Source: Nannobrachium achirus | Taxonomy: Eukaryota > Chordata > Actinopteri > Myctophiformes > Myctophidae | Direction of reading: 5' to 3' | NCBI GenBank assembly: GCA_963921795.1 | Contig: OY997654.1 | Span: forward strand, 186,001 to 250,000 | DNA length: 64,000 nucleotides | Shown: positions 1-64,000 of the stretch, one piece after another | How the letters are laid out: each line of letters opens with the position of its first letter | Numbering within the stretch: position 1 is the first letter of the stretch | Notes under the pieces: generated by a model | Database searches by the model: none | Told to the model about the DNA's origin: nothing | Seen by the model: the letters and a program-made list of their open reading frames with translations, nothing else | Translations under genes and position numbers: made by a program

Positions 1-78
1 GTAGATTTTGATTATTAATACAAATCAATCACTTCAGCCCTTATAGGACAGCGATTCTCAAACAATGGTACCCAAAGT

Positions 79-123
79 GGCCACACACACACACACGCAC
101 GCACACACGCACGCGCACGCACA
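79..123. repeat. (CA)n/(CG)-interrupted microsatellite
   Basis: An alternating CA tract interrupted by CG steps (CACACGCACG pattern). It is a purine-pyrimidine alternating run of a kind common in vertebrate DNA. Confidence 0.85.
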
Positions 124-550
124 TACAGATCTGCGGCCGCCCCGGCTCCAACACACAGAGATGCGTGCTCGCATTTTTTGTTGCTTTCGCACAAGACAGT
201 GGCTGTGACACAGACACACACACAACCATGGCAGCTAAAGAGGCTGAGCTAAGCCCTGGCCTGAGGCATACGCGTCTGCATGATCAGCGGGGAATTGTGT
301 CATTACGAGCCGAGGCGCGGGTGTTTTTTCTTACCCCGGGAACGATACATTACCGGAGCCCTGCGGTTACTATGTACCTTCGCGGAGTTCAATTTAGACC
401 GTCGGCGCCGCGGTAACGTTCAGCTCCGCTCCGCAATGCAGAAAAACGTCATGGTCCTTTGTAGTTATAGCAACATATTTTGGCTAAATGCCTCAGTTTA
501 GAGAAACACCTATTGCTTGTGTTATAGCGTTTTACTGTCTGCTCGCATTA

Positions 551-591
551 CTGTCTGTCTGTCTGTGTGTGTGTGTGTGTGTGTGTGTGGG
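551..591. repeat. (CTGT)n-(GT)n compound microsatellite
   Basis: A few CTGT tetranucleotides pass into an uninterrupted GT run. Confidence 0.85.
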
Positions 592-730
592 TGCGCTGTG
601 CACTGTCACAGCAACGACAGAGTGTCGGTAAAAGGAGGGAGGTTCCACTTAGCTCTACCCCGGGGAGCAGTGCACTGTTAGTCGGACACAGCCGACACAG
701 AGTGTCGGTAAGAAGGAGAGAGGTTCCGCT
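590..730. repeat. Diverged tandem duplication with an internal palindrome
   Basis: Two copies of a block of roughly 75 bp follow each other. Both contain TGCACTGT, then CAGAGTGTCGGTA, then an AAGGAG-type purine run and GAGGTTCC (first copy about 590-650, second about 667-730). In the second copy CCGACAC (692-698) and GTGTCGG (702-708) form a perfect 7-bp inverted repeat with a 3-nt spacer. Function unknown. Confidence 0.55.
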
Positions 731-839
731 GTGCGCAAATACATAGCGATTTTAATTATTTCACTAAAGCATAAACAGACTACTTGATATGAAGGATATT
801 GATGTAAATAAGATATTTGAATGGATAAATGTATTTTAT

Positions 840-1153
840 ATGCCCATATTTACAATTAAAGGACGATATAATGTAAGAGGTCACTTCCTCAAAACTTGGG
901 CTGTGGAGAAATAACTCTATGGGAGAAATACAGACAGGGAGACTGGGAGAGAGGAGGACTGACGACGTATGAGTCCAGTATCCAATGAACTGCGCGTTTG
1001 AGACTCATTATGCAGAAACCGGCACAAACACACAGATAGCAGGAAAACCACTGCATGTCAAAAGTTGTGTTTTTTTTGGTGTAATTGAGGCCAGGGAACA
1101 TTAAAAAAAGCATAAAAAACTCAAAATTTATTTTTGGATGTCACCACCCCTTT
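840..1153 (-). repeat. Possible remnant of a dispersed repeat ending in TTAA
   Basis: Read on the minus strand, this stretch starts with TTAAAGGGGTGGTGACATCC and continues with A/T-rich sequence. Fish genomes carry many interspersed repeats whose ends resemble TTAAAGGGGTGG, so this may be the end of one, cut exactly where the PLE array begins. This rests on recall of that end motif only; the family is not identified. Confidence 0.3.
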
Positions 1154-1520
1154 AATTCTCCCCAGCTTTTTGGTTTCAGCTTGCTCTGGAATCAGTAATC
1201 TCCATACTCTGGGTTTTGGTTGGGGTTCTTTTTTGCATGGGTATTTTGTGAGATGGCCTTCTTAAAGAGATATGGTATCCAGATGGATGCTTTAACAATC
1301 TTGACGGTTTTTAAGGGGTTTATTGAAGACTGGTAACTATGTTAAAACATAGAATGGCTGATGATTGAGGTTAAATACATGGGGTTGATGATATTGTTTT
1401 AGTACCAATAAGCAAAATTGAAAGTTGGGCTATGACTTTAACAGTATAAGGGCATTTGGACATAAGAATGTTTTTTTTGTGAAATTCTGAGGGCTTTTTT
1501 CAGAAACATAATTATAAAAC

Positions 1521-1613
1521 ATAAAATATAAAATATAAAATATAAAATATAAAATATAAAATATAAAATATAAAAAATATAAAATATAAAATATAAAATA
1601 TAAAATATAAAAT
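1521..1613. repeat. (ATAAAAT)n minisatellite, unit 1 (7 + spacer + 5)
   Basis: Seven exact ATAAAAT copies, one 9-bp variant ATAAAAAAT, then five exact copies: 93 bp, the longest allele in the window. On the minus strand it gives the spurious YILYFIF peptides. Confidence 0.95.
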
Positions 1614-2213
1614 GAAAGGGAATACATAATGGTGTATCTGATAAAATCTAAAAGGGAGTCCCGACAGGGACATAAAAACATAAAACATAACATAAAGAGA
1701 TAGAGAAATGTACAGTAGTGTTTGTTATAAACATTGTTTAGAAGTTGAAGATGGTTTAAACTATATGGTTTTAGGAATCAGCCCGAGGAACATAATTAAA
1801 ACTACAGGGTGGCCAGAAAAGTGTCCTGACGTGTATAACTTTTAGTATGAGGTTTAGCTGGTTTCAATAACTAAGGTATTCTTGACCTGGATGGAGTATG
1901 ATCATTTGGGTATGCGGTCTAGTTTTTAATGGGCTCAAGGAGTTGGACGTCCTTGCCCTGCACAGTCTCTCAGGTTTAGGTATAGTCTTATTGGTTTACA
2001 TAGTATTATTCACGTTTTTCAATGTGGCTTGGGGAGTGCTTGAGTCAAGTTTAACCAGTGTTGGCGGATGATGGAGAGCCCTTGTAGGCCAGAGCACCAG
2101 AGCAGTACACTGTCTCTTTAAGCGCAATTAGTTCATTATAAATCCTAACTTAGCGAGTGCCATGAGGGCTTCTCTGTCAGAGGTTTAACTGGTTGGACTG
2201 TTTAGGATAGTTT

Positions 2214-2388
2214 GGGAGTATAATACTCCCTTCTTAGTTCTGCTTACCATTTCAATGGGACTCAAATAACAGTGTTTTACTGTACCTCTAACAATAGTTT
2301 TGTAGGATTTGACTTAGGAAAGTGGAGTAGTATGACTTTAAAGTCACCTACAGCTTAATATAGGTGTATACATGTTGTATACCTATAT
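2214..2388. other. Cluster of three dyads in the leader
   Basis: Three inverted repeats lie within 175 bp. GGGAGTAT-A-ATACTCCC (2214-2230) has perfect 8-bp arms. TGACTTTAAAGTCA (2333-2346) is a perfect 14-bp palindrome. ATAGGTGTATAC pairs with GTATACCTAT across ATGTT (2359-2385) apart from a 2-nt bulge. They are kept in every unit. They could be protein-binding sites or RNA hairpins; nothing here decides. Confidence 0.6.
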
Positions 2389-2621
2389 ATTTGGGGATAT
2401 GGTTTCGTTGTCCATTGGTTTATTGATATAATTAACTTGGGGTATATCTAATATCCTTCTTATGTCTTTAGAGTTGCATTGAGATACTAGGGATGCATTT
2501 TAATTATTTTCTTTTTATATATGTTTGGGTTGTTTCTTATGTTTAAAATCTTCTTTTAAATTGAATTTCATATGTTTTAGGGTTTGGGTCCTATTTTAGA
2601 TAGGTTTGTATTAATTTTCTT

Positions 2622-2760
2622 TCCCCGCCATTTCTAGTGGCTCCTCCCCCCTCTTTCCAGTTTCTTTCCTTTTGACCAATGGGAGCGGAGTGTGATCCGG
2701 GGTTTGCGGGGGGCTCCACCCAGGAGTTACTCCCCCCTTGCCATTGTCTATTTCAGAAGT
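2622..2760 (+). promoter_or_regulatory. GC-rich CCAAT-box promoter-like block
   Basis: After AT-rich sequence the composition switches sharply. The block contains CCCCGCC, a CTCCTCCCCCC GC-box-like run, a CCAAT box (2676-2680, GACCAATGGG) and a second C-run before ATTGTC. No TATA box is obvious. The position about 100 bp upstream of the hammerhead-like motif and 630 bp upstream of ORF1 suits a TATA-less internal promoter. This is inferred from composition and motif only. Confidence 0.5.
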
Positions 2761-2783
2761 GTTTGGTTAGGGTAGCAACTATT

Positions 2784-2819
2784 CCCCTGATGAAGCCACA
2801 GATTTGGCGAAACGTTGGG
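2784..2819 (+). ncRNA. Hammerhead-ribozyme-like motif, unit 1
   Basis: CTGATGA (2787-2793) and GAAAC (2809-2813) match the two conserved core boxes of the hammerhead. Between them GCC and GGC form a short stem II with an 8-nt loop. CCC before and GGG after could form the start of stem I, giving predicted cleavage after 2816 (CGTT|GGG). Stem III would be only ACGT, as in minimal type I hammerheads of PLEs, which are thought to act better as dimers. Weak points: an extra A between CTGATGA and stem II, and a very short stem I. It may be a functional or a degenerate ribozyme. Confidence 0.55.
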
Positions 2820-3108
2820 TTTTATTAGAATTTTTAATTGTTTCTTTGGTTTTAAGTGGTGACGGCTCTTTTAATTCAATAAAGATTATACAGTTTTAAA
2901 CACTACGGAGGGCCCTACAGGGGACGCTTTCACCCCGGCCTGCTGAAGCTAAAGATTAAAGTACCTTTCCTCTTCCCTGGACCCGAGTGTGTCTTCACAG
3001 AGAGCAAAAGTTGGAGTCAGACGCGACGGCTGGGACGCTGGCTGCCGCGACCTTCAAAGCTACAGAAGAACCAAGGACAGCTGAAAACCTGGGGGAGTCG
3101 ATGGTTGG

Positions 3109-3194
3109 GTAAGGTCCTCCAGTTGCCAGTGGTTTATATTGTCTTTTCTTTATTGATGAAAGAAATGCACACTTAACCTTTTTTTTCCCCTTAG
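3109..3194 (+). other. Probable 86-bp 5'UTR intron, unit 1
   Basis: The donor is TTGG|GTAAGG at 3109. A branch-point-like CTTAAC lies at 3172-3177, followed by a T/C-rich tract and the acceptor CCCCTTAG| ending at 3194. The length is typical of short fish introns. It lies wholly upstream of ORF1, and a small upstream ATG (3101) stops soon whether or not it is spliced. Equivalent positions: 10899-10984, 18689-18774, 26487-26572, 36061-36146, 43851-43936, 51648-51733 and 59439-59524. Confidence 0.6.
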
Positions 3195-3306
3195 CATAAG
3201 GCAGTATTAGATTTGGGATAGATAAACATTCAGAATAATAGTAATAGTATTACTGATGTTATTAGACTAATACCGATATCTCAGTGTAGTTCGACTAACA
3301 TTCATT

Positions 3307-6024
3307 ATGGCATATAGAATTGAGCAATCTCGGGTATCGAGAAGAGACTCATATATTAGAACAAGGTCACAGGGGCCTCCTGTGGATTCTGGTCATGGTT
3401 TTGCTCCTAATGGTCTCGTCCCTTTAAATCACCCACCTGATGACGCCACACGGCATGCAGCTAAAGTTTATTTTAAGATAATTCAAGCCATACATCATAG
3501 GGGGGTTACAGACAGGGCAATTCACACGGGGTGTTTCCCTCCAGGGATGTCAAGACAGGTAGATAAGCTTACAGCTTTTATCAAACCTGCAGCCCCAATA
3601 GAATCGACTAGTCGTAAAGTAGCTGTAAATACAAGGCAATGGATGCAGAACAATATGGAAATATTACAGGGTCACTATAGGCATACGATTGCCACACTGA
3701 CTCAGCCGTTACAGCCACACAATCAGGAGGCTTTTGTCATAGCGATGGGATGGGCACGAAAGCGGTTTTCACATAGACTAATGTCAACAACCTTAGACGA
3801 GGTTGCAAACACACTACATTTGCATACACGCACACAACATGAACAAGCAAACATACAACAATCCACCTTGAGAACTCAGACACATATTGAGCCACATACA
3901 CAGGCATTACATGCACCAATGGGTACATACAGAGCACATCCCAACGCTATAGACTCCTCATCTCATTTAGGCCCCCATAGAGAAGTGGAGTGGCCACGCT
4001 TAACTAGAGAAGTACGTCCTCCACTGTTACCGACACCTAGGCGGAATGAAATTGGCATTCCACCTCTGTTGCCAAATTTAAGAAGACCAGATGGTAGATC
4101 TAGATCTGGGTTTGGTCGAAGGCCTGGTCCTTCTTCCAAACGAAATTATGGCCCTGGTGGTGGATCTGATGTGGGCTCTGGGCCTAGTTCTGATTTGCAT
4201 TTTGGTTCTAACGGTAGATTGAGTTTGGATGTTGACCCTAGTGCTAATCCTAATCCTATACATAGGGTGGATGGTGACTCTGTTCTTGACATGGAAATTG
4301 GCCCTGGCTCTAACCCTAACCCTAATCCTGGCCCTGACCCTGACCCTGACCCTAACCCTAACCCTAGTCTTAACCCTCAACCTGACTCTAACCCTAAACA
4401 TAACCTGGAGTCGGGTTCTGACCCTAACCCTAACCTTAAACATAACCCTAGCCCTAACCCTAACCCTAACCCTAACCCTAAACATAACCTTGAGTTGGGT
4501 TCTGACCCCAACCCTAACCTTAAACATAACCCTAGTGTTGACCTTGATCTTGGCTTGGATTTTGGTTCCATAGTGCGGGACTCTGTGCAGGTGGTGTCTC
4601 CTCTTCCTCCCCGTCCGGTAATAGCGGGACCGTGTGAAGATCTTTTGGTAGATGTAGATGTGGGCTTGCGGGCACAGGGTCTTGGAGAACTGCCGCTGGT
4701 TGTATCAGAGCAGGCTGTTGATGTTGTAGAGGAGGTTACGGTTCCATCTGTTGCAACGATTTCTGGAACAGCACAGATCACTCATAAGGATCCGTCCCAA
4801 TCTAGAATGGGGTTAACTAAGTCCAATATTTGCTCTCTGTATTTGGGGGAACGACCGAAAGCGTTCGGTCTACTTCCCCGGGAACAGAGACCACAACCAA
4901 ATAGAACGACGGTCCGTTCAGTGGTTCCTTTCCTTCCCTCTGTTTTGGAGGAGAAGGAGGATAAACTCTTAGAGGACCTTAGTGAGGAATTGGAATTGGA
5001 GAGTTCTATTCCTTCTCTTCCTCTCCCCTCTGCGACATCAACACCTATAATGGAGATACCAAGCCATAAAGGCACTTCTCCGTTTTCCCCTCAGCCTCGA
5101 AAATTGGGTTTTGATGGTACTGGGGAGATGACTAGTGTCACTGGCCCCTATAGCTCTTCTCAAAATTCTTCCTTTACTACACAGAGTTATTCCCAGTCTA
5201 ATTCTTCCATTAATGTTTATAGATCCAGAACAGTGGGGAACTTGAGTTTGAGTAAAGTCTTATTGACCTCTCTTTCTCCAACAGGAAGCGCCCATCGAAG
5301 GTCTGGTAATAAGAATAAAAAACAGGCAGGGGAGGTTATGATGAGCGAAACAGCTACAGCAAAAGGGTCAATCCCTGAACAACAAAAAATATCCTCTGAA
5401 CCCTCCTTTAACAGCCCAGTTCTGCCCAAAACCGACCTGTCTCTGGGGGCTTCCAATTTAGATATTATAACAGCTTCTTCTCCGTGCGTACCAACTTATC
5501 ATAGAGCCAGACCGGGTAAAAAATTGGTTGACTGGAAAATCCAAATTAGGGAAAAGGTGGCTTTTTTGGGTGACAGTAACTTGGCACGCATTCCTTCGTC
5601 TAACCGTACGGGAATTCAAATTGATAGCTATCCAGGTGCAGGTTTTCATCATATGACCAAGCTCTTTGAAATGGCAGAGTCTAATGGTGATGTGGAAACA
5701 GTTGTTATTTCGGTGGGGATTAACTGTAAAGACTTGGATGTCTTTCAGACTTCACTTAAGCAGCTGAGTGAGATGGTATTAAATGCTCGATTGGCCTTTC
5801 CGAATGCATCCATTTTTGTACCTTTGATCAATTATTCCAAATTCCTGATGCCCACGCAGAAAACTAATTTGAATCTTATTAATAATTACATTAAAGCACA
5901 TTTCAACTACCTGGATTCTATTCGTTCGGAGTGTTTCAATTGTACATCTGATTCGGTTCATTGGAAACAGGGTACAGCTAAGCTTATATTTGACCATTGG
6001 TGCACACAATTGAATTTTCAATAG
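3307..6024 (+). CDS. PLE ORF1: 905-aa protein with C-terminal SGNH-hydrolase domain
   Basis: Accessory ORF1 protein of the element. Residues 40-180 form a conserved-looking, helix-rich N-terminal domain of unknown fold with a KLTAFIKPAAP segment (87-97). Residues 181-330 are basic and Pro/Gly/Ser-rich; 335-410 are Asn-Pro repeats; 411-740 are low-complexity with an acidic patch (548-565). The end, about 748-900, reads as an SGNH/GDSL hydrolase: block I FLGDSN (Ser757), PGAG (776-779), GIN (804-806) and DSVH (882-885) supply the Ser, Gly, Asn and Asp/His positions. The SGNH fold usually means esterase activity, and such domains occur in ORF1 of CR1-type LINEs; the role here is unknown. The start is ATG with G at +4, just after stop-rich leader. 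It overlaps ORF2. Confidence 0.88.
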   Translation: MAYRIEQSRVSRRDSYIRTRSQGPPVDSGHGFAPNGLVPLNHPPDDATRHAAKVYFKIIQAIHHRGVTDRAIHTGCFPPGMSRQVDKLTAFIKPAAPIESTSRKVAVNTRQWMQNNMEILQGHYRHTIATLTQPLQPHNQEAFVIAMGWARKRFSHRLMSTTLDEVANTLHLHTRTQHEQANIQQSTLRTQTHIEPHTQALHAPMGTYRAHPNAIDSSSHLGPHREVEWPRLTREVRPPLLPTPRRNEIGIPPLLPNLRRPDGRSRSGFGRRPGPSSKRNYGPGGGSDVGSGPSSDLHFGSNGRLSLDVDPSANPNPIHRVDGDSVLDMEIGPGSNPNPNPGPDPDPDPNPNPSLNPQPDSNPKHNLESGSDPNPNLKHNPSPNPNPNPNPKHNLELGSDPNPNLKHNPSVDLDLGLDFGSIVRDSVQVVSPLPPRPVIAGPCEDLLVDVDVGLRAQGLGELPLVVSEQAVDVVEEVTVPSVATISGTAQITHKDPSQSRMGLTKSNICSLYLGERPKAFGLLPREQRPQPNRTTVRSVVPFLPSVLEEKEDKLLEDLSEELELESSIPSLPLPSATSTPIMEIPSHKGTSPFSPQPRKLGFDGTGEMTSVTGPYSSSQNSSFTTQSYSQSNSSINVYRSRTVGNLSLSKVLLTSLSPTGSAHRRSGNKNKKQAGEVMMSETATAKGSIPEQQKISSEPSFNSPVLPKTDLSLGASNLDIITASSPCVPTYHRARPGKKLVDWKIQIREKVAFLGDSNLARIPSSNRTGIQIDSYPGAGFHHMTKLFEMAESNGDVETVVISVGINCKDLDVFQTSLKQLSEMVLNARLAFPNASIFVPLINYSKFLMPTQKTNLNLINNYIKAHFNYLDSIRSECFNCTSDSVHWKQGTAKLIFDHWCTQLNFQ
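4311..4534 (+). repeat. Telomere-type (CCCTAA)-rich tract inside ORF1, unit 1
   Basis: Variants of the vertebrate telomere hexamer (CCCTAA on this strand, with CCCTGA and CCTTAA variants) run through ORF1 in frame and encode the Asn-Pro/Asp-Pro repeats. Five perfect CCCTAA copies lie at 4452-4481. A longer sub-repeat with AAACATAAC and GGGTTCTGAC spacers occurs at least twice. The tract is open in several frames on both strands, which produces long spurious ORFs there. Confidence 0.9.
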
Positions 6025-8705
6025 GACATGAGCAGAACTCTGGCCCCATTTTGCAGGAGAATACAGATGTGGTCCTTTCTCTGTTGCCTACTGTTGAAGT
6101 TTTGCCATTGAACCAGCAGCCTAGTGTACTGACAGGGACCGTTCCATTGACTTCTATTACTTTTTCTCAGGTGATTCAGCCTGTTGATTTAGTGACACAG
6201 CCTCCTTCAGAAGGAGAGATTTCTCAATTGAATGAAGTGTCTGTAGTCCCTATTATTATTTCTTCGCAACCTGTGCAACCTGAGGCAGCATTGGCTTCTC
6301 CTCCGGTTGAAATATTGAATTCTCAGTCTAACATAATGAATTTATCTCGGACTTTTCGGCTCACGGCCATGCAGACTCAGGTTTTGGAGAAAGGTCTTAC
6401 TTTTGTCCCGCGTCCGGAGAAACAGGACTGGGGGGAACTCAGAAGGGATACTTATAGATATCATAGACGATTGAAATTAATTGATTATTTCCAAGATACG
6501 GTTGCGGAGGATCGGGTGCCGTTTGTTCTGCCATCTAGTTGGGAGCCTGGAAATGCCCAACTGGATGTGAGAATAAAGCGACTTATCCAATTGGACAATC
6601 AGGCGCTTGACCATTATAATTGTCCCTCTGATAGACAGGATAATTTGACTGCACTGGAACGGGAGAGTTTAAAGGAATTGGAGAAGATCAAAAATATAAT
6701 AATCAAACCAGCCGATAAAGGCTCAAAAATAGTCATACTAGATACTTTCCAATATGTTTTTGAGGCTAACAGACAACTTTCTGATGCCAGATATTATAGA
6801 CCCATTACAGAAAGTATGCAGAAACAGTCACAGGTGAGATTGAGGGAAATTGTTGCTGAACTGTATCAGAGAAAATTTATAACAGCAAGACAGAGAAATT
6901 TTCTATTTGGACCTGATGACCCTAGACCTAGGATATTTTATTTACTCCCTAAGATCCATAAGGATCCAGGGACTTGGACAATACCCTACAGAGTTCCCCC
7001 TGGTAGACCTATAGTCTCGGACTGCAGTAGTGAATCTTATAATATAGCTCAATTTATAGATCATTTTCTGAATCCTCTATCTATGCTGCATCCCAGCTAT
7101 CTGAGGGATACTTATGACTTTCTGGCCAAGATCAAACCTATAGCTGTGCCCTCTGGTACATATATTTTCACTATTGACGTGGACAGCCTGTATACTAACA
7201 TAGATACGGTCACGGGATTGCGGACAGTAGAGAAACTATTTCAGTCACATCCAGATAACAATAGACCAGATCAGGCACTGTTACAGCTTCTTGAACTTAG
7301 TTTGAACTGTAATGATTTTGTCTTTGATGACAAACATTATTTACAGATACGGGGTACAGCTATGGGTAAAAAATTTGCGCCAGCATATGCTAATATTTAT
7401 ATGGCTGAGTGGGAGAGAGAGGCTTTAGCAAAATGTCCTTTGAAACCTGTGATGTATTATAGATATCTGGATGATATTATTGGACTGTGGCCATATAGTT
7501 TACAGGATTTCGAGGCTTTTATTCAGATCCTTAACACGCATCATGCATCTATAACGGTTAAATATGAGATTCATTCAACGGAAGTTAACTTTCTGGATAC
7601 TACAGTATATTTCAATCAAATGGATTCGACACAGAAACAACTACATACTAAAGTATACTTTAAAGACACTGACACACATGCACTATTGCATAAGCATAGT
7701 TACCATCCTAAACATACATTTCCTGGCATTGTGAAATCTCAGATCATTCGCTTTCATAGAATATGTTCATCTACACAACATTTTAATGAGGCCATACATA
7801 TATTATTCACAGCTCTACGTAGGAGGGGTTATGGTAAAAGGTTTCTTCGGACAATCAAGAATAGTACATTGGTGACTCTCTTTCCCACTCGTCTGGAGCA
7901 TATGGAAAGGTCCCTTGATAGTCAGGTAGATGCAGCATCGAGACAGGATCCTAACTTGAGTCCTGTAGCATCTGCTTCGGTGGGTCCTTCGATGGCCACA
8001 AGAGGTCCCCAGAGACCTTCCTCTGGTTCTACTGTGGAGATTGATTCAGTTGCACTTTTCAGGGTCACACAGGTTGCAGCGATCTCACCTTCTTTGGGGA
8101 TTCATTCTCCTGAGAATGTTAGTCTCATTCCTTTGATAACAACATTTTCACATAGATTACAACCTTTACATCATACATTTAAACAGAACTTCACAAACAC
8201 ACAACAAGCTTATCCTGCATTGGGTGAATATAGAATTATATCAGCTCTTAGAAAGAATAAGAATTTTGGAGATTTGTTGGTGCGGTCAGCCTTTTCATCT
8301 CTTCCAGACAGAGTGGGTGGACCATCACATACAAAACATTTTAAAGCTAGGAAGTTTATTAGAAATCCATATAGCCGTACTTCAGCTCCTATTGTTGATT
8401 CTCTGTCTCTTAACACTCCAAATATAGTTTATATCATTACCTGTACAAAATGTCAGAAGCATTATATTGGAGAGACGAAACATCCGTTACAGGTACGACT
8501 GAAACAACATCTGAGCCAGATCCGGGGTATAACTAACCATACTACATTGTATACACATTTTCGTTCACATTCTATTTCCAGCTTAATCATCACAGGACTA
8601 GAGTGTGGGGTGCAATGGACGAATGGACAACGAAAGCTTTTTGAACATAGATGGATAGAAAAACTTAAAACGGTAGTGCCTAATGGGCTAAATGAAAAAC
8701 CATAA
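5997..8705 (+). CDS. PLE ORF2: reverse transcriptase with C-terminal GIY-YIG endonuclease
   Basis: This is the catalytic protein of the element. Residue numbers count from a TTG at 5997, just after an in-frame stop at 5991. Residues 1-135 are variable. KPADKG (237-242) and LPKIHK (317-322) are PLE hallmarks. RT motifs: GRPIV (336-340), motif A TIDVDSLYTNI with Asp394, motif B RGTAMGKKFAPAYAN (452-466), motif C YLDD (490-493), and a FLDTTVY segment (532-538). A Ser/Pro-rich linker (about 640-740) leads to the GIY-YIG domain: VYIITC (811-816), HYIGET (822-827), Arg834, His838, a Glu near 883 and the PNGLNE tail. CTKC (816-819) is a possible metal-binding pair. No ATG occurs until 6336 (residue 114), so the real start is uncertain: frameshift from ORF1, non-ATG start, or ATG 6336. 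Neptune- or Poseidon-like, not assigned further. Confidence 0.93.
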   Translation: MVHTIEFSIGHEQNSGPILQENTDVVLSLLPTVEVLPLNQQPSVLTGTVPLTSITFSQVIQPVDLVTQPPSEGEISQLNEVSVVPIIISSQPVQPEAALASPPVEILNSQSNIMNLSRTFRLTAMQTQVLEKGLTFVPRPEKQDWGELRRDTYRYHRRLKLIDYFQDTVAEDRVPFVLPSSWEPGNAQLDVRIKRLIQLDNQALDHYNCPSDRQDNLTALERESLKELEKIKNIIIKPADKGSKIVILDTFQYVFEANRQLSDARYYRPITESMQKQSQVRLREIVAELYQRKFITARQRNFLFGPDDPRPRIFYLLPKIHKDPGTWTIPYRVPPGRPIVSDCSSESYNIAQFIDHFLNPLSMLHPSYLRDTYDFLAKIKPIAVPSGTYIFTIDVDSLYTNIDTVTGLRTVEKLFQSHPDNNRPDQALLQLLELSLNCNDFVFDDKHYLQIRGTAMGKKFAPAYANIYMAEWEREALAKCPLKPVMYYRYLDDIIGLWPYSLQDFEAFIQILNTHHASITVKYEIHSTEVNFLDTTVYFNQMDSTQKQLHTKVYFKDTDTHALLHKHSYHPKHTFPGIVKSQIIRFHRICSSTQHFNEAIHILFTALRRRGYGKRFLRTIKNSTLVTLFPTRLEHMERSLDSQVDAASRQDPNLSPVASASVGPSMATRGPQRPSSGSTVEIDSVALFRVTQVAAISPSLGIHSPENVSLIPLITTFSHRLQPLHHTFKQNFTNTQQAYPALGEYRIISALRKNKNFGDLLVRSAFSSLPDRVGGPSHTKHFKARKFIRNPYSRTSAPIVDSLSLNTPNIVYIITCTKCQKHYIGETKHPLQVRLKQHLSQIRGITNHTTLYTHFRSHSISSLIITGLECGVQWTNGQRKLFEHRWIEKLKTVVPNGLNEKP

Positions 8706-8954
8706 TGAAATGTTGAGAACATATAGATGCTGGTTAATTTAGGAAAGTGTGCATTTGCAGGGAAAAGTTAGACTTGATTCCACTTTGATAGGCTTAAGAC
8801 ATATGTTTATAATATCATTCACCATCCAGGTATCTTTTCATGCTCTTGTGTAAAAAAAATAAAAGCATGTGTTAATAAAATTATTCTTGGTATATTGACT
8901 TCTCTTGGTGTTTTTTTTATAGGATATCATGCTATTGTATGGTTTAAAGGGGGC
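8706..8954 (+). terminator. 3' tail of unit 1 with two AATAAA signals
   Basis: After TAA-TGA the tail carries two polyadenylation signals (8858-8863 and 8874-8879) and then a T-run ending TTATAG|G (8911-8922), which resembles a splice acceptor. It ends at GGGGGC, where the next unit begins. The corresponding tails of later units are near-identical; after units 3 and 7 ACCATCCAGG reads ACCATCAAGG (24407, 57366). Confidence 0.65.
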
Positions 8955-9323
8955 TTAATTCTCCCCAGCTTTTTGGTTTCAGCTTGCTCTGGAATCAGTA
9001 ATCTCCATACTCTGGGTTTTGGTTGGGGTTCTTTTTTGCATGGGTATTTTGTGAGATGGCCTTCTTAAAGAGATATGGTATCCAGATGGATGCTTTAACA
9101 ATCTTGACGGTTTTTAAGGGGTTTATTGAAGACTGGTAACTATGTTAAAACATAGAATGGCTGATGATTGAGGTTAAATACATGGGGTTGATGATATTGT
9201 TTTAGTACCAATAAGCAAAATTGAAAGTTGGGCTATGACTTTAACAGTATAAGGGCATTTGGACATAAGAATGTTTTTTTTGTGAAATTCTGAGGGCTTT
9301 TTTCAGAAACATAATTATAAAAC

Positions 9324-9402
9324 ATAAAATATAAAATATAAAATATAAAATATAAAATATAAAATATAAAAAATATAAAATATAAAATATAAAATATAAA
9401 AT
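9324..9402. repeat. (ATAAAAT)n minisatellite, unit 2 (6 + spacer + 4)
   Basis: 79-bp allele with the same ATAAAAAAT interruption as in unit 1. Confidence 0.95.
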
Positions 9403-10572
9403 GAAAGGGAATACATAATGGTGTATCTGATAAAATCTAAAAGGGAGTCCCGACAGGGACATAAAAACATAAAACATAACATAAAGAGATAGAGAAATGT
9501 ACAGTAGTGTTTGTTATAAACATTGTTTAGAAGTTGAAGATGGTTTAAACTATATGGTTTTAGGAATCAGCCCGAGGAACATAATTAAAACTACAGGGTG
9601 GCCAGAAAAGTGTCCTGACGTGTATAACTTTTAGTATGAGGTTTAGCTGGTTTCAATAACTAAGGTATTCTTGACCTGGATGGAGTATGATCATTTGGGT
9701 ATGCGGTCTAGTTTTTAATGGGCTCAAGGAGTTGGACGTCCTTGCCCTGCACAGTCTCTCAGGTTTAGGTATAGTCTTATTGGTTTACATAGTATTATTC
9801 ACGTTTTTCAATGTGGCTTGGGGAGTGCTTGAGTCAAGTTTAACCAGTGTTGGCGGATGATGGAGAGCCCTTGTAGGCCAGAGCACCAGAGCAGTACACT
9901 GTCTCTTTAAGCGCAATTAGTTCATTATAAATCCTAACTTAGCGAGTGCCATGAGGGCTTCTCTGTCAGAGGTTTAACTGGTTGGACTGTTTAGGATAGT
10001 TTGGGAGTATAATACTCCCTTCTTAGTTCTGCTTACCATTTCAATGGGACTCAAATAACAGTGTTTTACTGTACCTCTAACAATAGTTTTGTAGGATTTG
10101 ACTTAGGAAAGTGGAGTAGTATGACTTTAAAGTCACCTACAGCTTAATATAGGTGTATACATGTTGTATACCTATATATTTGGGGATATGGTTTCGTTGT
10201 CCATTGGTTTATTGATATAATTAACTTGGGGTATATCTAATATCCTTCTTATGTCTTTAGAGTTGCATTGAGATACTAGGGATGCATTTTAATTATTTTC
10301 TTTTTATATATGTTTGGGTTGTTTCTTATGTTTAAAATCTTCTTTTAAATTGAATTTCATATGTTTTAGGGTTTGGGTCCTATTTTAGATAGGTTTGTAT
10401 TAATTTTCTTTCCCCGCCATTTCTAGTGGCTCCTCCCCCCTCTTTCCAGTTTCTTTCCTTTTGACCAATGGGAGCGGAGTGTGATCCGGGGTTTGCGGGG
10501 GGCTCCACCCAGGAGTTACTCCCCCCTTGCCATTGTCTATTTCAGAAGTGTTTGGTTAGGGTAGCAACTATT

Positions 10573-10608
10573 CCCCTGATGAAGCCACAGATTTGGCGAA
10601 ACGTTGGG
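10573..10608 (+). ncRNA. Hammerhead-like motif, unit 2
   Basis: Same core as in unit 1; conserved C of CTGATGA at 10576, 7789 bp from the previous one. Confidence 0.55.
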
Positions 10609-11096
10609 TTTTATTAGAATTTTTAATTGTTTCTTTGGTTTTAAGTGGTGACGGCTCTTTTAATTCAATAAAGATTATACAGTTTTAAAACACTACGGAG
10701 GGCCCTACAGGGGACGCTTTCACCCCGGCCTGCTGAAGCTAAAGATTAAAGTACCTTTCCTCTTCCCTGGACCCGAGTGTGTCTTCACAGAGAGCAAAAG
10801 TTGGAGTCAGACGCGACGGCTGGGACGCTGGCTGCCGCGACCTTCAAAGCTACAGAAGAACCAAGGACAGCTGAAAACCTGGGGGAGTCGATGGTTGGGT
10901 AAGGTCCTCCAGTTGCCAGTGGTTTATATTGTCTTTTCTTTATTGATGAAAGAAATGCACACTTAACCTTTTTTTTCCCCTTAGCATAAGGCAGTATTAG
11001 ATTTGGGATAGATAAACATTCAGAATAATAGTAATAGTATTACTGATGTTATTAGACTAATACCGATATCTCAGTGTAGTTCGACTAACATTCATT

Positions 11097-13814
11097 ATGG
11101 CATATAGAATTGAGCAATCTCGGGTATCGAGAAGAGACTCATATATTAGAACAAGGTCACAGGGGCCTCCTGTGGATTCTGGTCATGGTTTTGCTCCTAA
11201 TGGTCTCGTCCCTTTAAATCACCCACCTGATGACGCCACACGGCATGCAGCTAAAGTTTATTTTAAGATAATTCAAGCCATACATCATAGGGGGGTTACA
11301 GACAGGGCAATTCACACGGGGTGTTTCCCTCCAGGGATGTCAAGACAGGTAGATAAGCTTACAGCTTTTATCAAACCTGCAGCCCCAATAGAATCGACTA
11401 GTCGTAAAGTAGCTGGAAATACAAGGCAATGGATGCAGAACAATATGGAAATATTACAGGGTCACTATAGGCATACGATTGCCACACTGACTCAGCCGTT
11501 ACAGCCACACAATCAGGAGGCTTTTGTCATAGCGATGGGATGGGCACGAAAGCGGTTTTCACATAGACTAATGTCAACAACCTTAGACGAGGTTGCAAAC
11601 ACACTACATTTGCATACACGCACACAACATGAACAAGCAAACATACAACAATCCACCTTGAGAACTCAGACACATATTGAGCCACATACACAGGCATTAC
11701 ATGCACCAATGGGTACATACAGAGCACATCCCAACGCTATAGACTCCTCATCTCATTTAGGCCCCCATAGAGAAGTGGAGTGGCCACGCTTAACTAGAGA
11801 AGTACGTCCTCCACTGTTACCGACACCTAGGCGGAATGAAATTGGCATTCCACCTCTGTTGCCAAATTTAAGAAGACCAGATGGTAGATCTAGATCTGGG
11901 TTTGGTCGAAGGCCTGGTCCTTCTTCCAAACGAAATTATGGCCCTGGTGGTGGATCTGATGTGGGCTCTGGGCCTAGTTCTGATTTGCATTTTGGTTCTA
12001 ACGGTAGATTGAGTTTGGATGTTGACCCTAGTGCTAATCCTAATCCTATACATAGGGTGGATGGTGACTCTGTTCTTGACATGGAAATTGGCCCTGGCTC
12101 TAACCCTAACCCTAATCCTGGCCCTGACCCTGACCCTGACCCTAACCCTAACCCTAGTCTTAACCCTCAACCTGACTCTAACCCTAAACATAACCTGGAG
12201 TCGGGTTCTGACCCTAACCCTAACCTTAAACATAACCCTAGCCCTAACCCTAACCCTAACCCTAACCCTAAACATAACCTTGAGTTGGGTTCTGACCCCA
12301 ACCCTAACCTTAAACATAACCCTAGTGTTGACCTTGATCTTGGCTTGGATTTTGGTTCCATAGTGCGGGACTCTGTGCAGGTGGTGTCTCCTCTTCCTCC
12401 CCGTCCGGTAATAGCGGGACCGTGTGAAGATCTTTTGGTAGATGTAGATGTGGGCTTGCGGGCACAGGGTCTTGGAGAACTGCCGCTGGTTGTATCAGAG
12501 CAGGCTGTTGATGTTGTAGAGGAGGTTACGGTTCCATCTGTTGCAACGATTTCTGGAACAGCACAGATCACTCATAAGGATCCGTCCCAATCTAGAATGG
12601 GGTTAACTAAGTCCAATATTTGCTCTCTGTATTTGGGGGAACGACCGAAAGCGTTCGGTCTACTTCCCCGGGAACAGAGACCACAACCAAATAGAACGAG
12701 GGTCCGTTCAGTGGTTCCTTTCCTTCCCTCTGTTTTGGAGGAGAAGGAGGATAAACTCTTAGAGGACCTTAGTGAGGAATTGGAATTGGAGAGTTCTATT
12801 CCTTCTCTTCCTCTCCCCTCTGCGACATCAACACCTATAATGGAGATACCAAGCCATAAAGGCACTTCTCCGTTTTCCCCTCAGCCTCGAAAATTGGGTT
12901 TTGATGGTACTGGGGAGATGACTAGTGTCACTGGCCCCTATAGCTCTTCTCAAAATTCTTCCTTTACTACACAGAGTTATTCCCAGTCTAATTCTTCCAT
13001 TAATGTTTATAGATCCAGAACAGTGGGGAACTTGAGTTTGAGTAAAGTCTTATTGACCTCTCTTTCTCCAACAGGAAGCGCCCATCGAAGGTCTGGTAAT
13101 AAGAATAAAAAACAGGCAGGGGAGGTTATGATGAGCGAAACAGCTACAGCAAAAGGGTCAATCCCTGAACAACAAAAAATATCCTCTGAACCCTCCTTTA
13201 ACAGCCCAGTTCTGCCCAAAACCGACCTGTCTCTGGGGGCTTCCAATTTAGATATTATAACAGCTTCTTCTCCGTGCGTACCAACTTATCATAGAGCCAG
13301 ACCGGGTAAAAAATTGGTTGACTGGAAAATCCAAATTAGGGAAAAGGTGGCTTTTTTGGGTGACAGTAACTTGGCACGCATTCCTTCGTCTAACCGTACG
13401 GGAATTCAAATTGATAGCTATCCAGGTGCAGGTTTTCATCATATGACCAAGCTCTTTGAAATGGCAGAGTCTAATGGTGATGTGGAAACAGTTGTTATTT
13501 CGGTGGGGATTAACTGTAAAGACTTGGATGTCTTTCAGACTTCACTTAAGCAGCTGAGTGAGATGGTATTAAATGCTCGATTGGCCTTTCCGAATGCATC
13601 CATTTTTGTACCTTTGATCAATTATTCCAAATTCCTGATGCCCACGCAGAAAACTAATTTGAATCTTATTAATAATTACATTAAAGCACATTTCAACTAC
13701 CTGGATTCTATTCGTTCGGAGTGTTTCAATTGTACATCTGATTCGGTTCATTGGAAACAGGGTACAGCTAAGCTTATATTTGACCATTGGTGCACACAAT
13801 TGAATTTTCAATAG
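11097..13814 (+). CDS. PLE ORF1 (SGNH protein), unit 2
   Basis: 905 aa and full length. It differs from unit 1 at Val107Gly (11416) and Thr535Arg (12700). The SGNH residues and the Asn-Pro tract are unchanged. Confidence 0.88.
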   Translation: MAYRIEQSRVSRRDSYIRTRSQGPPVDSGHGFAPNGLVPLNHPPDDATRHAAKVYFKIIQAIHHRGVTDRAIHTGCFPPGMSRQVDKLTAFIKPAAPIESTSRKVAGNTRQWMQNNMEILQGHYRHTIATLTQPLQPHNQEAFVIAMGWARKRFSHRLMSTTLDEVANTLHLHTRTQHEQANIQQSTLRTQTHIEPHTQALHAPMGTYRAHPNAIDSSSHLGPHREVEWPRLTREVRPPLLPTPRRNEIGIPPLLPNLRRPDGRSRSGFGRRPGPSSKRNYGPGGGSDVGSGPSSDLHFGSNGRLSLDVDPSANPNPIHRVDGDSVLDMEIGPGSNPNPNPGPDPDPDPNPNPSLNPQPDSNPKHNLESGSDPNPNLKHNPSPNPNPNPNPKHNLELGSDPNPNLKHNPSVDLDLGLDFGSIVRDSVQVVSPLPPRPVIAGPCEDLLVDVDVGLRAQGLGELPLVVSEQAVDVVEEVTVPSVATISGTAQITHKDPSQSRMGLTKSNICSLYLGERPKAFGLLPREQRPQPNRTRVRSVVPFLPSVLEEKEDKLLEDLSEELELESSIPSLPLPSATSTPIMEIPSHKGTSPFSPQPRKLGFDGTGEMTSVTGPYSSSQNSSFTTQSYSQSNSSINVYRSRTVGNLSLSKVLLTSLSPTGSAHRRSGNKNKKQAGEVMMSETATAKGSIPEQQKISSEPSFNSPVLPKTDLSLGASNLDIITASSPCVPTYHRARPGKKLVDWKIQIREKVAFLGDSNLARIPSSNRTGIQIDSYPGAGFHHMTKLFEMAESNGDVETVVISVGINCKDLDVFQTSLKQLSEMVLNARLAFPNASIFVPLINYSKFLMPTQKTNLNLINNYIKAHFNYLDSIRSECFNCTSDSVHWKQGTAKLIFDHWCTQLNFQ
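12101..12324 (+). repeat. Telomere-type tract in ORF1, unit 2
   Basis: Same length and order of hexamer variants as in unit 1. Confidence 0.9.
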
Positions 13815-16495
13815 GACATGAGCAGAACTCTGGCCCCATTTTGCAGGAGAATACAGATGTGGTCCTTTCTCTGTTGCCTACTGTTGAAGTTTTGCCATTG
13901 AACCAGCAGCCTAGTGTACTGACAGGGACCGTTCCATTGACTTCTATTACTTTTTCTCAGGTGATTCAGCCTGTTGATTTAGTGACACAGCCTCCTTCAG
14001 AAGGAGAGATTTCTCAATTGAATGAAGTGTCTGTAGTCCCTATTATTATTTCTTCGCAACCTGTGCAACCTGAGGCAGCATTGGCTTCTCCTCCGGTTGA
14101 AATATTGAATTCTCAGTCTAACATAATGAATTTATCTCGGACTTTTCGGCTCACGGCCATGCAGACTCAGGTTTTGGAGAAAGGTCTTACTTTTGTCCCG
14201 CGTCCGGAGAAACAGGACTGGGGGGAACTCAGAAGGGATACTTATAGATATCATAGACGATTGAAATTAATTGATTATTTCCAAGATACGGTTGCGGAGG
14301 ATCGGGTGCCGTTTGTTCTGCCATCTAGTTGGGAGCCTGGAAATGCCCAACTGGATGTGAGAATAAAGCGACTTATCCAATTGGACAATCAGGCGCTTGA
14401 CCATTATAATTGTCCCTCTGATAGACAGGATAATTTGACTGCACTGGAACGGGAGAGTTTAAAGGAATTGGAGAAGATCAAAAATATAATAATCAAACCA
14501 GCCGATAAAGGCTCAAAAATAGTCATACTAGATACTTTCCAATATGTTTTTGAGGCTAACAGACAACTTTCTGATGCCAGATATTATAGACCCATTACAG
14601 AAAGTATGCAGAAACAGTCACAGGTGAGATTGAGGGAAATTGTTGCTGAACTGTATCAGAGAAAATTTATAACAGCAAGACAGAGAAATTTTCTATTTGG
14701 ACCTGATGACCCTAGACCTAGGATATTTTATTTACTCCCTAAGATCCATAAGGATCCAGGGACTTGGACAATACCCTACAGAGTTCCCCCTGGTAGACCT
14801 ATAGTCTCGGACTGCAGTAGTGAATCTTATAATATAGCTCAATTTATAGATCATTTTCTGAATCCTCTATCTATGCTGCATCCCAGCTATCTGAGGGATA
14901 CTTATGACTTTCTGGCCAAGATCAAACCTATAGCTGTGCCCTCTGGTACATATATTTTCACTATTGACGTGGACAGCCTGTATACTAACATAGATACGGT
15001 CACGGGATTGCGGACAGTAGAGAAACTATTTCAGTCACATCCAGATAACAATAGACCAGATCAGGCACTGTTACAGCTTCTTGAACTTAGTTTGAACTGT
15101 AATGATTTTGTCTTTGATGACAAACATTATTTACAGATACGGGGTACAGCTATGGGTAAAAAATTTGCGCCAGCATATGCTAATATTTATATGGCTGAGT
15201 GGGAGAGAGAGGCTTTAGCAAAATGTCCTTTGAAACCTGTGATGTATTATAGATATCTGGATGATATTATTGGACTGTGGCCATATAGTTTACAGGATTT
15301 CGAGGCTTTTATTCAGATCCTTAACACGCATCATGCATCTATAACGGTTAAATATGAGATTCATTCAACGGAAGTTAACTTTCTGGATACTACAGTATAT
15401 TTCAATCAAATGGATTCGACACAGAAACAACTACATACTAAAGTATACTTTAAAGACACTGACACACATGCACTATTGCATAAGCATAGTTACCATCCTA
15501 AACATACATTTCCTGGCATTGTGAAATCTCAGATCATTCGCTTTCATAGAATATGTTCATCTACACAACATTTTAATGAGGCCATACATATATTATTCAC
15601 AGCTCTACGTAGGAGGGGTTATGGTAAAAGGTTTCTTCGGACAATCAAGAATAGTACATTGGTGACTCTCTTTCCCACTCGTCTGGAGCATATGGAAAGG
15701 TCCCTTGATAGTCAGGTAGATGCAGCATCGAGACAGGATCCTAACTTGAGTCCTGTAGCATCTGCTTCGGTGGGTCCTTCGATGGCCACAAGAGGTCCCC
15801 AGAGACCTTCCTCTGGTTCTACTGTGGAGATTGATTCAGTTGCACTTTTCAGGGTCACACAGGTTGCAGCGATCTCACCTTCTTTGGGGATTCATTCTCC
15901 TGAGAATGTTAGTCTCATTCCTTTGATAACAACATTTTCACATAGATTACAACCTTTACATCATACATTTAAACAGAACTTCACAAACACACAACAAGCT
16001 TATCCTGCATTGGGTGAATATAGAATTATATCAGCTCTTAGAAAGAATAAGAATTTTGGAGATTTGTTGGTGCGGTCAGCCTTTTCATCTCTTCCAGACA
16101 GAGTGGGTGGACCATCACATACAAAACATTTTAAAGCTAGGAAGTTTATTAGAAATCCATATAGCCGTACTTCAGCTCCTATTGTTGATTCTCTGTCTCT
16201 TAACACTCCAAATATAGTTTATATCATTACCTGTACAAAATGTCAGAAGCATTATATTGGAGAGACGAAACATCCGTTACAGGTACGACTGAAACAACAT
16301 CTGAGCCAGATCCGGGGTATAACTAACCATACTACATTGTATACACATTTTCGTTCACATTCTATTTCCAGCTTAATCATCACAGGACTAGAGTGTGGGG
16401 TGCAATGGACGAATGGACAACGAAAGCTTTTTGAACATAGATGGATAGAAAAACTTAAAACGGTAGTGCCTAATGGGCTAAATGAAAAACCATAA
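13787..16495 (+). CDS. PLE ORF2 (RT-GIY-YIG), unit 2
   Basis: 902 codons, same protein as unit 1. No ATG until 14126. RT and endonuclease motifs are intact. Confidence 0.93.
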   Translation: MVHTIEFSIGHEQNSGPILQENTDVVLSLLPTVEVLPLNQQPSVLTGTVPLTSITFSQVIQPVDLVTQPPSEGEISQLNEVSVVPIIISSQPVQPEAALASPPVEILNSQSNIMNLSRTFRLTAMQTQVLEKGLTFVPRPEKQDWGELRRDTYRYHRRLKLIDYFQDTVAEDRVPFVLPSSWEPGNAQLDVRIKRLIQLDNQALDHYNCPSDRQDNLTALERESLKELEKIKNIIIKPADKGSKIVILDTFQYVFEANRQLSDARYYRPITESMQKQSQVRLREIVAELYQRKFITARQRNFLFGPDDPRPRIFYLLPKIHKDPGTWTIPYRVPPGRPIVSDCSSESYNIAQFIDHFLNPLSMLHPSYLRDTYDFLAKIKPIAVPSGTYIFTIDVDSLYTNIDTVTGLRTVEKLFQSHPDNNRPDQALLQLLELSLNCNDFVFDDKHYLQIRGTAMGKKFAPAYANIYMAEWEREALAKCPLKPVMYYRYLDDIIGLWPYSLQDFEAFIQILNTHHASITVKYEIHSTEVNFLDTTVYFNQMDSTQKQLHTKVYFKDTDTHALLHKHSYHPKHTFPGIVKSQIIRFHRICSSTQHFNEAIHILFTALRRRGYGKRFLRTIKNSTLVTLFPTRLEHMERSLDSQVDAASRQDPNLSPVASASVGPSMATRGPQRPSSGSTVEIDSVALFRVTQVAAISPSLGIHSPENVSLIPLITTFSHRLQPLHHTFKQNFTNTQQAYPALGEYRIISALRKNKNFGDLLVRSAFSSLPDRVGGPSHTKHFKARKFIRNPYSRTSAPIVDSLSLNTPNIVYIITCTKCQKHYIGETKHPLQVRLKQHLSQIRGITNHTTLYTHFRSHSISSLIITGLECGVQWTNGQRKLFEHRWIEKLKTVVPNGLNEKP

Positions 16496-17113
16496 TGAAA
16501 TGTTGAGAACATATAGATGCTGGTTAATTTAGGAAAGTGTGCATTTGCAGGGAAAAGTTAGACTTGATTCCACTTTGATAGGCTTAAGACATATGTTTAT
16601 AATATCATTCACCATCCAGGTATCTTTTCATGCTCTTGTGTAAAAAAAATAAAAGCATGTGTTAATAAAATTATTCTTGGTATATTGACTTCTCTTGGTG
16701 TTTTTTTTATAGGATATCATGCTATTGTATGGTTTAAAGGGGGCTTAATTCTCCCCAGCTTTTTGGTTTCAGCTTGCTCTGGAATCAGTAATCTCCATAC
16801 TCTGGGTTTTGGTTGGGGTTCTTTTTTGCATGGGTATTTTGTGAGATGGCCTTCTTAAAGAGATATGGTATCCAGATGGATGCTTTAACAATCTTGACGG
16901 TTTTTAAGGGGTTTATTGAAGACTGGTAACTATGTTAAAACATAGAATGGCTGATGATTGAGGTTAAATACATGGGGTTGATGATATTGTTTTAGTACCA
17001 ATAAGCAAAATTGAAATTTGGGCTATGACTTTAACAGTATAAGGGCATTTGGACATAAGAATGTTTTTTTTGTGAAATTCTGAGGGCTTTTTTCAGAAAC
17101 ATAATTATAAAAC

Positions 17114-17192
17114 ATAAAATATAAAATATAAAATATAAAATATAAAATATAAAATATAAAAAATATAAAATATAAAATATAAAATATAAAAT
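17114..17192. repeat. (ATAAAAT)n minisatellite, unit 3 (6 + spacer + 4)
   Basis: 79-bp allele, one 7-mer shorter than in its sister unit 7. Confidence 0.95.
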
Positions 17193-18362
17193 GAAAGGGA
17201 ATACATAATGGTGTATCTGATAAAATCTAAAAGGGAGTCCCGACAGGGACATAAAAACAGAAAACATAACATAAAGAGATAGAGAAATGTACAGTAGTGT
17301 TTGTTATAAACATTGTTTAGAAGTTGAAGATGGTTTAAACTATATGGTTTTAGGAATCAGCCCGAGGAACATAATTAAAACTACAGGGTGGCCAGAAAAG
17401 TGTCCTGACGTGTATAACTTTTAGTATGAGGTTTAGCTGGTTTCAATAACTAAGGTATTCTTGACCTGGATGGAGTATGATCATTTGGGTATGCGGTCTA
17501 GTTTTTAATGGGCTCAAGGAGTTGGACGTCCTTGCCCTGCACAGTCTCTCAGGTTTAGGTATAGTCTTATTGGTTTACATAGTATTATTCACGTTTTTCA
17601 ATGTGGCTTGGGGAGTGCTTGAGTCAAGTTTAACCAGTGTTGGCGGATGATGGAGAGCCCTTGTAGGCCAGAGCACCAGAGCAGTACACTGTCTCTTTAA
17701 GCGCAATTAGTTCATTATAAATCCTAACTTAGCGAGTGCCATGAGGGCTTCTCTGTCAGAGGTTTAACTGGTTGGACTGTTTAGGATAGTTTGGGAGTAT
17801 AATACTCCCTTCTTAGTTCTGCTTACCATTTCAATGGGACTCAAATAACAGTGTTTTACTGTACCTCTAACAATAGTTTTGTAGGATTTGACTTAGGAAA
17901 GTGGAGTAGTATGACTTTAAAGTCACCTACAGCTTAATATAGGTGTATACATGTTGTATACCTATATATTTGGGGATATGGTTTCGTTGTCCATTGGTTT
18001 ATTGATATAATTAACTTGGGGTATATCTAATATCCTTCTTATGTCTTTAGAGTTGCATTGAGATACTAGGGATGCATTTTAATTATTTTCTTTTTATATA
18101 TGTTTGGGTTGTTTCTTATGTTTAAAATCTTCTTTTAAATTGAATTTCATATGTTTTAGGGTTTGGGTCCTATTTTAGATAGGTTTGTATTAATTTTCTT
18201 TCCCCGCCATTTCTAGTGGCTCCTCCCCCCTCTTTCCAGTTTCTTTCCTTTTGACCAATGGGAGCGGAGTGTGATCCGGGGTTTGCGGGGGGCTCCACCC
18301 AGGAGTTACTCCCCCCTTGCCATTGTCTATTTCAGAAGTGTTTGGTTAGGGTAGCAACTATT

Positions 18363-18398
18363 CCCCTGATGAAGCCAAAGATTTGGCGAAACGTTGGG
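18363..18398 (+). ncRNA. Hammerhead-like motif, unit 3 (loop variant)
   Basis: Core boxes and stem II are as in unit 1. The loop base C is A at 18378, which leaves the stem untouched. Confidence 0.55.
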
Positions 18399-18886
18399 TT
18401 TTATTAGAATTTTTAATTGTTTCTTTGGTTTTAAGTGGTGACGGCTCTTTTAATTCAATAAAGATTATACAGTTTTAAAACACTACGGAGGGCCCTACAG
18501 GGGACGCTTTCACCCCGGCCTGCTGAAGCTAAAGATTAAAGTACCTTTCCTCTTCCCTGGACCCGAGTGTGTCTTCACAGAGAGCAAAAGTTGGAGTCAG
18601 ACGCGACGGCTGGGACGCTGGCTGCCGCGACCTTCAAAGCTACAGAAGAACCAAGGACAGCTGAAAACCTGGGGGAGTCGATGGTTGGGTAAGGTCCTCC
18701 AGTTGCCAGTGGTTTATATTGTCTTTTCTTTATTGATGAAAGAAATGCACACTTAACCTTTTTTTTCCCCTTAGCATAAGGCAGTATTAGATTTGGGATA
18801 GATAAACATTCAGAATAATAGTAATAGTATTACTGATGTTATTAGACTAATACCGATATCTCAGTGTAGTTCGACTAACATTCATT

Positions 18887-21604
18887 ATGGCATATAGAAT
18901 TGAGCAATCTCGGGTATCGAGAAGAGACTCATATATTAGAACAAGGTCACAGGGGCCTCCTGTGGATTCTGGTCATGGTTTTGCTCCTAATGGTCTCGTC
19001 CCTTTAAATCACCCACCTGATGACGCCACACGGCATGCAGCTAAAGTTTATTTTAAGATAATTCAAGCCATACATCATAGGGGGGTTACAGACAGGGCAA
19101 TTCACACGGGGTGTTTCCCTCCAGGGATGTCAAGACAGGTAGATAAGCTTACAGCTTTTATCAAACCTGCAGCCCCAATAGAATCGACTAGTCGTAAAGT
19201 AGCTGTAAATACAAGGCAATGGATGCAGAACAATATGGAAATATTACAGGGTCACTATAGGCATACGATTGCCACACTGACTCAGCCGTTACAGCCACAC
19301 AATCAGGAGGCTTTTGTCATAGCGATGGGATGGGCACGAAAGCGGTTTTCACATAGACTAATGTCAACAACCTTAGACGAGGTTGCAAACACACTACATT
19401 TGCATACACGCACACAACATGAACAAGCAAACATACAACAATCCACCTTGAGAACTCAGACACATATTGAGCCACATACACAGGCATTACATGCACCAAT
19501 GGGTACATACAGAGCACATCCCAACGCTATAGACTCCTCATCTCATTTAGGCCCCCATAGAGAAGTGGAGTGGCCACGCTTAACTAGAGAAGTACGTCCT
19601 CCACTGTTACCGACACCTAGGCGGAATGAAATTGGCATTCCACCTCTGTTGCCAAATTTAAGAAGACCAGATGGTAGATCTAGATCTGGGTTTGGTCGAA
19701 GGCCTGGTCCTTCTTCCAAACGAAATTATGGCCCTGGTGGTGGATCTGATGTGGGCTCTGGGCCTAGTTCTGATTTGCATTTTGGTTCTAACGGTAGATT
19801 GAGTTTGGATGTTGACCCTAGTGCTAATCCTAATCCTATACATAGGGTGGATGGTGACTCTGTTCTTGACATGGAAATTGGCCCTGGCTCTAACCCTAAC
19901 CCTAATCCTGGCCCTGACCCTGACCCTGACCCTAACCCTAACCCTAGTCTTAACCCTCAACCTGACTCTAACCCTAAACATAACCTGGAGTCGGGTTCTG
20001 ACCCTAACCCTAACCTTAAACATAACCCTAGCCCTAACCCTAACCCTAACCCTAACCCTAAACATAACCTTGAGTTGGGTTCTGACCCCAACCCTAACCT
20101 TAAACATAACCCTAGTGTTGACCTTGATCTTGGCTTGGATTTTGGTTCCATAGTGCGGGACTCTGTGCAGGTGGTGTCTCCTCTTCCTCCCCGTCCGGTA
20201 ATAGCGGGACCGTGTGAAGATCTTTTGGTAGATGTAGATGTGGGCTTGCGGGCACAGGGTCTTGGAGAACTGCCGCTGGTTGTATCAGAGCAGGCTGTTG
20301 ATGTTGTAGAGGAGGTTACGGTTCCATCTGTTGCAACGATTTCTGGAACAGCACAGATCACTCATAAGGATCCGTCCCAATCTAGAATGGGGTTAACTAA
20401 GTCCAATATTTGCTCTCTGTATTTGGGGGAACGACCGAAAGCGTTCGGTCTACTTCCCCGGGAACAGAGACCACAACCAAATAGAACGACGGTCCGTTCA
20501 GTGGTTCCTTTCCTTCCCTCTGTTTTGGAGGAGAAGGAGGATAAACTCTTAGAGGACCTTAGTGAGGAATTGGAATTGGAGAGTTCTATTCCTTCTCTTC
20601 CTCTCCCCTCTGCGACATCAACACCTATAATGGAGATACCAAGCCATAAAGGCACTTCTCCGTTTTCCCCTCAGCCTCGAAAATTGGGTTTTGATGGTAC
20701 TGGGGAGATGACTAGTGTCACTGGCCCCTATAGCTCTTCTCAAAATTCTTCCTTTACTACACAGAGTTATTCCCAGTCTAATTCTTCCATTAATGTTTAT
20801 AGATCCAGAACAGTGGGGAACTTGAGTTTGAGTAAAGTCTTATTGACCTCTCTTTCTCCAACAGGAAGCGCCCATCGAAGGTCTGGTAATAAGAATAAAA
20901 AACAGGCAGGGGAGGTTATGATGAGCGAAACAGCTACAGCAAAAGGGTCAATCCCTGAACAACAAAAAATATCCTCTGAACCCTCCTTTAACAGCCCAGT
21001 TCTGCCCAAAACCGACCTGTCTCTGGGGGCTTCCAATTTAGATATTATAACAGCTTCTTCTCCGTGCGTACCAACTTATCATAGAGCCAGACCGGGTAAA
21101 AAATTGGTTGACTGGAAAATCCAAATTAGGGAAAAGGTGGCTTTTTTGGGTGACAGTAACTTGGCACGCATTCCTTCGTCTAACCGTACGGGAATTCAAA
21201 TTGATAGCTATCCAGGTGCAGGTTTTCATCATATGACCAAGCTCTTTGAAATGGCAGAGTCTAATGGTGATGTGGAAACAGTTGTTATTTCGGTGGGGAT
21301 TAACTGTAAAGACTTGGATGTCTTTCAGACTTCACTTAAGCAGCTGAGTGAGATGGTATTAAATGCTCGATTGGCCTTTCCGAATGCATCCATTTTTGTA
21401 CCTTTGATCAATTATTCCAAATTCCTGATGCCCACGCAGAAAACTAATTTGAATCTTATTAATAATTACATTAAAGCACATTTCAACTACCTGGATTCTA
21501 TTCGTTCGGAGTGTTTCAATTGTACATCTGATTCGGTTCATTGGAAACAGGGTACAGCTAAGCTTATATTTGACCATTGGTGCACACAATTGAATTTTCA
21601 ATAG
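18887..21604 (+). CDS. PLE ORF1 (SGNH protein), unit 3
   Basis: 905 aa, identical in protein sequence to unit 1 as far as compared. Confidence 0.88.
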   Translation: MAYRIEQSRVSRRDSYIRTRSQGPPVDSGHGFAPNGLVPLNHPPDDATRHAAKVYFKIIQAIHHRGVTDRAIHTGCFPPGMSRQVDKLTAFIKPAAPIESTSRKVAVNTRQWMQNNMEILQGHYRHTIATLTQPLQPHNQEAFVIAMGWARKRFSHRLMSTTLDEVANTLHLHTRTQHEQANIQQSTLRTQTHIEPHTQALHAPMGTYRAHPNAIDSSSHLGPHREVEWPRLTREVRPPLLPTPRRNEIGIPPLLPNLRRPDGRSRSGFGRRPGPSSKRNYGPGGGSDVGSGPSSDLHFGSNGRLSLDVDPSANPNPIHRVDGDSVLDMEIGPGSNPNPNPGPDPDPDPNPNPSLNPQPDSNPKHNLESGSDPNPNLKHNPSPNPNPNPNPKHNLELGSDPNPNLKHNPSVDLDLGLDFGSIVRDSVQVVSPLPPRPVIAGPCEDLLVDVDVGLRAQGLGELPLVVSEQAVDVVEEVTVPSVATISGTAQITHKDPSQSRMGLTKSNICSLYLGERPKAFGLLPREQRPQPNRTTVRSVVPFLPSVLEEKEDKLLEDLSEELELESSIPSLPLPSATSTPIMEIPSHKGTSPFSPQPRKLGFDGTGEMTSVTGPYSSSQNSSFTTQSYSQSNSSINVYRSRTVGNLSLSKVLLTSLSPTGSAHRRSGNKNKKQAGEVMMSETATAKGSIPEQQKISSEPSFNSPVLPKTDLSLGASNLDIITASSPCVPTYHRARPGKKLVDWKIQIREKVAFLGDSNLARIPSSNRTGIQIDSYPGAGFHHMTKLFEMAESNGDVETVVISVGINCKDLDVFQTSLKQLSEMVLNARLAFPNASIFVPLINYSKFLMPTQKTNLNLINNYIKAHFNYLDSIRSECFNCTSDSVHWKQGTAKLIFDHWCTQLNFQ
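19891..20114 (+). repeat. Telomere-type tract in ORF1, unit 3
   Basis: Same length and order as in unit 1. Confidence 0.9.
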
Positions 21605-24285
21605 GACATGAGCAGAACTCTGGCCCCATTTTGCAGGAGAATACAGATGTGGTCCTTTCTCTGTTGCCTACTGTTGAAGTTTTGCCATTGAACCAGCAGC
21701 CTAGTGTACTGACAGGGACCGTTCCATTGACTTCTATTACTTTTTCTCAGGTGATTCAGCCTGTTGATTTAGTGACACAGCCTCCTTCAGAAGGAGAGAT
21801 TTCTCAATTGAATGAAGTGTCTGTAGTCCCTATTATTATTTCTTCGCAACCTGTGCAACCTGAGGCAGCATTGGCTTCTCCTCCGGTTGAAATATTGAAT
21901 TCTCAGTCTAACATAATGAATTTATCTCGGACTTTTCGGCTCACGGCCATGCAGACTCAGGTTTTGGAGAAAGGTCTTACTTTTGTCCCGCGTCCGGAGA
22001 AACAGGACTGGGGGGAACTCAGAAGGGATACTTATAGATATCATAGACGATTGAAATTAATTGATTATTTCCAAGATACGGTTGCGGAGGATCGGGTGCC
22101 GTTTGTTCTGCCATCTAGTTGGGAGCCTGGAAATGCCCAACTGGATGTGAGAATAAAGCGACTTATCCAATTGGACAATCAGGCGCTTGACCATTATAAT
22201 TGTCCCTCTGATAGACAGGATAATTTGACTGCACTGGAACGGGAGAGTTTAAAGGAATTGGAGAAGATCAAAAATATAATAATCAAACCAGCCGATAAAG
22301 GCTCAAAAATAGTCATACTAGATACTTTCCAATATGTTTTTGAGGCTAACAGACAACTTTCTGATGCCAGATATTATAGACCCATTACAGAAAGTATGCA
22401 GAAACAGTCACAGGTGAGATTGAGGGAAATTGTTGCTGAACTGTATCAGAGAAAATTTATATCAGCAAGACAGAGAAATTTTCTATTTGGACCTGATGAC
22501 CCTAGACCTAGGATATTTTATTTACTCCCTAAGATCCATAAGGATCCAGGGACTTGGACAATACCCTACAGAGTTCCCCCTGGTAGACCTATAGTCTCGG
22601 ACTGCAGTAGTGAATCTTATAATATAGCTCAATTTATAGATCATTTTCTGAATCCTCTATCTATGCTGCATCCCAGCTATCTGAGGGATACTTATGACTT
22701 TCTGGCCAAGATCAAACCTATAGCTGTGCCCTCTGGTACATATATTTTCACTATTGACGTGGACAGCCTGTATACTAACATAGATACGGTCACGGGATTG
22801 CGGACAGTAGAGAAACTATTTCAGTCACATCCAGATAACAATAGACCAGATCAGGCACTGTTACAGCTTCTTGAACTTAGTTTGAACTGTAATGATTTTG
22901 TCTTTGATGACAAACATTATTTACAGATACGGGGTACAGCTATGGGTAAAAAATTTGCGCCAGCATATGCTAATATTTATATGGCTGAGTGGGAGAGAGA
23001 GGCTTTAGCAAAATGTCCTTTGAAACCTGTGATGTATTATAGATATCTGGATGATATTATTGGACTGTGGCCATATAGTTTACAGGATTTCGAGGCTTTT
23101 ATTCAGATCCTTAACACGCATCATGCATCTATAACGGTTAAATATGAGATTCATTCAACGGAAGTTAACTTTCTGGATACTACAGTATATTTCAATCAAA
23201 TGGATTCGACACAGAAACAACTACATACTAAAGTATACTTTAAAGACACTGACACACATGCACTATTGCATAAGCATAGTTACCATCCTAAACATACATT
23301 TCCTGGCATTGTGAAATCTCAGATCATTCGCTTTCATAGAATATGTTCATCTACACAACATTTTAATGAGGCCATACATATATTATTCACAGCTCTACGT
23401 AGGAGGGGTTATGGTAAAAGGTTTCTTCGGACAATCAAGAATAGTACATTGGTGACTCTCTTTCCCACTCGTCTGGAGCATATGGAAAGGTCCCTTGATA
23501 GTCAGGTAGATGCAGCATCGAGACAGGATCCTAACTTGAGTCCTGTAGCATCTGCTTCGGTGGGTCCTTCGATGGCCACAAGAGGTCCCCAGAGACCTTC
23601 CTCTGGTTCTACTGTGGAGATTGATTCAGTTGCACTTTTCAGGGTCACACAGGTTGCAGCGATCTCACCTTCTTTGGGGATTCATTCTCCTGAGAATGTT
23701 AGTCTCATTCCTTTGATAACAACATTTTCACATAGATTACAACCTTTACATCATACATTTAAACAGAACTTCACAAACACACAACAAGCTTATCCTGCAT
23801 TGGGTGAATATAGAATTATATCAGCTCTTAGAAAGAATAAGAATTTTGGAGATTTGTTGGTGCGGTCAGCCTTTTCATCTCTTCCAGACAGAGTGGGTGG
23901 ACCATCACATACAAAACATTTTAAAGCTAGGAAGTTTATTAGAAATCCATATAGCCGTACTTCAGCTCCTATTGTTGATTCTCTGTCTCTTAACACTCCA
24001 AATATAGTTTATATCATTACCTGTACAAAATGTCAGAAGCATTATATTGGAGAGACGAAACATCCGTTACAGGTACGACTGAAACAACATCTGAGCCAGA
24101 TCCGGGGTATAACTAACCATACTACATTGTATACACATTTTCGTTCACATTCTATTTCCAGCTTAATCATCACAGGACTAGAGTGTGGGGTGCAATGGAC
24201 GAATGGACAACGAAAGCTTTTTGAACATAGATGGATAGAAAAACTTAAAACGGTAGTGCCTAATGGGCTAAATGAAAAACCATAA
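21577..24285 (+). CDS. PLE ORF2 (RT-GIY-YIG), unit 3
   Basis: 902 codons. Thr296Ser (T at 22462) is shared only with unit 7. All catalytic motifs are intact; no ATG until 21916. Confidence 0.93.
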   Translation: MVHTIEFSIGHEQNSGPILQENTDVVLSLLPTVEVLPLNQQPSVLTGTVPLTSITFSQVIQPVDLVTQPPSEGEISQLNEVSVVPIIISSQPVQPEAALASPPVEILNSQSNIMNLSRTFRLTAMQTQVLEKGLTFVPRPEKQDWGELRRDTYRYHRRLKLIDYFQDTVAEDRVPFVLPSSWEPGNAQLDVRIKRLIQLDNQALDHYNCPSDRQDNLTALERESLKELEKIKNIIIKPADKGSKIVILDTFQYVFEANRQLSDARYYRPITESMQKQSQVRLREIVAELYQRKFISARQRNFLFGPDDPRPRIFYLLPKIHKDPGTWTIPYRVPPGRPIVSDCSSESYNIAQFIDHFLNPLSMLHPSYLRDTYDFLAKIKPIAVPSGTYIFTIDVDSLYTNIDTVTGLRTVEKLFQSHPDNNRPDQALLQLLELSLNCNDFVFDDKHYLQIRGTAMGKKFAPAYANIYMAEWEREALAKCPLKPVMYYRYLDDIIGLWPYSLQDFEAFIQILNTHHASITVKYEIHSTEVNFLDTTVYFNQMDSTQKQLHTKVYFKDTDTHALLHKHSYHPKHTFPGIVKSQIIRFHRICSSTQHFNEAIHILFTALRRRGYGKRFLRTIKNSTLVTLFPTRLEHMERSLDSQVDAASRQDPNLSPVASASVGPSMATRGPQRPSSGSTVEIDSVALFRVTQVAAISPSLGIHSPENVSLIPLITTFSHRLQPLHHTFKQNFTNTQQAYPALGEYRIISALRKNKNFGDLLVRSAFSSLPDRVGGPSHTKHFKARKFIRNPYSRTSAPIVDSLSLNTPNIVYIITCTKCQKHYIGETKHPLQVRLKQHLSQIRGITNHTTLYTHFRSHSISSLIITGLECGVQWTNGQRKLFEHRWIEKLKTVVPNGLNEKP

Positions 24286-24904
24286 TGAAATGTTGAGAAC
24301 ATATAGATGCTGGTTAATTTAGGAAAGTGTGCATTTGCAGGGAAAAGTTAGACTTGATTCCACTTTGATAGGCTTAAGACATATGTTTATAATATCATTC
24401 ACCATCAAGGTATCTTTTCATGCTCTTGTGTAAAAAAAATAAAAGCATGTGTTAATAAAATTATTCTTGGTATATTGACTTCTCTTGGTGTTTTTTTTAT
24501 AGGATATCATGCTATTGTATGGTTTAAAGGGGGCTTAATTCTCCCCAGCTTTTTGGTTTCAGCTTGCTCTGGAATCAGTAATCTCCATACTCTGGGTTTT
24601 GGTTGGGGTTCTTTTTTGCATGGGTATTTTGTGAGATGGCCTTCTTAAAGAGATATGGTATCCAGATGGATGCTTTAACAATCTTGACGGTTTTTAAGGG
24701 GTTTATTGAAGACTGGTAACTATGTTAAAACATAGAATGGCTGATGATTGAGGTTAAATACATGGGGTTGATGATATTGTTTTAGTACCAATAAGCAAAA
24801 TTTTAAGTTGGGCTATGACTTTAACAGTATAAGGGCAATTTGGACATAAGAATGTTTTTTTTGTGAAATTCTGAGGGCTTTTTTCAGAAACATAATTATA
24901 AAAC

Positions 24905-24990
24905 ATAAAATATAAAATATAAAATATAAAATATAAAATATAAAATATAAAATATAAAATATAAAAAATATAAAATATAAAATATAAAAT
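24905..24990. repeat. (ATAAAAT)n minisatellite, unit 4 (8 + spacer + 3)
   Basis: 86-bp allele. The 8+3 arrangement is unique, whereas the sister unit 8 has 6+4. Confidence 0.95.
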
Positions 24991-26160
24991 GAAAGGGAAT
25001 ACATAATGGTGTATCTGATAAAATCTAAAAGGGAGTCCCGACAGGGACATAAAAACATAAAACATAACATAAAGAGATAGAGAAATGTACAGTAGTGTTT
25101 GTTATAAACATTGTTTAGAAGTTGAAGATGGTTTAAACTATATGGTTTTAGGAATCAGCCCGAGGAACATAATTAAAACTACAGGGTGGCCAGAAAAGTG
25201 TCCTGACGTGTATAACTTTTAGTATGAGGTTTAGCTGGTTTCAATAACTAAGGTATTCTTGACCTGGATGGAGTATGATCATTTGGGTATGCGGTCTAGT
25301 TTTTAATGGGCTCAAGGAGTTGGACGTCCTTGCCCTGCACAGTCTCTCAGGTTTAGGTATAGTCTTATTGGTTCACATAGTATTATTCACGTTTTTCAAT
25401 GTGGCTTGGGGAGTGCTTGAGTCAAGTTTAACCAGTGTTGGCGGATGATGGAGAGCCCTTGTAGGCCAGAGCACCAGAGCAGTACACTGTCTCTTTAAGC
25501 GCAATTAGTTCATTATAAATCCTAACTTAGCGAGTGCCATGAGGGCTTCTCTGTCAGAGGTTTAACTGGTTGGACTGTTTAGGATAGTTTGGGAGTATAA
25601 TACTCCCTTCTTAGTTCTGCTTACCATTTCAATGGGACTCAAATAACAGTGTTTTACTGTACCTCTAACAATAGTTTTGTAGGATTTGACTTAGGAAAGT
25701 GGAGTAGTATGACTTTAAAGTCACCTACAGCTTAATATAGGTGTATACATGTTGTATACCTATATATTTGGGGATATGGTTTCGTTGTCCATTGGTTTAT
25801 TGATATAATTAACTTGGGGTATATCTAATATCCTTCTTATGTCTATAGAGTTGCATTGAGATACTAGGGATGCATTTTAATTATTTTCTTTTTATATATG
25901 TTTGGGTTGTTTCTTATGTTTAAAATCTTCTTTTAAATTGAATTTCATATGTTTTAGGGTTTGGGTCCTATTTTAGATAGGTTTGTATTAATTTTCTTTC
26001 CCCGCCATTTCTAGTGGCTCCTCCCCCCTCTTTCCAGTTTCTTTCCTTTTGACCAATGGGAGCGGAGTGTGATCCGGGGTTTGCGGGGGGCTCCACCCAG
26101 GAGTTACTCCCCCCTTGCCATTGTCTATTTCAGAAGTGTTTGGTTAGGGTAGCAACTATT

Positions 26161-26196
26161 CCCCTGATGAAGCCACAGATTTGGCGAAACGTTGGG
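26161..26196 (+). ncRNA. Hammerhead-like motif, unit 4
   Basis: Identical to the motif of unit 1; conserved C at 26164. Confidence 0.55.
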
Positions 26197-26684
26197 TTTT
26201 ATTAGAATTTTTAATTGTTTCTTTGGTTTTAAGTGGTGACGGCTCTTTTAATTCAATAAAGATTATACAGTTTTAAAACACTACGGAGGGCCCTACAGGG
26301 GACGCTTTCACCCCGGCCTGCTGAAGCTAAAGATTAAAGTACCTTTCCTCTTCCCTGGACCCGAGTGTGTCTTCACAGAGAGCAAAAGTTGGAGTCAGAC
26401 GCGACGGCTGGGACGCTGGCTGCCGCGACCTTCAAAGCTACAGAAGAACCAAGGACAGCTGAAAACCTGGGGGAGTCGATGGTTGGGTAAGGTCCTCCAG
26501 TTGCCAGTGGTTTATATTGTCTTTTCTTTATTGATGAAAGAAATGCACACTTAACCTTTTTTTTCCCCTTAGCATAAGGCAGTATTAGATTTGGGATAGA
26601 TAAACATTCAGAATAATAGTAATAGTATTACTGATGTTATTAGACTAATACCGATATCTCAGTGTAGTTCGACTAACATTCATT

Positions 26685-29402
26685 ATGGCATATAGAATTG
26701 AGCAATCTCGGGTATCGAGAAGAGACTCATATATTAGAACAAGGTCACAGGGGCCTCCTGTGGATTCTGGTCATGGTTTTGCTCCTAATGGTCTCGTCCC
26801 TTTAAATCACCCACCTGATGACGCCACACGGCATGCAGCTAAAGTTTATTTTAAGATAATTCAAGCCATACATCATAGGGGGGTTACAGACAGGGCAATT
26901 CACACGGGGTGTTTCCCTCCAGGGATGTCAAGACAGGTAGATAAGCTTACAGCTTTTATCAAACCTGCAGCCCCAATAGAATCGACTAGTCGTAAAGTAG
27001 CTGTAAATACAAGGCAATGGATGCAGAACAATATGGAAATATTACAGGGTCACTATAGGCATACGATTGCCACACTGACTCAGCCGTTACAGCCACACAA
27101 TCAGGAGGCTTTTGTCATAGCGATGGGATGGGCACGAAAGCGGTTTTCACATAGACTAATGTCAACAACCTTAGACGAGGTTGCAAACACACTACATTTG
27201 CATACACGCACACAACATGAACAAGCAAACATACAACAATCCACCTTGAGAACTCAGACACATATTGAGCCACATACACAGGCATTACATGCACCAATGG
27301 GTACATACAGAGCACATCCCAACGCTATAGACTCCTCATCTCATTTAGGCCCCCATAGAGAAGTGGAGTGGCCACGCTTAACTAGAGAAGTACGTCCTCC
27401 ACTGTTACCGACACCTAGGCGGAATGAAATTGGCATTCCACCTCTGTTGCCAAATTTAAGAAGACCAGATGGTAGATCTAGATCTGGGTTTGGTCGAAGG
27501 CCTGGTCCTTCTTCCAAACGAAATTATGGCCCTGGTGGTGGATCTGATGTGGGCTCTGGGCCTAGTTCTGATTTGCATTTTGGTTCTAACGGTAGATTGA
27601 GTTTGGATGTTGACCCTAGTGCTAATCCTAATCCTATACATAGGGTGGATGGTGACTCTGTTCTTGACATGGAAATTGGCCCTGGCTCTAACCCTAACCC
27701 TAATCCTGGCCCTGACCCTGACCCTGACCCTAACCCTAACCCTAGTCTTAACCCTCAACCTGACTCTAACCCTAAACATAACCTGGAGTCGGGTTCTGAC
27801 CCTAACCCTAACCTTAAACATAACCCTAGCCCTAACCCTAACCCTAACCCTAACCCTAAACATAACCTTGAGTTGGGTTCTGACCCCAACCCTAACCTTA
27901 AACATAACCCTAGTGTTGACCTTGATCTTGGCTTGGATTTTGGTTCCATAGTGCGGGACTCTGTGCAGGTGGTGTCTCCTCTTCCTCCCCGTCCGGTAAT
28001 AGCGGGACCGTGTGAAGATCTTTTGGTAGATGTAGATGTGGGCTTGCGGGCACAGGGTCTTGGAGAACTGCCGCTGGTTGTATCAGAGCAGGCTGTTGAT
28101 GTTGTAGAGGAGGTTACGGTTCCATCTGTTGCAACGATTTCTGGAACAGCACAGATCACTCATAAGGATCCGTCCCAATCTAGAATGGGGTTAACTAAGT
28201 CCAATATTTGCTCTCTGTATTTGGGGGAACGACCGAAAGCGTTCGGTCTACTTCCCCGGGAACAGAGACCACAACCAAATAGAACGACGGTCCGTTCAGT
28301 GGTTCCTTTCCTTCCCTCTGTTTTGGAGGAGAAGGAGGATAAACTCTTAGAGGACCTTAGTGAGGAATTGGAATTGGAGAGTTCTATTCCTTCTCTTCCT
28401 CTCCCCTCTGCGACATCAACACCTATAATGGAGATACCAAGCCATAAAGGCACTTCTCCGTTTTCCCCTCAGCCTCGAAAATTGGGTTTTGATGGTACTG
28501 GGGAGATGACTAGTGTCACTGGCCCCTATAGCTCTTCTCAAAATTCTTCCTTTACTACACAGAGTTATTCCCAGTCTAATTCTTCCATTAATGTTTATAG
28601 ATCCAGAACAGTGGGGAACTTGAGTTTGAGTAAAGTCTTATTGACCTCTCTTTCTCCAACAGGAAGCGCCCATCGAAGGTCTGGTAATAAGAATAAAAAA
28701 CAGGCAGGGGAGGTTATGATGAGCGAAACAGCTACAGCAAAAGGGTCAATCCCTGAACAACAAAAAATATCCTCTGAACCCTCCTTTAACAGCCCAGTTC
28801 TGCCCAAAACCGACCTGTCTCTGGGGGCTTCCAATTTAGATATTATAACAGCTTCTTCTCCGTGCGTACCAACTTATCATAGAGCCAGACCGGGTAAAAA
28901 ATTGGTTGACTGGAAAATCCAAATTAGGGAAAAGGTGGCTTTTTTGGGTGACAGTAACTTGGCACGCATTCCTTCGTCTAACCGTACGGGAATTCAAATT
29001 GATAGCTATCCAGGTGCAGGTTTTCATCATATGACCAAGCTCTTTGAAATGGCAGAGTCTAATGGTGATGTGGAAACAGTTGTTATTTCGGTGGGGATTA
29101 ACTGTAAAGACTTGGATGTCTTTCAGACTTCACTTAAGCAGCTGAGTGAGATGGTATTAAATGCTCGATTGGCCTTTCCGAATGCATCCATTTTTGTACC
29201 TTTGATCAATTATTCCAAATTCCTGATGCCCACGCAGAAAACTAATTTGAATCTTATTAATAATTACATTAAAGCACATTTCAACTACCTGGATTCTATT
29301 CGTTCGGAGTGTTTCAATTGTACATCTGATTCGGTTCATTGGAAACAGGGTACAGCTAAGCTTATATTTGACCATTGGTGCACACAATTGAATTTTCAAT
29401 AG
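26685..29402 (+). CDS. PLE ORF1 (SGNH protein), unit 4
   Basis: 905 aa and full length; protein as in unit 1. It lies upstream of the LINE insertion and is not affected by it. Confidence 0.88.
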   Translation: MAYRIEQSRVSRRDSYIRTRSQGPPVDSGHGFAPNGLVPLNHPPDDATRHAAKVYFKIIQAIHHRGVTDRAIHTGCFPPGMSRQVDKLTAFIKPAAPIESTSRKVAVNTRQWMQNNMEILQGHYRHTIATLTQPLQPHNQEAFVIAMGWARKRFSHRLMSTTLDEVANTLHLHTRTQHEQANIQQSTLRTQTHIEPHTQALHAPMGTYRAHPNAIDSSSHLGPHREVEWPRLTREVRPPLLPTPRRNEIGIPPLLPNLRRPDGRSRSGFGRRPGPSSKRNYGPGGGSDVGSGPSSDLHFGSNGRLSLDVDPSANPNPIHRVDGDSVLDMEIGPGSNPNPNPGPDPDPDPNPNPSLNPQPDSNPKHNLESGSDPNPNLKHNPSPNPNPNPNPKHNLELGSDPNPNLKHNPSVDLDLGLDFGSIVRDSVQVVSPLPPRPVIAGPCEDLLVDVDVGLRAQGLGELPLVVSEQAVDVVEEVTVPSVATISGTAQITHKDPSQSRMGLTKSNICSLYLGERPKAFGLLPREQRPQPNRTTVRSVVPFLPSVLEEKEDKLLEDLSEELELESSIPSLPLPSATSTPIMEIPSHKGTSPFSPQPRKLGFDGTGEMTSVTGPYSSSQNSSFTTQSYSQSNSSINVYRSRTVGNLSLSKVLLTSLSPTGSAHRRSGNKNKKQAGEVMMSETATAKGSIPEQQKISSEPSFNSPVLPKTDLSLGASNLDIITASSPCVPTYHRARPGKKLVDWKIQIREKVAFLGDSNLARIPSSNRTGIQIDSYPGAGFHHMTKLFEMAESNGDVETVVISVGINCKDLDVFQTSLKQLSEMVLNARLAFPNASIFVPLINYSKFLMPTQKTNLNLINNYIKAHFNYLDSIRSECFNCTSDSVHWKQGTAKLIFDHWCTQLNFQ
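27689..27912 (+). repeat. Telomere-type tract in ORF1, unit 4
   Basis: Same length and order as in unit 1. Confidence 0.9.
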
Positions 29403-30341
29403 GACATGAGCAGAACTCTGGCCCCATTTTGCAGGAGAATACAGATGTGGTCCTTTCTCTGTTGCCTACTGTTGAAGTTTTGCCATTGAACCAGCAGCCT
29501 AGTGTACTGACAGGGACCGTTCCATTGACTTCTATTACTTTTTCTCAGGTGATTCAGCCTGTTGATTTAGTGACACAGCCTCCTTCAGAAGGAGAGATTT
29601 CTCAATTGAATGAAGTGTCTGCAGTCCCTATTATTATTTCTTCGCAACCTGTGCAACCTGAGGCAGCATTGGCTTCTCCTCCGGTTGAAATATTGAATTC
29701 TCAGTCTAACATAATGAATTTATCTCGGACTTTTCGGCTCACGGCCATGCAGACTCAGGTTTTGGAGAAAGGTCTTACTTTTGTCCCGCGTCCGGAGAAA
29801 CAGGACTGGGGGGAACTCAGAAGGGATACTTATAGATATCATAGACGATTGAAATTAATTGATTATTTCCAAGATACGGTTGCGGAGGATCGGGTGCCGT
29901 TTGTTCTGCCATCTAGTTGGGAGCCTGGAAATGCCCAACTGGATGTGAGAATAAAGCGACTTATCCAATTGGACAATCAGGCGCTTGACCATTATAATTG
30001 TCCCTCTGATAGACAGGATAATTTGACTGCACTGGAACGGGAGAGTTTAAAGGAATTGGAGAAGATCAAAAATATAATAATCAAACCAGCCGATAAAGGC
30101 TCAAAAATAGTCATACTAGATACTTTCCAATATGTTTTTGAGGCTAACAGACAACTTTCTGATGCCAGATATTATAGACCCATTACAGAAAGTATGCAGA
30201 AACAGTCACAGGTGAGATTGAGGGAAATTGTTGCTGAACTGTATCAGAGAAAATTTATAACAGCAAGACAGAGAAATTTTCTATTTGGACCTGATGACCC
30301 TAGACCTAGGATATTTTATTTACTCCCTAAGATCCATAAGG
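29375..30341 (+). pseudogene. PLE ORF2 5' part, unit 4 (cut by LINE)
   Basis: Residues 1-322 of ORF2, ending at LPKIHK just before RT motif A. It carries Val83Ala (29622), seen only here. The frame then runs into LINE 3' sequence and stops at 30397, so no RT active site is left on this piece. Confidence 0.92.
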
Positions 30342-30541
30342 TTCAGGTTCGGTTTATTAGTCAAATGCGTATCCATACAAGTACAGACAAACAATGAAAT
30401 GCTTGTGCCAAGAGCACTCTCAGCCTTATTGCACACAAAACAATACGACAACAACAGGTCACCCAGGACAACCCAAAAAACAACAAAACAACCATACAGT
30501 GTGACAGTGTACAGTTTAAAAACTGCGTATATTGCACATGA
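30342..30541 (-). other. LINE 3' untranslated region
   Basis: 200 bp between the LINE stop codon and its 3' junction. It carries one AATAAA near the end and finishes with GAACCTGAAC read on the minus strand. No gene. Confidence 0.7.
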
Positions 30542-32130
30542 CTACCTACGTCTCGCTTCCATCTCTTCGTTAAGCAACCTGATTGCTTGAGCATAAAAAC
30601 TATTACTGAAACGGGTGGTGTGAGATTTGATGCTCTGGTAACGTTTTTTTGAAGGGAGGAGATAGAACAGGGAATGGGCGGGATGACAGCTGTCCTTTAA
30701 GATGTTCTCTGTCTTTTTCTTACAGCGTGTGTTATAGATTGTGTGTAGCTGTGGTAATTCTGTGCCAATGATTTTGGCAGCTCTCTTCACAATTCTCTGT
30801 AACTGTTTACTGTCTTGAGCAGTCACGTTACCAAACCACACTGTTATGCATCCTGTCAATACACTTTCTATGGTACAGCGATAGAAATTAACAAGAGCCT
30901 TGGTGCTTAGGCCAAATCTCCTGAGGCGCCGCAGAAAGTACAATCGCTGCTGCGCTTTCTTAAGGATACCTTCGCTGTTTTGAGACCATGTGAGTGAGTT
31001 TGTTATGTGAACACCCAGGAATTTGAAACTGTCCACTATGTCTACAGGTGAACCATTTATGGTTACGGGACTGTGATTGACTTCAGATTTCCTAAAGTCA
31101 ACGATGATCTCTTTTGTTTTACTAACATTTAGAGAGAGATTGTTATTCTGGCACCATAGGGTTAGCTCTTCAATTTCCCTCCTATAGGCCCTCTCATCAT
31201 CGTTGGATATTAGTCCTATAACCGTGGTGTCATCTGCAAATTTGAGAATAGAATTATTTCCACACCTGGCAACACAGTCATAGGTGAACAGACTATACAA
31301 CAAGGGACTGAGGCAACAGCCCTGGGGCGCTCCAGTCCTGGTCAATATCTTAGATGAATGCTTGTTCCCTATTCGTACAGATTGTGGCCTGCCTGTCAAA
31401 AAGTCAAACAGCCAGTTGCAGATACTACTGCCCAGACCAAGACCCCTGAGTTTCAACACAAGCTTAGATGGTACAATCGTGTTAAAGGCAGAGCTATAAT
31501 CTATGAAGAGTAGTCTGACATAAGAGTTCTTATTCTCCAGATGTTTCAAGGCAATGTGTAGTGCGAGAGAAATAGCATCATCGACTGATCTATTAGCACA
31601 GTATGCAAACTGTAATGGATCAGTATTGGCAGGGATAATGTGCGTTATATGTGATATAACCATTTTTTCCAGACACTTCATAAGAACAGAGGTCAAAGCC
31701 ACAGGGCGATAATCATTAAGACAGGTGACAGGTTTTTTCTTTGCTATGGGTACAATTATGGTTTCCTTGAAACACAACGGTACCACACACAATGACAGGG
31801 ACATATTGAAAATGTCAGTAAAGACTCCCGAAAGCTGGTCAAAACACAACTTAAGGACACGTGAGGCAATCCCATCAGGACCGGCCGCCTTATGAGTCCC
31901 AACGCTTTTAAAAGTTTTACTCACATCTCGTTGTGTCACCTGCAGCTCCACCGCACCGGGTGTACCCCGCACCGGTGTAACTGGGTCCGTTTTGTGAGAT
32001 TCAAAGCGGGCGAAAAAGTTATTCAATTCGTCCGGTAGAGAGTCCGAGGTGTTAATAACAGCCGGCTTCGGTTTGTAATCCGTGATCACCTGCAGCCCTC
32101 TCCACATACGCCGTGCGTCACAGCGTATGT
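30542..32130 (-). CDS. LINE reverse transcriptase (partial, 5'-truncated)
   Basis: About 529 codons of the RT and C-terminal region. Seen in order from the N end: WRGLQ, SLPDELNNFFARFE, the AAGPDG motif, PIAKKK and NDYRPVALT, FIDYSSAFNTI (motif A), GAPQGCCLSP (motif B), FADDTTV (motif C), LSLNVSKTKE (motif D region), FKFLGVHI, then a C-terminal HPAHSLFYLLPS segment. The apurinic-type endonuclease expected upstream is missing through truncation. The open frame extends to 32233 only because the antisense PLE flank happens to be open. DYSSAFNT and FADDT place it in the CR1/L2/Rex1 group; the exact clade is not resolved. Confidence 0.88.
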
Positions 32131-32132
32131 GG
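32102..32132. repeat. 10-bp inverted repeat at the LINE 5' junction
   Basis: CCACATACGC (32102-32111) and GCGTATGTGG (32123-32132) are perfect reverse complements around an 11-nt loop. The outer two bases are the target GG. The left arm belongs to the normal coding sequence (the codons for RRMW), so the right arm looks like a fold-back copy made at the end of cDNA synthesis. Confidence 0.8.
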
Positions 32133-33874
32133 ATCCAGGGACTTGGACAATACCCTACAGAGTTCCCCCTGGTAGACCTATAGTCTCGGACTGCAGTAGT
32201 GAATATTATAATATAGCTCAATTTATAGATCATTTTCTGAATCCTCTATCTATGCTGCATCCCAGCTATCTGAGGGATACTTATGACTTTCTGGCCAAGA
32301 TCAAACCTATAGCTGTGCCCTCTGGTACATATATTTTCACTATTGACGTGGACAGCCTGTATACTAACATAGATACGGTCACGGGATTGCGGACAGTAGA
32401 GAAACTATTTCAGTCACATCCAGATAACAATAGACCAGATCAGGCACTGTTACAGCTTCTTGAACTTAGTTTGAACTGTAATGATTTTGTCTTTGATGAC
32501 AAACATTATTTACAGATACGGGGTACAGCTATGGGTAAAAAATTTGCGCCAGCATATGCTAATATTTATATGGCTGAGTGGGAGAGAGAGGCTTTAGCAA
32601 AATGTCCTTTGAAACCTGTGATGTATTATAGATATCTGGATGATATTATTGGACTGTGGCCATATAGTTTACAGGATTTCGAGGCTTTTATTCAGATCCT
32701 TAACACGCATCATGCATCTATAACGGTTAAATATGAGATTCATTCAACGGAAGTTAACTTTCTGGATACTACAGTATATTTCAATCAAATGGATTCGACA
32801 CAGAAACAACTACATACTAAAGTATACTTTAAAGACACTGACACACATGCACTATTGCATAAGCATAGTTACCATCCTAAACATACATTTCCTGGCATTG
32901 TGAAATCTCAGATCATTCGCTTTCATAGAATATGTTCATCTACACAACATTTTAATGAGGCCATACATATATTATTCACAGCTCTACGTAGGAGGGGTTA
33001 TGGTAAAAGGTTTCTTCGGACAATCAAGAATAGTACATTGGTGACTCTCTTTCCCACTCGTCTGGAGCATATGGAAAGGTCCCTTGATAGTCAGGTAGAT
33101 GCAGCATCGAGACAGGATCCTAACTTGAGTCCTGTAGCATCTGCTTCGGTGGGTCCTTCGATGGCCACAAGAGGTCCCCAGAGACCTTCCTCTGGTTCTA
33201 CTGTGGAGATTGATTCAGTTGCACTTTTCAGGGTCACACAGGTTGCAGCGATCTCACCTTCTTTGGGGATTCATTCTCCTGAGAATGTTAGTCTCATTTC
33301 TTTGATAACAACATTTTCACATAGATTACAACCTTTACATCATACATTTAAACAGAACTTCACAAACACACAACAAGCTTATCCTGCATTGGGTGAATAT
33401 AGAATTATATCAGCTCTTAGAAAGAATAAGAATTTTGGAGATTTGTTGGTGCGGTCAGCCTTTTCATCTCTTCCAGACAGAGTGGGTGGACCATCACATA
33501 CAAAACATTTTAAAGCTAGGAAGTTTATTAGAAATCCATATAGCCGTACTTCAGCTCCTATTGTTGATTCTCTGTCTCTTAACACTCCAAATATAGTTTA
33601 TATCATTACCTGTACAAAATGTCAGAAGCATTATATTGGAGAGACGAAACATCCGTTACAGGTACGACTGAAACAACATCTGAGCCAGATCCGGGGTATA
33701 ACTAACCATACTACATTGTATACACATTTTCGTTCACATTCTATTTCCAGCTTAATCATCACAGGACTAGAGTGTGGGGTGCAATGGACGAATGGACAAC
33801 GAAAGCTTTTTGAACATAGATGGATAGAAAAACTTAAAACGGTAGTGCCTAATGGGCTAAATGAAAAACCATAA
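32131..33874 (+). pseudogene. PLE ORF2 3' part, unit 4 (after LINE)
   Basis: Residues 323-902 of ORF2: RT motifs A to C and the GIY-YIG domain, open to the normal stop. Changes seen only here: Ser347Tyr and Pro712Ser. It is cut off from the ORF1/ORF2 start by the LINE, so it is probably not expressed in the usual way. Confidence 0.92.
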
Positions 33875-34492
33875 TGAAATGTTGAGAACATATAGATGCT
33901 GGTTAATTTAGGAAAGTGTGCATTTGCAGGGAAAAGTTAGACTTGATTCCACTTTGATAGGCTTAAGACATATGTTTATAATATCATTCACCATCCAGGT
34001 ATCTTTTCATGCTCTTGTGTAAAAAAAATAAAAGCATGTGTTAATAAAATTATTCTTGGTATATTGACTTCTCTTGGTGTTTTTTTTATAGGATATCATG
34101 CTATTGTATGGTTTAAAGGGGGCTTAATTCTCCCCAGCTTTTTGGTTTCAGCTTGCTCTGGAATCAGTAATCTCCATACTCTGGGTTTTGGTTGGGGTTA
34201 TTTTTTGCATGGGTATTTTGTGAGATGGCCTTCTTAAAGAGATATGGTATCCAGATGGATGCTTTAACAATCTTGACGGTTTTTAAGGGGTTTATTGAAG
34301 ACTGGTAACTATGTTAAAACATAGAATGGCTGATGATTGAGGTTAAATACATGGGGTTGATGATATTGTTTTAGTACCAATAAGCAAAATTGAAAGTTGG
34401 GCTATGACTTTAACAGTATAAGGGCATTTGGACATAAGAATGTTTTTTTTGTGAAATTCTGAGGGCTTTTTTCAGAAACATAATTATAAAAC

Positions 34493-34564
34493 ATAAAATA
34501 TAAAATATAAAATATAAAATATAAAATATAAAAAATATAAAATATAAAATATAAAATATAAAAT
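34493..34564. repeat. (ATAAAAT)n minisatellite, unit 5 (5 + spacer + 4)
   Basis: 72 bp, the shortest allele in the window. Confidence 0.95.
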
Positions 34565-35734
34565 GAAAGGGAATACATAATGGTGTATCTGATAAAATCT
34601 AAAAGGGAGTCCCGACAGGGACATAAAAACATAAAACATAACATAAAGAGATAGAGAAATGTACAGTAGTGTTTGTTATAAACATTGTTTAGAAGTTGAA
34701 GATGGTTTAAACTATATGGTTTTAGGAATCAGCCCGAGGAACATAATTAAAACTACAGGGTGGCCAGAAAAGTGTCCTGACGTGTATAACTTTTAGTATG
34801 AGGTTTAGCTGGTTTCAATAACTAAGGTATTCTTGACCTGGATGGAGTATGATCATTTGGGTATGCGGTCTAGTTTTTAATGGGCTCAAGGAGTTGGACG
34901 TCCTTGCCCTGCACAGTGTCTCAGGTTTAGGTATAGTCTTATTGGTTTACATAGTATTATTCACGTTTTTCAATGTGGCTTGGGGAGTGCTTGAGTCAAG
35001 TTTAACCAGTGTTGGCGGATGATGGAGAGCCCTTGTAGGCCAGAGCACCAGAGCAGTACACTGTCTCTTTAAGCGCAATTAGTTCATTATAAATCCTAAC
35101 TTAGCGAGTGCCATGAGGGCTTCTCTGTCAGAGGTTTAACTGGTTGGACTGTTTAGGATAGTTTGGGAGTATAATACTCCCTTCTTAGTTCTGCTTACCA
35201 TTTCAATGGGACTCAAATAACAGTGTTTTACTGTACCTCTAACAATAGTTTTGTAGGATTTGACTTAGGAAAGTGGAGTAGTATGACTTTAAAGTCACCT
35301 ACAGCTTAATATAGGTGTATACATGTTGTATACCTATATATTTGGGGATATGGTTTCGTTGTCCATTGGTTTATTGATATAATTAACTTGGGGTATATCT
35401 AATATCCTTCTTATGTCTTTAGAGTTGCATTGAGATACTAGGGATGCATTTTAATTATTTTCTTTTTATATATGTTTGGGTTGTTTCTTATGTTTAAAAT
35501 CTTCTTTTAAATTGAATTTCATATGTTTTAGGGTTTGGGTCCTATTTTAGATAGGTTTGTATTAATTTTCTTTCCCCGCCATTTCTAGTGGCTCCTCCCC
35601 CCTCTTTCCAGTTTCTTTCCTTTTGACCAATGGGAGCGGAGTGTGATCCGGGGTTTGCGGGGGGCTCCACCCAGGAGTTACTCCCCCCTTGCCATTGTCT
35701 ATTTCAGAAGTGTTTGGTTAGGGTAGCAACTATT

Positions 35735-35770
35735 CCCCTGATGAAGCCACAGATTTGGCGAAACGTTGGG
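35735..35770 (+). ncRNA. Hammerhead-like motif, unit 5
   Basis: Identical to the motif of unit 1; conserved C at 35738. Confidence 0.55.
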
Positions 35771-36258
35771 TTTTATTAGAATTTTTAATTGTTTCTTTGG
35801 TTTTAAGTGGTGACGGCTCTTTTAATTCAATAAAGATTATACAGTTTTAAAACACTACGGAGGGCCCTACAGGGGACGCTTTCACCCCGGCCTGCTGAAG
35901 CTAAAGATTAAAGTACCTTTCCTCTTCCCTGGACCCGAGTGTGTCTTCACAGAGAGCAAAAGTTGGAGTCAGACGCGACGGCTGGGACGCTGGCTGCCGC
36001 GACCTTCAAAGCTACAGAAGAACCAAGGACAGCTGAAAACCTGGGGGAGTCGATGGTTGGGTAAGGTCCTCCAGTTGCCAGTGGTTTATATTGTCTTTTC
36101 TTTATTGATGAAAGAAATGCACACTTAACCTTTTTTTTCCCCTTAGCATAAGGCAGTATTAGATTTGGGATAGATAAACATTCAGAATAATAGTAATAGT
36201 ATTACTGATGTTATTAGACTAATACCGATATCTCAGTGTAGTTCGACTAACATTCATT

Positions 36259-38976
36259 ATGGCATATAGAATTGAGCAATCTCGGGTATCGAGAAGAGAC
36301 TCATATATTAGAACAAGGTCACAGGGGCCTCCTGTAGATTCTGGTCATGGTTTTGCTCCTAATGGTCTCGTCCCTTTAAATCACCCACCTGATGACGCCA
36401 CACGGCATGCAGCTAAAGTTTATTTTAAGATAATTCAAGCCATACATCATAGGGGGGTTACAGACAGGGCAATTCACACGGGGTGTTTCCCTCCAGGGAT
36501 GTCAAGACAGGTAGATAAGCTTACAGCTTTTATCAAACCTGCAGCCCCAATAGAATCGACTAGTCGTAAAGTAGCTGGAAATACAAGGCAATGGATGCAG
36601 AACAATATGGAAATATTACAGGGTCACTATAGGCATACGATTGCCACACTGACTCAGCCGTTACAGCCACACAATCAGGAGGCTTTTGTCATAGCGATGG
36701 GATGGGCACGAAAGCGGTTTTCACATAGACTAATGTCAACAACCTTAGACGAGGTTGCAAACACACTACATTTGCATACACGCACACAACATGAACAAGC
36801 AAACATACAACAATCCACCTTGAGAACTCAGACACATATTGAGCCACATACACAGGCATTACATGCACCAATGGGTACATACAGAGCACATCCCAACGCT
36901 ATAGACTCCTCATCTCATTTAGGCCCCCATAGAGAAGTGGAGTGGCCACGCTTAACTAGAGAAGTACGTCCTCCACTGTTACCGACACCTAGGCGGAATG
37001 AAATTGGCATTCCACCTCTGTTGCCAAATTTAAGAAGACCAGATGGTAGATCTAGATCTGGGTTTGGTCGAAGGCCTGGTCCTTCTTCCAAACGAAATTA
37101 TGGCCCTGGTGGTGGATCTGATGTGGGCTCTGGGCCTAGTTCTGATTTGCATTTTGGTTCTAACGGTAGATTGAGTTTGGATGTTGACCCTAGTGCTAAT
37201 CCTAATCCTATACATAGGGTGGATGGTGACTCTGTTCTTGACATGGAAATTGGCCCTGGCTCTAACCCTAACCCTAATCCTGGCCCTGACCCTGACCCTG
37301 ACCCTAACCCTAACCCTAGTCTTAACCCTCAACCTGACTCTAACCCTAAACATAACCTGGAGTCGGGTTCTGACCCTAACCCTAACCTTAAACATAACCC
37401 TAGCCCTAACCCTAACCCTAACCCTAACCCTAAACATAACCTTGAGTTGGGTTCTGACCCCAACCCTAACCTTAAACATAACCCTAGTGTTGACCTTGAT
37501 CTTGGCTTGGATTTTGGTTCCATAGTGCGGGACTCTGTGCAGGTGGTGTCTCCTCTTCCTCCCCGTCCGGTAATAGCGGGACCGTGTGAAGATCTTTTGG
37601 TAGATGTAGATGTGGGCTTGCGGGCACAGGGTCTTGGAGAACTGCCGCTGGTTGTATCAGAGCAGGCTGTTGATGTTGTAGAGGAGGTTACGGTTCCATC
37701 TGTTGCAACGATTTCTGGAACAGCACAGATCACTCATAAGGATCCGTCCCAATCTAGAATGGGGTTAATTAAGTCCAATATTTGCTCTCTGTATTTGGGG
37801 GAACGACCGAAAGCGTTCGGTCTACTTCCCCGGGAACAGAGACCACAACCAAATAGAACGACGGTCCGTTCAGTGGTTCCTTTCCTTCCCTCTGTTTTGG
37901 AGGAGAAGGAGGATAAACTCTTAGAGGACCTTAGTGAGGAATTGGAATTGGAGAGTTCTATTCCTTCTCTTCCTCTCCCCTCTGCGACATCAACACCTAT
38001 AATGGAGATACCAAGCCATAAAGGCACTTCTCCGTTTTCCCCTCAGCCTCGAAAATTGGGTTTTGATGGTACTGGGGAGATGACTAGTGTCACTGGCCCC
38101 TATAGCTCTTCTCAAAATTCTTCCTTTACTACACAGAGTTATTCCCAGTCTAATTCTTCCATTAATGTTTATAGATCCAGAACAGTGGGGAACTTGAGTT
38201 TGAGTAAAGTCTTATTGACCTCTCTTTCTCCAACAGGAAGCGCCCATCGAAGGTCTGGTAATAAGAATAAAAAACAGGCAGGGGAGGTTATGATGAGCGA
38301 AACAGCTACAGCAAAAGGGTCAATCCCTGAACAACAAAAAATATCCTCTGAACCCTCCTTTAACAGCCCAGTTCTGCCCAAAACCGACCTGTCTCTGGGG
38401 GCTTCCAATTTAGATATTATAACAGCTTCTTCTCCGTGCGTACCAACTTATCATAGAGCCAGACCGGGTAAAAAATTGGTTGACTGGAAAATCCAAATTA
38501 GGGAAAAGGTGGCTTTTTTGGGTGACAGTAACTTGGCACGCATTCCTTCGTCTAACCGTACGGGAATTCAAATTGATAGCTATCCAGGTGCAGGTTTTCA
38601 TCATATGACCAAGCTCTTTGAAATGGCAGAGTCTAATGGTGATGTGGAAACAGTTGTTATTTCGGTGGGGATTAACTGTAAAGACTTGGATGTCTTTCAG
38701 ACTTCACTTAAGCAGCTGAGTGAGATGGTATTAAATGCTCGATTGGCCTTTCCGAATGCATCCATTTTTGTACCTTTGATCAATTATTCCAAATTCCTGA
38801 TGCCCACGCAGAAAACTAATTTGAATCTTATTAATAATTACATTAAAGCACATTTCAACTACCTGGATTCTATTCGTTCGGAGTGTTTCAATTGTACATC
38901 TGATTCGGTTCATTGGAAACAGGGTACAGCTAAGCTTATATTTGACCATTGGTGCACACAATTGAATTTTCAATAG
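36259..38976 (+). CDS. PLE ORF1 (SGNH protein), unit 5
   Basis: 905 aa. Val107Gly (36578, as in unit 2) and Thr504Ile (37769, only here). The SGNH domain is unchanged. Confidence 0.88.
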   Translation: MAYRIEQSRVSRRDSYIRTRSQGPPVDSGHGFAPNGLVPLNHPPDDATRHAAKVYFKIIQAIHHRGVTDRAIHTGCFPPGMSRQVDKLTAFIKPAAPIESTSRKVAGNTRQWMQNNMEILQGHYRHTIATLTQPLQPHNQEAFVIAMGWARKRFSHRLMSTTLDEVANTLHLHTRTQHEQANIQQSTLRTQTHIEPHTQALHAPMGTYRAHPNAIDSSSHLGPHREVEWPRLTREVRPPLLPTPRRNEIGIPPLLPNLRRPDGRSRSGFGRRPGPSSKRNYGPGGGSDVGSGPSSDLHFGSNGRLSLDVDPSANPNPIHRVDGDSVLDMEIGPGSNPNPNPGPDPDPDPNPNPSLNPQPDSNPKHNLESGSDPNPNLKHNPSPNPNPNPNPKHNLELGSDPNPNLKHNPSVDLDLGLDFGSIVRDSVQVVSPLPPRPVIAGPCEDLLVDVDVGLRAQGLGELPLVVSEQAVDVVEEVTVPSVATISGTAQITHKDPSQSRMGLIKSNICSLYLGERPKAFGLLPREQRPQPNRTTVRSVVPFLPSVLEEKEDKLLEDLSEELELESSIPSLPLPSATSTPIMEIPSHKGTSPFSPQPRKLGFDGTGEMTSVTGPYSSSQNSSFTTQSYSQSNSSINVYRSRTVGNLSLSKVLLTSLSPTGSAHRRSGNKNKKQAGEVMMSETATAKGSIPEQQKISSEPSFNSPVLPKTDLSLGASNLDIITASSPCVPTYHRARPGKKLVDWKIQIREKVAFLGDSNLARIPSSNRTGIQIDSYPGAGFHHMTKLFEMAESNGDVETVVISVGINCKDLDVFQTSLKQLSEMVLNARLAFPNASIFVPLINYSKFLMPTQKTNLNLINNYIKAHFNYLDSIRSECFNCTSDSVHWKQGTAKLIFDHWCTQLNFQ
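37263..37486 (+). repeat. Telomere-type tract in ORF1, unit 5
   Basis: Same length and order as in unit 1. Confidence 0.9.
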
Positions 38977-41657
38977 GACATGAGCAGAACTCTGGCCCCA
39001 TTTTGCAGGAGAATACAGATGTGGTCCTTTCTCTGTTGCCTACTGTTGAAGTTTTGCCATTGAACCAGCAGCCTAGTGTACTGACAGGGACCGTTCCATT
39101 GACTTCTATTACTTTTTCTCAGGTGATTCAGCCTGTTGATTTAGTGACACAGCCTCCTTCAGAAGGAGAGATTTCTCAATTGAATGAAGTGTCTGTAGTC
39201 CCTATTATTATTTCTTCGCAACCTGTGCAACCTGAGGCAGCATTGGCTTCTCCTCCGGTTGAAATATTGAATTCTCAGTCTAACATAATGAATTTATCTC
39301 GGACTTTTTGGCTCACGGCCATGCAGACTCAGGTTTTGGAGAAAGGTCTTACTTTTGTCCCGCGTCCGGAGAAACAGGACTGGGGGGAACTCAGAAGGGA
39401 TACTTATAGATATCATAGACGATTGAAATTAATTGATTATTTCCAAGATACGGTTGCGGAGGATCGGGTGCCGTTTGTTCTGCCATCTAGTTGGGAGCCT
39501 GGAAATGCCCAACTGGATGTGAGAATAAAGCGACTTATCCAATTGGACAATCAGGCGCTTGACCATTATAATTGTCCCTCTGATAGACAGGATAATTTGA
39601 CTGCACTGGAACGGGAGAGTTTAAAGGAATTGGAGAAGATCAAAAATATAATAATCAAACCAGCCGATAAAGGCTCAAAAATAGTCATACTAGATACTTT
39701 CCAATATGTTTTTGAGGCTAACAGACAACTTTCTGATGCCAGATATTATAGACCCATTACAGAAAGTATGCAGAAACAGTCACAGGTGAGATTGAGGGAA
39801 ATTGTTGCTGAACTGTATCAGAGAAAATTTATAACAGCAAGACAGAGAAATTTTCTATTTGGACCTGATGACCCTAGACCTAGGATATTTTATTTACTCC
39901 CTAAGATCCATAAGGATCCAGGGACTTGGACAATACCCTACAGAGTTCCCCCTGGTAGACCTATAGTCTCGGACTGCAGTAGTGAATCTTATAATATAGC
40001 TCAATTTATAGATCATTTTCTGAATCCTCTATCTATGCTGCATCCCAGCTATCTGAGGGATACTTATGACTTTCTGGCCAAGATCAAACCTATAGCTGTG
40101 CCCTCTGGTACATATATTTTCACTATTGACGTGGACAGCCTGTATACTAACATAGATACGGTCACGGGATTGCGGACAGTAGAGAAACTATTTCAGTCAC
40201 ATCCAGATAACAATAGACCAGATCAGGCACTGTTACAGCTTCTTGAACTTAGTTTGAACTGTAATGATTTTGTCTTTGATGACAAACATTATTTACAGAT
40301 ACGGGGTACAGCTATGGGTAAAAAATTTGCGCCAGCATATGCTAATATTTATATGGCTGAGTGGGAGAGAGAGGCTTTAGCAAAATGTCCTTTGAAACCT
40401 GTGATGTATTATAGATATCTGGATGATATTATTGGACTGTGGCCATATAGTTTACAGGATTTCGAGGCTTTTATTCAGATCCTTAACACGCATCATGCAT
40501 CTATAACGGTTAAATATGAGATTCATTCAACGGAAGTTAACTTTCTGGATACTACAGTATATTTCAATCAAATGGATTCGACACAGAAACAACTACATAC
40601 TAAAGTATACTTTAAAGACACTGACACACATGCACTATTGCATAAGCATAGTTACCATCCTAAACATACATTTCCTGGCATTGTGAAATCTCAGATCATT
40701 CGCTTTCATAGAATATGTTCATCTACACAACATTTTAATGAGGCCATACATATATTATTCACAGCTCTACGTAGGAGGGGTTATGGTAAAAGGTTTCTTC
40801 GGACAATCAAGAATAGTACATTGGTGACTCTCTTTCCCACTCGTCTGGAGCATATGGAAAGGTCCCTTGATAGTCAGGTAGATGCAGCATCGAGACAGGA
40901 TCCTAACTTGAGTCCTGTAGCATCTGCTTCAGTGGGTCCTTCGATGGCCACAAGAGGTCCCCAGAGACCTTCCTCTGGTTCTACTGTGGAGATTGATTCA
41001 GTTGCACTTTTCAGGGTCACACAGGTTGCAGCGATCTCACCTTCTTTGGGGATTCATTCTCCTGAGAATGTTAGTCTCATTCCTTTGATAACAACATTTT
41101 CACATAGATTACAACCTTTACATCATACATTTAAACAGAACTTCACAAACACACAACAAGCTTATCCTGCATTGGGTGAATATAGAATTATATCAGCTCT
41201 TAGAAAGAATAAGAATTTTGGAGATTTGTTGGTGCGGTCAGCCTTTTCATCTCTTCCAGACAGAGTGGGTGGACCATCACATACAAAACATTTTAAAGCT
41301 AGGAAGTTTATTAGAAATCCATATAGCCGTACTTCAGCTCCTATTGTTGATTCTCTGTCTCTTAACACTCCAAATATAGTTTATATCATTACCTGTACAA
41401 AATATCAGAAGCATTATATTGGAGAGACGAAACATCCGTTACAGGTACGACTGAAACAACATCTGAGCCAGATCCGGGGTATAACTAACCATACTACATT
41501 GTATACACATTTTCGTTCACATTCTATTTCCAGCTTAATCATCACAGGACTAGAGTGTGGGGTGCAATGGACGAATGGACAACGAAAGCTTTTTGAACAT
41601 AGATGGATAGAAAAACTTAAAACGGTAGTGCCTAATGGGCTAAATGAAAAACCATAA
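38949..41657 (+). CDS. PLE ORF2 (RT-GIY-YIG), unit 5, altered CxxC
   Basis: 902 codons. Arg121Trp (39309) is shared with unit 6. Cys819Tyr (41404) changes the CTKC pair beside the GIY-YIG core to CTKY, which would remove one possible metal ligand. The RT motifs are intact; no ATG until 39288. Confidence 0.92.
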   Translation: MVHTIEFSIGHEQNSGPILQENTDVVLSLLPTVEVLPLNQQPSVLTGTVPLTSITFSQVIQPVDLVTQPPSEGEISQLNEVSVVPIIISSQPVQPEAALASPPVEILNSQSNIMNLSRTFWLTAMQTQVLEKGLTFVPRPEKQDWGELRRDTYRYHRRLKLIDYFQDTVAEDRVPFVLPSSWEPGNAQLDVRIKRLIQLDNQALDHYNCPSDRQDNLTALERESLKELEKIKNIIIKPADKGSKIVILDTFQYVFEANRQLSDARYYRPITESMQKQSQVRLREIVAELYQRKFITARQRNFLFGPDDPRPRIFYLLPKIHKDPGTWTIPYRVPPGRPIVSDCSSESYNIAQFIDHFLNPLSMLHPSYLRDTYDFLAKIKPIAVPSGTYIFTIDVDSLYTNIDTVTGLRTVEKLFQSHPDNNRPDQALLQLLELSLNCNDFVFDDKHYLQIRGTAMGKKFAPAYANIYMAEWEREALAKCPLKPVMYYRYLDDIIGLWPYSLQDFEAFIQILNTHHASITVKYEIHSTEVNFLDTTVYFNQMDSTQKQLHTKVYFKDTDTHALLHKHSYHPKHTFPGIVKSQIIRFHRICSSTQHFNEAIHILFTALRRRGYGKRFLRTIKNSTLVTLFPTRLEHMERSLDSQVDAASRQDPNLSPVASASVGPSMATRGPQRPSSGSTVEIDSVALFRVTQVAAISPSLGIHSPENVSLIPLITTFSHRLQPLHHTFKQNFTNTQQAYPALGEYRIISALRKNKNFGDLLVRSAFSSLPDRVGGPSHTKHFKARKFIRNPYSRTSAPIVDSLSLNTPNIVYIITCTKYQKHYIGETKHPLQVRLKQHLSQIRGITNHTTLYTHFRSHSISSLIITGLECGVQWTNGQRKLFEHRWIEKLKTVVPNGLNEKP

Positions 41658-42275
41658 TGAAATGTTGAGAACATATAGATGCTGGTTAATTTAGGAAAGT
41701 GTGCATTTGCAGGGAAAAGTTAGACTTGATTCCACTTTGATAGGCTTAAGACATATGTTTATAATATCATTCACCATCCAGGTATCTTTTCATGCTCTTG
41801 TGTAAAAAAAATAAAAGCATGTGTTAATAAAATTATTCTTGGTATATTGACTTCTCTTGGTGTTTTTTTTATAGGATATCATGCTATTGTATGGTTTAAA
41901 GGGGGCTTAATTCTCCCCAGCTTTTTGGTTTCAGCTTGCTCTGGAATCAGTAATCTCCATACTCTGGGTTTTGGTTGGGGTTCTTTTTTGCATGGGTATT
42001 TTGTGAGATGGCCTTCTTAAAGAGATATGGTATCCAGATGGATGCTTTAACAATCTTGACGGTTTTTAAGGGGTTTATTGAAGACTGGTAACTATGTTAA
42101 AACATAGAATGGCTGATGATTGAGGTTAAATACATGGGGTTGATGATATTGTTTTAGTACCAATAAGCAAAATTGAAATTTGGGCTATGACTTTAACAGT
42201 ATAAGGGCATTTGGACATAAGAATGTTTTTTTTGTGAAATTCTGAGGGCTTTTTTCAGAAACATAATTATAAAAC

Positions 42276-42354
42276 ATAAAATATAAAATATAAAATATAA
42301 AATATAAAATATAAAAAATAAAAAATATAAAATATAAAATATAAAATATAAAAT
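42276..42354. repeat. (ATAAAAT)n minisatellite, unit 6 (5 + spacer + 5, one mutated)
   Basis: 79 bp. The first copy after the ATAAAAAAT spacer reads AAAAAAT, so this allele has the same length as in units 2, 3 and 8 but a different structure. Confidence 0.93.
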
Positions 42355-43524
42355 GAAAGGGAATACATAATGGTGTATCTGATAAAATCTAAAAGGGAGT
42401 CCCGACAGGGACATAAAAACAGAAAACATAACATAAAGAGATAGAGAAATGTACAGTAGTGTTTGTTATAAACATTGTTTAGAAGTTGAAGATGGTTTAA
42501 ACTATATGGTTTTAGGAATCAGCCCGAGGAACATAATTAAAACTACAGGGTGGCCAGAAAAGTGTCCTGACGTGTATAACTTTTAGTATGAGGTTTAGCT
42601 GGTTTCAATAACTAAGGTATTCTTGACCTGGATGGAGTATGATCATTTGGGTATGCGGTCTAGTTTTTAATGGGCTCAAGGAGTTGGACGTCCTTGCCCT
42701 GCACAGTCTCTCAGGTTTAGGTATAGTCTTATTGGTTTACATAGTATTATTCACGTTTTTCAATGTGGCTTGGGGAGTGCTTGAGTCAAGTTTAACCAGT
42801 GTTGGCGGATGATGGAGAGCCCTTGTAGGCCAGAGCACCAGAGCAGTACACTGTCTCTTTAAGCGCAATTAGTTCATTATAAATCCTAACTTAGCGAGTG
42901 CCATGAGGGCTTCTCTGTCAGAGGTTTAACTGGTTGGACTGTTTAGGATAGTTTGGGAGTATAATACTCCCTTCTTAGTTCTGCTTACCATTTCAATGGG
43001 ACTCAAATAACAGTGTTTTACTGTACCTCTAACAATAGTTTTGTAGGATTTGACTTAGGAAAGTGGAGTAGTATGACTTTAAAGTCACCTACAGCTTAAT
43101 ATAGGTGTATACATGTTGTATACCTATATATTTGGGGATATGGTTTCGTTGTCCATTGGTTTATTGATATAATTAACTTGGGGTATATCTAATATCCTTC
43201 TTATGTCTTTAGAGTTGCATTGAGATACTAGGGATGCATTTTAATTATTTTCTTTTTATATATGTTTGGGTTGTTTCTTATGTTTAAAATCTTCTTTTAA
43301 ATTGAATTTCATATGTTTTAGGGTTTGGGTCCTATTTTAGATAGGTTTGTATTAATTTTCTTTCCCCGCCATTTCTAGTGGCTCCTCCCCCCTCTTTCCA
43401 GTTTCTTTCCTTTTGACCAATGGGAGCGGAGTGTGATCCGGGGTTTGCGGGGGGCTCCACCCAGGAGTTACTCCCCCCTTGCCATTGTCTATTTCAGAAG
43501 TGTTTGGTTAGGGTAGCAACTATT

Positions 43525-43560
43525 CCCCTGATGAAGCCACAGATTTGGCGAAACGTTGGG
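43525..43560 (+). ncRNA. Hammerhead-like motif, unit 6
   Basis: Identical to the motif of unit 1; conserved C at 43528. Confidence 0.55.
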
Positions 43561-44048
43561 TTTTATTAGAATTTTTAATTGTTTCTTTGGTTTTAAGTGG
43601 TGACGGCTCTTTTAATTCAATAAAGATTATACAGTTTTAAAACACTACGGAGGGCCCTACAGGGGACGCTTTCACCCCGGCCTGCTGAAGCTAAAGATTA
43701 AAGTACCTTTCCTCTTCCCTGGACCCGAGTGTGTCTTCACAGAGAGCAAAAGTTGGAGTCAGACGCGACGGCTGGGACGCTGGCTGCCGCGACCTTCAAA
43801 GCTACAGAAGAACCAAGGACAGCTGAAAACCTGGGGGAGTCGATGGTTGGGTAAGGTCCTCCAGTTGCCAGTGGTTTATATTGTCTTTTCTTTATTGATG
43901 AAAGAAATGCACACTTAACCTTTTTTTTCCCCTTAGCATAAGGCAGTATTAGATTTGGGATAGATAAACATTCAGAATAATAGTAATAGTATTACTGATG
44001 TTATTAGACTAATACCGATATCTCAGTGTAGTTCGACTAACATTCATT

Positions 44049-46766
44049 ATGGCATATAGAATTGAGCAATCTCGGGTATCGAGAAGAGACTCATATATTA
44101 GAACAAGGTCACAGGGGCCTCCTGTGGATTCTGGTCATGGTTTTGCTCCTAATGGTCTCGTCCCTTTAAATCACCCACCTGATGACGCCACACGGCATGC
44201 AGCTAAAGTTTATTTTAAGATAATTCAAGCCATACATCATAGGGGGGTTACAGACAGGGCAATTCACACGGGGTGTTTCCCTCCAGGGATGTCAAGACAG
44301 GTAGATAAGCTTACAGCTTTTATCAAACCTGCAGCCCCAATAGAATCGACTAGTCGTAAAGTAGCTGTAAATACAAGGCAATGGATGCAGAACAATATGG
44401 AAATATTACAGGGTCACTATAGGCATACGATTGCCACACTGACTCAGCCGTTACAGCCACACAATCAGGAGGCTTTTGTCATAGCGATGGGATGGGCACG
44501 AAAGCGGTTTTCACATAGACTAATGTCAACAACCTTAGACGAGGTTGCAAACACACTACATTTGCATACACGCACACAACATGAACAAGCAAACATACAA
44601 CAATCCACCTTGAGAACTCAGACACATATTGAGCCACATACACAGGCATTACATGCACCAATGGGTACATACAGAGCACATCCCAACGCTATAGACTCCT
44701 CATCTCATTTAGGCCCCCATAGAGAAGTGGAGTGGCCACGCTTAACTAGAGAAGTACGTCCTCCACTGTTACCGACACCTAGGCGGAATGAAATTGGCAT
44801 TCCACCTCTGTTGCCAAATTTAAGAAGACCAGATGGTAGATCTAGATCTGGGTTTGGTCGAAGGCCTGGTCCTTCTTCCAAACGAAATTATGGCCCTGGT
44901 GGTGGATCTGATGTGGGCTCTGGGCCTAGTTCTGATTTGCATTTTGGTTCTAACGGTAGATTGAGTTTGGATGTTGACCCTAGTGCTAATCCTAATCCTA
45001 TACATAGGGTGGATGGTGACTCTGTTCTTGACATGGAAATTGGCCCTGGCTCTAACCCTAACCCTAATCCTGGCCCTGACCCTGACCCTGACCCTAACCC
45101 TAACCCTAGTCTTAACCCTCAACCTGACTCTAACCCTAAACATAACCTGGAGTCGGGTTCTGACCCTAACCCTAACCTTAAACATAACCCTAGCCCTAAC
45201 CCTAACCCTAACCCTAACCCTAAACATAACCTTGAGTTGGGTTCTGACCCCAACCCTAACCTTAAACATAACCCTAGTGTTGACCTTGATCTTGGCTTGG
45301 ATTTTGGTTCCATAGTGCGGGACTCTGTGCAGGTGGTGTCTCCTCTTCCTCCCCGTCCGGTAATAGCGGGACCGTGTGAAGATCTTTTGGTAGATGTAGA
45401 TGTGGGCTTGCGGGCACAGGGTCTTGGAGAACTGCCGCTGGTTGTATCAGAGCAGGCTGTTGATGTTGTAGAGGAGGTTACGGTTCCATCTGTTGCAACG
45501 ATTTCTGGAACAGCACAGATCACTCATAAGGATCCGTCCCAATCTAGAATGGGGTTAACTAAGTCCAATATTTGCTCTCTGTATTTGGGGGAACGACCGA
45601 AAGCGTTCGGTCTACTTCCCCGGGAACAGAGACCACAACCAAATAGAACGACGGTCCGTTCAGTGGTTCCTTTCCTTCCCTCTGTTTTGGAGGAGAAGGA
45701 GGATAAACTCTTAGAGGACCTTAGTGAGGAATTGGAATTGGAGAGTTCTATTCCTTCTCTTCCTCTCCCCTCTGCGACATCAACACCTATAATGGAGATA
45801 CCAAGCCATAAAGGCACTTCTCCGTTTTCCCCTCAGCCTCGAAAATTGGGTTTTGATGGTACTGGGGAGATGACTAGTGTCACTGGCCCCTATAGCTCTT
45901 CTCAAAATTCTTCCTTTACTACACAGAGTTATTCCCAGTCTAATTCTTCCATTAATGTTTATAGATCCAGAACAGTGGGGAACTTGAGTTTGAGTAAAGT
46001 CTTATTGACCTCTCTTTCTCCAACAGGAAGCGCCCATCGAAGGTCTGGTAATAAGAATAAAAAACAGGCAGGGGAGGTTATGATGAGCGAAACAGCTACA
46101 GCAAAAGGGTCAATCCCTGAACAACAAAAAATATCCTCTGAACCCTCCTTTAACAGCCCAGTTCTGCCCAAAACCGACCTGTCTCTGGGGGCTTCCAATT
46201 TAGATATTATAACAGCTTCTTCTCCGTGCGTACCAACTTATCATAGAGCCAGACCGGGTAAAAAATTGGTTGACTGGAAAATCCAAATTAGGGAAAAGGT
46301 GGCTTTTTTGGGTGACAGTAACTTGGCACGCATTCCTTCGTCTAACCGTACGGGAATTCAAATTGATAGCTATCCAGGTGCAGGTTTTCATCATATGACC
46401 AAGCTCTTTGAAATGGCAGAGTCTAATGGTGATGTGGAAACAGTTGTTATTTCGGTGGGGATTAACTGTAAAGACTTGGATGTCTTTCAGACTTCACTTA
46501 AGCAGCTGAGTGAGATGGTATTAAATGCTCGATTGGCCTTTCCGAATGCATCCATTTTTGTACCTTTGATCAATTATTCCAAATTCCTGATGCCCACGCA
46601 GAAAACTAATTTGAATCTTATTAATAATTACATTAAAGCACATTTCAACTACCTGGATTCTATTCGTTCGGAGTGTTTCAATTGTACATCTGATTCGGTT
46701 CATTGGAAACAGGGTACAGCTAAGCTTATATTTGACCATTGGTGCACACAATTGAATTTTCAATAG
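44049..46766 (+). CDS. PLE ORF1 (SGNH protein), unit 6
   Basis: 905 aa, protein as in unit 1. Confidence 0.88.
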   Translation: MAYRIEQSRVSRRDSYIRTRSQGPPVDSGHGFAPNGLVPLNHPPDDATRHAAKVYFKIIQAIHHRGVTDRAIHTGCFPPGMSRQVDKLTAFIKPAAPIESTSRKVAVNTRQWMQNNMEILQGHYRHTIATLTQPLQPHNQEAFVIAMGWARKRFSHRLMSTTLDEVANTLHLHTRTQHEQANIQQSTLRTQTHIEPHTQALHAPMGTYRAHPNAIDSSSHLGPHREVEWPRLTREVRPPLLPTPRRNEIGIPPLLPNLRRPDGRSRSGFGRRPGPSSKRNYGPGGGSDVGSGPSSDLHFGSNGRLSLDVDPSANPNPIHRVDGDSVLDMEIGPGSNPNPNPGPDPDPDPNPNPSLNPQPDSNPKHNLESGSDPNPNLKHNPSPNPNPNPNPKHNLELGSDPNPNLKHNPSVDLDLGLDFGSIVRDSVQVVSPLPPRPVIAGPCEDLLVDVDVGLRAQGLGELPLVVSEQAVDVVEEVTVPSVATISGTAQITHKDPSQSRMGLTKSNICSLYLGERPKAFGLLPREQRPQPNRTTVRSVVPFLPSVLEEKEDKLLEDLSEELELESSIPSLPLPSATSTPIMEIPSHKGTSPFSPQPRKLGFDGTGEMTSVTGPYSSSQNSSFTTQSYSQSNSSINVYRSRTVGNLSLSKVLLTSLSPTGSAHRRSGNKNKKQAGEVMMSETATAKGSIPEQQKISSEPSFNSPVLPKTDLSLGASNLDIITASSPCVPTYHRARPGKKLVDWKIQIREKVAFLGDSNLARIPSSNRTGIQIDSYPGAGFHHMTKLFEMAESNGDVETVVISVGINCKDLDVFQTSLKQLSEMVLNARLAFPNASIFVPLINYSKFLMPTQKTNLNLINNYIKAHFNYLDSIRSECFNCTSDSVHWKQGTAKLIFDHWCTQLNFQ
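45053..45276 (+). repeat. Telomere-type tract in ORF1, unit 6
   Basis: Same length and order as in unit 1. Confidence 0.9.
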
Positions 46767-49447
46767 GACATGAGCAGAACTCTGGCCCCATTTTGCAGGA
46801 GAATACAGATGTGGTCCTTTCTCTGTTGCCTACTGTTGAAGTTTTGCCATTGAACCAGCAGCCTAGTGTACTGACAGGGACCGTTCCATTGACTTCTATT
46901 ACTTTTTCTCAGGTGATTCAGCCTGTTGATTTAGTGACACAGCCTCCTTCAGAAGGAGAGATTTCTCAATTGAATGAAGTGTCTGTAGTCCCTATTATTA
47001 TTTCTTCGCAACCTGTGCAACCTGAGGCAGCATTGGCTTCTCCTCCGGTTGAAATATTGAATTCTCAGTCTAACATAATGAATTTATCTCGGACTTTTTG
47101 GCTCACGGCCATGCAGACTCAGGTTTTGGAGAAAGGTCTTACTTTTGTCCCGCGTCCGGAGAAACAGGACTGGGGGGAACTCAGAAGGGATACTTATAGA
47201 TATCATAGACGATTGAAATTAATTGATTATTTCCAAGATACGGTTGCGGAGGATCGGGTGCCGTTTGTTCTGCCATCTAGTTGGGAGCCTGGAAATGCCC
47301 AACTGGATGTGAGAATAAAGCGACTTATCCAATTGGACAATCAGGCGCTTGACCATTATAATTGTCCCTCTGATAGACAGGATAATTTGACTGCACTGGA
47401 ACGGGAGAGTTTAAAGGAATTGGAGAAGATCAAAAATATAATAATCAAACCAGCCGATAAAGGCTCAAAAATAGTCATACTAGATACTTTCCAATATGTT
47501 TTTGAGGCTAACAGACAACTTTCTGATGCCAGATATTATAGACCCATTACAGAAAGTATGCAGAAACAGTCACAGGTGAGATTGAGGGAAATTGTTGCTG
47601 AACTGTATCAGAGAAAATTTATAACAGCAAGACAGAGAAATTTTCTATTTGGACCTGATGACCCTAGACCTAGGATATTTTATTTACTCCCTAAGATCCA
47701 TAAGGATCCAGGGACTTGGACAATACCCTACAGAGTTCCCCCTGGTAGACCTATAGTCTCGGACTGCAGTAGTGAATCTTATAATATAGCTCAATTTATA
47801 GATCATTTTCTGAATCCTCTATCTATGCTGCATCCCAGCTATCTGAGGGATACTTATGACTTTCTGGCCAAGATCAAACCTATAGCTGTGCCCTCTGGTA
47901 CATATATTTTCACTATTGACGTGGACAGCCTGTATACTAACATAGATACGGTCACGGGATTGCGGACAGTAGAGAAACTATTTCAGTCACATCCAGATAA
48001 CAATAGACCAGATCAGGCACTGTTACAGCTTCTTGAACTTAGTTTGAACTGTAATGATTTTGTCTTTGATGACAAACATTATTTACAGATACGGGGTACA
48101 GCTATGGGTAAAAAATTTGCGCCAGCATATGCTAATATTTATATGGCTGAGTGGGAGAGAGAGGCTTTAGCAAAATGTCCTTTGAAACCTGTGATGTATT
48201 ATAGATATCTGGATGATATTATTGGACTGTGGCCATATAGTTTACAGGATTTCGAGGCTTTTATTCAGATCCTTAACACGCATCATGCATCTATAACGGT
48301 TAAATATGAGATTCATTCAACGGAAGTTAACTTTCTGGATACTACAGTATATTTCAATCAAATGGATTCGACACAGAAACAACTACATACTAAAGTATAC
48401 TTTAAAGACACTGACACACATGCACTATTGCATAAGCATAGTTACCATCCTAAACATACATTTCCTGGCATTGTGAAATCTCAGATCATTCGCTTTCATA
48501 GAATATGTTCATCTACACAACATTTTAATGAGGCCATACATATATTATTCACAGCTCTACGTAGGAGGGGTTATGGTAAAAGGTTTCTTCGGACAATCAA
48601 GAATAGTACATTGGTGACTCTCTTTCCCACTCGTCTGGAGCATATGGAAAGGTCCCTTGATAGTCAGGTAGATGCAGCATCGAGACAGGATCCTAACTTG
48701 AGTCCTGTAGCATCTGCTTCGGTGGGTCCTTCGATGGCCAGAAGAGGTCCCCAGAGACCTTCCTCTGGTTCTACTGTGGAGATTGATTCAGTTGCACTTT
48801 TCAGGGTCACACAGGTTGCAGCGATCTCACCTTCTTTGGGGATTCATTCTCCTGAGAATGTTAGTCTCATTCCTTTGATAACAACATTTTCACATAGATT
48901 ACAACCTTTACATCATACATTTAAACAGAACTTCACAAACACACAACAAGCTTATCCTGCATTGGGTGAATATAGAATTATATCAGCTCTTAGAAAGAAT
49001 AAGAATTTTGGAGATTTGTTGGTGCGGTCAGCCTTTTCATCTCTTCCAGACAGAGTGGGTGGACCATCACATACAAAACATTTTAAAGCTAGGAAGTTTA
49101 TTAGAAATCCATATAGCCGTACTTCAGCTCCTATTGTTGATTCTCTGTCTCTTAACACTCCAAATATAGTTTATATCATTACCTGTACAAAATGTCAGAA
49201 GCATTATATTGGAGAGACGAAACATCCGTTACAGGTACGACTGAAACAACATCTGAGCCAGATCCGGGGTATAACTAACCATACTACATTGTATACACAT
49301 TTTCGTTCACATTCTATTTCCAGCTTAATCATCACAGGACTAGAGTGTGGGGTGCAATGGACGAATGGACAACGAAAGCTTTTTGAACATAGATGGATAG
49401 AAAAACTTAAAACGGTAGTGCCTAATGGGCTAAATGAAAAACCATAA
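46739..49447 (+). CDS. PLE ORF2 (RT-GIY-YIG), unit 6
   Basis: 902 codons. Arg121Trp (47099, as in unit 5) and Thr668Arg in the linker (48741, only here). Catalytic motifs are intact; no ATG until 47078. Confidence 0.93.
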   Translation: MVHTIEFSIGHEQNSGPILQENTDVVLSLLPTVEVLPLNQQPSVLTGTVPLTSITFSQVIQPVDLVTQPPSEGEISQLNEVSVVPIIISSQPVQPEAALASPPVEILNSQSNIMNLSRTFWLTAMQTQVLEKGLTFVPRPEKQDWGELRRDTYRYHRRLKLIDYFQDTVAEDRVPFVLPSSWEPGNAQLDVRIKRLIQLDNQALDHYNCPSDRQDNLTALERESLKELEKIKNIIIKPADKGSKIVILDTFQYVFEANRQLSDARYYRPITESMQKQSQVRLREIVAELYQRKFITARQRNFLFGPDDPRPRIFYLLPKIHKDPGTWTIPYRVPPGRPIVSDCSSESYNIAQFIDHFLNPLSMLHPSYLRDTYDFLAKIKPIAVPSGTYIFTIDVDSLYTNIDTVTGLRTVEKLFQSHPDNNRPDQALLQLLELSLNCNDFVFDDKHYLQIRGTAMGKKFAPAYANIYMAEWEREALAKCPLKPVMYYRYLDDIIGLWPYSLQDFEAFIQILNTHHASITVKYEIHSTEVNFLDTTVYFNQMDSTQKQLHTKVYFKDTDTHALLHKHSYHPKHTFPGIVKSQIIRFHRICSSTQHFNEAIHILFTALRRRGYGKRFLRTIKNSTLVTLFPTRLEHMERSLDSQVDAASRQDPNLSPVASASVGPSMARRGPQRPSSGSTVEIDSVALFRVTQVAAISPSLGIHSPENVSLIPLITTFSHRLQPLHHTFKQNFTNTQQAYPALGEYRIISALRKNKNFGDLLVRSAFSSLPDRVGGPSHTKHFKARKFIRNPYSRTSAPIVDSLSLNTPNIVYIITCTKCQKHYIGETKHPLQVRLKQHLSQIRGITNHTTLYTHFRSHSISSLIITGLECGVQWTNGQRKLFEHRWIEKLKTVVPNGLNEKP

Positions 49448-50065
49448 TGAAATGTTGAGAACATATAGATGCTGGTTAATTTAGGAAAGTGTGCATTTGC
49501 AGGGAAAAGTTAGACTTGATTCCACTTTGATAGGCTTAAGACATATGTTTATAATATCATTCACCATCCAGGTATCTTTTCATGCTCTTGTGTAAAAAAA
49601 ATAAAAGCATGTGTTAATAAAATTATTCTTGGTATATTGACTTCTCTTGGTGTTTTTTTTATAGGATATCATGCTATTGTATGGTTTAAAGGGGGCTTAA
49701 TTCTCCCCAGCTTTTTGGTTTCAGCTTGCTCTGGAATCAGTAATCTCCATACTCTGGGTTTTGGTTGGGGTTCTTTTTTGCATGGGTATTTTGTGAGATG
49801 GCCTTCTTAAAGAGATATGGTATCCAGATGGATGCTTTAACAATCTTGACGGTTTTTAAGGGGTTTATTGAAGACTGGTAACTATGTTAAAACATAGAAT
49901 GGCTGATGATTGAGGTTAAATACATGGGGTTGATGATATTGTTTTAGTACCAATAAGCAAAATTGAAATTTGGGCTATGACTTTAACAGTATAAGGGCAT
50001 TTGGACATAAGAATGTTTTTTTTGTGAAATTCTGAGGGCTTTTTTCAGAAACATAATTATAAAAC

Positions 50066-50151
50066 ATAAAATATAAAATATAAAATATAAAATATAAAAT
50101 ATAAAATATAAAATATAAAAAATATAAAATATAAAATATAAAATATAAAAT
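50066..50151. repeat. (ATAAAAT)n minisatellite, unit 7 (7 + spacer + 4)
   Basis: 86-bp allele; one 7-mer longer than in unit 3. Confidence 0.95.
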
Positions 50152-51321
50152 GAAAGGGAATACATAATGGTGTATCTGATAAAATCTAAAAGGGAGTCCC
50201 GACAGGGACATAAAAACAGAAAACATAACATAAAGAGATAGAGAAATGTACAGTAGTGTTTGTTATAAACATTGTTTAGAAGTTGAAGATGGTTTAAACT
50301 ATATGGTTTTAGGAATCAGCCCGAGGAACATAATTAAAACTACAGGGTGGCCAGAAAAGTGTCCTGACGTGTATAACTTTTAGTATGAGGTTTAGCTGGT
50401 TTCAATAACTAAGGTATTCTTGACCTGGATGGAGTATGATCATTTGGGTATGCGGTCTAGTTTTTAATGGGCTCAAGGAGTTGGACGTCCTTGCCCTGCA
50501 CAGTCTCTCAGGTTTAGGTATAGTCTTATTGGTTTACATAGTATTATTCACGTTTTTCAATGTGGCTTGGGGAGTGCTTGAGTCAAGTTTAACCAGTGTT
50601 GGCGGATGATGGAGAGCCCTTGTAGGCCAGAGCACCAGAGCAGTACACTGTCTCTTTAAGCGCAATTAGTTCATTATAAATCCTAACTTAGCGAGTGCCA
50701 TGAGGGCTTCTCTGTCAGAGGTTTAACTGGTTGGACTGTTTAGGATAGTTTGGGAGTATAATACTCCCTTCTTAGTTCTGCTTACCATTTCAATGGGACT
50801 CAAATAACAGTGTTTTACTGTACCTCTAACAATAGTTTTGTAGGATTTGACTTAGGAAAGTGGAGTAGTATGACTTTAAAGTCACCTACAGCTTAATATA
50901 GGTGTATACATGTTGTATACCTATATATTTGGGGATATGGTTTCGTTGTCCATTGGTTTATTGATATAATTAACTTGGGGTATATCTAATATCCTTCTTA
51001 TGTCTTTAGAGTTGCATTGAGATACTAGGGATGCATTTTAATTATTTTCTTTTTATATATGTTTGGGTTGTTTCTTATGTTTAAAATCTTCTTTTAAATT
51101 GAATTTCATATGTTTTAGGGTTTGGGTCCTATTTTAGATAGGTTTGTATTAATTTTCTTTCCCCGCCATTTCTAGTGGCTCCTCCCCCCTCTTTCCAGTT
51201 TCTTTCCTTTTGACCAATGGGAGCGGAGTGTGATCCGGGGTTTGCGGGGGGCTCCACCCAGGAGTTACTCCCCCCTTGCCATTGTCTATTTCAGAAGTGT
51301 TTGGTTAGGGTAGCAACTATT

Positions 51322-51357
51322 CCCCTGATGAAGCCAAAGATTTGGCGAAACGTTGGG
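51322..51357 (+). ncRNA. Hammerhead-like motif, unit 7 (loop variant)
   Basis: Same loop substitution as in unit 3 (A at 51337); core boxes and stem II unchanged. Confidence 0.55.
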
Positions 51358-51845
51358 TTTTATTAGAATTTTTAATTGTTTCTTTGGTTTTAAGTGGTGA
51401 CGGCTCTTTTAATTCAATAAAGATTATACAGTTTTAAAACACTACGGAGGGCCCTACAGGGGACGCTTTCACCCCGGCCTGCTGAAGCTAAAGATTAAAG
51501 TACCTTTCCTCTTCCCTGGACCCGAGTGTGTCTTCACAGAGAGCAAAAGTTGGAGTCAGACGCGACGGCTGGGACGCTGGCTGCCGCGACCTTCAAAGCT
51601 ACAGAAGAACCAAGGACAGCTGAAAACCTGGGGGAGTCGATGGTTGGGTAAGGTCCTCCAGTTGCCAGTGGTTTATATTGTCTTTTCTTTATTGATGAAA
51701 GAAATGCACACTTAACCTTTTTTTTCCCCTTAGCATAAGGCAGTATTAGATTTGGGATAGATAAACATTCAGAATAATAGTAATAGTATTACTGATGTTA
51801 TTAGACTAATACCGATATCTCAGTGTAGTTCGACTAACATTCATT

Positions 51846-54563
51846 ATGGCATATAGAATTGAGCAATCTCGGGTATCGAGAAGAGACTCATATATTAGAA
51901 CAAGGTCACAGGGGCCTCCTGTGGATTCTGGTCATGGTTTTGCTCCTAATGGTCTCGTCCCTTTAAATCACCCACCTGATGACGCCACACGGCATGCAGC
52001 TAAAGTTTATTTTAAGATAATTCAAGCCATACATCATAGGGGGGTTACAGACAGGGCAATTCACACGGGGTGTTTCCCTCCAGGGATGTCAAGACAGGTA
52101 GATAAGCTTACAGCTTTTATCAAACCTGCAGCCCCAATAGAATCGACTAGTCGTAAAGTAGCTGTAAATACAAGGCAATGGATGCAGAACAATATGGAAA
52201 TATTACAGGGTCACTATAGGCATACGATTGCCACACTGACTCAGCCGTTACAGCCACACAATCAGGAGGCTTTTGTCATAGCGATGGGATGGGCACGAAA
52301 GCGGTTTTCACATAGACTAATGTCAACAACCTTAGACGAGGTTGCAAACACACTACATTTGCATACACGCACACAACATGAACAAGCAAACATACAACAA
52401 TCCACCTTGAGAACTCAGACACATATTGAGCCACATACACAGGCATTACATGCACCAATGGGTACATACAGAGCACATCCCAACGCTATAGACTCCTCAT
52501 CTCATTTAGGCCCCCATAGAGAAGTGGAGTGGCCACGCTTAACTAGAGAAGTACGTCCTCCACTGTTACCGACACCTAGGCGGAATGAAATTGGCATTCC
52601 ACCTCTGTTGCCAAATTTAAGAAGACCAGATGGTAGATCTAGATCTGGGTTTGGTCGAAGGCCTGGTCCTTCTTCCAAACGAAATTATGGCCCTGGTGGT
52701 GGATCTGATGTGGGCTCTGGGCCTAGTTCTGATTTGCATTTTGGTTCTAACGGTAGATTGAGTTTGGATGTTGACCCTAGTGCTAATCCTAATCCTATAC
52801 ATAGGGTGGATGGTGACTCTGTTCTTGACATGGAAATTGGCCCTGGCTCTAACCCTAACCCTAATCCTGGCCCTGACCCTGACCCTGACCCTAACCCTAA
52901 CCCTAGTCTTAACCCTCAACCTGACTCTAACCCTAAACATAACCTGGAGTCGGGTTCTGACCCTAACCCTAACCTTAAACATAACCCTAGCCCTAACCCT
53001 AACCCTAACCCTAACCCTAAACATAACCTTGAGTTGGGTTCTGACCCCAACCCTAACCTTAAACATAACCCTAGTGTTGACCTTGATCTTGGCTTGGATT
53101 TTGGTTCCATAGTGCGGGACTCTGTGCAGGTGGTGTCTCCTCTTCCTCCCCGTCCGGTAATAGCGGGACCGTGTGAAGATCTTTTGGTAGATGTAGATGT
53201 GGGCTTGCGGGCACAGGGTCTTGGAGAACTGCCGCTGGTTGTATCAGAGCAGGCTGTTGATGTTGTAGAGGAGGTTACGGTTCCATCTGTTGCAACGATT
53301 TCTGGAACAGCACAGATCACTCATAAGGATCCGTCCCAATCTAGAATGGGGTTAACTAAGTCCAATATTTGCTCTCTGTATTTGGGGGAACGACCGAAAG
53401 CGTTCGGTCTACTTCCCCGGGAACAGAGACCACAACCAAATAGAACGACGGTCCGTTCAGTGGTTCCTTTCCTTCCCTCTGTTTTGGAGGAGAAGGAGGA
53501 TAAACTCTTAGAGGACCTTAGTGAGGAATTGGAATTGGAGAGTTCTATTCCTTCTCTTCCTCTCCCCTCTGCGACATCAACACCTATAATGGAGATACCA
53601 AGCCATAAAGGCACTTCTCCGTTTTCCCCTCAGCCTCGAAAATTGGGTTTTGATGGTACTGGGGAGATGACTAGTGTCACTGGCCCCTATAGCTCTTCTC
53701 AAAATTCTTCCTTTACTACACAGAGTTATTCCCAGTCTAATTCTTCCATTAATGTTTATAGATCCAGAACAGTGGGGAACTTGAGTTTGAGTAAAGTCTT
53801 ATTGACCTCTCTTTCTCCAACAGGAAGCGCCCATCGAAGGTCTGGTAATAAGAATAAAAAACAGGCAGGGGAGGTTATGATGAGCGAAACAGCTACAGCA
53901 AAAGGGTCAATCCCTGAACAACAAAAAATATCCTCTGAACCCTCCTTTAACAGCCCAGTTCTGCCCAAAACCGACCTGTCTCTGGGGGCTTCCAATTTAG
54001 ATATTATAACAGCTTCTTCTCCGTGCGTACCAACTTATCATAGAGCCAGACCGGGTAAAAAATTGGTTGACTGGAAAATCCAAATTAGGGAAAAGGTGGC
54101 TTTTTTGGGTGACAGTAACTTGGCACGCATTCCTTCGTCTAACCGTACGGGAATTCAAATTGATAGCTATCCAGGTGCAGGTTTTCATCATATGACCAAG
54201 CTCTTTGAAATGGCAGAGTCTAATGGTGATGTGGAAACAGTTGTTATTTCGGTGGGGATTAACTGTAAAGACTTGGATGTCTTTCAGACTTCACTTAAGC
54301 AGCTGAGTGAGATGGTATTAAATGCTCGATTGGCCTTTCCGAATGCATCCATTTTTGTACCTTTGATCAATTATTCCAAATTCCTGATGCCCACGCAGAA
54401 AACTAATTTGAATCTTATTAATAATTACATTAAAGCACATTTCAACTACCTGGATTCTATTCGTTCGGAGTGTTTCAATTGTACATCTGATTCGGTTCAT
54501 TGGAAACAGGGTACAGCTAAGCTTATATTTGACCATTGGTGCACACAATTGAATTTTCAATAG
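51846..54563 (+). CDS. PLE ORF1 (SGNH protein), unit 7
   Basis: 905 aa, protein as in unit 1. Confidence 0.88.
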   Translation: MAYRIEQSRVSRRDSYIRTRSQGPPVDSGHGFAPNGLVPLNHPPDDATRHAAKVYFKIIQAIHHRGVTDRAIHTGCFPPGMSRQVDKLTAFIKPAAPIESTSRKVAVNTRQWMQNNMEILQGHYRHTIATLTQPLQPHNQEAFVIAMGWARKRFSHRLMSTTLDEVANTLHLHTRTQHEQANIQQSTLRTQTHIEPHTQALHAPMGTYRAHPNAIDSSSHLGPHREVEWPRLTREVRPPLLPTPRRNEIGIPPLLPNLRRPDGRSRSGFGRRPGPSSKRNYGPGGGSDVGSGPSSDLHFGSNGRLSLDVDPSANPNPIHRVDGDSVLDMEIGPGSNPNPNPGPDPDPDPNPNPSLNPQPDSNPKHNLESGSDPNPNLKHNPSPNPNPNPNPKHNLELGSDPNPNLKHNPSVDLDLGLDFGSIVRDSVQVVSPLPPRPVIAGPCEDLLVDVDVGLRAQGLGELPLVVSEQAVDVVEEVTVPSVATISGTAQITHKDPSQSRMGLTKSNICSLYLGERPKAFGLLPREQRPQPNRTTVRSVVPFLPSVLEEKEDKLLEDLSEELELESSIPSLPLPSATSTPIMEIPSHKGTSPFSPQPRKLGFDGTGEMTSVTGPYSSSQNSSFTTQSYSQSNSSINVYRSRTVGNLSLSKVLLTSLSPTGSAHRRSGNKNKKQAGEVMMSETATAKGSIPEQQKISSEPSFNSPVLPKTDLSLGASNLDIITASSPCVPTYHRARPGKKLVDWKIQIREKVAFLGDSNLARIPSSNRTGIQIDSYPGAGFHHMTKLFEMAESNGDVETVVISVGINCKDLDVFQTSLKQLSEMVLNARLAFPNASIFVPLINYSKFLMPTQKTNLNLINNYIKAHFNYLDSIRSECFNCTSDSVHWKQGTAKLIFDHWCTQLNFQ
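52850..53073 (+). repeat. Telomere-type tract in ORF1, unit 7
   Basis: Same length and order as in unit 1. Confidence 0.9.
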
Positions 54564-57244
54564 GACATGAGCAGAACTCTGGCCCCATTTTGCAGGAGAA
54601 TACAGATGTGGTCCTTTCTCTGTTGCCTACTGTTGAAGTTTTGCCATTGAACCAGCAGCCTAGTGTACTGACAGGGACCGTTCCATTGACTTCTATTACT
54701 TTTTCTCAGGTGATTCAGCCTGTTGATTTAGTGACACAGCCTCCTTCAGAAGGAGAGATTTCTCAATTGAATGAAGTGTCTGTAGTCCCTATTATTATTT
54801 CTTCGCAACCTGTGCAACCTGAGGCAGCATTGGCTTCTCCTCCGGTTGAAATATTGAATTCTCAGTCTAACATAATGAATTTATCTCGGACTTTTCGGCT
54901 CACGGCCATGCAGACTCAGGTTTTGGAGAAAGGTCTTACTTTTGTCCCGCGTCCGGAGAAACAGGACTGGGGGGAACTCAGAAGGGATACTTATAGATAT
55001 CATAGACGATTGAAATTAATTGATTATTTCCAAGATACGGTTGCGGAGGATCGGGTGCCGTTTGTTCTGCCATCTAGTTGGGAGCCTGGAAATGCCCAAC
55101 TGGATGTGAGAATAAAGCGACTTATCCAATTGGACAATCAGGCGCTTGACCATTATAATTGTCCCTCTGATAGACAGGATAATTTGACTGCACTGGAACG
55201 GGAGAGTTTAAAGGAATTGGAGAAGATCAAAAATATAATAATCAAACCAGCCGATAAAGGCTCAAAAATAGTCATACTAGATACTTTCCAATATGTTTTT
55301 GAGGCTAACAGACAACTTTCTGATGCCAGATATTATAGACCCATTACAGAAAGTATGCAGAAACAGTCACAGGTGAGATTGAGGGAAATTGTTGCTGAAC
55401 TGTATCAGAGAAAATTTATATCAGCAAGACAGAGAAATTTTCTATTTGGACCTGATGACCCTAGACCTAGGATATTTTATTTACTCCCTAAGATCCATAA
55501 GGATCCAGGGACTTGGACAATACCCTACAGAGTTCCCCCTGGTAGACCTATAGTCTCGGACTGCAGTAGTGAATCTTATAATATAGCTCAATTTATAGAT
55601 CATTTTCTGAATCCTCTATCTATGCTGCATCCCAGCTATCTGAGGGATACTTATGACTTTCTGGCCAAGATCAAACCTATAGCTGTGCCCTCTGGTACAT
55701 ATATTTTCACTATTGACGTGGACAGCCTGTATACTAACATAGATACGGTCACGGGATTGCGGACAGTAGAGAAACTATTTCAGTCACATCCAGATAACAA
55801 TAGACCAGATCAGGCACTGTTACAGCTTCTTGAACTTAGTTTGAACTGTAATGATTTTGTCTTTGATGACAAACATTATTTACAGATACGGGGTACAGCT
55901 ATGGGTAAAAAATTTGCGCCAGCATATGCTAATATTTATATGGCTGAGTGGGAGAGAGAGGCTTTAGCAAAATGTCCTTTGAAACCTGTGATGTATTATA
56001 GATATCTGGATGATATTATTGGACTGTGGCCATATAGTTTACAGGATTTCGAGGCTTTTATTCAGATCCTTAACACGCATCATGCATCTATAACGGTTAA
56101 ATATGAGATTCATTCAACGGAAGTTAACTTTCTGGATACTACAGTATATTTCAATCAAATGGATTCGACACAGAAACAACTACATACTAAAGTATACTTT
56201 AAAGACACTGACACACATGCACTATTGCATAAGCATAGTTACCATCCTAAACATACATTTCCTGGCATTGTGAAATCTCAGATCATTCGCTTTCATAGAA
56301 TATGTTCATCTACACAACATTTTAATGAGGCCATACATATATTATTCACAGCTCTACGTAGGAGGGGTTATGGTAAAAGGTTTCTTCGGACAATCAAGAA
56401 TAGTACATTGGTGACTCTCTTTCCCACTCGTCTGGAGCATATGGAAAGGTCCCTTGATAGTCAGGTAGATGCAGCATCGAGACAGGATCCTAACTTGAGT
56501 CCTGTAGCATCTGCTTCGGTGGGTCCTTCGATGGCCACAAGAGGTCCCCAGAGACCTTCCTCTGGTTCTACTGTGGAGATTGATTCAGTTGCACTTTTCA
56601 GGGTCACACAGGTTGCAGCGATCTCACCTTCTTTGGGGATTCATTCTCCTGAGAATGTTAGTCTCATTCCTTTGATAACAACATTTTCACATAGATTACA
56701 ACCTTTACATCATACATTTAAACAGAACTTCACAAACACACAACAAGCTTATCCTGCATTGGGTGAATATAGAATTATATCAGCTCTTAGAAAGAATAAG
56801 AATTTTGGAGATTTGTTGGTGCGGTCAGCCTTTTCATCTCTTCCAGACAGAGTGGGTGGACCATCACATACAAAACATTTTAAAGCTAGGAAGTTTATTA
56901 GAAATCCATATAGCCGTACTTCAGCTCCTATTGTTGATTCTCTGTCTCTTAACACTCCAAATATAGTTTATATCATTACCTGTACAAAATGTCAGAAGCA
57001 TTATATTGGAGAGACGAAACATCCGTTACAGGTACGACTGAAACAACATCTGAGCCAGATCCGGGGTATAACTAACCATACTACATTGTATACACATTTT
57101 CGTTCACATTCTATTTCCAGCTTAATCATCACAGGACTAGAGTGTGGGGTGCAATGGACGAATGGACAACGAAAGCTTTTTGAACATAGATGGATAGAAA
57201 AACTTAAAACGGTAGTGCCTAATGGGCTAAATGAAAAACCATAA
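54536..57244 (+). CDS. PLE ORF2 (RT-GIY-YIG), unit 7
   Basis: 902 codons with Thr296Ser as in unit 3. No ATG until 54875. Confidence 0.93.
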   Translation: MVHTIEFSIGHEQNSGPILQENTDVVLSLLPTVEVLPLNQQPSVLTGTVPLTSITFSQVIQPVDLVTQPPSEGEISQLNEVSVVPIIISSQPVQPEAALASPPVEILNSQSNIMNLSRTFRLTAMQTQVLEKGLTFVPRPEKQDWGELRRDTYRYHRRLKLIDYFQDTVAEDRVPFVLPSSWEPGNAQLDVRIKRLIQLDNQALDHYNCPSDRQDNLTALERESLKELEKIKNIIIKPADKGSKIVILDTFQYVFEANRQLSDARYYRPITESMQKQSQVRLREIVAELYQRKFISARQRNFLFGPDDPRPRIFYLLPKIHKDPGTWTIPYRVPPGRPIVSDCSSESYNIAQFIDHFLNPLSMLHPSYLRDTYDFLAKIKPIAVPSGTYIFTIDVDSLYTNIDTVTGLRTVEKLFQSHPDNNRPDQALLQLLELSLNCNDFVFDDKHYLQIRGTAMGKKFAPAYANIYMAEWEREALAKCPLKPVMYYRYLDDIIGLWPYSLQDFEAFIQILNTHHASITVKYEIHSTEVNFLDTTVYFNQMDSTQKQLHTKVYFKDTDTHALLHKHSYHPKHTFPGIVKSQIIRFHRICSSTQHFNEAIHILFTALRRRGYGKRFLRTIKNSTLVTLFPTRLEHMERSLDSQVDAASRQDPNLSPVASASVGPSMATRGPQRPSSGSTVEIDSVALFRVTQVAAISPSLGIHSPENVSLIPLITTFSHRLQPLHHTFKQNFTNTQQAYPALGEYRIISALRKNKNFGDLLVRSAFSSLPDRVGGPSHTKHFKARKFIRNPYSRTSAPIVDSLSLNTPNIVYIITCTKCQKHYIGETKHPLQVRLKQHLSQIRGITNHTTLYTHFRSHSISSLIITGLECGVQWTNGQRKLFEHRWIEKLKTVVPNGLNEKP

Positions 57245-57863
57245 TGAAATGTTGAGAACATATAGATGCTGGTTAATTTAGGAAAGTGTGCATTTGCAGG
57301 GAAAAGTTAGACTTGATTCCACTTTGATAGGCTTAAGACATATGTTTATAATATCATTCACCATCAAGGTATCTTTTCATGCTCTTGTGTAAAAAAAATA
57401 AAAGCATGTGTTAATAAAATTATTCTTGGTATATTGACTTCTCTTGGTGTTTTTTTTATAGGATATCATGCTATTGTATGGTTTAAAGGGGGCTTAATTC
57501 TCCCCAGCTTTTTGGTTTCAGCTTGCTCTGGAATCAGTAATCTCCATACTCTGGGTTTTGGTTGGGGTTCTTTTTTGCATGGGTATTTTGTGAGATGGCC
57601 TTCTTAAAGAGATATGGTATCCAGATGGATGCTTTAACAATCTTGACGGTTTTTAAGGGGTTTATTGAAGACTGGTAACTATGTTAAAACATAGAATGGC
57701 TGATGATTGAGGTTAAATACATGGGGTTGATGATATTGTTTTAGTACCAATAAGCAAAATTTTAAGTTGGGCTATGACTTTAACAGTATAAGGGCAATTT
57801 GGACATAAGAATGTTTTTTTTGTGAAATTCTGAGGGCTTTTTTCAGAAACATAATTATAAAAC

Positions 57864-57942
57864 ATAAAATATAAAATATAAAATATAAAATATAAAATAT
57901 AAAATATAAAAAATATAAAATATAAAATATAAAATATAAAAT
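57864..57942. repeat. (ATAAAAT)n minisatellite, unit 8 (6 + spacer + 4)
   Basis: 79-bp allele; its sister unit 4 has 86 bp with another arrangement. Confidence 0.95.
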
Positions 57943-59112
57943 GAAAGGGAATACATAATGGTGTATCTGATAAAATCTAAAAGGGAGTCCCGACAGGGAC
58001 ATAAAAACATAAAACATAACATAAAGAGATAGAGAAATGTACAGTAGTGTTTGTTATAAACATTGTTTAGAAGTTGAAGATGGTTTAAACTATATGGTTT
58101 TAGGAATCAGCCCGAGGAACATAATTAAAACTACAGGGTGGCCAGAAAAGTGTCCTGACGTGTATAACTTTTAGTATGAGGTTTAGCTGGTTTCAATAAC
58201 TAAGGTATTCTTGACCTGGATGGAGTATGATCATTTGGGTATGCGGTCTAGTTTTTAATGGGCTCAAGGAGTTGGACGTCCTTGCCCTGCACAGTCTCTC
58301 AGGTTTAGGTATAGTCTTATTGGTTCACATAGTATTATTCACGTTTTTCAATGTGGCTTGGGGAGTGCTTGAGTCAAGTTTAACCAGTGTTGGCGGATGA
58401 TGGAGAGCCCTTGTAGGCCAGAGCACCAGAGCAGTACACTGTCTCTTTAAGCGCAATTAGTTCATTATAAATCCTAACTTAGCGAGTGCCATGAGGGCTT
58501 CTCTGTCAGAGGTTTAACTGGTTGGACTGTTTAGGATAGTTTGGGAGTATAATACTCCCTTCTTAGTTCTGCTTACCATTTCAATGGGACTCAAATAACA
58601 GTGTTTTACTGTACCTCTAACAATAGTTTTGTAGGATTTGACTTAGGAAAGTGGAGTAGTATGACTTTAAAGTCACCTACAGCTTAATATAGGTGTATAC
58701 ATGTTGTATACCTATATATTTGGGGATATGGTTTCGTTGTCCATTGGTTTATTGATATAATTAACTTGGGGTATATCTAATATCCTTCTTATGTCTATAG
58801 AGTTGCATTGAGATACTAGGGATGCATTTTAATTATTTTCTTTTTATATATGTTTGGGTTGTTTCTTATGTTTAAAATCTTCTTTTAAATTGAATTTCAT
58901 ATGTTTTAGGGTTTGGGTCCTATTTTAGATAGGTTTGTATTAATTTTCTTTCCCCGCCATTTCTAGTGGCTCCTCCCCCCTCTTTCCAGTTTCTTTCCTT
59001 TTGACCAATGGGAGCGGAGTGTGATCCGGGGTTTGCGGGGGGCTCCACCCAGGAGTTACTCCCCCCTTGCCATTGTCTATTTCAGAAGTGTTTGGTTAGG
59101 GTAGCAACTATT

Positions 59113-59148
59113 CCCCTGATGAAGCCACAGATTTGGCGAAACGTTGGG
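59113..59148 (+). ncRNA. Hammerhead-like motif, unit 8
   Basis: Identical to the motif of unit 1; conserved C at 59116. Confidence 0.55.
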
Positions 59149-59636
59149 TTTTATTAGAATTTTTAATTGTTTCTTTGGTTTTAAGTGGTGACGGCTCTTT
59201 TAATTCAATAAAGATTATACAGTTTTAAAACACTACGGAGGGCCCTACAGGGGACGCTTTCACCCCGGCCTGCTGAAGCTAAAGATTAAAGTACCTTTCC
59301 TCTTCCCTGGACCCGAGTGTGTCTTCACAGAGAGCAAAAGTTGGAGTCAGACGCGACGGCTGGGACGCTGGCTGCCGCGACCTTCAAAGCTACAGAAGAA
59401 CCAAGGACAGCTGAAAACCTGGGGGAGTCGATGGTTGGGTAAGGTCCTCCAGTTGCCAGTGGTATATATTGTCTTTTCTTTATTGATGAAAGAAATGCAC
59501 ACTTAACCTTTTTTTTCCCCTTAGCATAAGGCAGTATTAGATTTGGGATAGATAAACATTCAGAATAATAGTAATAGTATTACTGATGTTATTAGACTAA
59601 TACCGATATCTCAGTGTAGTTCGACTAACATTCATT

Positions 59637-62354
59637 ATGGCATATAGAATTGAGCAATCTCGGGTATCGAGAAGAGACTCATATATTAGAACAAGGTCAC
59701 AGGGGCCTCCTGTGGATTCTGGTCATGGTTTTGCTCCTAATGGTCTCGTCCCTTTAAATCACCCACCTGATGACGCCACACGGCATGCAGCTAAAGTTTA
59801 TTTTAAGATAATTCAAGCCATACATCATAGGGGGGTTACAGACAGGGCAATTCACACGGGGTGTTTCCCTCCAGGGATGTCAAGACAGGTAGATAAGCTT
59901 ACAGCTTTTATCAAACCTGCAGCCCCAATAGAATCGACTAGTCGTAAAGTAGCTGTAAATACAAGGCAATGGATGCAGAACAATATGGAAATATTACAGG
60001 GTCACTATAGGCATACGATTGCCACACTGACTCAGCCGTTACAGCCACACAATCAGGAGGCTTTTGTCATAGCGATGGGATGGGCACGAAAGCGGTTTTC
60101 ACATAGACTAATGTCAACAACCTTAGACGAGGTTGCAAACACACTACATTTGCATACACGCACACAACATGAACAAGCAAACATACAACAATCCACCTTG
60201 AGAACTCAGACACATATTGAGCCACATACACAGGCATTACATGCACCAATGGGTACATACAGAGCACATCCCAACGCTATAGACTCCTCATCTCATTTAG
60301 GCCCCCATAGAGAAGTGGAGTGGCCACGCTTAACTAGAGAAGTACGTCCTCCACTGTTACCGACACCTAGGCGGAATGAAATTGGCATTCCACCTCTGTT
60401 GCCAAATTTAAGAAGACCAGATGGTAGATCTAGATCTGGGTTTGGTCGAAGGCCTGGTCCTTCTTCCAAACGAAATTATGGCCCTGGTGGTGGATCTGAT
60501 GTGGGCTCTGGGCCTAGTTCTGATTTGCATTTTGGTTCTAACGGTAGATTGAGTTTGGATGTTGACCCTAGTGCTAATCCTAATCCTATACATAGGGTGG
60601 ATGGTGACTCTGTTCTTGACATGGAAATTGGCCCTGGCTCTAACCCTAACCCTAATCCTGGCCCTGACCCTGACCCTGACCCTAACCCTAACCCTAGTCT
60701 TAACCCTCAACCTGACTCTAACCCTAAACATAACCTGGAGTCGGGTTCTGACCCTAACCCTAACCTTAAACATAACCCTAGCCCTAACCCTAACCCTAAC
60801 CCTAACCCTAAACATAACCTTGAGTTGGGTTCTGACCCCAACCCTAACCTTAAACATAACCCTAGTGTTGACCTTGATCTTGGCTTGGATTTTGGTTCCA
60901 TAGTGCGGGACTCTGTGCAGGTGGTGTCTCCTCTTCCTCCCCGTCCGGTAATAGCGGGACCGTGTGAAGATCTTTTGGTAGATGTAGATGTGGGCTTGCG
61001 GGCACAGGGTCTTGGAGAACTGCCGCTGGTTGTATCAGAGCAGGCTGTTGATGTTGTAGAGGAGGTTACGGTTCCATCTGTTGCAACGATTTCTGGAACA
61101 GCACAGATCACTCATAAGGATCCGTCCCAATCTAGAATGGGGTTAACTAAGTCCAATATTTGCTCTCTGTATTTGGGGGAACGACCGAAAGCGTTCGGTC
61201 TACTTCCCCGGGAACAGAGACCACAACCAAATAGAACGACGGTCCGTTCAGTGGTTCCTTTCCTTCCCTCTGTTTTGGAGGAGAAGGAGGATAAACTCTT
61301 AGAGGACCTTAGTGAGGAATTGGAATTGGAGAGTTCTATTCCTTCTCTTCCTCTCCCCTCTGCGACATCAACACCTATAATGGAGATACCAAGCCATAAA
61401 GGCACTTCTCCGTTTTCCCCTCAGCCTCGAAAATTGGGTTTTGATGGTACTGGGGAGATGACTAGTGTCACTGGCCCCTATAGCTCTTCTCAAAATTCTT
61501 CCTTTACTACACAGAGTTATTCCCAGTCTAATTCTTCCATTAATGTTTATAGATCCAGAACAGTGGGGAACTTGAGTTTGAGTAAAGTCTTATTGACCTC
61601 TCTTTCTCCAACAGGAAGCGCCCATCGAAGGTCTGGTAATAAGAATAAAAAACAGGCAGGGGAGGTTATGATGAGCGAAACAGCTACAGCAAAAGGGTCA
61701 ATCCCTGAACAACAAAAAATATCCTCTGAACCCTCCTTTAACAGCCCAGTTCTGCCCAAAACCGACCTGTCTCTGGGGGCTTCCAATTTAGATATTATAA
61801 CAGCTTCTTCTCCGTGCGTACCAACTTATCATAGAGCCAGACCGGGTAAAAAATTGGTTGACTGGAAAATCCAAATTAGGGAAAAGGTGGCTTTTTTGGG
61901 TGACAGTAACTTGGCACGCATTCCTTCGTCTAACCGTACGGGAATTCAAATTGATAGCTATCCAGGTGCAGGTTTTCATCATATGACCAAGCTCTTTGAA
62001 ATGGCAGAGTCTAATGGTGATGTGGAAACAGTTGTTATTTCGGTGGGGATTAACTGTAAAGACTTGGATGTCTTTCAGACTTCACTTAAGCAGCTGAGTG
62101 AGATGGTATTAAATGCTCGATTGGCCTTTCCGAATGCATCCATTTTTGTACCTTTGATCAATTATTCCAAATTCCTGATGCCCACGCAGAAAACTAATTT
62201 GAATCTTATTAATAATTACATTAAAGCACATTTCAACTACCTGGATTCTATTCGTTCGGAGTGTTTCAATTGTACATCTGATTCGGTTCATTGGAAACAG
62301 GGTACAGCTAAGCTTATATTTGACCATTGGTGCACACAATTGAATTTTCAATAG
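59637..62354 (+). CDS. PLE ORF1 (SGNH protein), unit 8
   Basis: 905 aa, protein as in unit 1. Confidence 0.88.
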   Translation: MAYRIEQSRVSRRDSYIRTRSQGPPVDSGHGFAPNGLVPLNHPPDDATRHAAKVYFKIIQAIHHRGVTDRAIHTGCFPPGMSRQVDKLTAFIKPAAPIESTSRKVAVNTRQWMQNNMEILQGHYRHTIATLTQPLQPHNQEAFVIAMGWARKRFSHRLMSTTLDEVANTLHLHTRTQHEQANIQQSTLRTQTHIEPHTQALHAPMGTYRAHPNAIDSSSHLGPHREVEWPRLTREVRPPLLPTPRRNEIGIPPLLPNLRRPDGRSRSGFGRRPGPSSKRNYGPGGGSDVGSGPSSDLHFGSNGRLSLDVDPSANPNPIHRVDGDSVLDMEIGPGSNPNPNPGPDPDPDPNPNPSLNPQPDSNPKHNLESGSDPNPNLKHNPSPNPNPNPNPKHNLELGSDPNPNLKHNPSVDLDLGLDFGSIVRDSVQVVSPLPPRPVIAGPCEDLLVDVDVGLRAQGLGELPLVVSEQAVDVVEEVTVPSVATISGTAQITHKDPSQSRMGLTKSNICSLYLGERPKAFGLLPREQRPQPNRTTVRSVVPFLPSVLEEKEDKLLEDLSEELELESSIPSLPLPSATSTPIMEIPSHKGTSPFSPQPRKLGFDGTGEMTSVTGPYSSSQNSSFTTQSYSQSNSSINVYRSRTVGNLSLSKVLLTSLSPTGSAHRRSGNKNKKQAGEVMMSETATAKGSIPEQQKISSEPSFNSPVLPKTDLSLGASNLDIITASSPCVPTYHRARPGKKLVDWKIQIREKVAFLGDSNLARIPSSNRTGIQIDSYPGAGFHHMTKLFEMAESNGDVETVVISVGINCKDLDVFQTSLKQLSEMVLNARLAFPNASIFVPLINYSKFLMPTQKTNLNLINNYIKAHFNYLDSIRSECFNCTSDSVHWKQGTAKLIFDHWCTQLNFQ
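60641..60864 (+). repeat. Telomere-type tract in ORF1, unit 8
   Basis: Same length and order as in unit 1. Confidence 0.9.
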
Positions 62355-64000
62355 GACATGAGCAGAACTCTGGCCCCATTTTGCAGGAGAATACAGATGT
62401 GGTCCTTTCTCTGTTGCCTACTGTTGAAGTTTTGCCATTGAACCAGCAGCCTAGTGTACTGACAGGGACCGTTCCATTGACTTCTATTACTTTTTCTCAG
62501 GTGATTCAGCCTGTTGATTTAGTGACACAGCCTCCTTCAGAAGGAGAGATTTCTCAATTGAATGAAGTGTCTGTAGTCCCTATTATTATTTCTTCGCAAC
62601 CTGTGCAACCTGAGGCAGCATTGGCTTCTCCTCCGGTTGAAATATTGAATTCTCAGTCTAACATAATGAATTTATCTCGGACTTTTCGGCTCACGGCCAT
62701 GCAGACTCAGGTTTTGGAGAAAGGTCTTACTTTTGTCCCGCGTCCGGAGAAACAGGACTGGGGGGAACTCAGAAGGGATACTTATAGATATCATAGACGA
62801 TTGAAATTAATTGATTATTTCCAAGATACGGTTGCGGAGGATCGGGTGCCGTTTGTTCTGCCATCTAGTTGGGAGCCTGGAAATGCCCAACTGGATGTGA
62901 GAATAAAGCGACTTATCCAATTGGACAATCAGGCGCTTGACCATTATAATTGTCCCTCTGATAGACAGGATAATTTGACTGCACTGGAACGGGAGAGTTT
63001 AAAGGAATTGGAGAAGATCAAAAATATAATAATCAAACCAGCCGATAAAGGCTCAAAAATAGTCATACTAGATACTTTCCAATATGTTTTTGAGGCTAAC
63101 AGACAACTTTCTGATGCCAGATATTATAGACCCATTACAGAAAGTATGCAGAAACAGTCACAGGTGAGATTGAGGGAAATTGTTGCTGAACTGTATCAGA
63201 GAAAATTTATAACAGCAAGACAGAGAAATTTTCTATTTGGACCTGATGACCCTAGACCTAGGATATTTTATTTACTCCCTAAGATCCATAAGGATCCAGG
63301 GACTTGGACAATACCCTACAGAGTTCCCCCTGGTAGACCTATAGTCTCGGACTGCAGTAGTGAATCTTATAATATAGCTCAATTTATAGATCATTTTCTG
63401 AATCCTCTATCTATGCTGCATCCCAGCTATCTGAGGGATACTTATGACTTTCTGGCCAAGATCAAACCTATAGCTGTGCCCTCTGGTACATATATTTTCA
63501 CTATTGACGTGGACAGCCTGTATACTAACATAGATACGGTCACGGGATTGCGGACAGTAGAGAAACTATTTCAGTCACATCCAGATAACAATAGACCAGA
63601 TCAGGCACTGTTACAGCTTCTTGAACTTAGTTTGAACTGTAATGATTTTGTCTTTGATGACAAACATTATTTACAGATACGGGGTACAGCTATGGGTAAA
63701 AAATTTGCGCCAGCATATGCTAATATTTATATGGCTGAGTGGGAGAGAGAGGCTTTAGCAAAATGTCCTTTGAAACCTGTGATGTATTATAGATATCTGG
63801 ATGATATTATTGGACTGTGGCCATATAGTTTACAGGATTTCGAGGCTTTTATTCAGATCCTTAACACGCATCATGCATCTATAACGGTTAAATATGAGAT
63901 TCATTCAACGGAAGTTAACTTTCTGGATACTACAGTATATTTCAATCAAATGGATTCGACACAGAAACAACTACATACTAAAGTATACTTTAAAGACACT
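62327..64000 (+). CDS. PLE ORF2 (RT-GIY-YIG), unit 8, cut by window end
   Basis: 558 codons are visible, covering the N-terminal region and RT motifs through YLDD. The open frame continues to the last base, so the GIY-YIG part lies outside the window. No ATG until 62666. Confidence 0.9.
   Translation, partial: MVHTIEFSIGHEQNSGPILQENTDVVLSLLPTVEVLPLNQQPSVLTGTVPLTSITFSQVIQPVDLVTQPPSEGEISQLNEVSVVPIIISSQPVQPEAALASPPVEILNSQSNIMNLSRTFRLTAMQTQVLEKGLTFVPRPEKQDWGELRRDTYRYHRRLKLIDYFQDTVAEDRVPFVLPSSWEPGNAQLDVRIKRLIQLDNQALDHYNCPSDRQDNLTALERESLKELEKIKNIIIKPADKGSKIVILDTFQYVFEANRQLSDARYYRPITESMQKQSQVRLREIVAELYQRKFITARQRNFLFGPDDPRPRIFYLLPKIHKDPGTWTIPYRVPPGRPIVSDCSSESYNIAQFIDHFLNPLSMLHPSYLRDTYDFLAKIKPIAVPSGTYIFTIDVDSLYTNIDTVTGLRTVEKLFQSHPDNNRPDQALLQLLELSLNCNDFVFDDKHYLQIRGTAMGKKFAPAYANIYMAEWEREALAKCPLKPVMYYRYLDDIIGLWPYSLQDFEAFIQILNTHHASITVKYEIHSTEVNFLDTTVYFNQMDSTQKQLHTKVYFKDT

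What the first reader, a model, noticed from the sequence alone, without database searches (positions are those of the whole stretch)
1152..64000. Coding Penelope-like element arranged as a satellite-like tandem array
Nearly eight near-identical 7.79-kb units follow head to tail with no spacer, all in one orientation, with ORF1 and ORF2 open in every complete unit except the one with a LINE. PLEs are known to form partial or double tandem copies, but a long array of complete units that behaves like a megasatellite is unusual. It may come from unequal exchange, rolling-circle-type amplification, or reverse transcription of multimeric RNA.
Basis: partly seen in the sequence, partly recalled or inferred. 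Interest (0 to 1): 0.85.

Follow-up and report, generated by a model that had tools for sequence, protein, structure and literature searches.

The report
Telomere-targeting Penelope arrays in a fish
The window lies inside a long tandem array, near a chromosome end of what is probably a fish, of a protein-coding Penelope-type jumping gene whose copies attach at one fixed base to telomere-type repeats, so a relative of telomerase seems to seek out telomere sequence.

Summary
The array is real and larger than reported. The window (C17:186001-250000) lies inside a 31-unit, one-orientation array at C17:7,654-267,817; position 1152 is only the end of a TTAA-flanked insert inside a unit.

Each 7.79-kb unit has ORF1 and an RT plus GIY-YIG ORF2: an EN+ Penelope-like element.

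The array's proximal edge joins a perfect (CCTAAC)n tract at the element's 3' end, and a second array, on C15, joins a telomeric tract at the same base. The three arrays on chromosome-size contigs lie near contig ends with 3' ends proximal. Of 27 listed dispersed 3' ends, 26 are followed by CCTAA. Three, plus a variant, sit in the telomere-like tract of a MITE-like repeat whose empty copies exist. No free 5' start was found: 72 of 79 are shown to be tandem junctions with a 6-bp spacer, 7 unresolved.

Four secondary insertions recur at identical sites in 3-4 units each, so the array spread at DNA level.

Verdict: a telomere-repeat-targeting, endonuclease-bearing PLE homogenised into subtelomeric arrays; a new variant.

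The parts
1..1151 (.). 3' part of secondary insertion B (1.5 kb, TTAA on both sides, piggyBac-like by that mark only) inside an array unit; its start lies outside the window
1152..2149 (+). 3' end of a unit (3'UTR to ATTATAAAT + CCTAAC)
2150..9938 (+). complete unit 1 (ORF1 3307-6024, ORF2 6336-8705)
9939..17728 (+). complete unit 2, used as reference 'el' (ORF1 11097-13814, ORF2 14126-16495)
17729..25526 (+). complete unit 3 (ORF1 18887-21604, ORF2 21916-24285)
25527..35100 (+). unit 4, carrying the LINE inside ORF2 (ORF1 26685-29402 open; ORF2 cut to 227 aa at 29714-30397)
30348..32130 (-). secondary insertion C: LINE fragment (RVT_1 and ALKBH8_N; minus-strand frame 30542-32233 starts in flanking unit sequence). 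The same insertion at the same site occurs in 4 units of the C17 array
35101..42890 (+). complete unit 5 (ORF1 36259-38976, ORF2 39288-41657)
42891..50687 (+). complete unit 6 (ORF1 44049-46766, ORF2 47078-49447)
50688..58478 (+). complete unit 7 (ORF1 51846-54563, ORF2 54875-57244)
58479..64000 (+). 5' part of the next unit (ORF1 59637-62354 open); the array continues to C17:267,817
17714..17734 (+). example unit junction ATTATAAAT-CCTAAC-TTAGCG: element 3' end, one telomeric hexamer, next unit
12100..12325 (+). CCTAAC-like repeat inside ORF1, encoding a Pro/Asn-rich stretch; listed at the same place in all 8 ORF1 copies of the window
14939..15328 (+). reverse transcriptase domain of ORF2 (aa 272-401; PF00078, 25.8 bits, below its 29.6 cut-off)
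16214..16462 (+). C-terminal GIY-YIG endonuclease domain of ORF2 (aa 697-779; PF01541, 29.4 bits, above its 22.6 cut-off)
13257..13811 (+). ORF1 C-terminal region with SGNH/GDSL-esterase-like motifs (GDSN, YPGAG, SVGIN, DSVHW), also in the C18 relative; the motif reading is recalled and no family search confirmed it

Best explanation
The array is a subtelomeric block of an endonuclease-bearing (EN+) Penelope-like retrotransposon that targets telomeric-repeat DNA. The element's 3' end (ATTATAAAT) is joined at a fixed base to the C-rich strand of telomeric tracts (CCTAAC...). So first-strand cDNA is primed from the 3' end of the TTAGGG strand, either at a telomere end or at a nick in an interstitial tract. 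Shown: the junction point, the target tracts, the orientation of the three placed arrays, and that the array spread at DNA level after four secondary insertions. Inferred: priming by pairing of CCUAAC in the element RNA with GTTAGG of the target; the GIY-YIG enzyme as nicking activity at internal tracts; founding of the tandem by copying a multimeric or read-through RNA or by template jumping; later expansion and homogenisation by unequal exchange in the subtelomere.
For: Joints: C17 array proximal edge = element 3' end followed by (CCTAAC)6.8; C15 array edge = ATTAAAAAT followed by about 250 bp of CCTAAC/CCGAAC; C108 and C450 likewise. Without a telomere condition the exact 3' end occurs 108 times, control 0; of the 27 dispersed places among the 100 listed, 26 are followed by CCTAA and 1 by CATAAC. 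Seven copies judged truncated to about 19-68 bp have at least one CCTAA on the 5' side, 7 of 7; two of these match only the 19-bp search pattern itself. Pre-existing target: a MITE-like repeat with such a tract has 98 exact copies of one flank, 2 of which adjoin a listed PLE 3' end; 5 others read carry no PLE, 4 of them with a long tract; PLE copies L041, L042, L048 sit in that tract and L063 in a variant of it. Position: C15, C17, C18 arrays near contig ends, 3' end proximal in 3 of 3. DNA-level spread: insertions A x3, B x4, C x4, D x3 at identical sites, copies 98.8-100% alike; unit types recur in blocks. Coding constraint: dN/dS between subfamilies 0.09 for ORF2 (RT part 0.03, EN part 0.07 over 94 codons) and 0.11 for 244 codons of ORF1; dS is above 1, so near saturation.
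Against: No array is shown to be the physical chromosome end: a 136-bp satellite lies distal to the C17 array, C15 ends inside the array and about 109 kb lies beyond the C18 array. Dispersed copies are not telomere-oriented: 10 of 27 point their 5' end to the nearer contig end (hand count), so the target is the sequence rather than the end. The C18 proximal edge reads N and could not be tested. One hexamer may belong to the element itself; by a hand count allowing slips about 20 of 27 dispersed copies have two or more downstream repeats. Many copies are not intact: of 21 C17 ORF2 frames with the expected start, 14 are full length, and only one listed C18 ORF1 match covers all 915 aa. No reads, RNA or enzyme data.
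Confidence: 0.82

Rival explanations
1. The telomeric tract after the 3' end is made by the element: the reverse transcriptase copies a CCUAAC template repeatedly, as some LINEs are recalled to make short tandem 3' tails. The target would then be ordinary DNA.
For: Unit junctions that were read carry one CCTAAC, so a hexamer template may be in the RNA; tract lengths vary.
Against: Copies judged truncated have CCTAA on the 5' side as well, 7 of 7, two of them weak; the tract belongs to a MITE-like repeat with 98 flank copies, of which 2 adjoin a listed PLE 3' end and 5 others read carry none; the C15 tract carries CCGAAC variants over about 250 bp.
Confidence: 0.1
2. An ordinary megasatellite: a PLE copy trapped in a subtelomere was amplified by unequal exchange; telomere contact is incidental.
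For: DNA-level amplification is shown by shared insertions and recurring unit types; frog subtelomeres are proposed to favour tandem expansion by unequal crossing over (PMC10794172, passages).
Against: Two subfamilies form arrays at different chromosome ends with the same telomeric joint, and 26 of 27 listed dispersed 3' ends are followed by CCTAA.
Confidence: 0.06
3. Terminal addition only (HeT-A/Athena-like): elements prime on natural 3' overhangs of eroded telomeres and interior copies are relics of old chromosome ends. As one of two routes it is compatible with the best explanation.
For: 3 of 3 placed arrays have the orientation expected; short copies have telomeric tracts on both sides.
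Against: Three copies, and a fourth in a variant, sit in the tract of a dispersed MITE-like repeat, unlikely ever to have been a chromosome end; the EN part is under purifying selection, dN/dS 0.07; 10 of 27 dispersed copies only have the expected orientation.
Confidence: 0.12
4. Rolling-circle reverse transcription of a circular element RNA built the arrays directly. Not exclusive of telomere targeting.
For: Constant head-to-tail joint with a 6-bp spacer.
Against: No hammerhead by Rfam gathering score in the window, by relaxed Rfam search of 8500-19000, or by core-motif scan of one unit; shared secondary insertions show later growth at DNA level.
Confidence: 0.1
5. Assembly artefact.
For: The C18 proximal flank reads N and C15 ends inside the array.
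Against: C17:1-260000 has no N; unit-specific variants, four kinds of inserts and non-array sequence on both sides of the C17 array.
Confidence: 0.03

Closest known systems
Athena and other endonuclease-deficient telomeric Penelope-like elements, Terminons (PMC3846280, PMC10088271, PMC5408684: passages seen; the 2007 PNAS paper is recalled, not read)
   Same: PLE RT; association with telomeric repeats; 5' side towards the telomere in the placed arrays; short 5'-truncated copies with telomeric repeats beyond the 5' end; GDSL-type ORFs also reported in Athena families
   Different: Here ORF2 keeps a GIY-YIG domain under purifying selection, the host is a vertebrate (probably a fish), copies also sit in interstitial tracts, and near-complete units form long homogenised arrays
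Canonical EN+ PLEs such as Poseidon PAc of Anolis carolinensis (PMC11167929, passages seen)
   Same: RT plus C-terminal GIY-YIG in one ORF; tandem organisation; PAc starts reverse transcription inside its RNA
   Different: PAc is reported to prefer AT-rich targets and to carry a hammerhead ribozyme; here the 3' joint is to CCCTAA tracts, no hammerhead was found, and a second large ORF precedes the RT ORF
SART/TRAS of Bombyx mori and Tx1-1_ACar of the anole (PMC7265360 abstract and outline; PMC10088271 passages)
   Same: Insertion into telomeric repeats beside telomerase-made repeats
   Different: SART/TRAS are described there as non-LTR (R1) retrotransposons, and Tx1 is a LINE clade (recalled); none is a PLE
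HeT-A/TART/TAHRE arrays of Drosophila (PMC5537684, search listing and start of abstract only)
   Same: Retrotransposon arrays at chromosome ends; head-to-tail with 3' end proximal (orientation recalled)
   Different: Non-LTR elements in a species without telomerase; here telomerase-type repeats are present
Degraded GIY-YIG PLEs beside telomere-like repeats and an integrated herpesvirus in lake sturgeon (PMC12031113, passages seen)
   Same: GIY-YIG PLE next to telomere-like repeats in a fish
   Different: Its authors treat such PLEs as inserting at random AT-rich sites; no arrays or fixed joint are described in the passages seen

Membership tests
Penelope-like element (EN+) | RT and C-terminal GIY-YIG domain in one ORF | tested here: met
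   GIY-YIG 29.4 bits, above cut-off; RVT_1 25.8 bits, E 1e-5, below its 29.6 cut-off; RT before EN in one 789-aa ORF
Penelope-like element (EN+) | RT groups with PLE/telomerase RTs in a tree | not tested
   No reference PLE sequences were at hand; no PDB sequence hit at E 1
Penelope-like element (EN+) | Tandem or partial-tandem organisation | tested here: met
Penelope/Poseidon-type PLE | Hammerhead ribozyme near the unit junction | tested here: not met
   No Rfam hit at gathering score in the window, none among 7 relaxed hits in 8500-19000, none by core-motif scan of one unit
Endonuclease-deficient telomeric PLE (Athena type) | Lack of GIY-YIG domain | tested here: not met
   Domain present, dN/dS 0.07 over 94 codons
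Endonuclease-deficient telomeric PLE (Athena type) | Telomere-oriented 5' ends | tested here: inconclusive
   3 of 3 placed arrays but only 10 of 27 dispersed copies (hand count)
Endonuclease-deficient telomeric PLE (Athena type) | Truncated 5' ends followed by telomeric repeats | tested here: met
   7 of 7 copies judged truncated, two matching only the 19-bp pattern; some lie in interstitial tracts, so this is not capping in the strict sense. The distal C17 unit is an exception: it joins a 136-bp satellite
Satellite/megasatellite array | Head-to-tail units homogenised at DNA level | tested here: met
   99.87% mean identity of 27 rows, shared insertions and recurring unit types
Telomere-specific LINE (SART/TRAS) | Non-LTR (LINE) retrotransposon without GIY-YIG | tested here: not met
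   The ORF2 endonuclease is GIY-YIG
Telomere-maintaining element (HeT-A type) | Extends chromosome ends in living cells | not testable with these tools
   Assembly data only

The most novel reading that the evidence does not exclude
The element works like a telomerase that copies itself. Its RNA, read across the conserved joint AUAAAU-CCUAAC-U(U/G)AGC, carries an internal CCUAAC template that aligns the TTAGGG 3' end, and the PLE reverse transcriptase then copies the element upstream of it instead of adding hexamers. The tandem state would then be the mobile form, which would explain why no free 5' start was found among 79 (70 lie 6 bp after a listed 3' end, 2 were read with a variant 3' end, 7 have no listed partner), in subfamilies with dS above 1.
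Probability: 0.3. Interest if true: 0.92.

Novelty: new variant of a known kind. Interest (0 to 1): 0.76.

Why it matters
PLEs are held to share an ancestor with telomerase reverse transcriptases, and the PLEs linked to telomeres were described as lacking endonuclease (PMC3846280, passages seen). A GIY-YIG-bearing vertebrate PLE with a fixed telomeric joint and open reading frames gives a tractable system: one can ask whether a PLE enzyme positions a TTAGGG 3' end on a CCUAAC template as telomerase does. It also shows how a telomere-seeking element can seed arrays of over a hundred kilobases near chromosome ends, and it may explain PLEs beside telomere-like repeats in other fish, such as those reported in sturgeon.

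Tried and rejected
Tried without result: hammerhead search for a rolling-circle route. PDB sequence matches for ORF1 and ORF2: none at E 1. AlphaFold of the ORF1 C-terminus: pLDDT 42.9, too poor for a fold search, so none was run. Pfam on ORF1: nothing credible. A close relative of ORF2 in viral contigs: no pattern match. A small hairpin upstream of the 3' end: predicted folds inconsistent, not claimed. Never answered: a count of the flank CCTAACCCTAACCTCAGTAAAAC, a search for long TTAGGG runs, a search for two hexamers before the 5' start. One hit (C398, L052) was dropped from the dispersed set: no match beyond ATTATAAAT; it may be chance or a 9-bp remnant, since its flank resembles the MITE-like repeat. 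One listed 3' end on C417 and those on C84 and C366 were not read.

Papers: PMC8557442 and 10.1093/molbev/msx159 are not held. No report of an EN+ PLE that targets telomeric repeats was seen in the listings of searches of this open-licence library; three listings were capped (25 of 344, 20 of 304, 15 of 410), and most subscription papers are not held.

Full report
1. What is there. The window is C17:186001-250000 of a 1.66-Gb, 564-contig assembly; C17 is 62.85 Mb long. A RAG1 gene is present, and its best solved relatives are 3jbw and 6dbi, at higher score than the entry labelled mouse RAG1. I recall those two as zebrafish RAG1, so the host is probably a ray-finned fish. The array runs from C17:7,654 to 267,817 on the + strand; C17:260001-266000 was not read but is hit by searches. 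Thirty 5' starts plus one truncated distal copy give 31 units. The first unit is cut at element position about 1436 and joins a 136-bp CA-rich satellite, 56 copies, that fills C17:1-7658.

2. Anatomy of a unit (window 9939-17728). The leader has 1,158 bp. ORF1 has 905 aa with a Pro/Asn-rich stretch coded by CCTAAC-like hexamers. In the densest 75-aa window Pro is CCT in 22 of 23 codons against 29 of 69 outside, and Asn is AAC in 18 of 19 against 11 of 39; in the C18 relative the bias is weaker (22 of 25 and 12 of 18 inside). The ORF1 C-terminus has SGNH-like motifs by eye only; Pfam does not confirm them. ORF2 has 789 aa, RT then GIY-YIG. The unit ends ATTATAAAT-CCTAAC. On C17:1-260000, 26 of 28 ORF1 frames and 14 of 21 ORF2 frames that begin with the expected residues are full length; the 7 short ORF2 frames are cut to 227 aa (4) or 698 aa (3), matching the LINE and insertion D. 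By homology, one search lists 24 full-length ORF2 frames without stops on C17. In the C18 array only one listed ORF1 match covers all 915 aa.

3. The array spread at DNA level. Four secondary insertions recur at identical unit positions: A in 3 units, B in 4, C (the LINE) in 4, D in 3, copies 98.8-100% alike within each set. The flanking duplications are ACAGAT (A), TTAACAC (D) and TTAA (B); for C the repeat is imperfect. Among 27 aligned rows (one spans two units) mean pairwise identity is 99.87%, minimum 99.70%, with 57 variable columns, 36 shared by two or more rows. Three of the four LINE-bearing rows (u04, u13, u22) are followed by nearly the same unit type; the fourth (u10) is not. Independent retrotransposition does not give this.

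4. Telomeric joints. The proximal C17 unit ends in ATTATAAAT directly joined to a perfect (CCTAAC)6.8; a second run of 7.5 copies begins about 370 bp further in. The C15 array, of 9,164-bp units of a subfamily 82% alike in ORF2, joins about 250 bp of CCTAAC/CCGAAC repeats at the same base (ATTAAAAAT there). C108 and C450 do likewise. C15 and C18 belong to one subfamily (99.5% alike); the one C18 unit read lacks the LINE that the two C15 units read carry. In element orientation this means that cDNA was primed on the 3' end of the TTAGGG strand.

5. Genome-wide test. Pattern ATTATAAATCCTAACCCTAACCC gave 16 places, control 0. I read 15 more of them (the C17 one was held already): 14 are element 3' ends and one (C398) is not clearly so. 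Because that pattern presupposes the telomere, I searched the 3' end alone: CAAYYAGTYCATTATAAAT gave 108 places, control 0, 100 of them listed. Of the listed, 73 lie on array or unplaced contigs (C15 4, C17 30, C18 18, C84 2, C108 2, C366 4, C417 1, C450 12) and 27 are dispersed. Flanks of all 27 were read (12): 26 are followed by CCTAA and one by CATAAC. One of the 26 (C11, 4.95 Mb) is a lone tandem joint. By a hand count allowing slips about 20 of 27 have two or more repeats. Three C14 copies share one flank and count as one event. The exact pattern favours young copies; divergent ones were not sampled.

6. Target, not tail. Seven copies judged truncated to about 19-68 bp have CCTAA on their 5' side, 7 of 7, though two (L057, L061) match only the 19-bp search pattern itself and the 5' flank read is short for L054 and L065. 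Some copies lie in a short MITE-like repeat with inverted ends (GGTGTCAGACCGCCATTCC) around a telomere-like tract. One flank of it has 98 exact copies; 2 of these adjoin a listed PLE 3' end (C6, C23). Five others were read: four show a long tract without a PLE and the fifth has a short tract, also without one. L041, L042 and L048 carry PLE 3' ends in that tract and L063 in a variant of it, from three subfamilies by their 3' ends. So the tract was there first.

7. The joint between units. The 5' start TKAGCSAGTGCCATGRGG occurs 79 times, control 0. Seventy lie exactly 6 bp after a 3' end listed; two have a variant 3' end seen in sequence (C17:168437; C21, L046); for seven on C450 no partner is listed (8 of the 108 places are unlisted). 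No free 5' start was seen. Where the 6 bp were read they are CCTAAC (28 on C17, one more, two on C15, one on C18, one on C11), with TCTAAC once (L046). A constant spacer in subfamilies with dS above 1 suggests that the joint is copied as part of the element, as in other tandem PLEs.

8. Position and orientation. Arrays sit within 268 kb of the C17 start (+ strand), at the very end of C15 (- strand), and about 109-239 kb from the C18 end (- strand); in all three the 3' end is proximal. The last 4 kb of C18 hold long CCTAAC runs between other repeats. Against a pure end-targeting model, 10 of 27 dispersed copies point their 5' end towards the nearer contig end (hand count). The rule is therefore 'telomeric sequence', with arrays persisting near ends. 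C84, C108, C366 and C450 are not placed; lengths are known for C108 (68 kb) and C450 (155 kb).

9. Coding constraint. Between the C17 and C15 subfamilies dN/dS is 0.091 for ORF2 (784 codons), 0.032 for its RT part, 0.073 for the EN part (94 codons) and 0.112 for 244 codons of ORF1. dS is 1.1-2.0, near saturation, so ratios are rough. The joint region is conserved where the UTRs align only in patches.

10. Mechanism. Shown: target, joint, orientation of placed arrays, DNA-level spread, coding constraint. Inferred: pairing of CCUAAC with GTTAGG, nicking by GIY-YIG at internal tracts, founding of the tandem by multimeric RNA or template jumping. The published finding that an EN+ PLE, PAc, starts reverse transcription inside its RNA (PMC11167929, passages) makes an internal CCUAAC template plausible.

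11. Novelty. Telomere-associated PLEs are described as EN-deficient (PMC3846280, passages). A sturgeon study saw degraded GIY-YIG PLEs bounded by telomere-like repeats but took such PLEs as random inserters (PMC12031113, passages). I saw no report of an EN+ PLE that targets telomeric repeats in the listings of searches (open-licence library only, three listings capped). I class it as a new variant of a known kind.

Noticed in passing
L009:1-7658 (C17:1-7658): 136-bp CA-rich satellite, 56 copies, directly distal to the array; related copies, about 79-85% alike, lie on contigs C54, C232 and C342, and one 95% match on C401.
   Followed up: partly
L071-L074, L042: MITE-like repeat with inverted ends around a telomere-like CCCTAA tract, 98 exact copies of one flank; a source of interstitial telomeric sequence that serves as landing pad.
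   Followed up: partly
L043-L046, L054, L057-L059, L062, L064-L067: A recurrent flank, CCTAAC-like repeats then CTCAGT, follows many PLE 3' ends; probably another dispersed repeat with a telomeric tract.
   Followed up: no
window 12100-12325 and same place in the other units: ORF1 encodes a Pro/Asn repeat from telomere-like hexamers with codon bias, strong in the C17 subfamily and weaker in C18.
   Followed up: partly
L033, L034 (C15 units): Both C15 units read carry a LINE in ORF1 (428-aa RT frame), so a LINE-bearing form was amplified there, while the C18 unit of the same subfamily that was read lacks it.
   Followed up: partly
L038 (last 4 kb of C18): Long CCTAAC runs alternate with a non-telomeric repeat block; the contig end itself is not pure telomere.
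   Followed up: no
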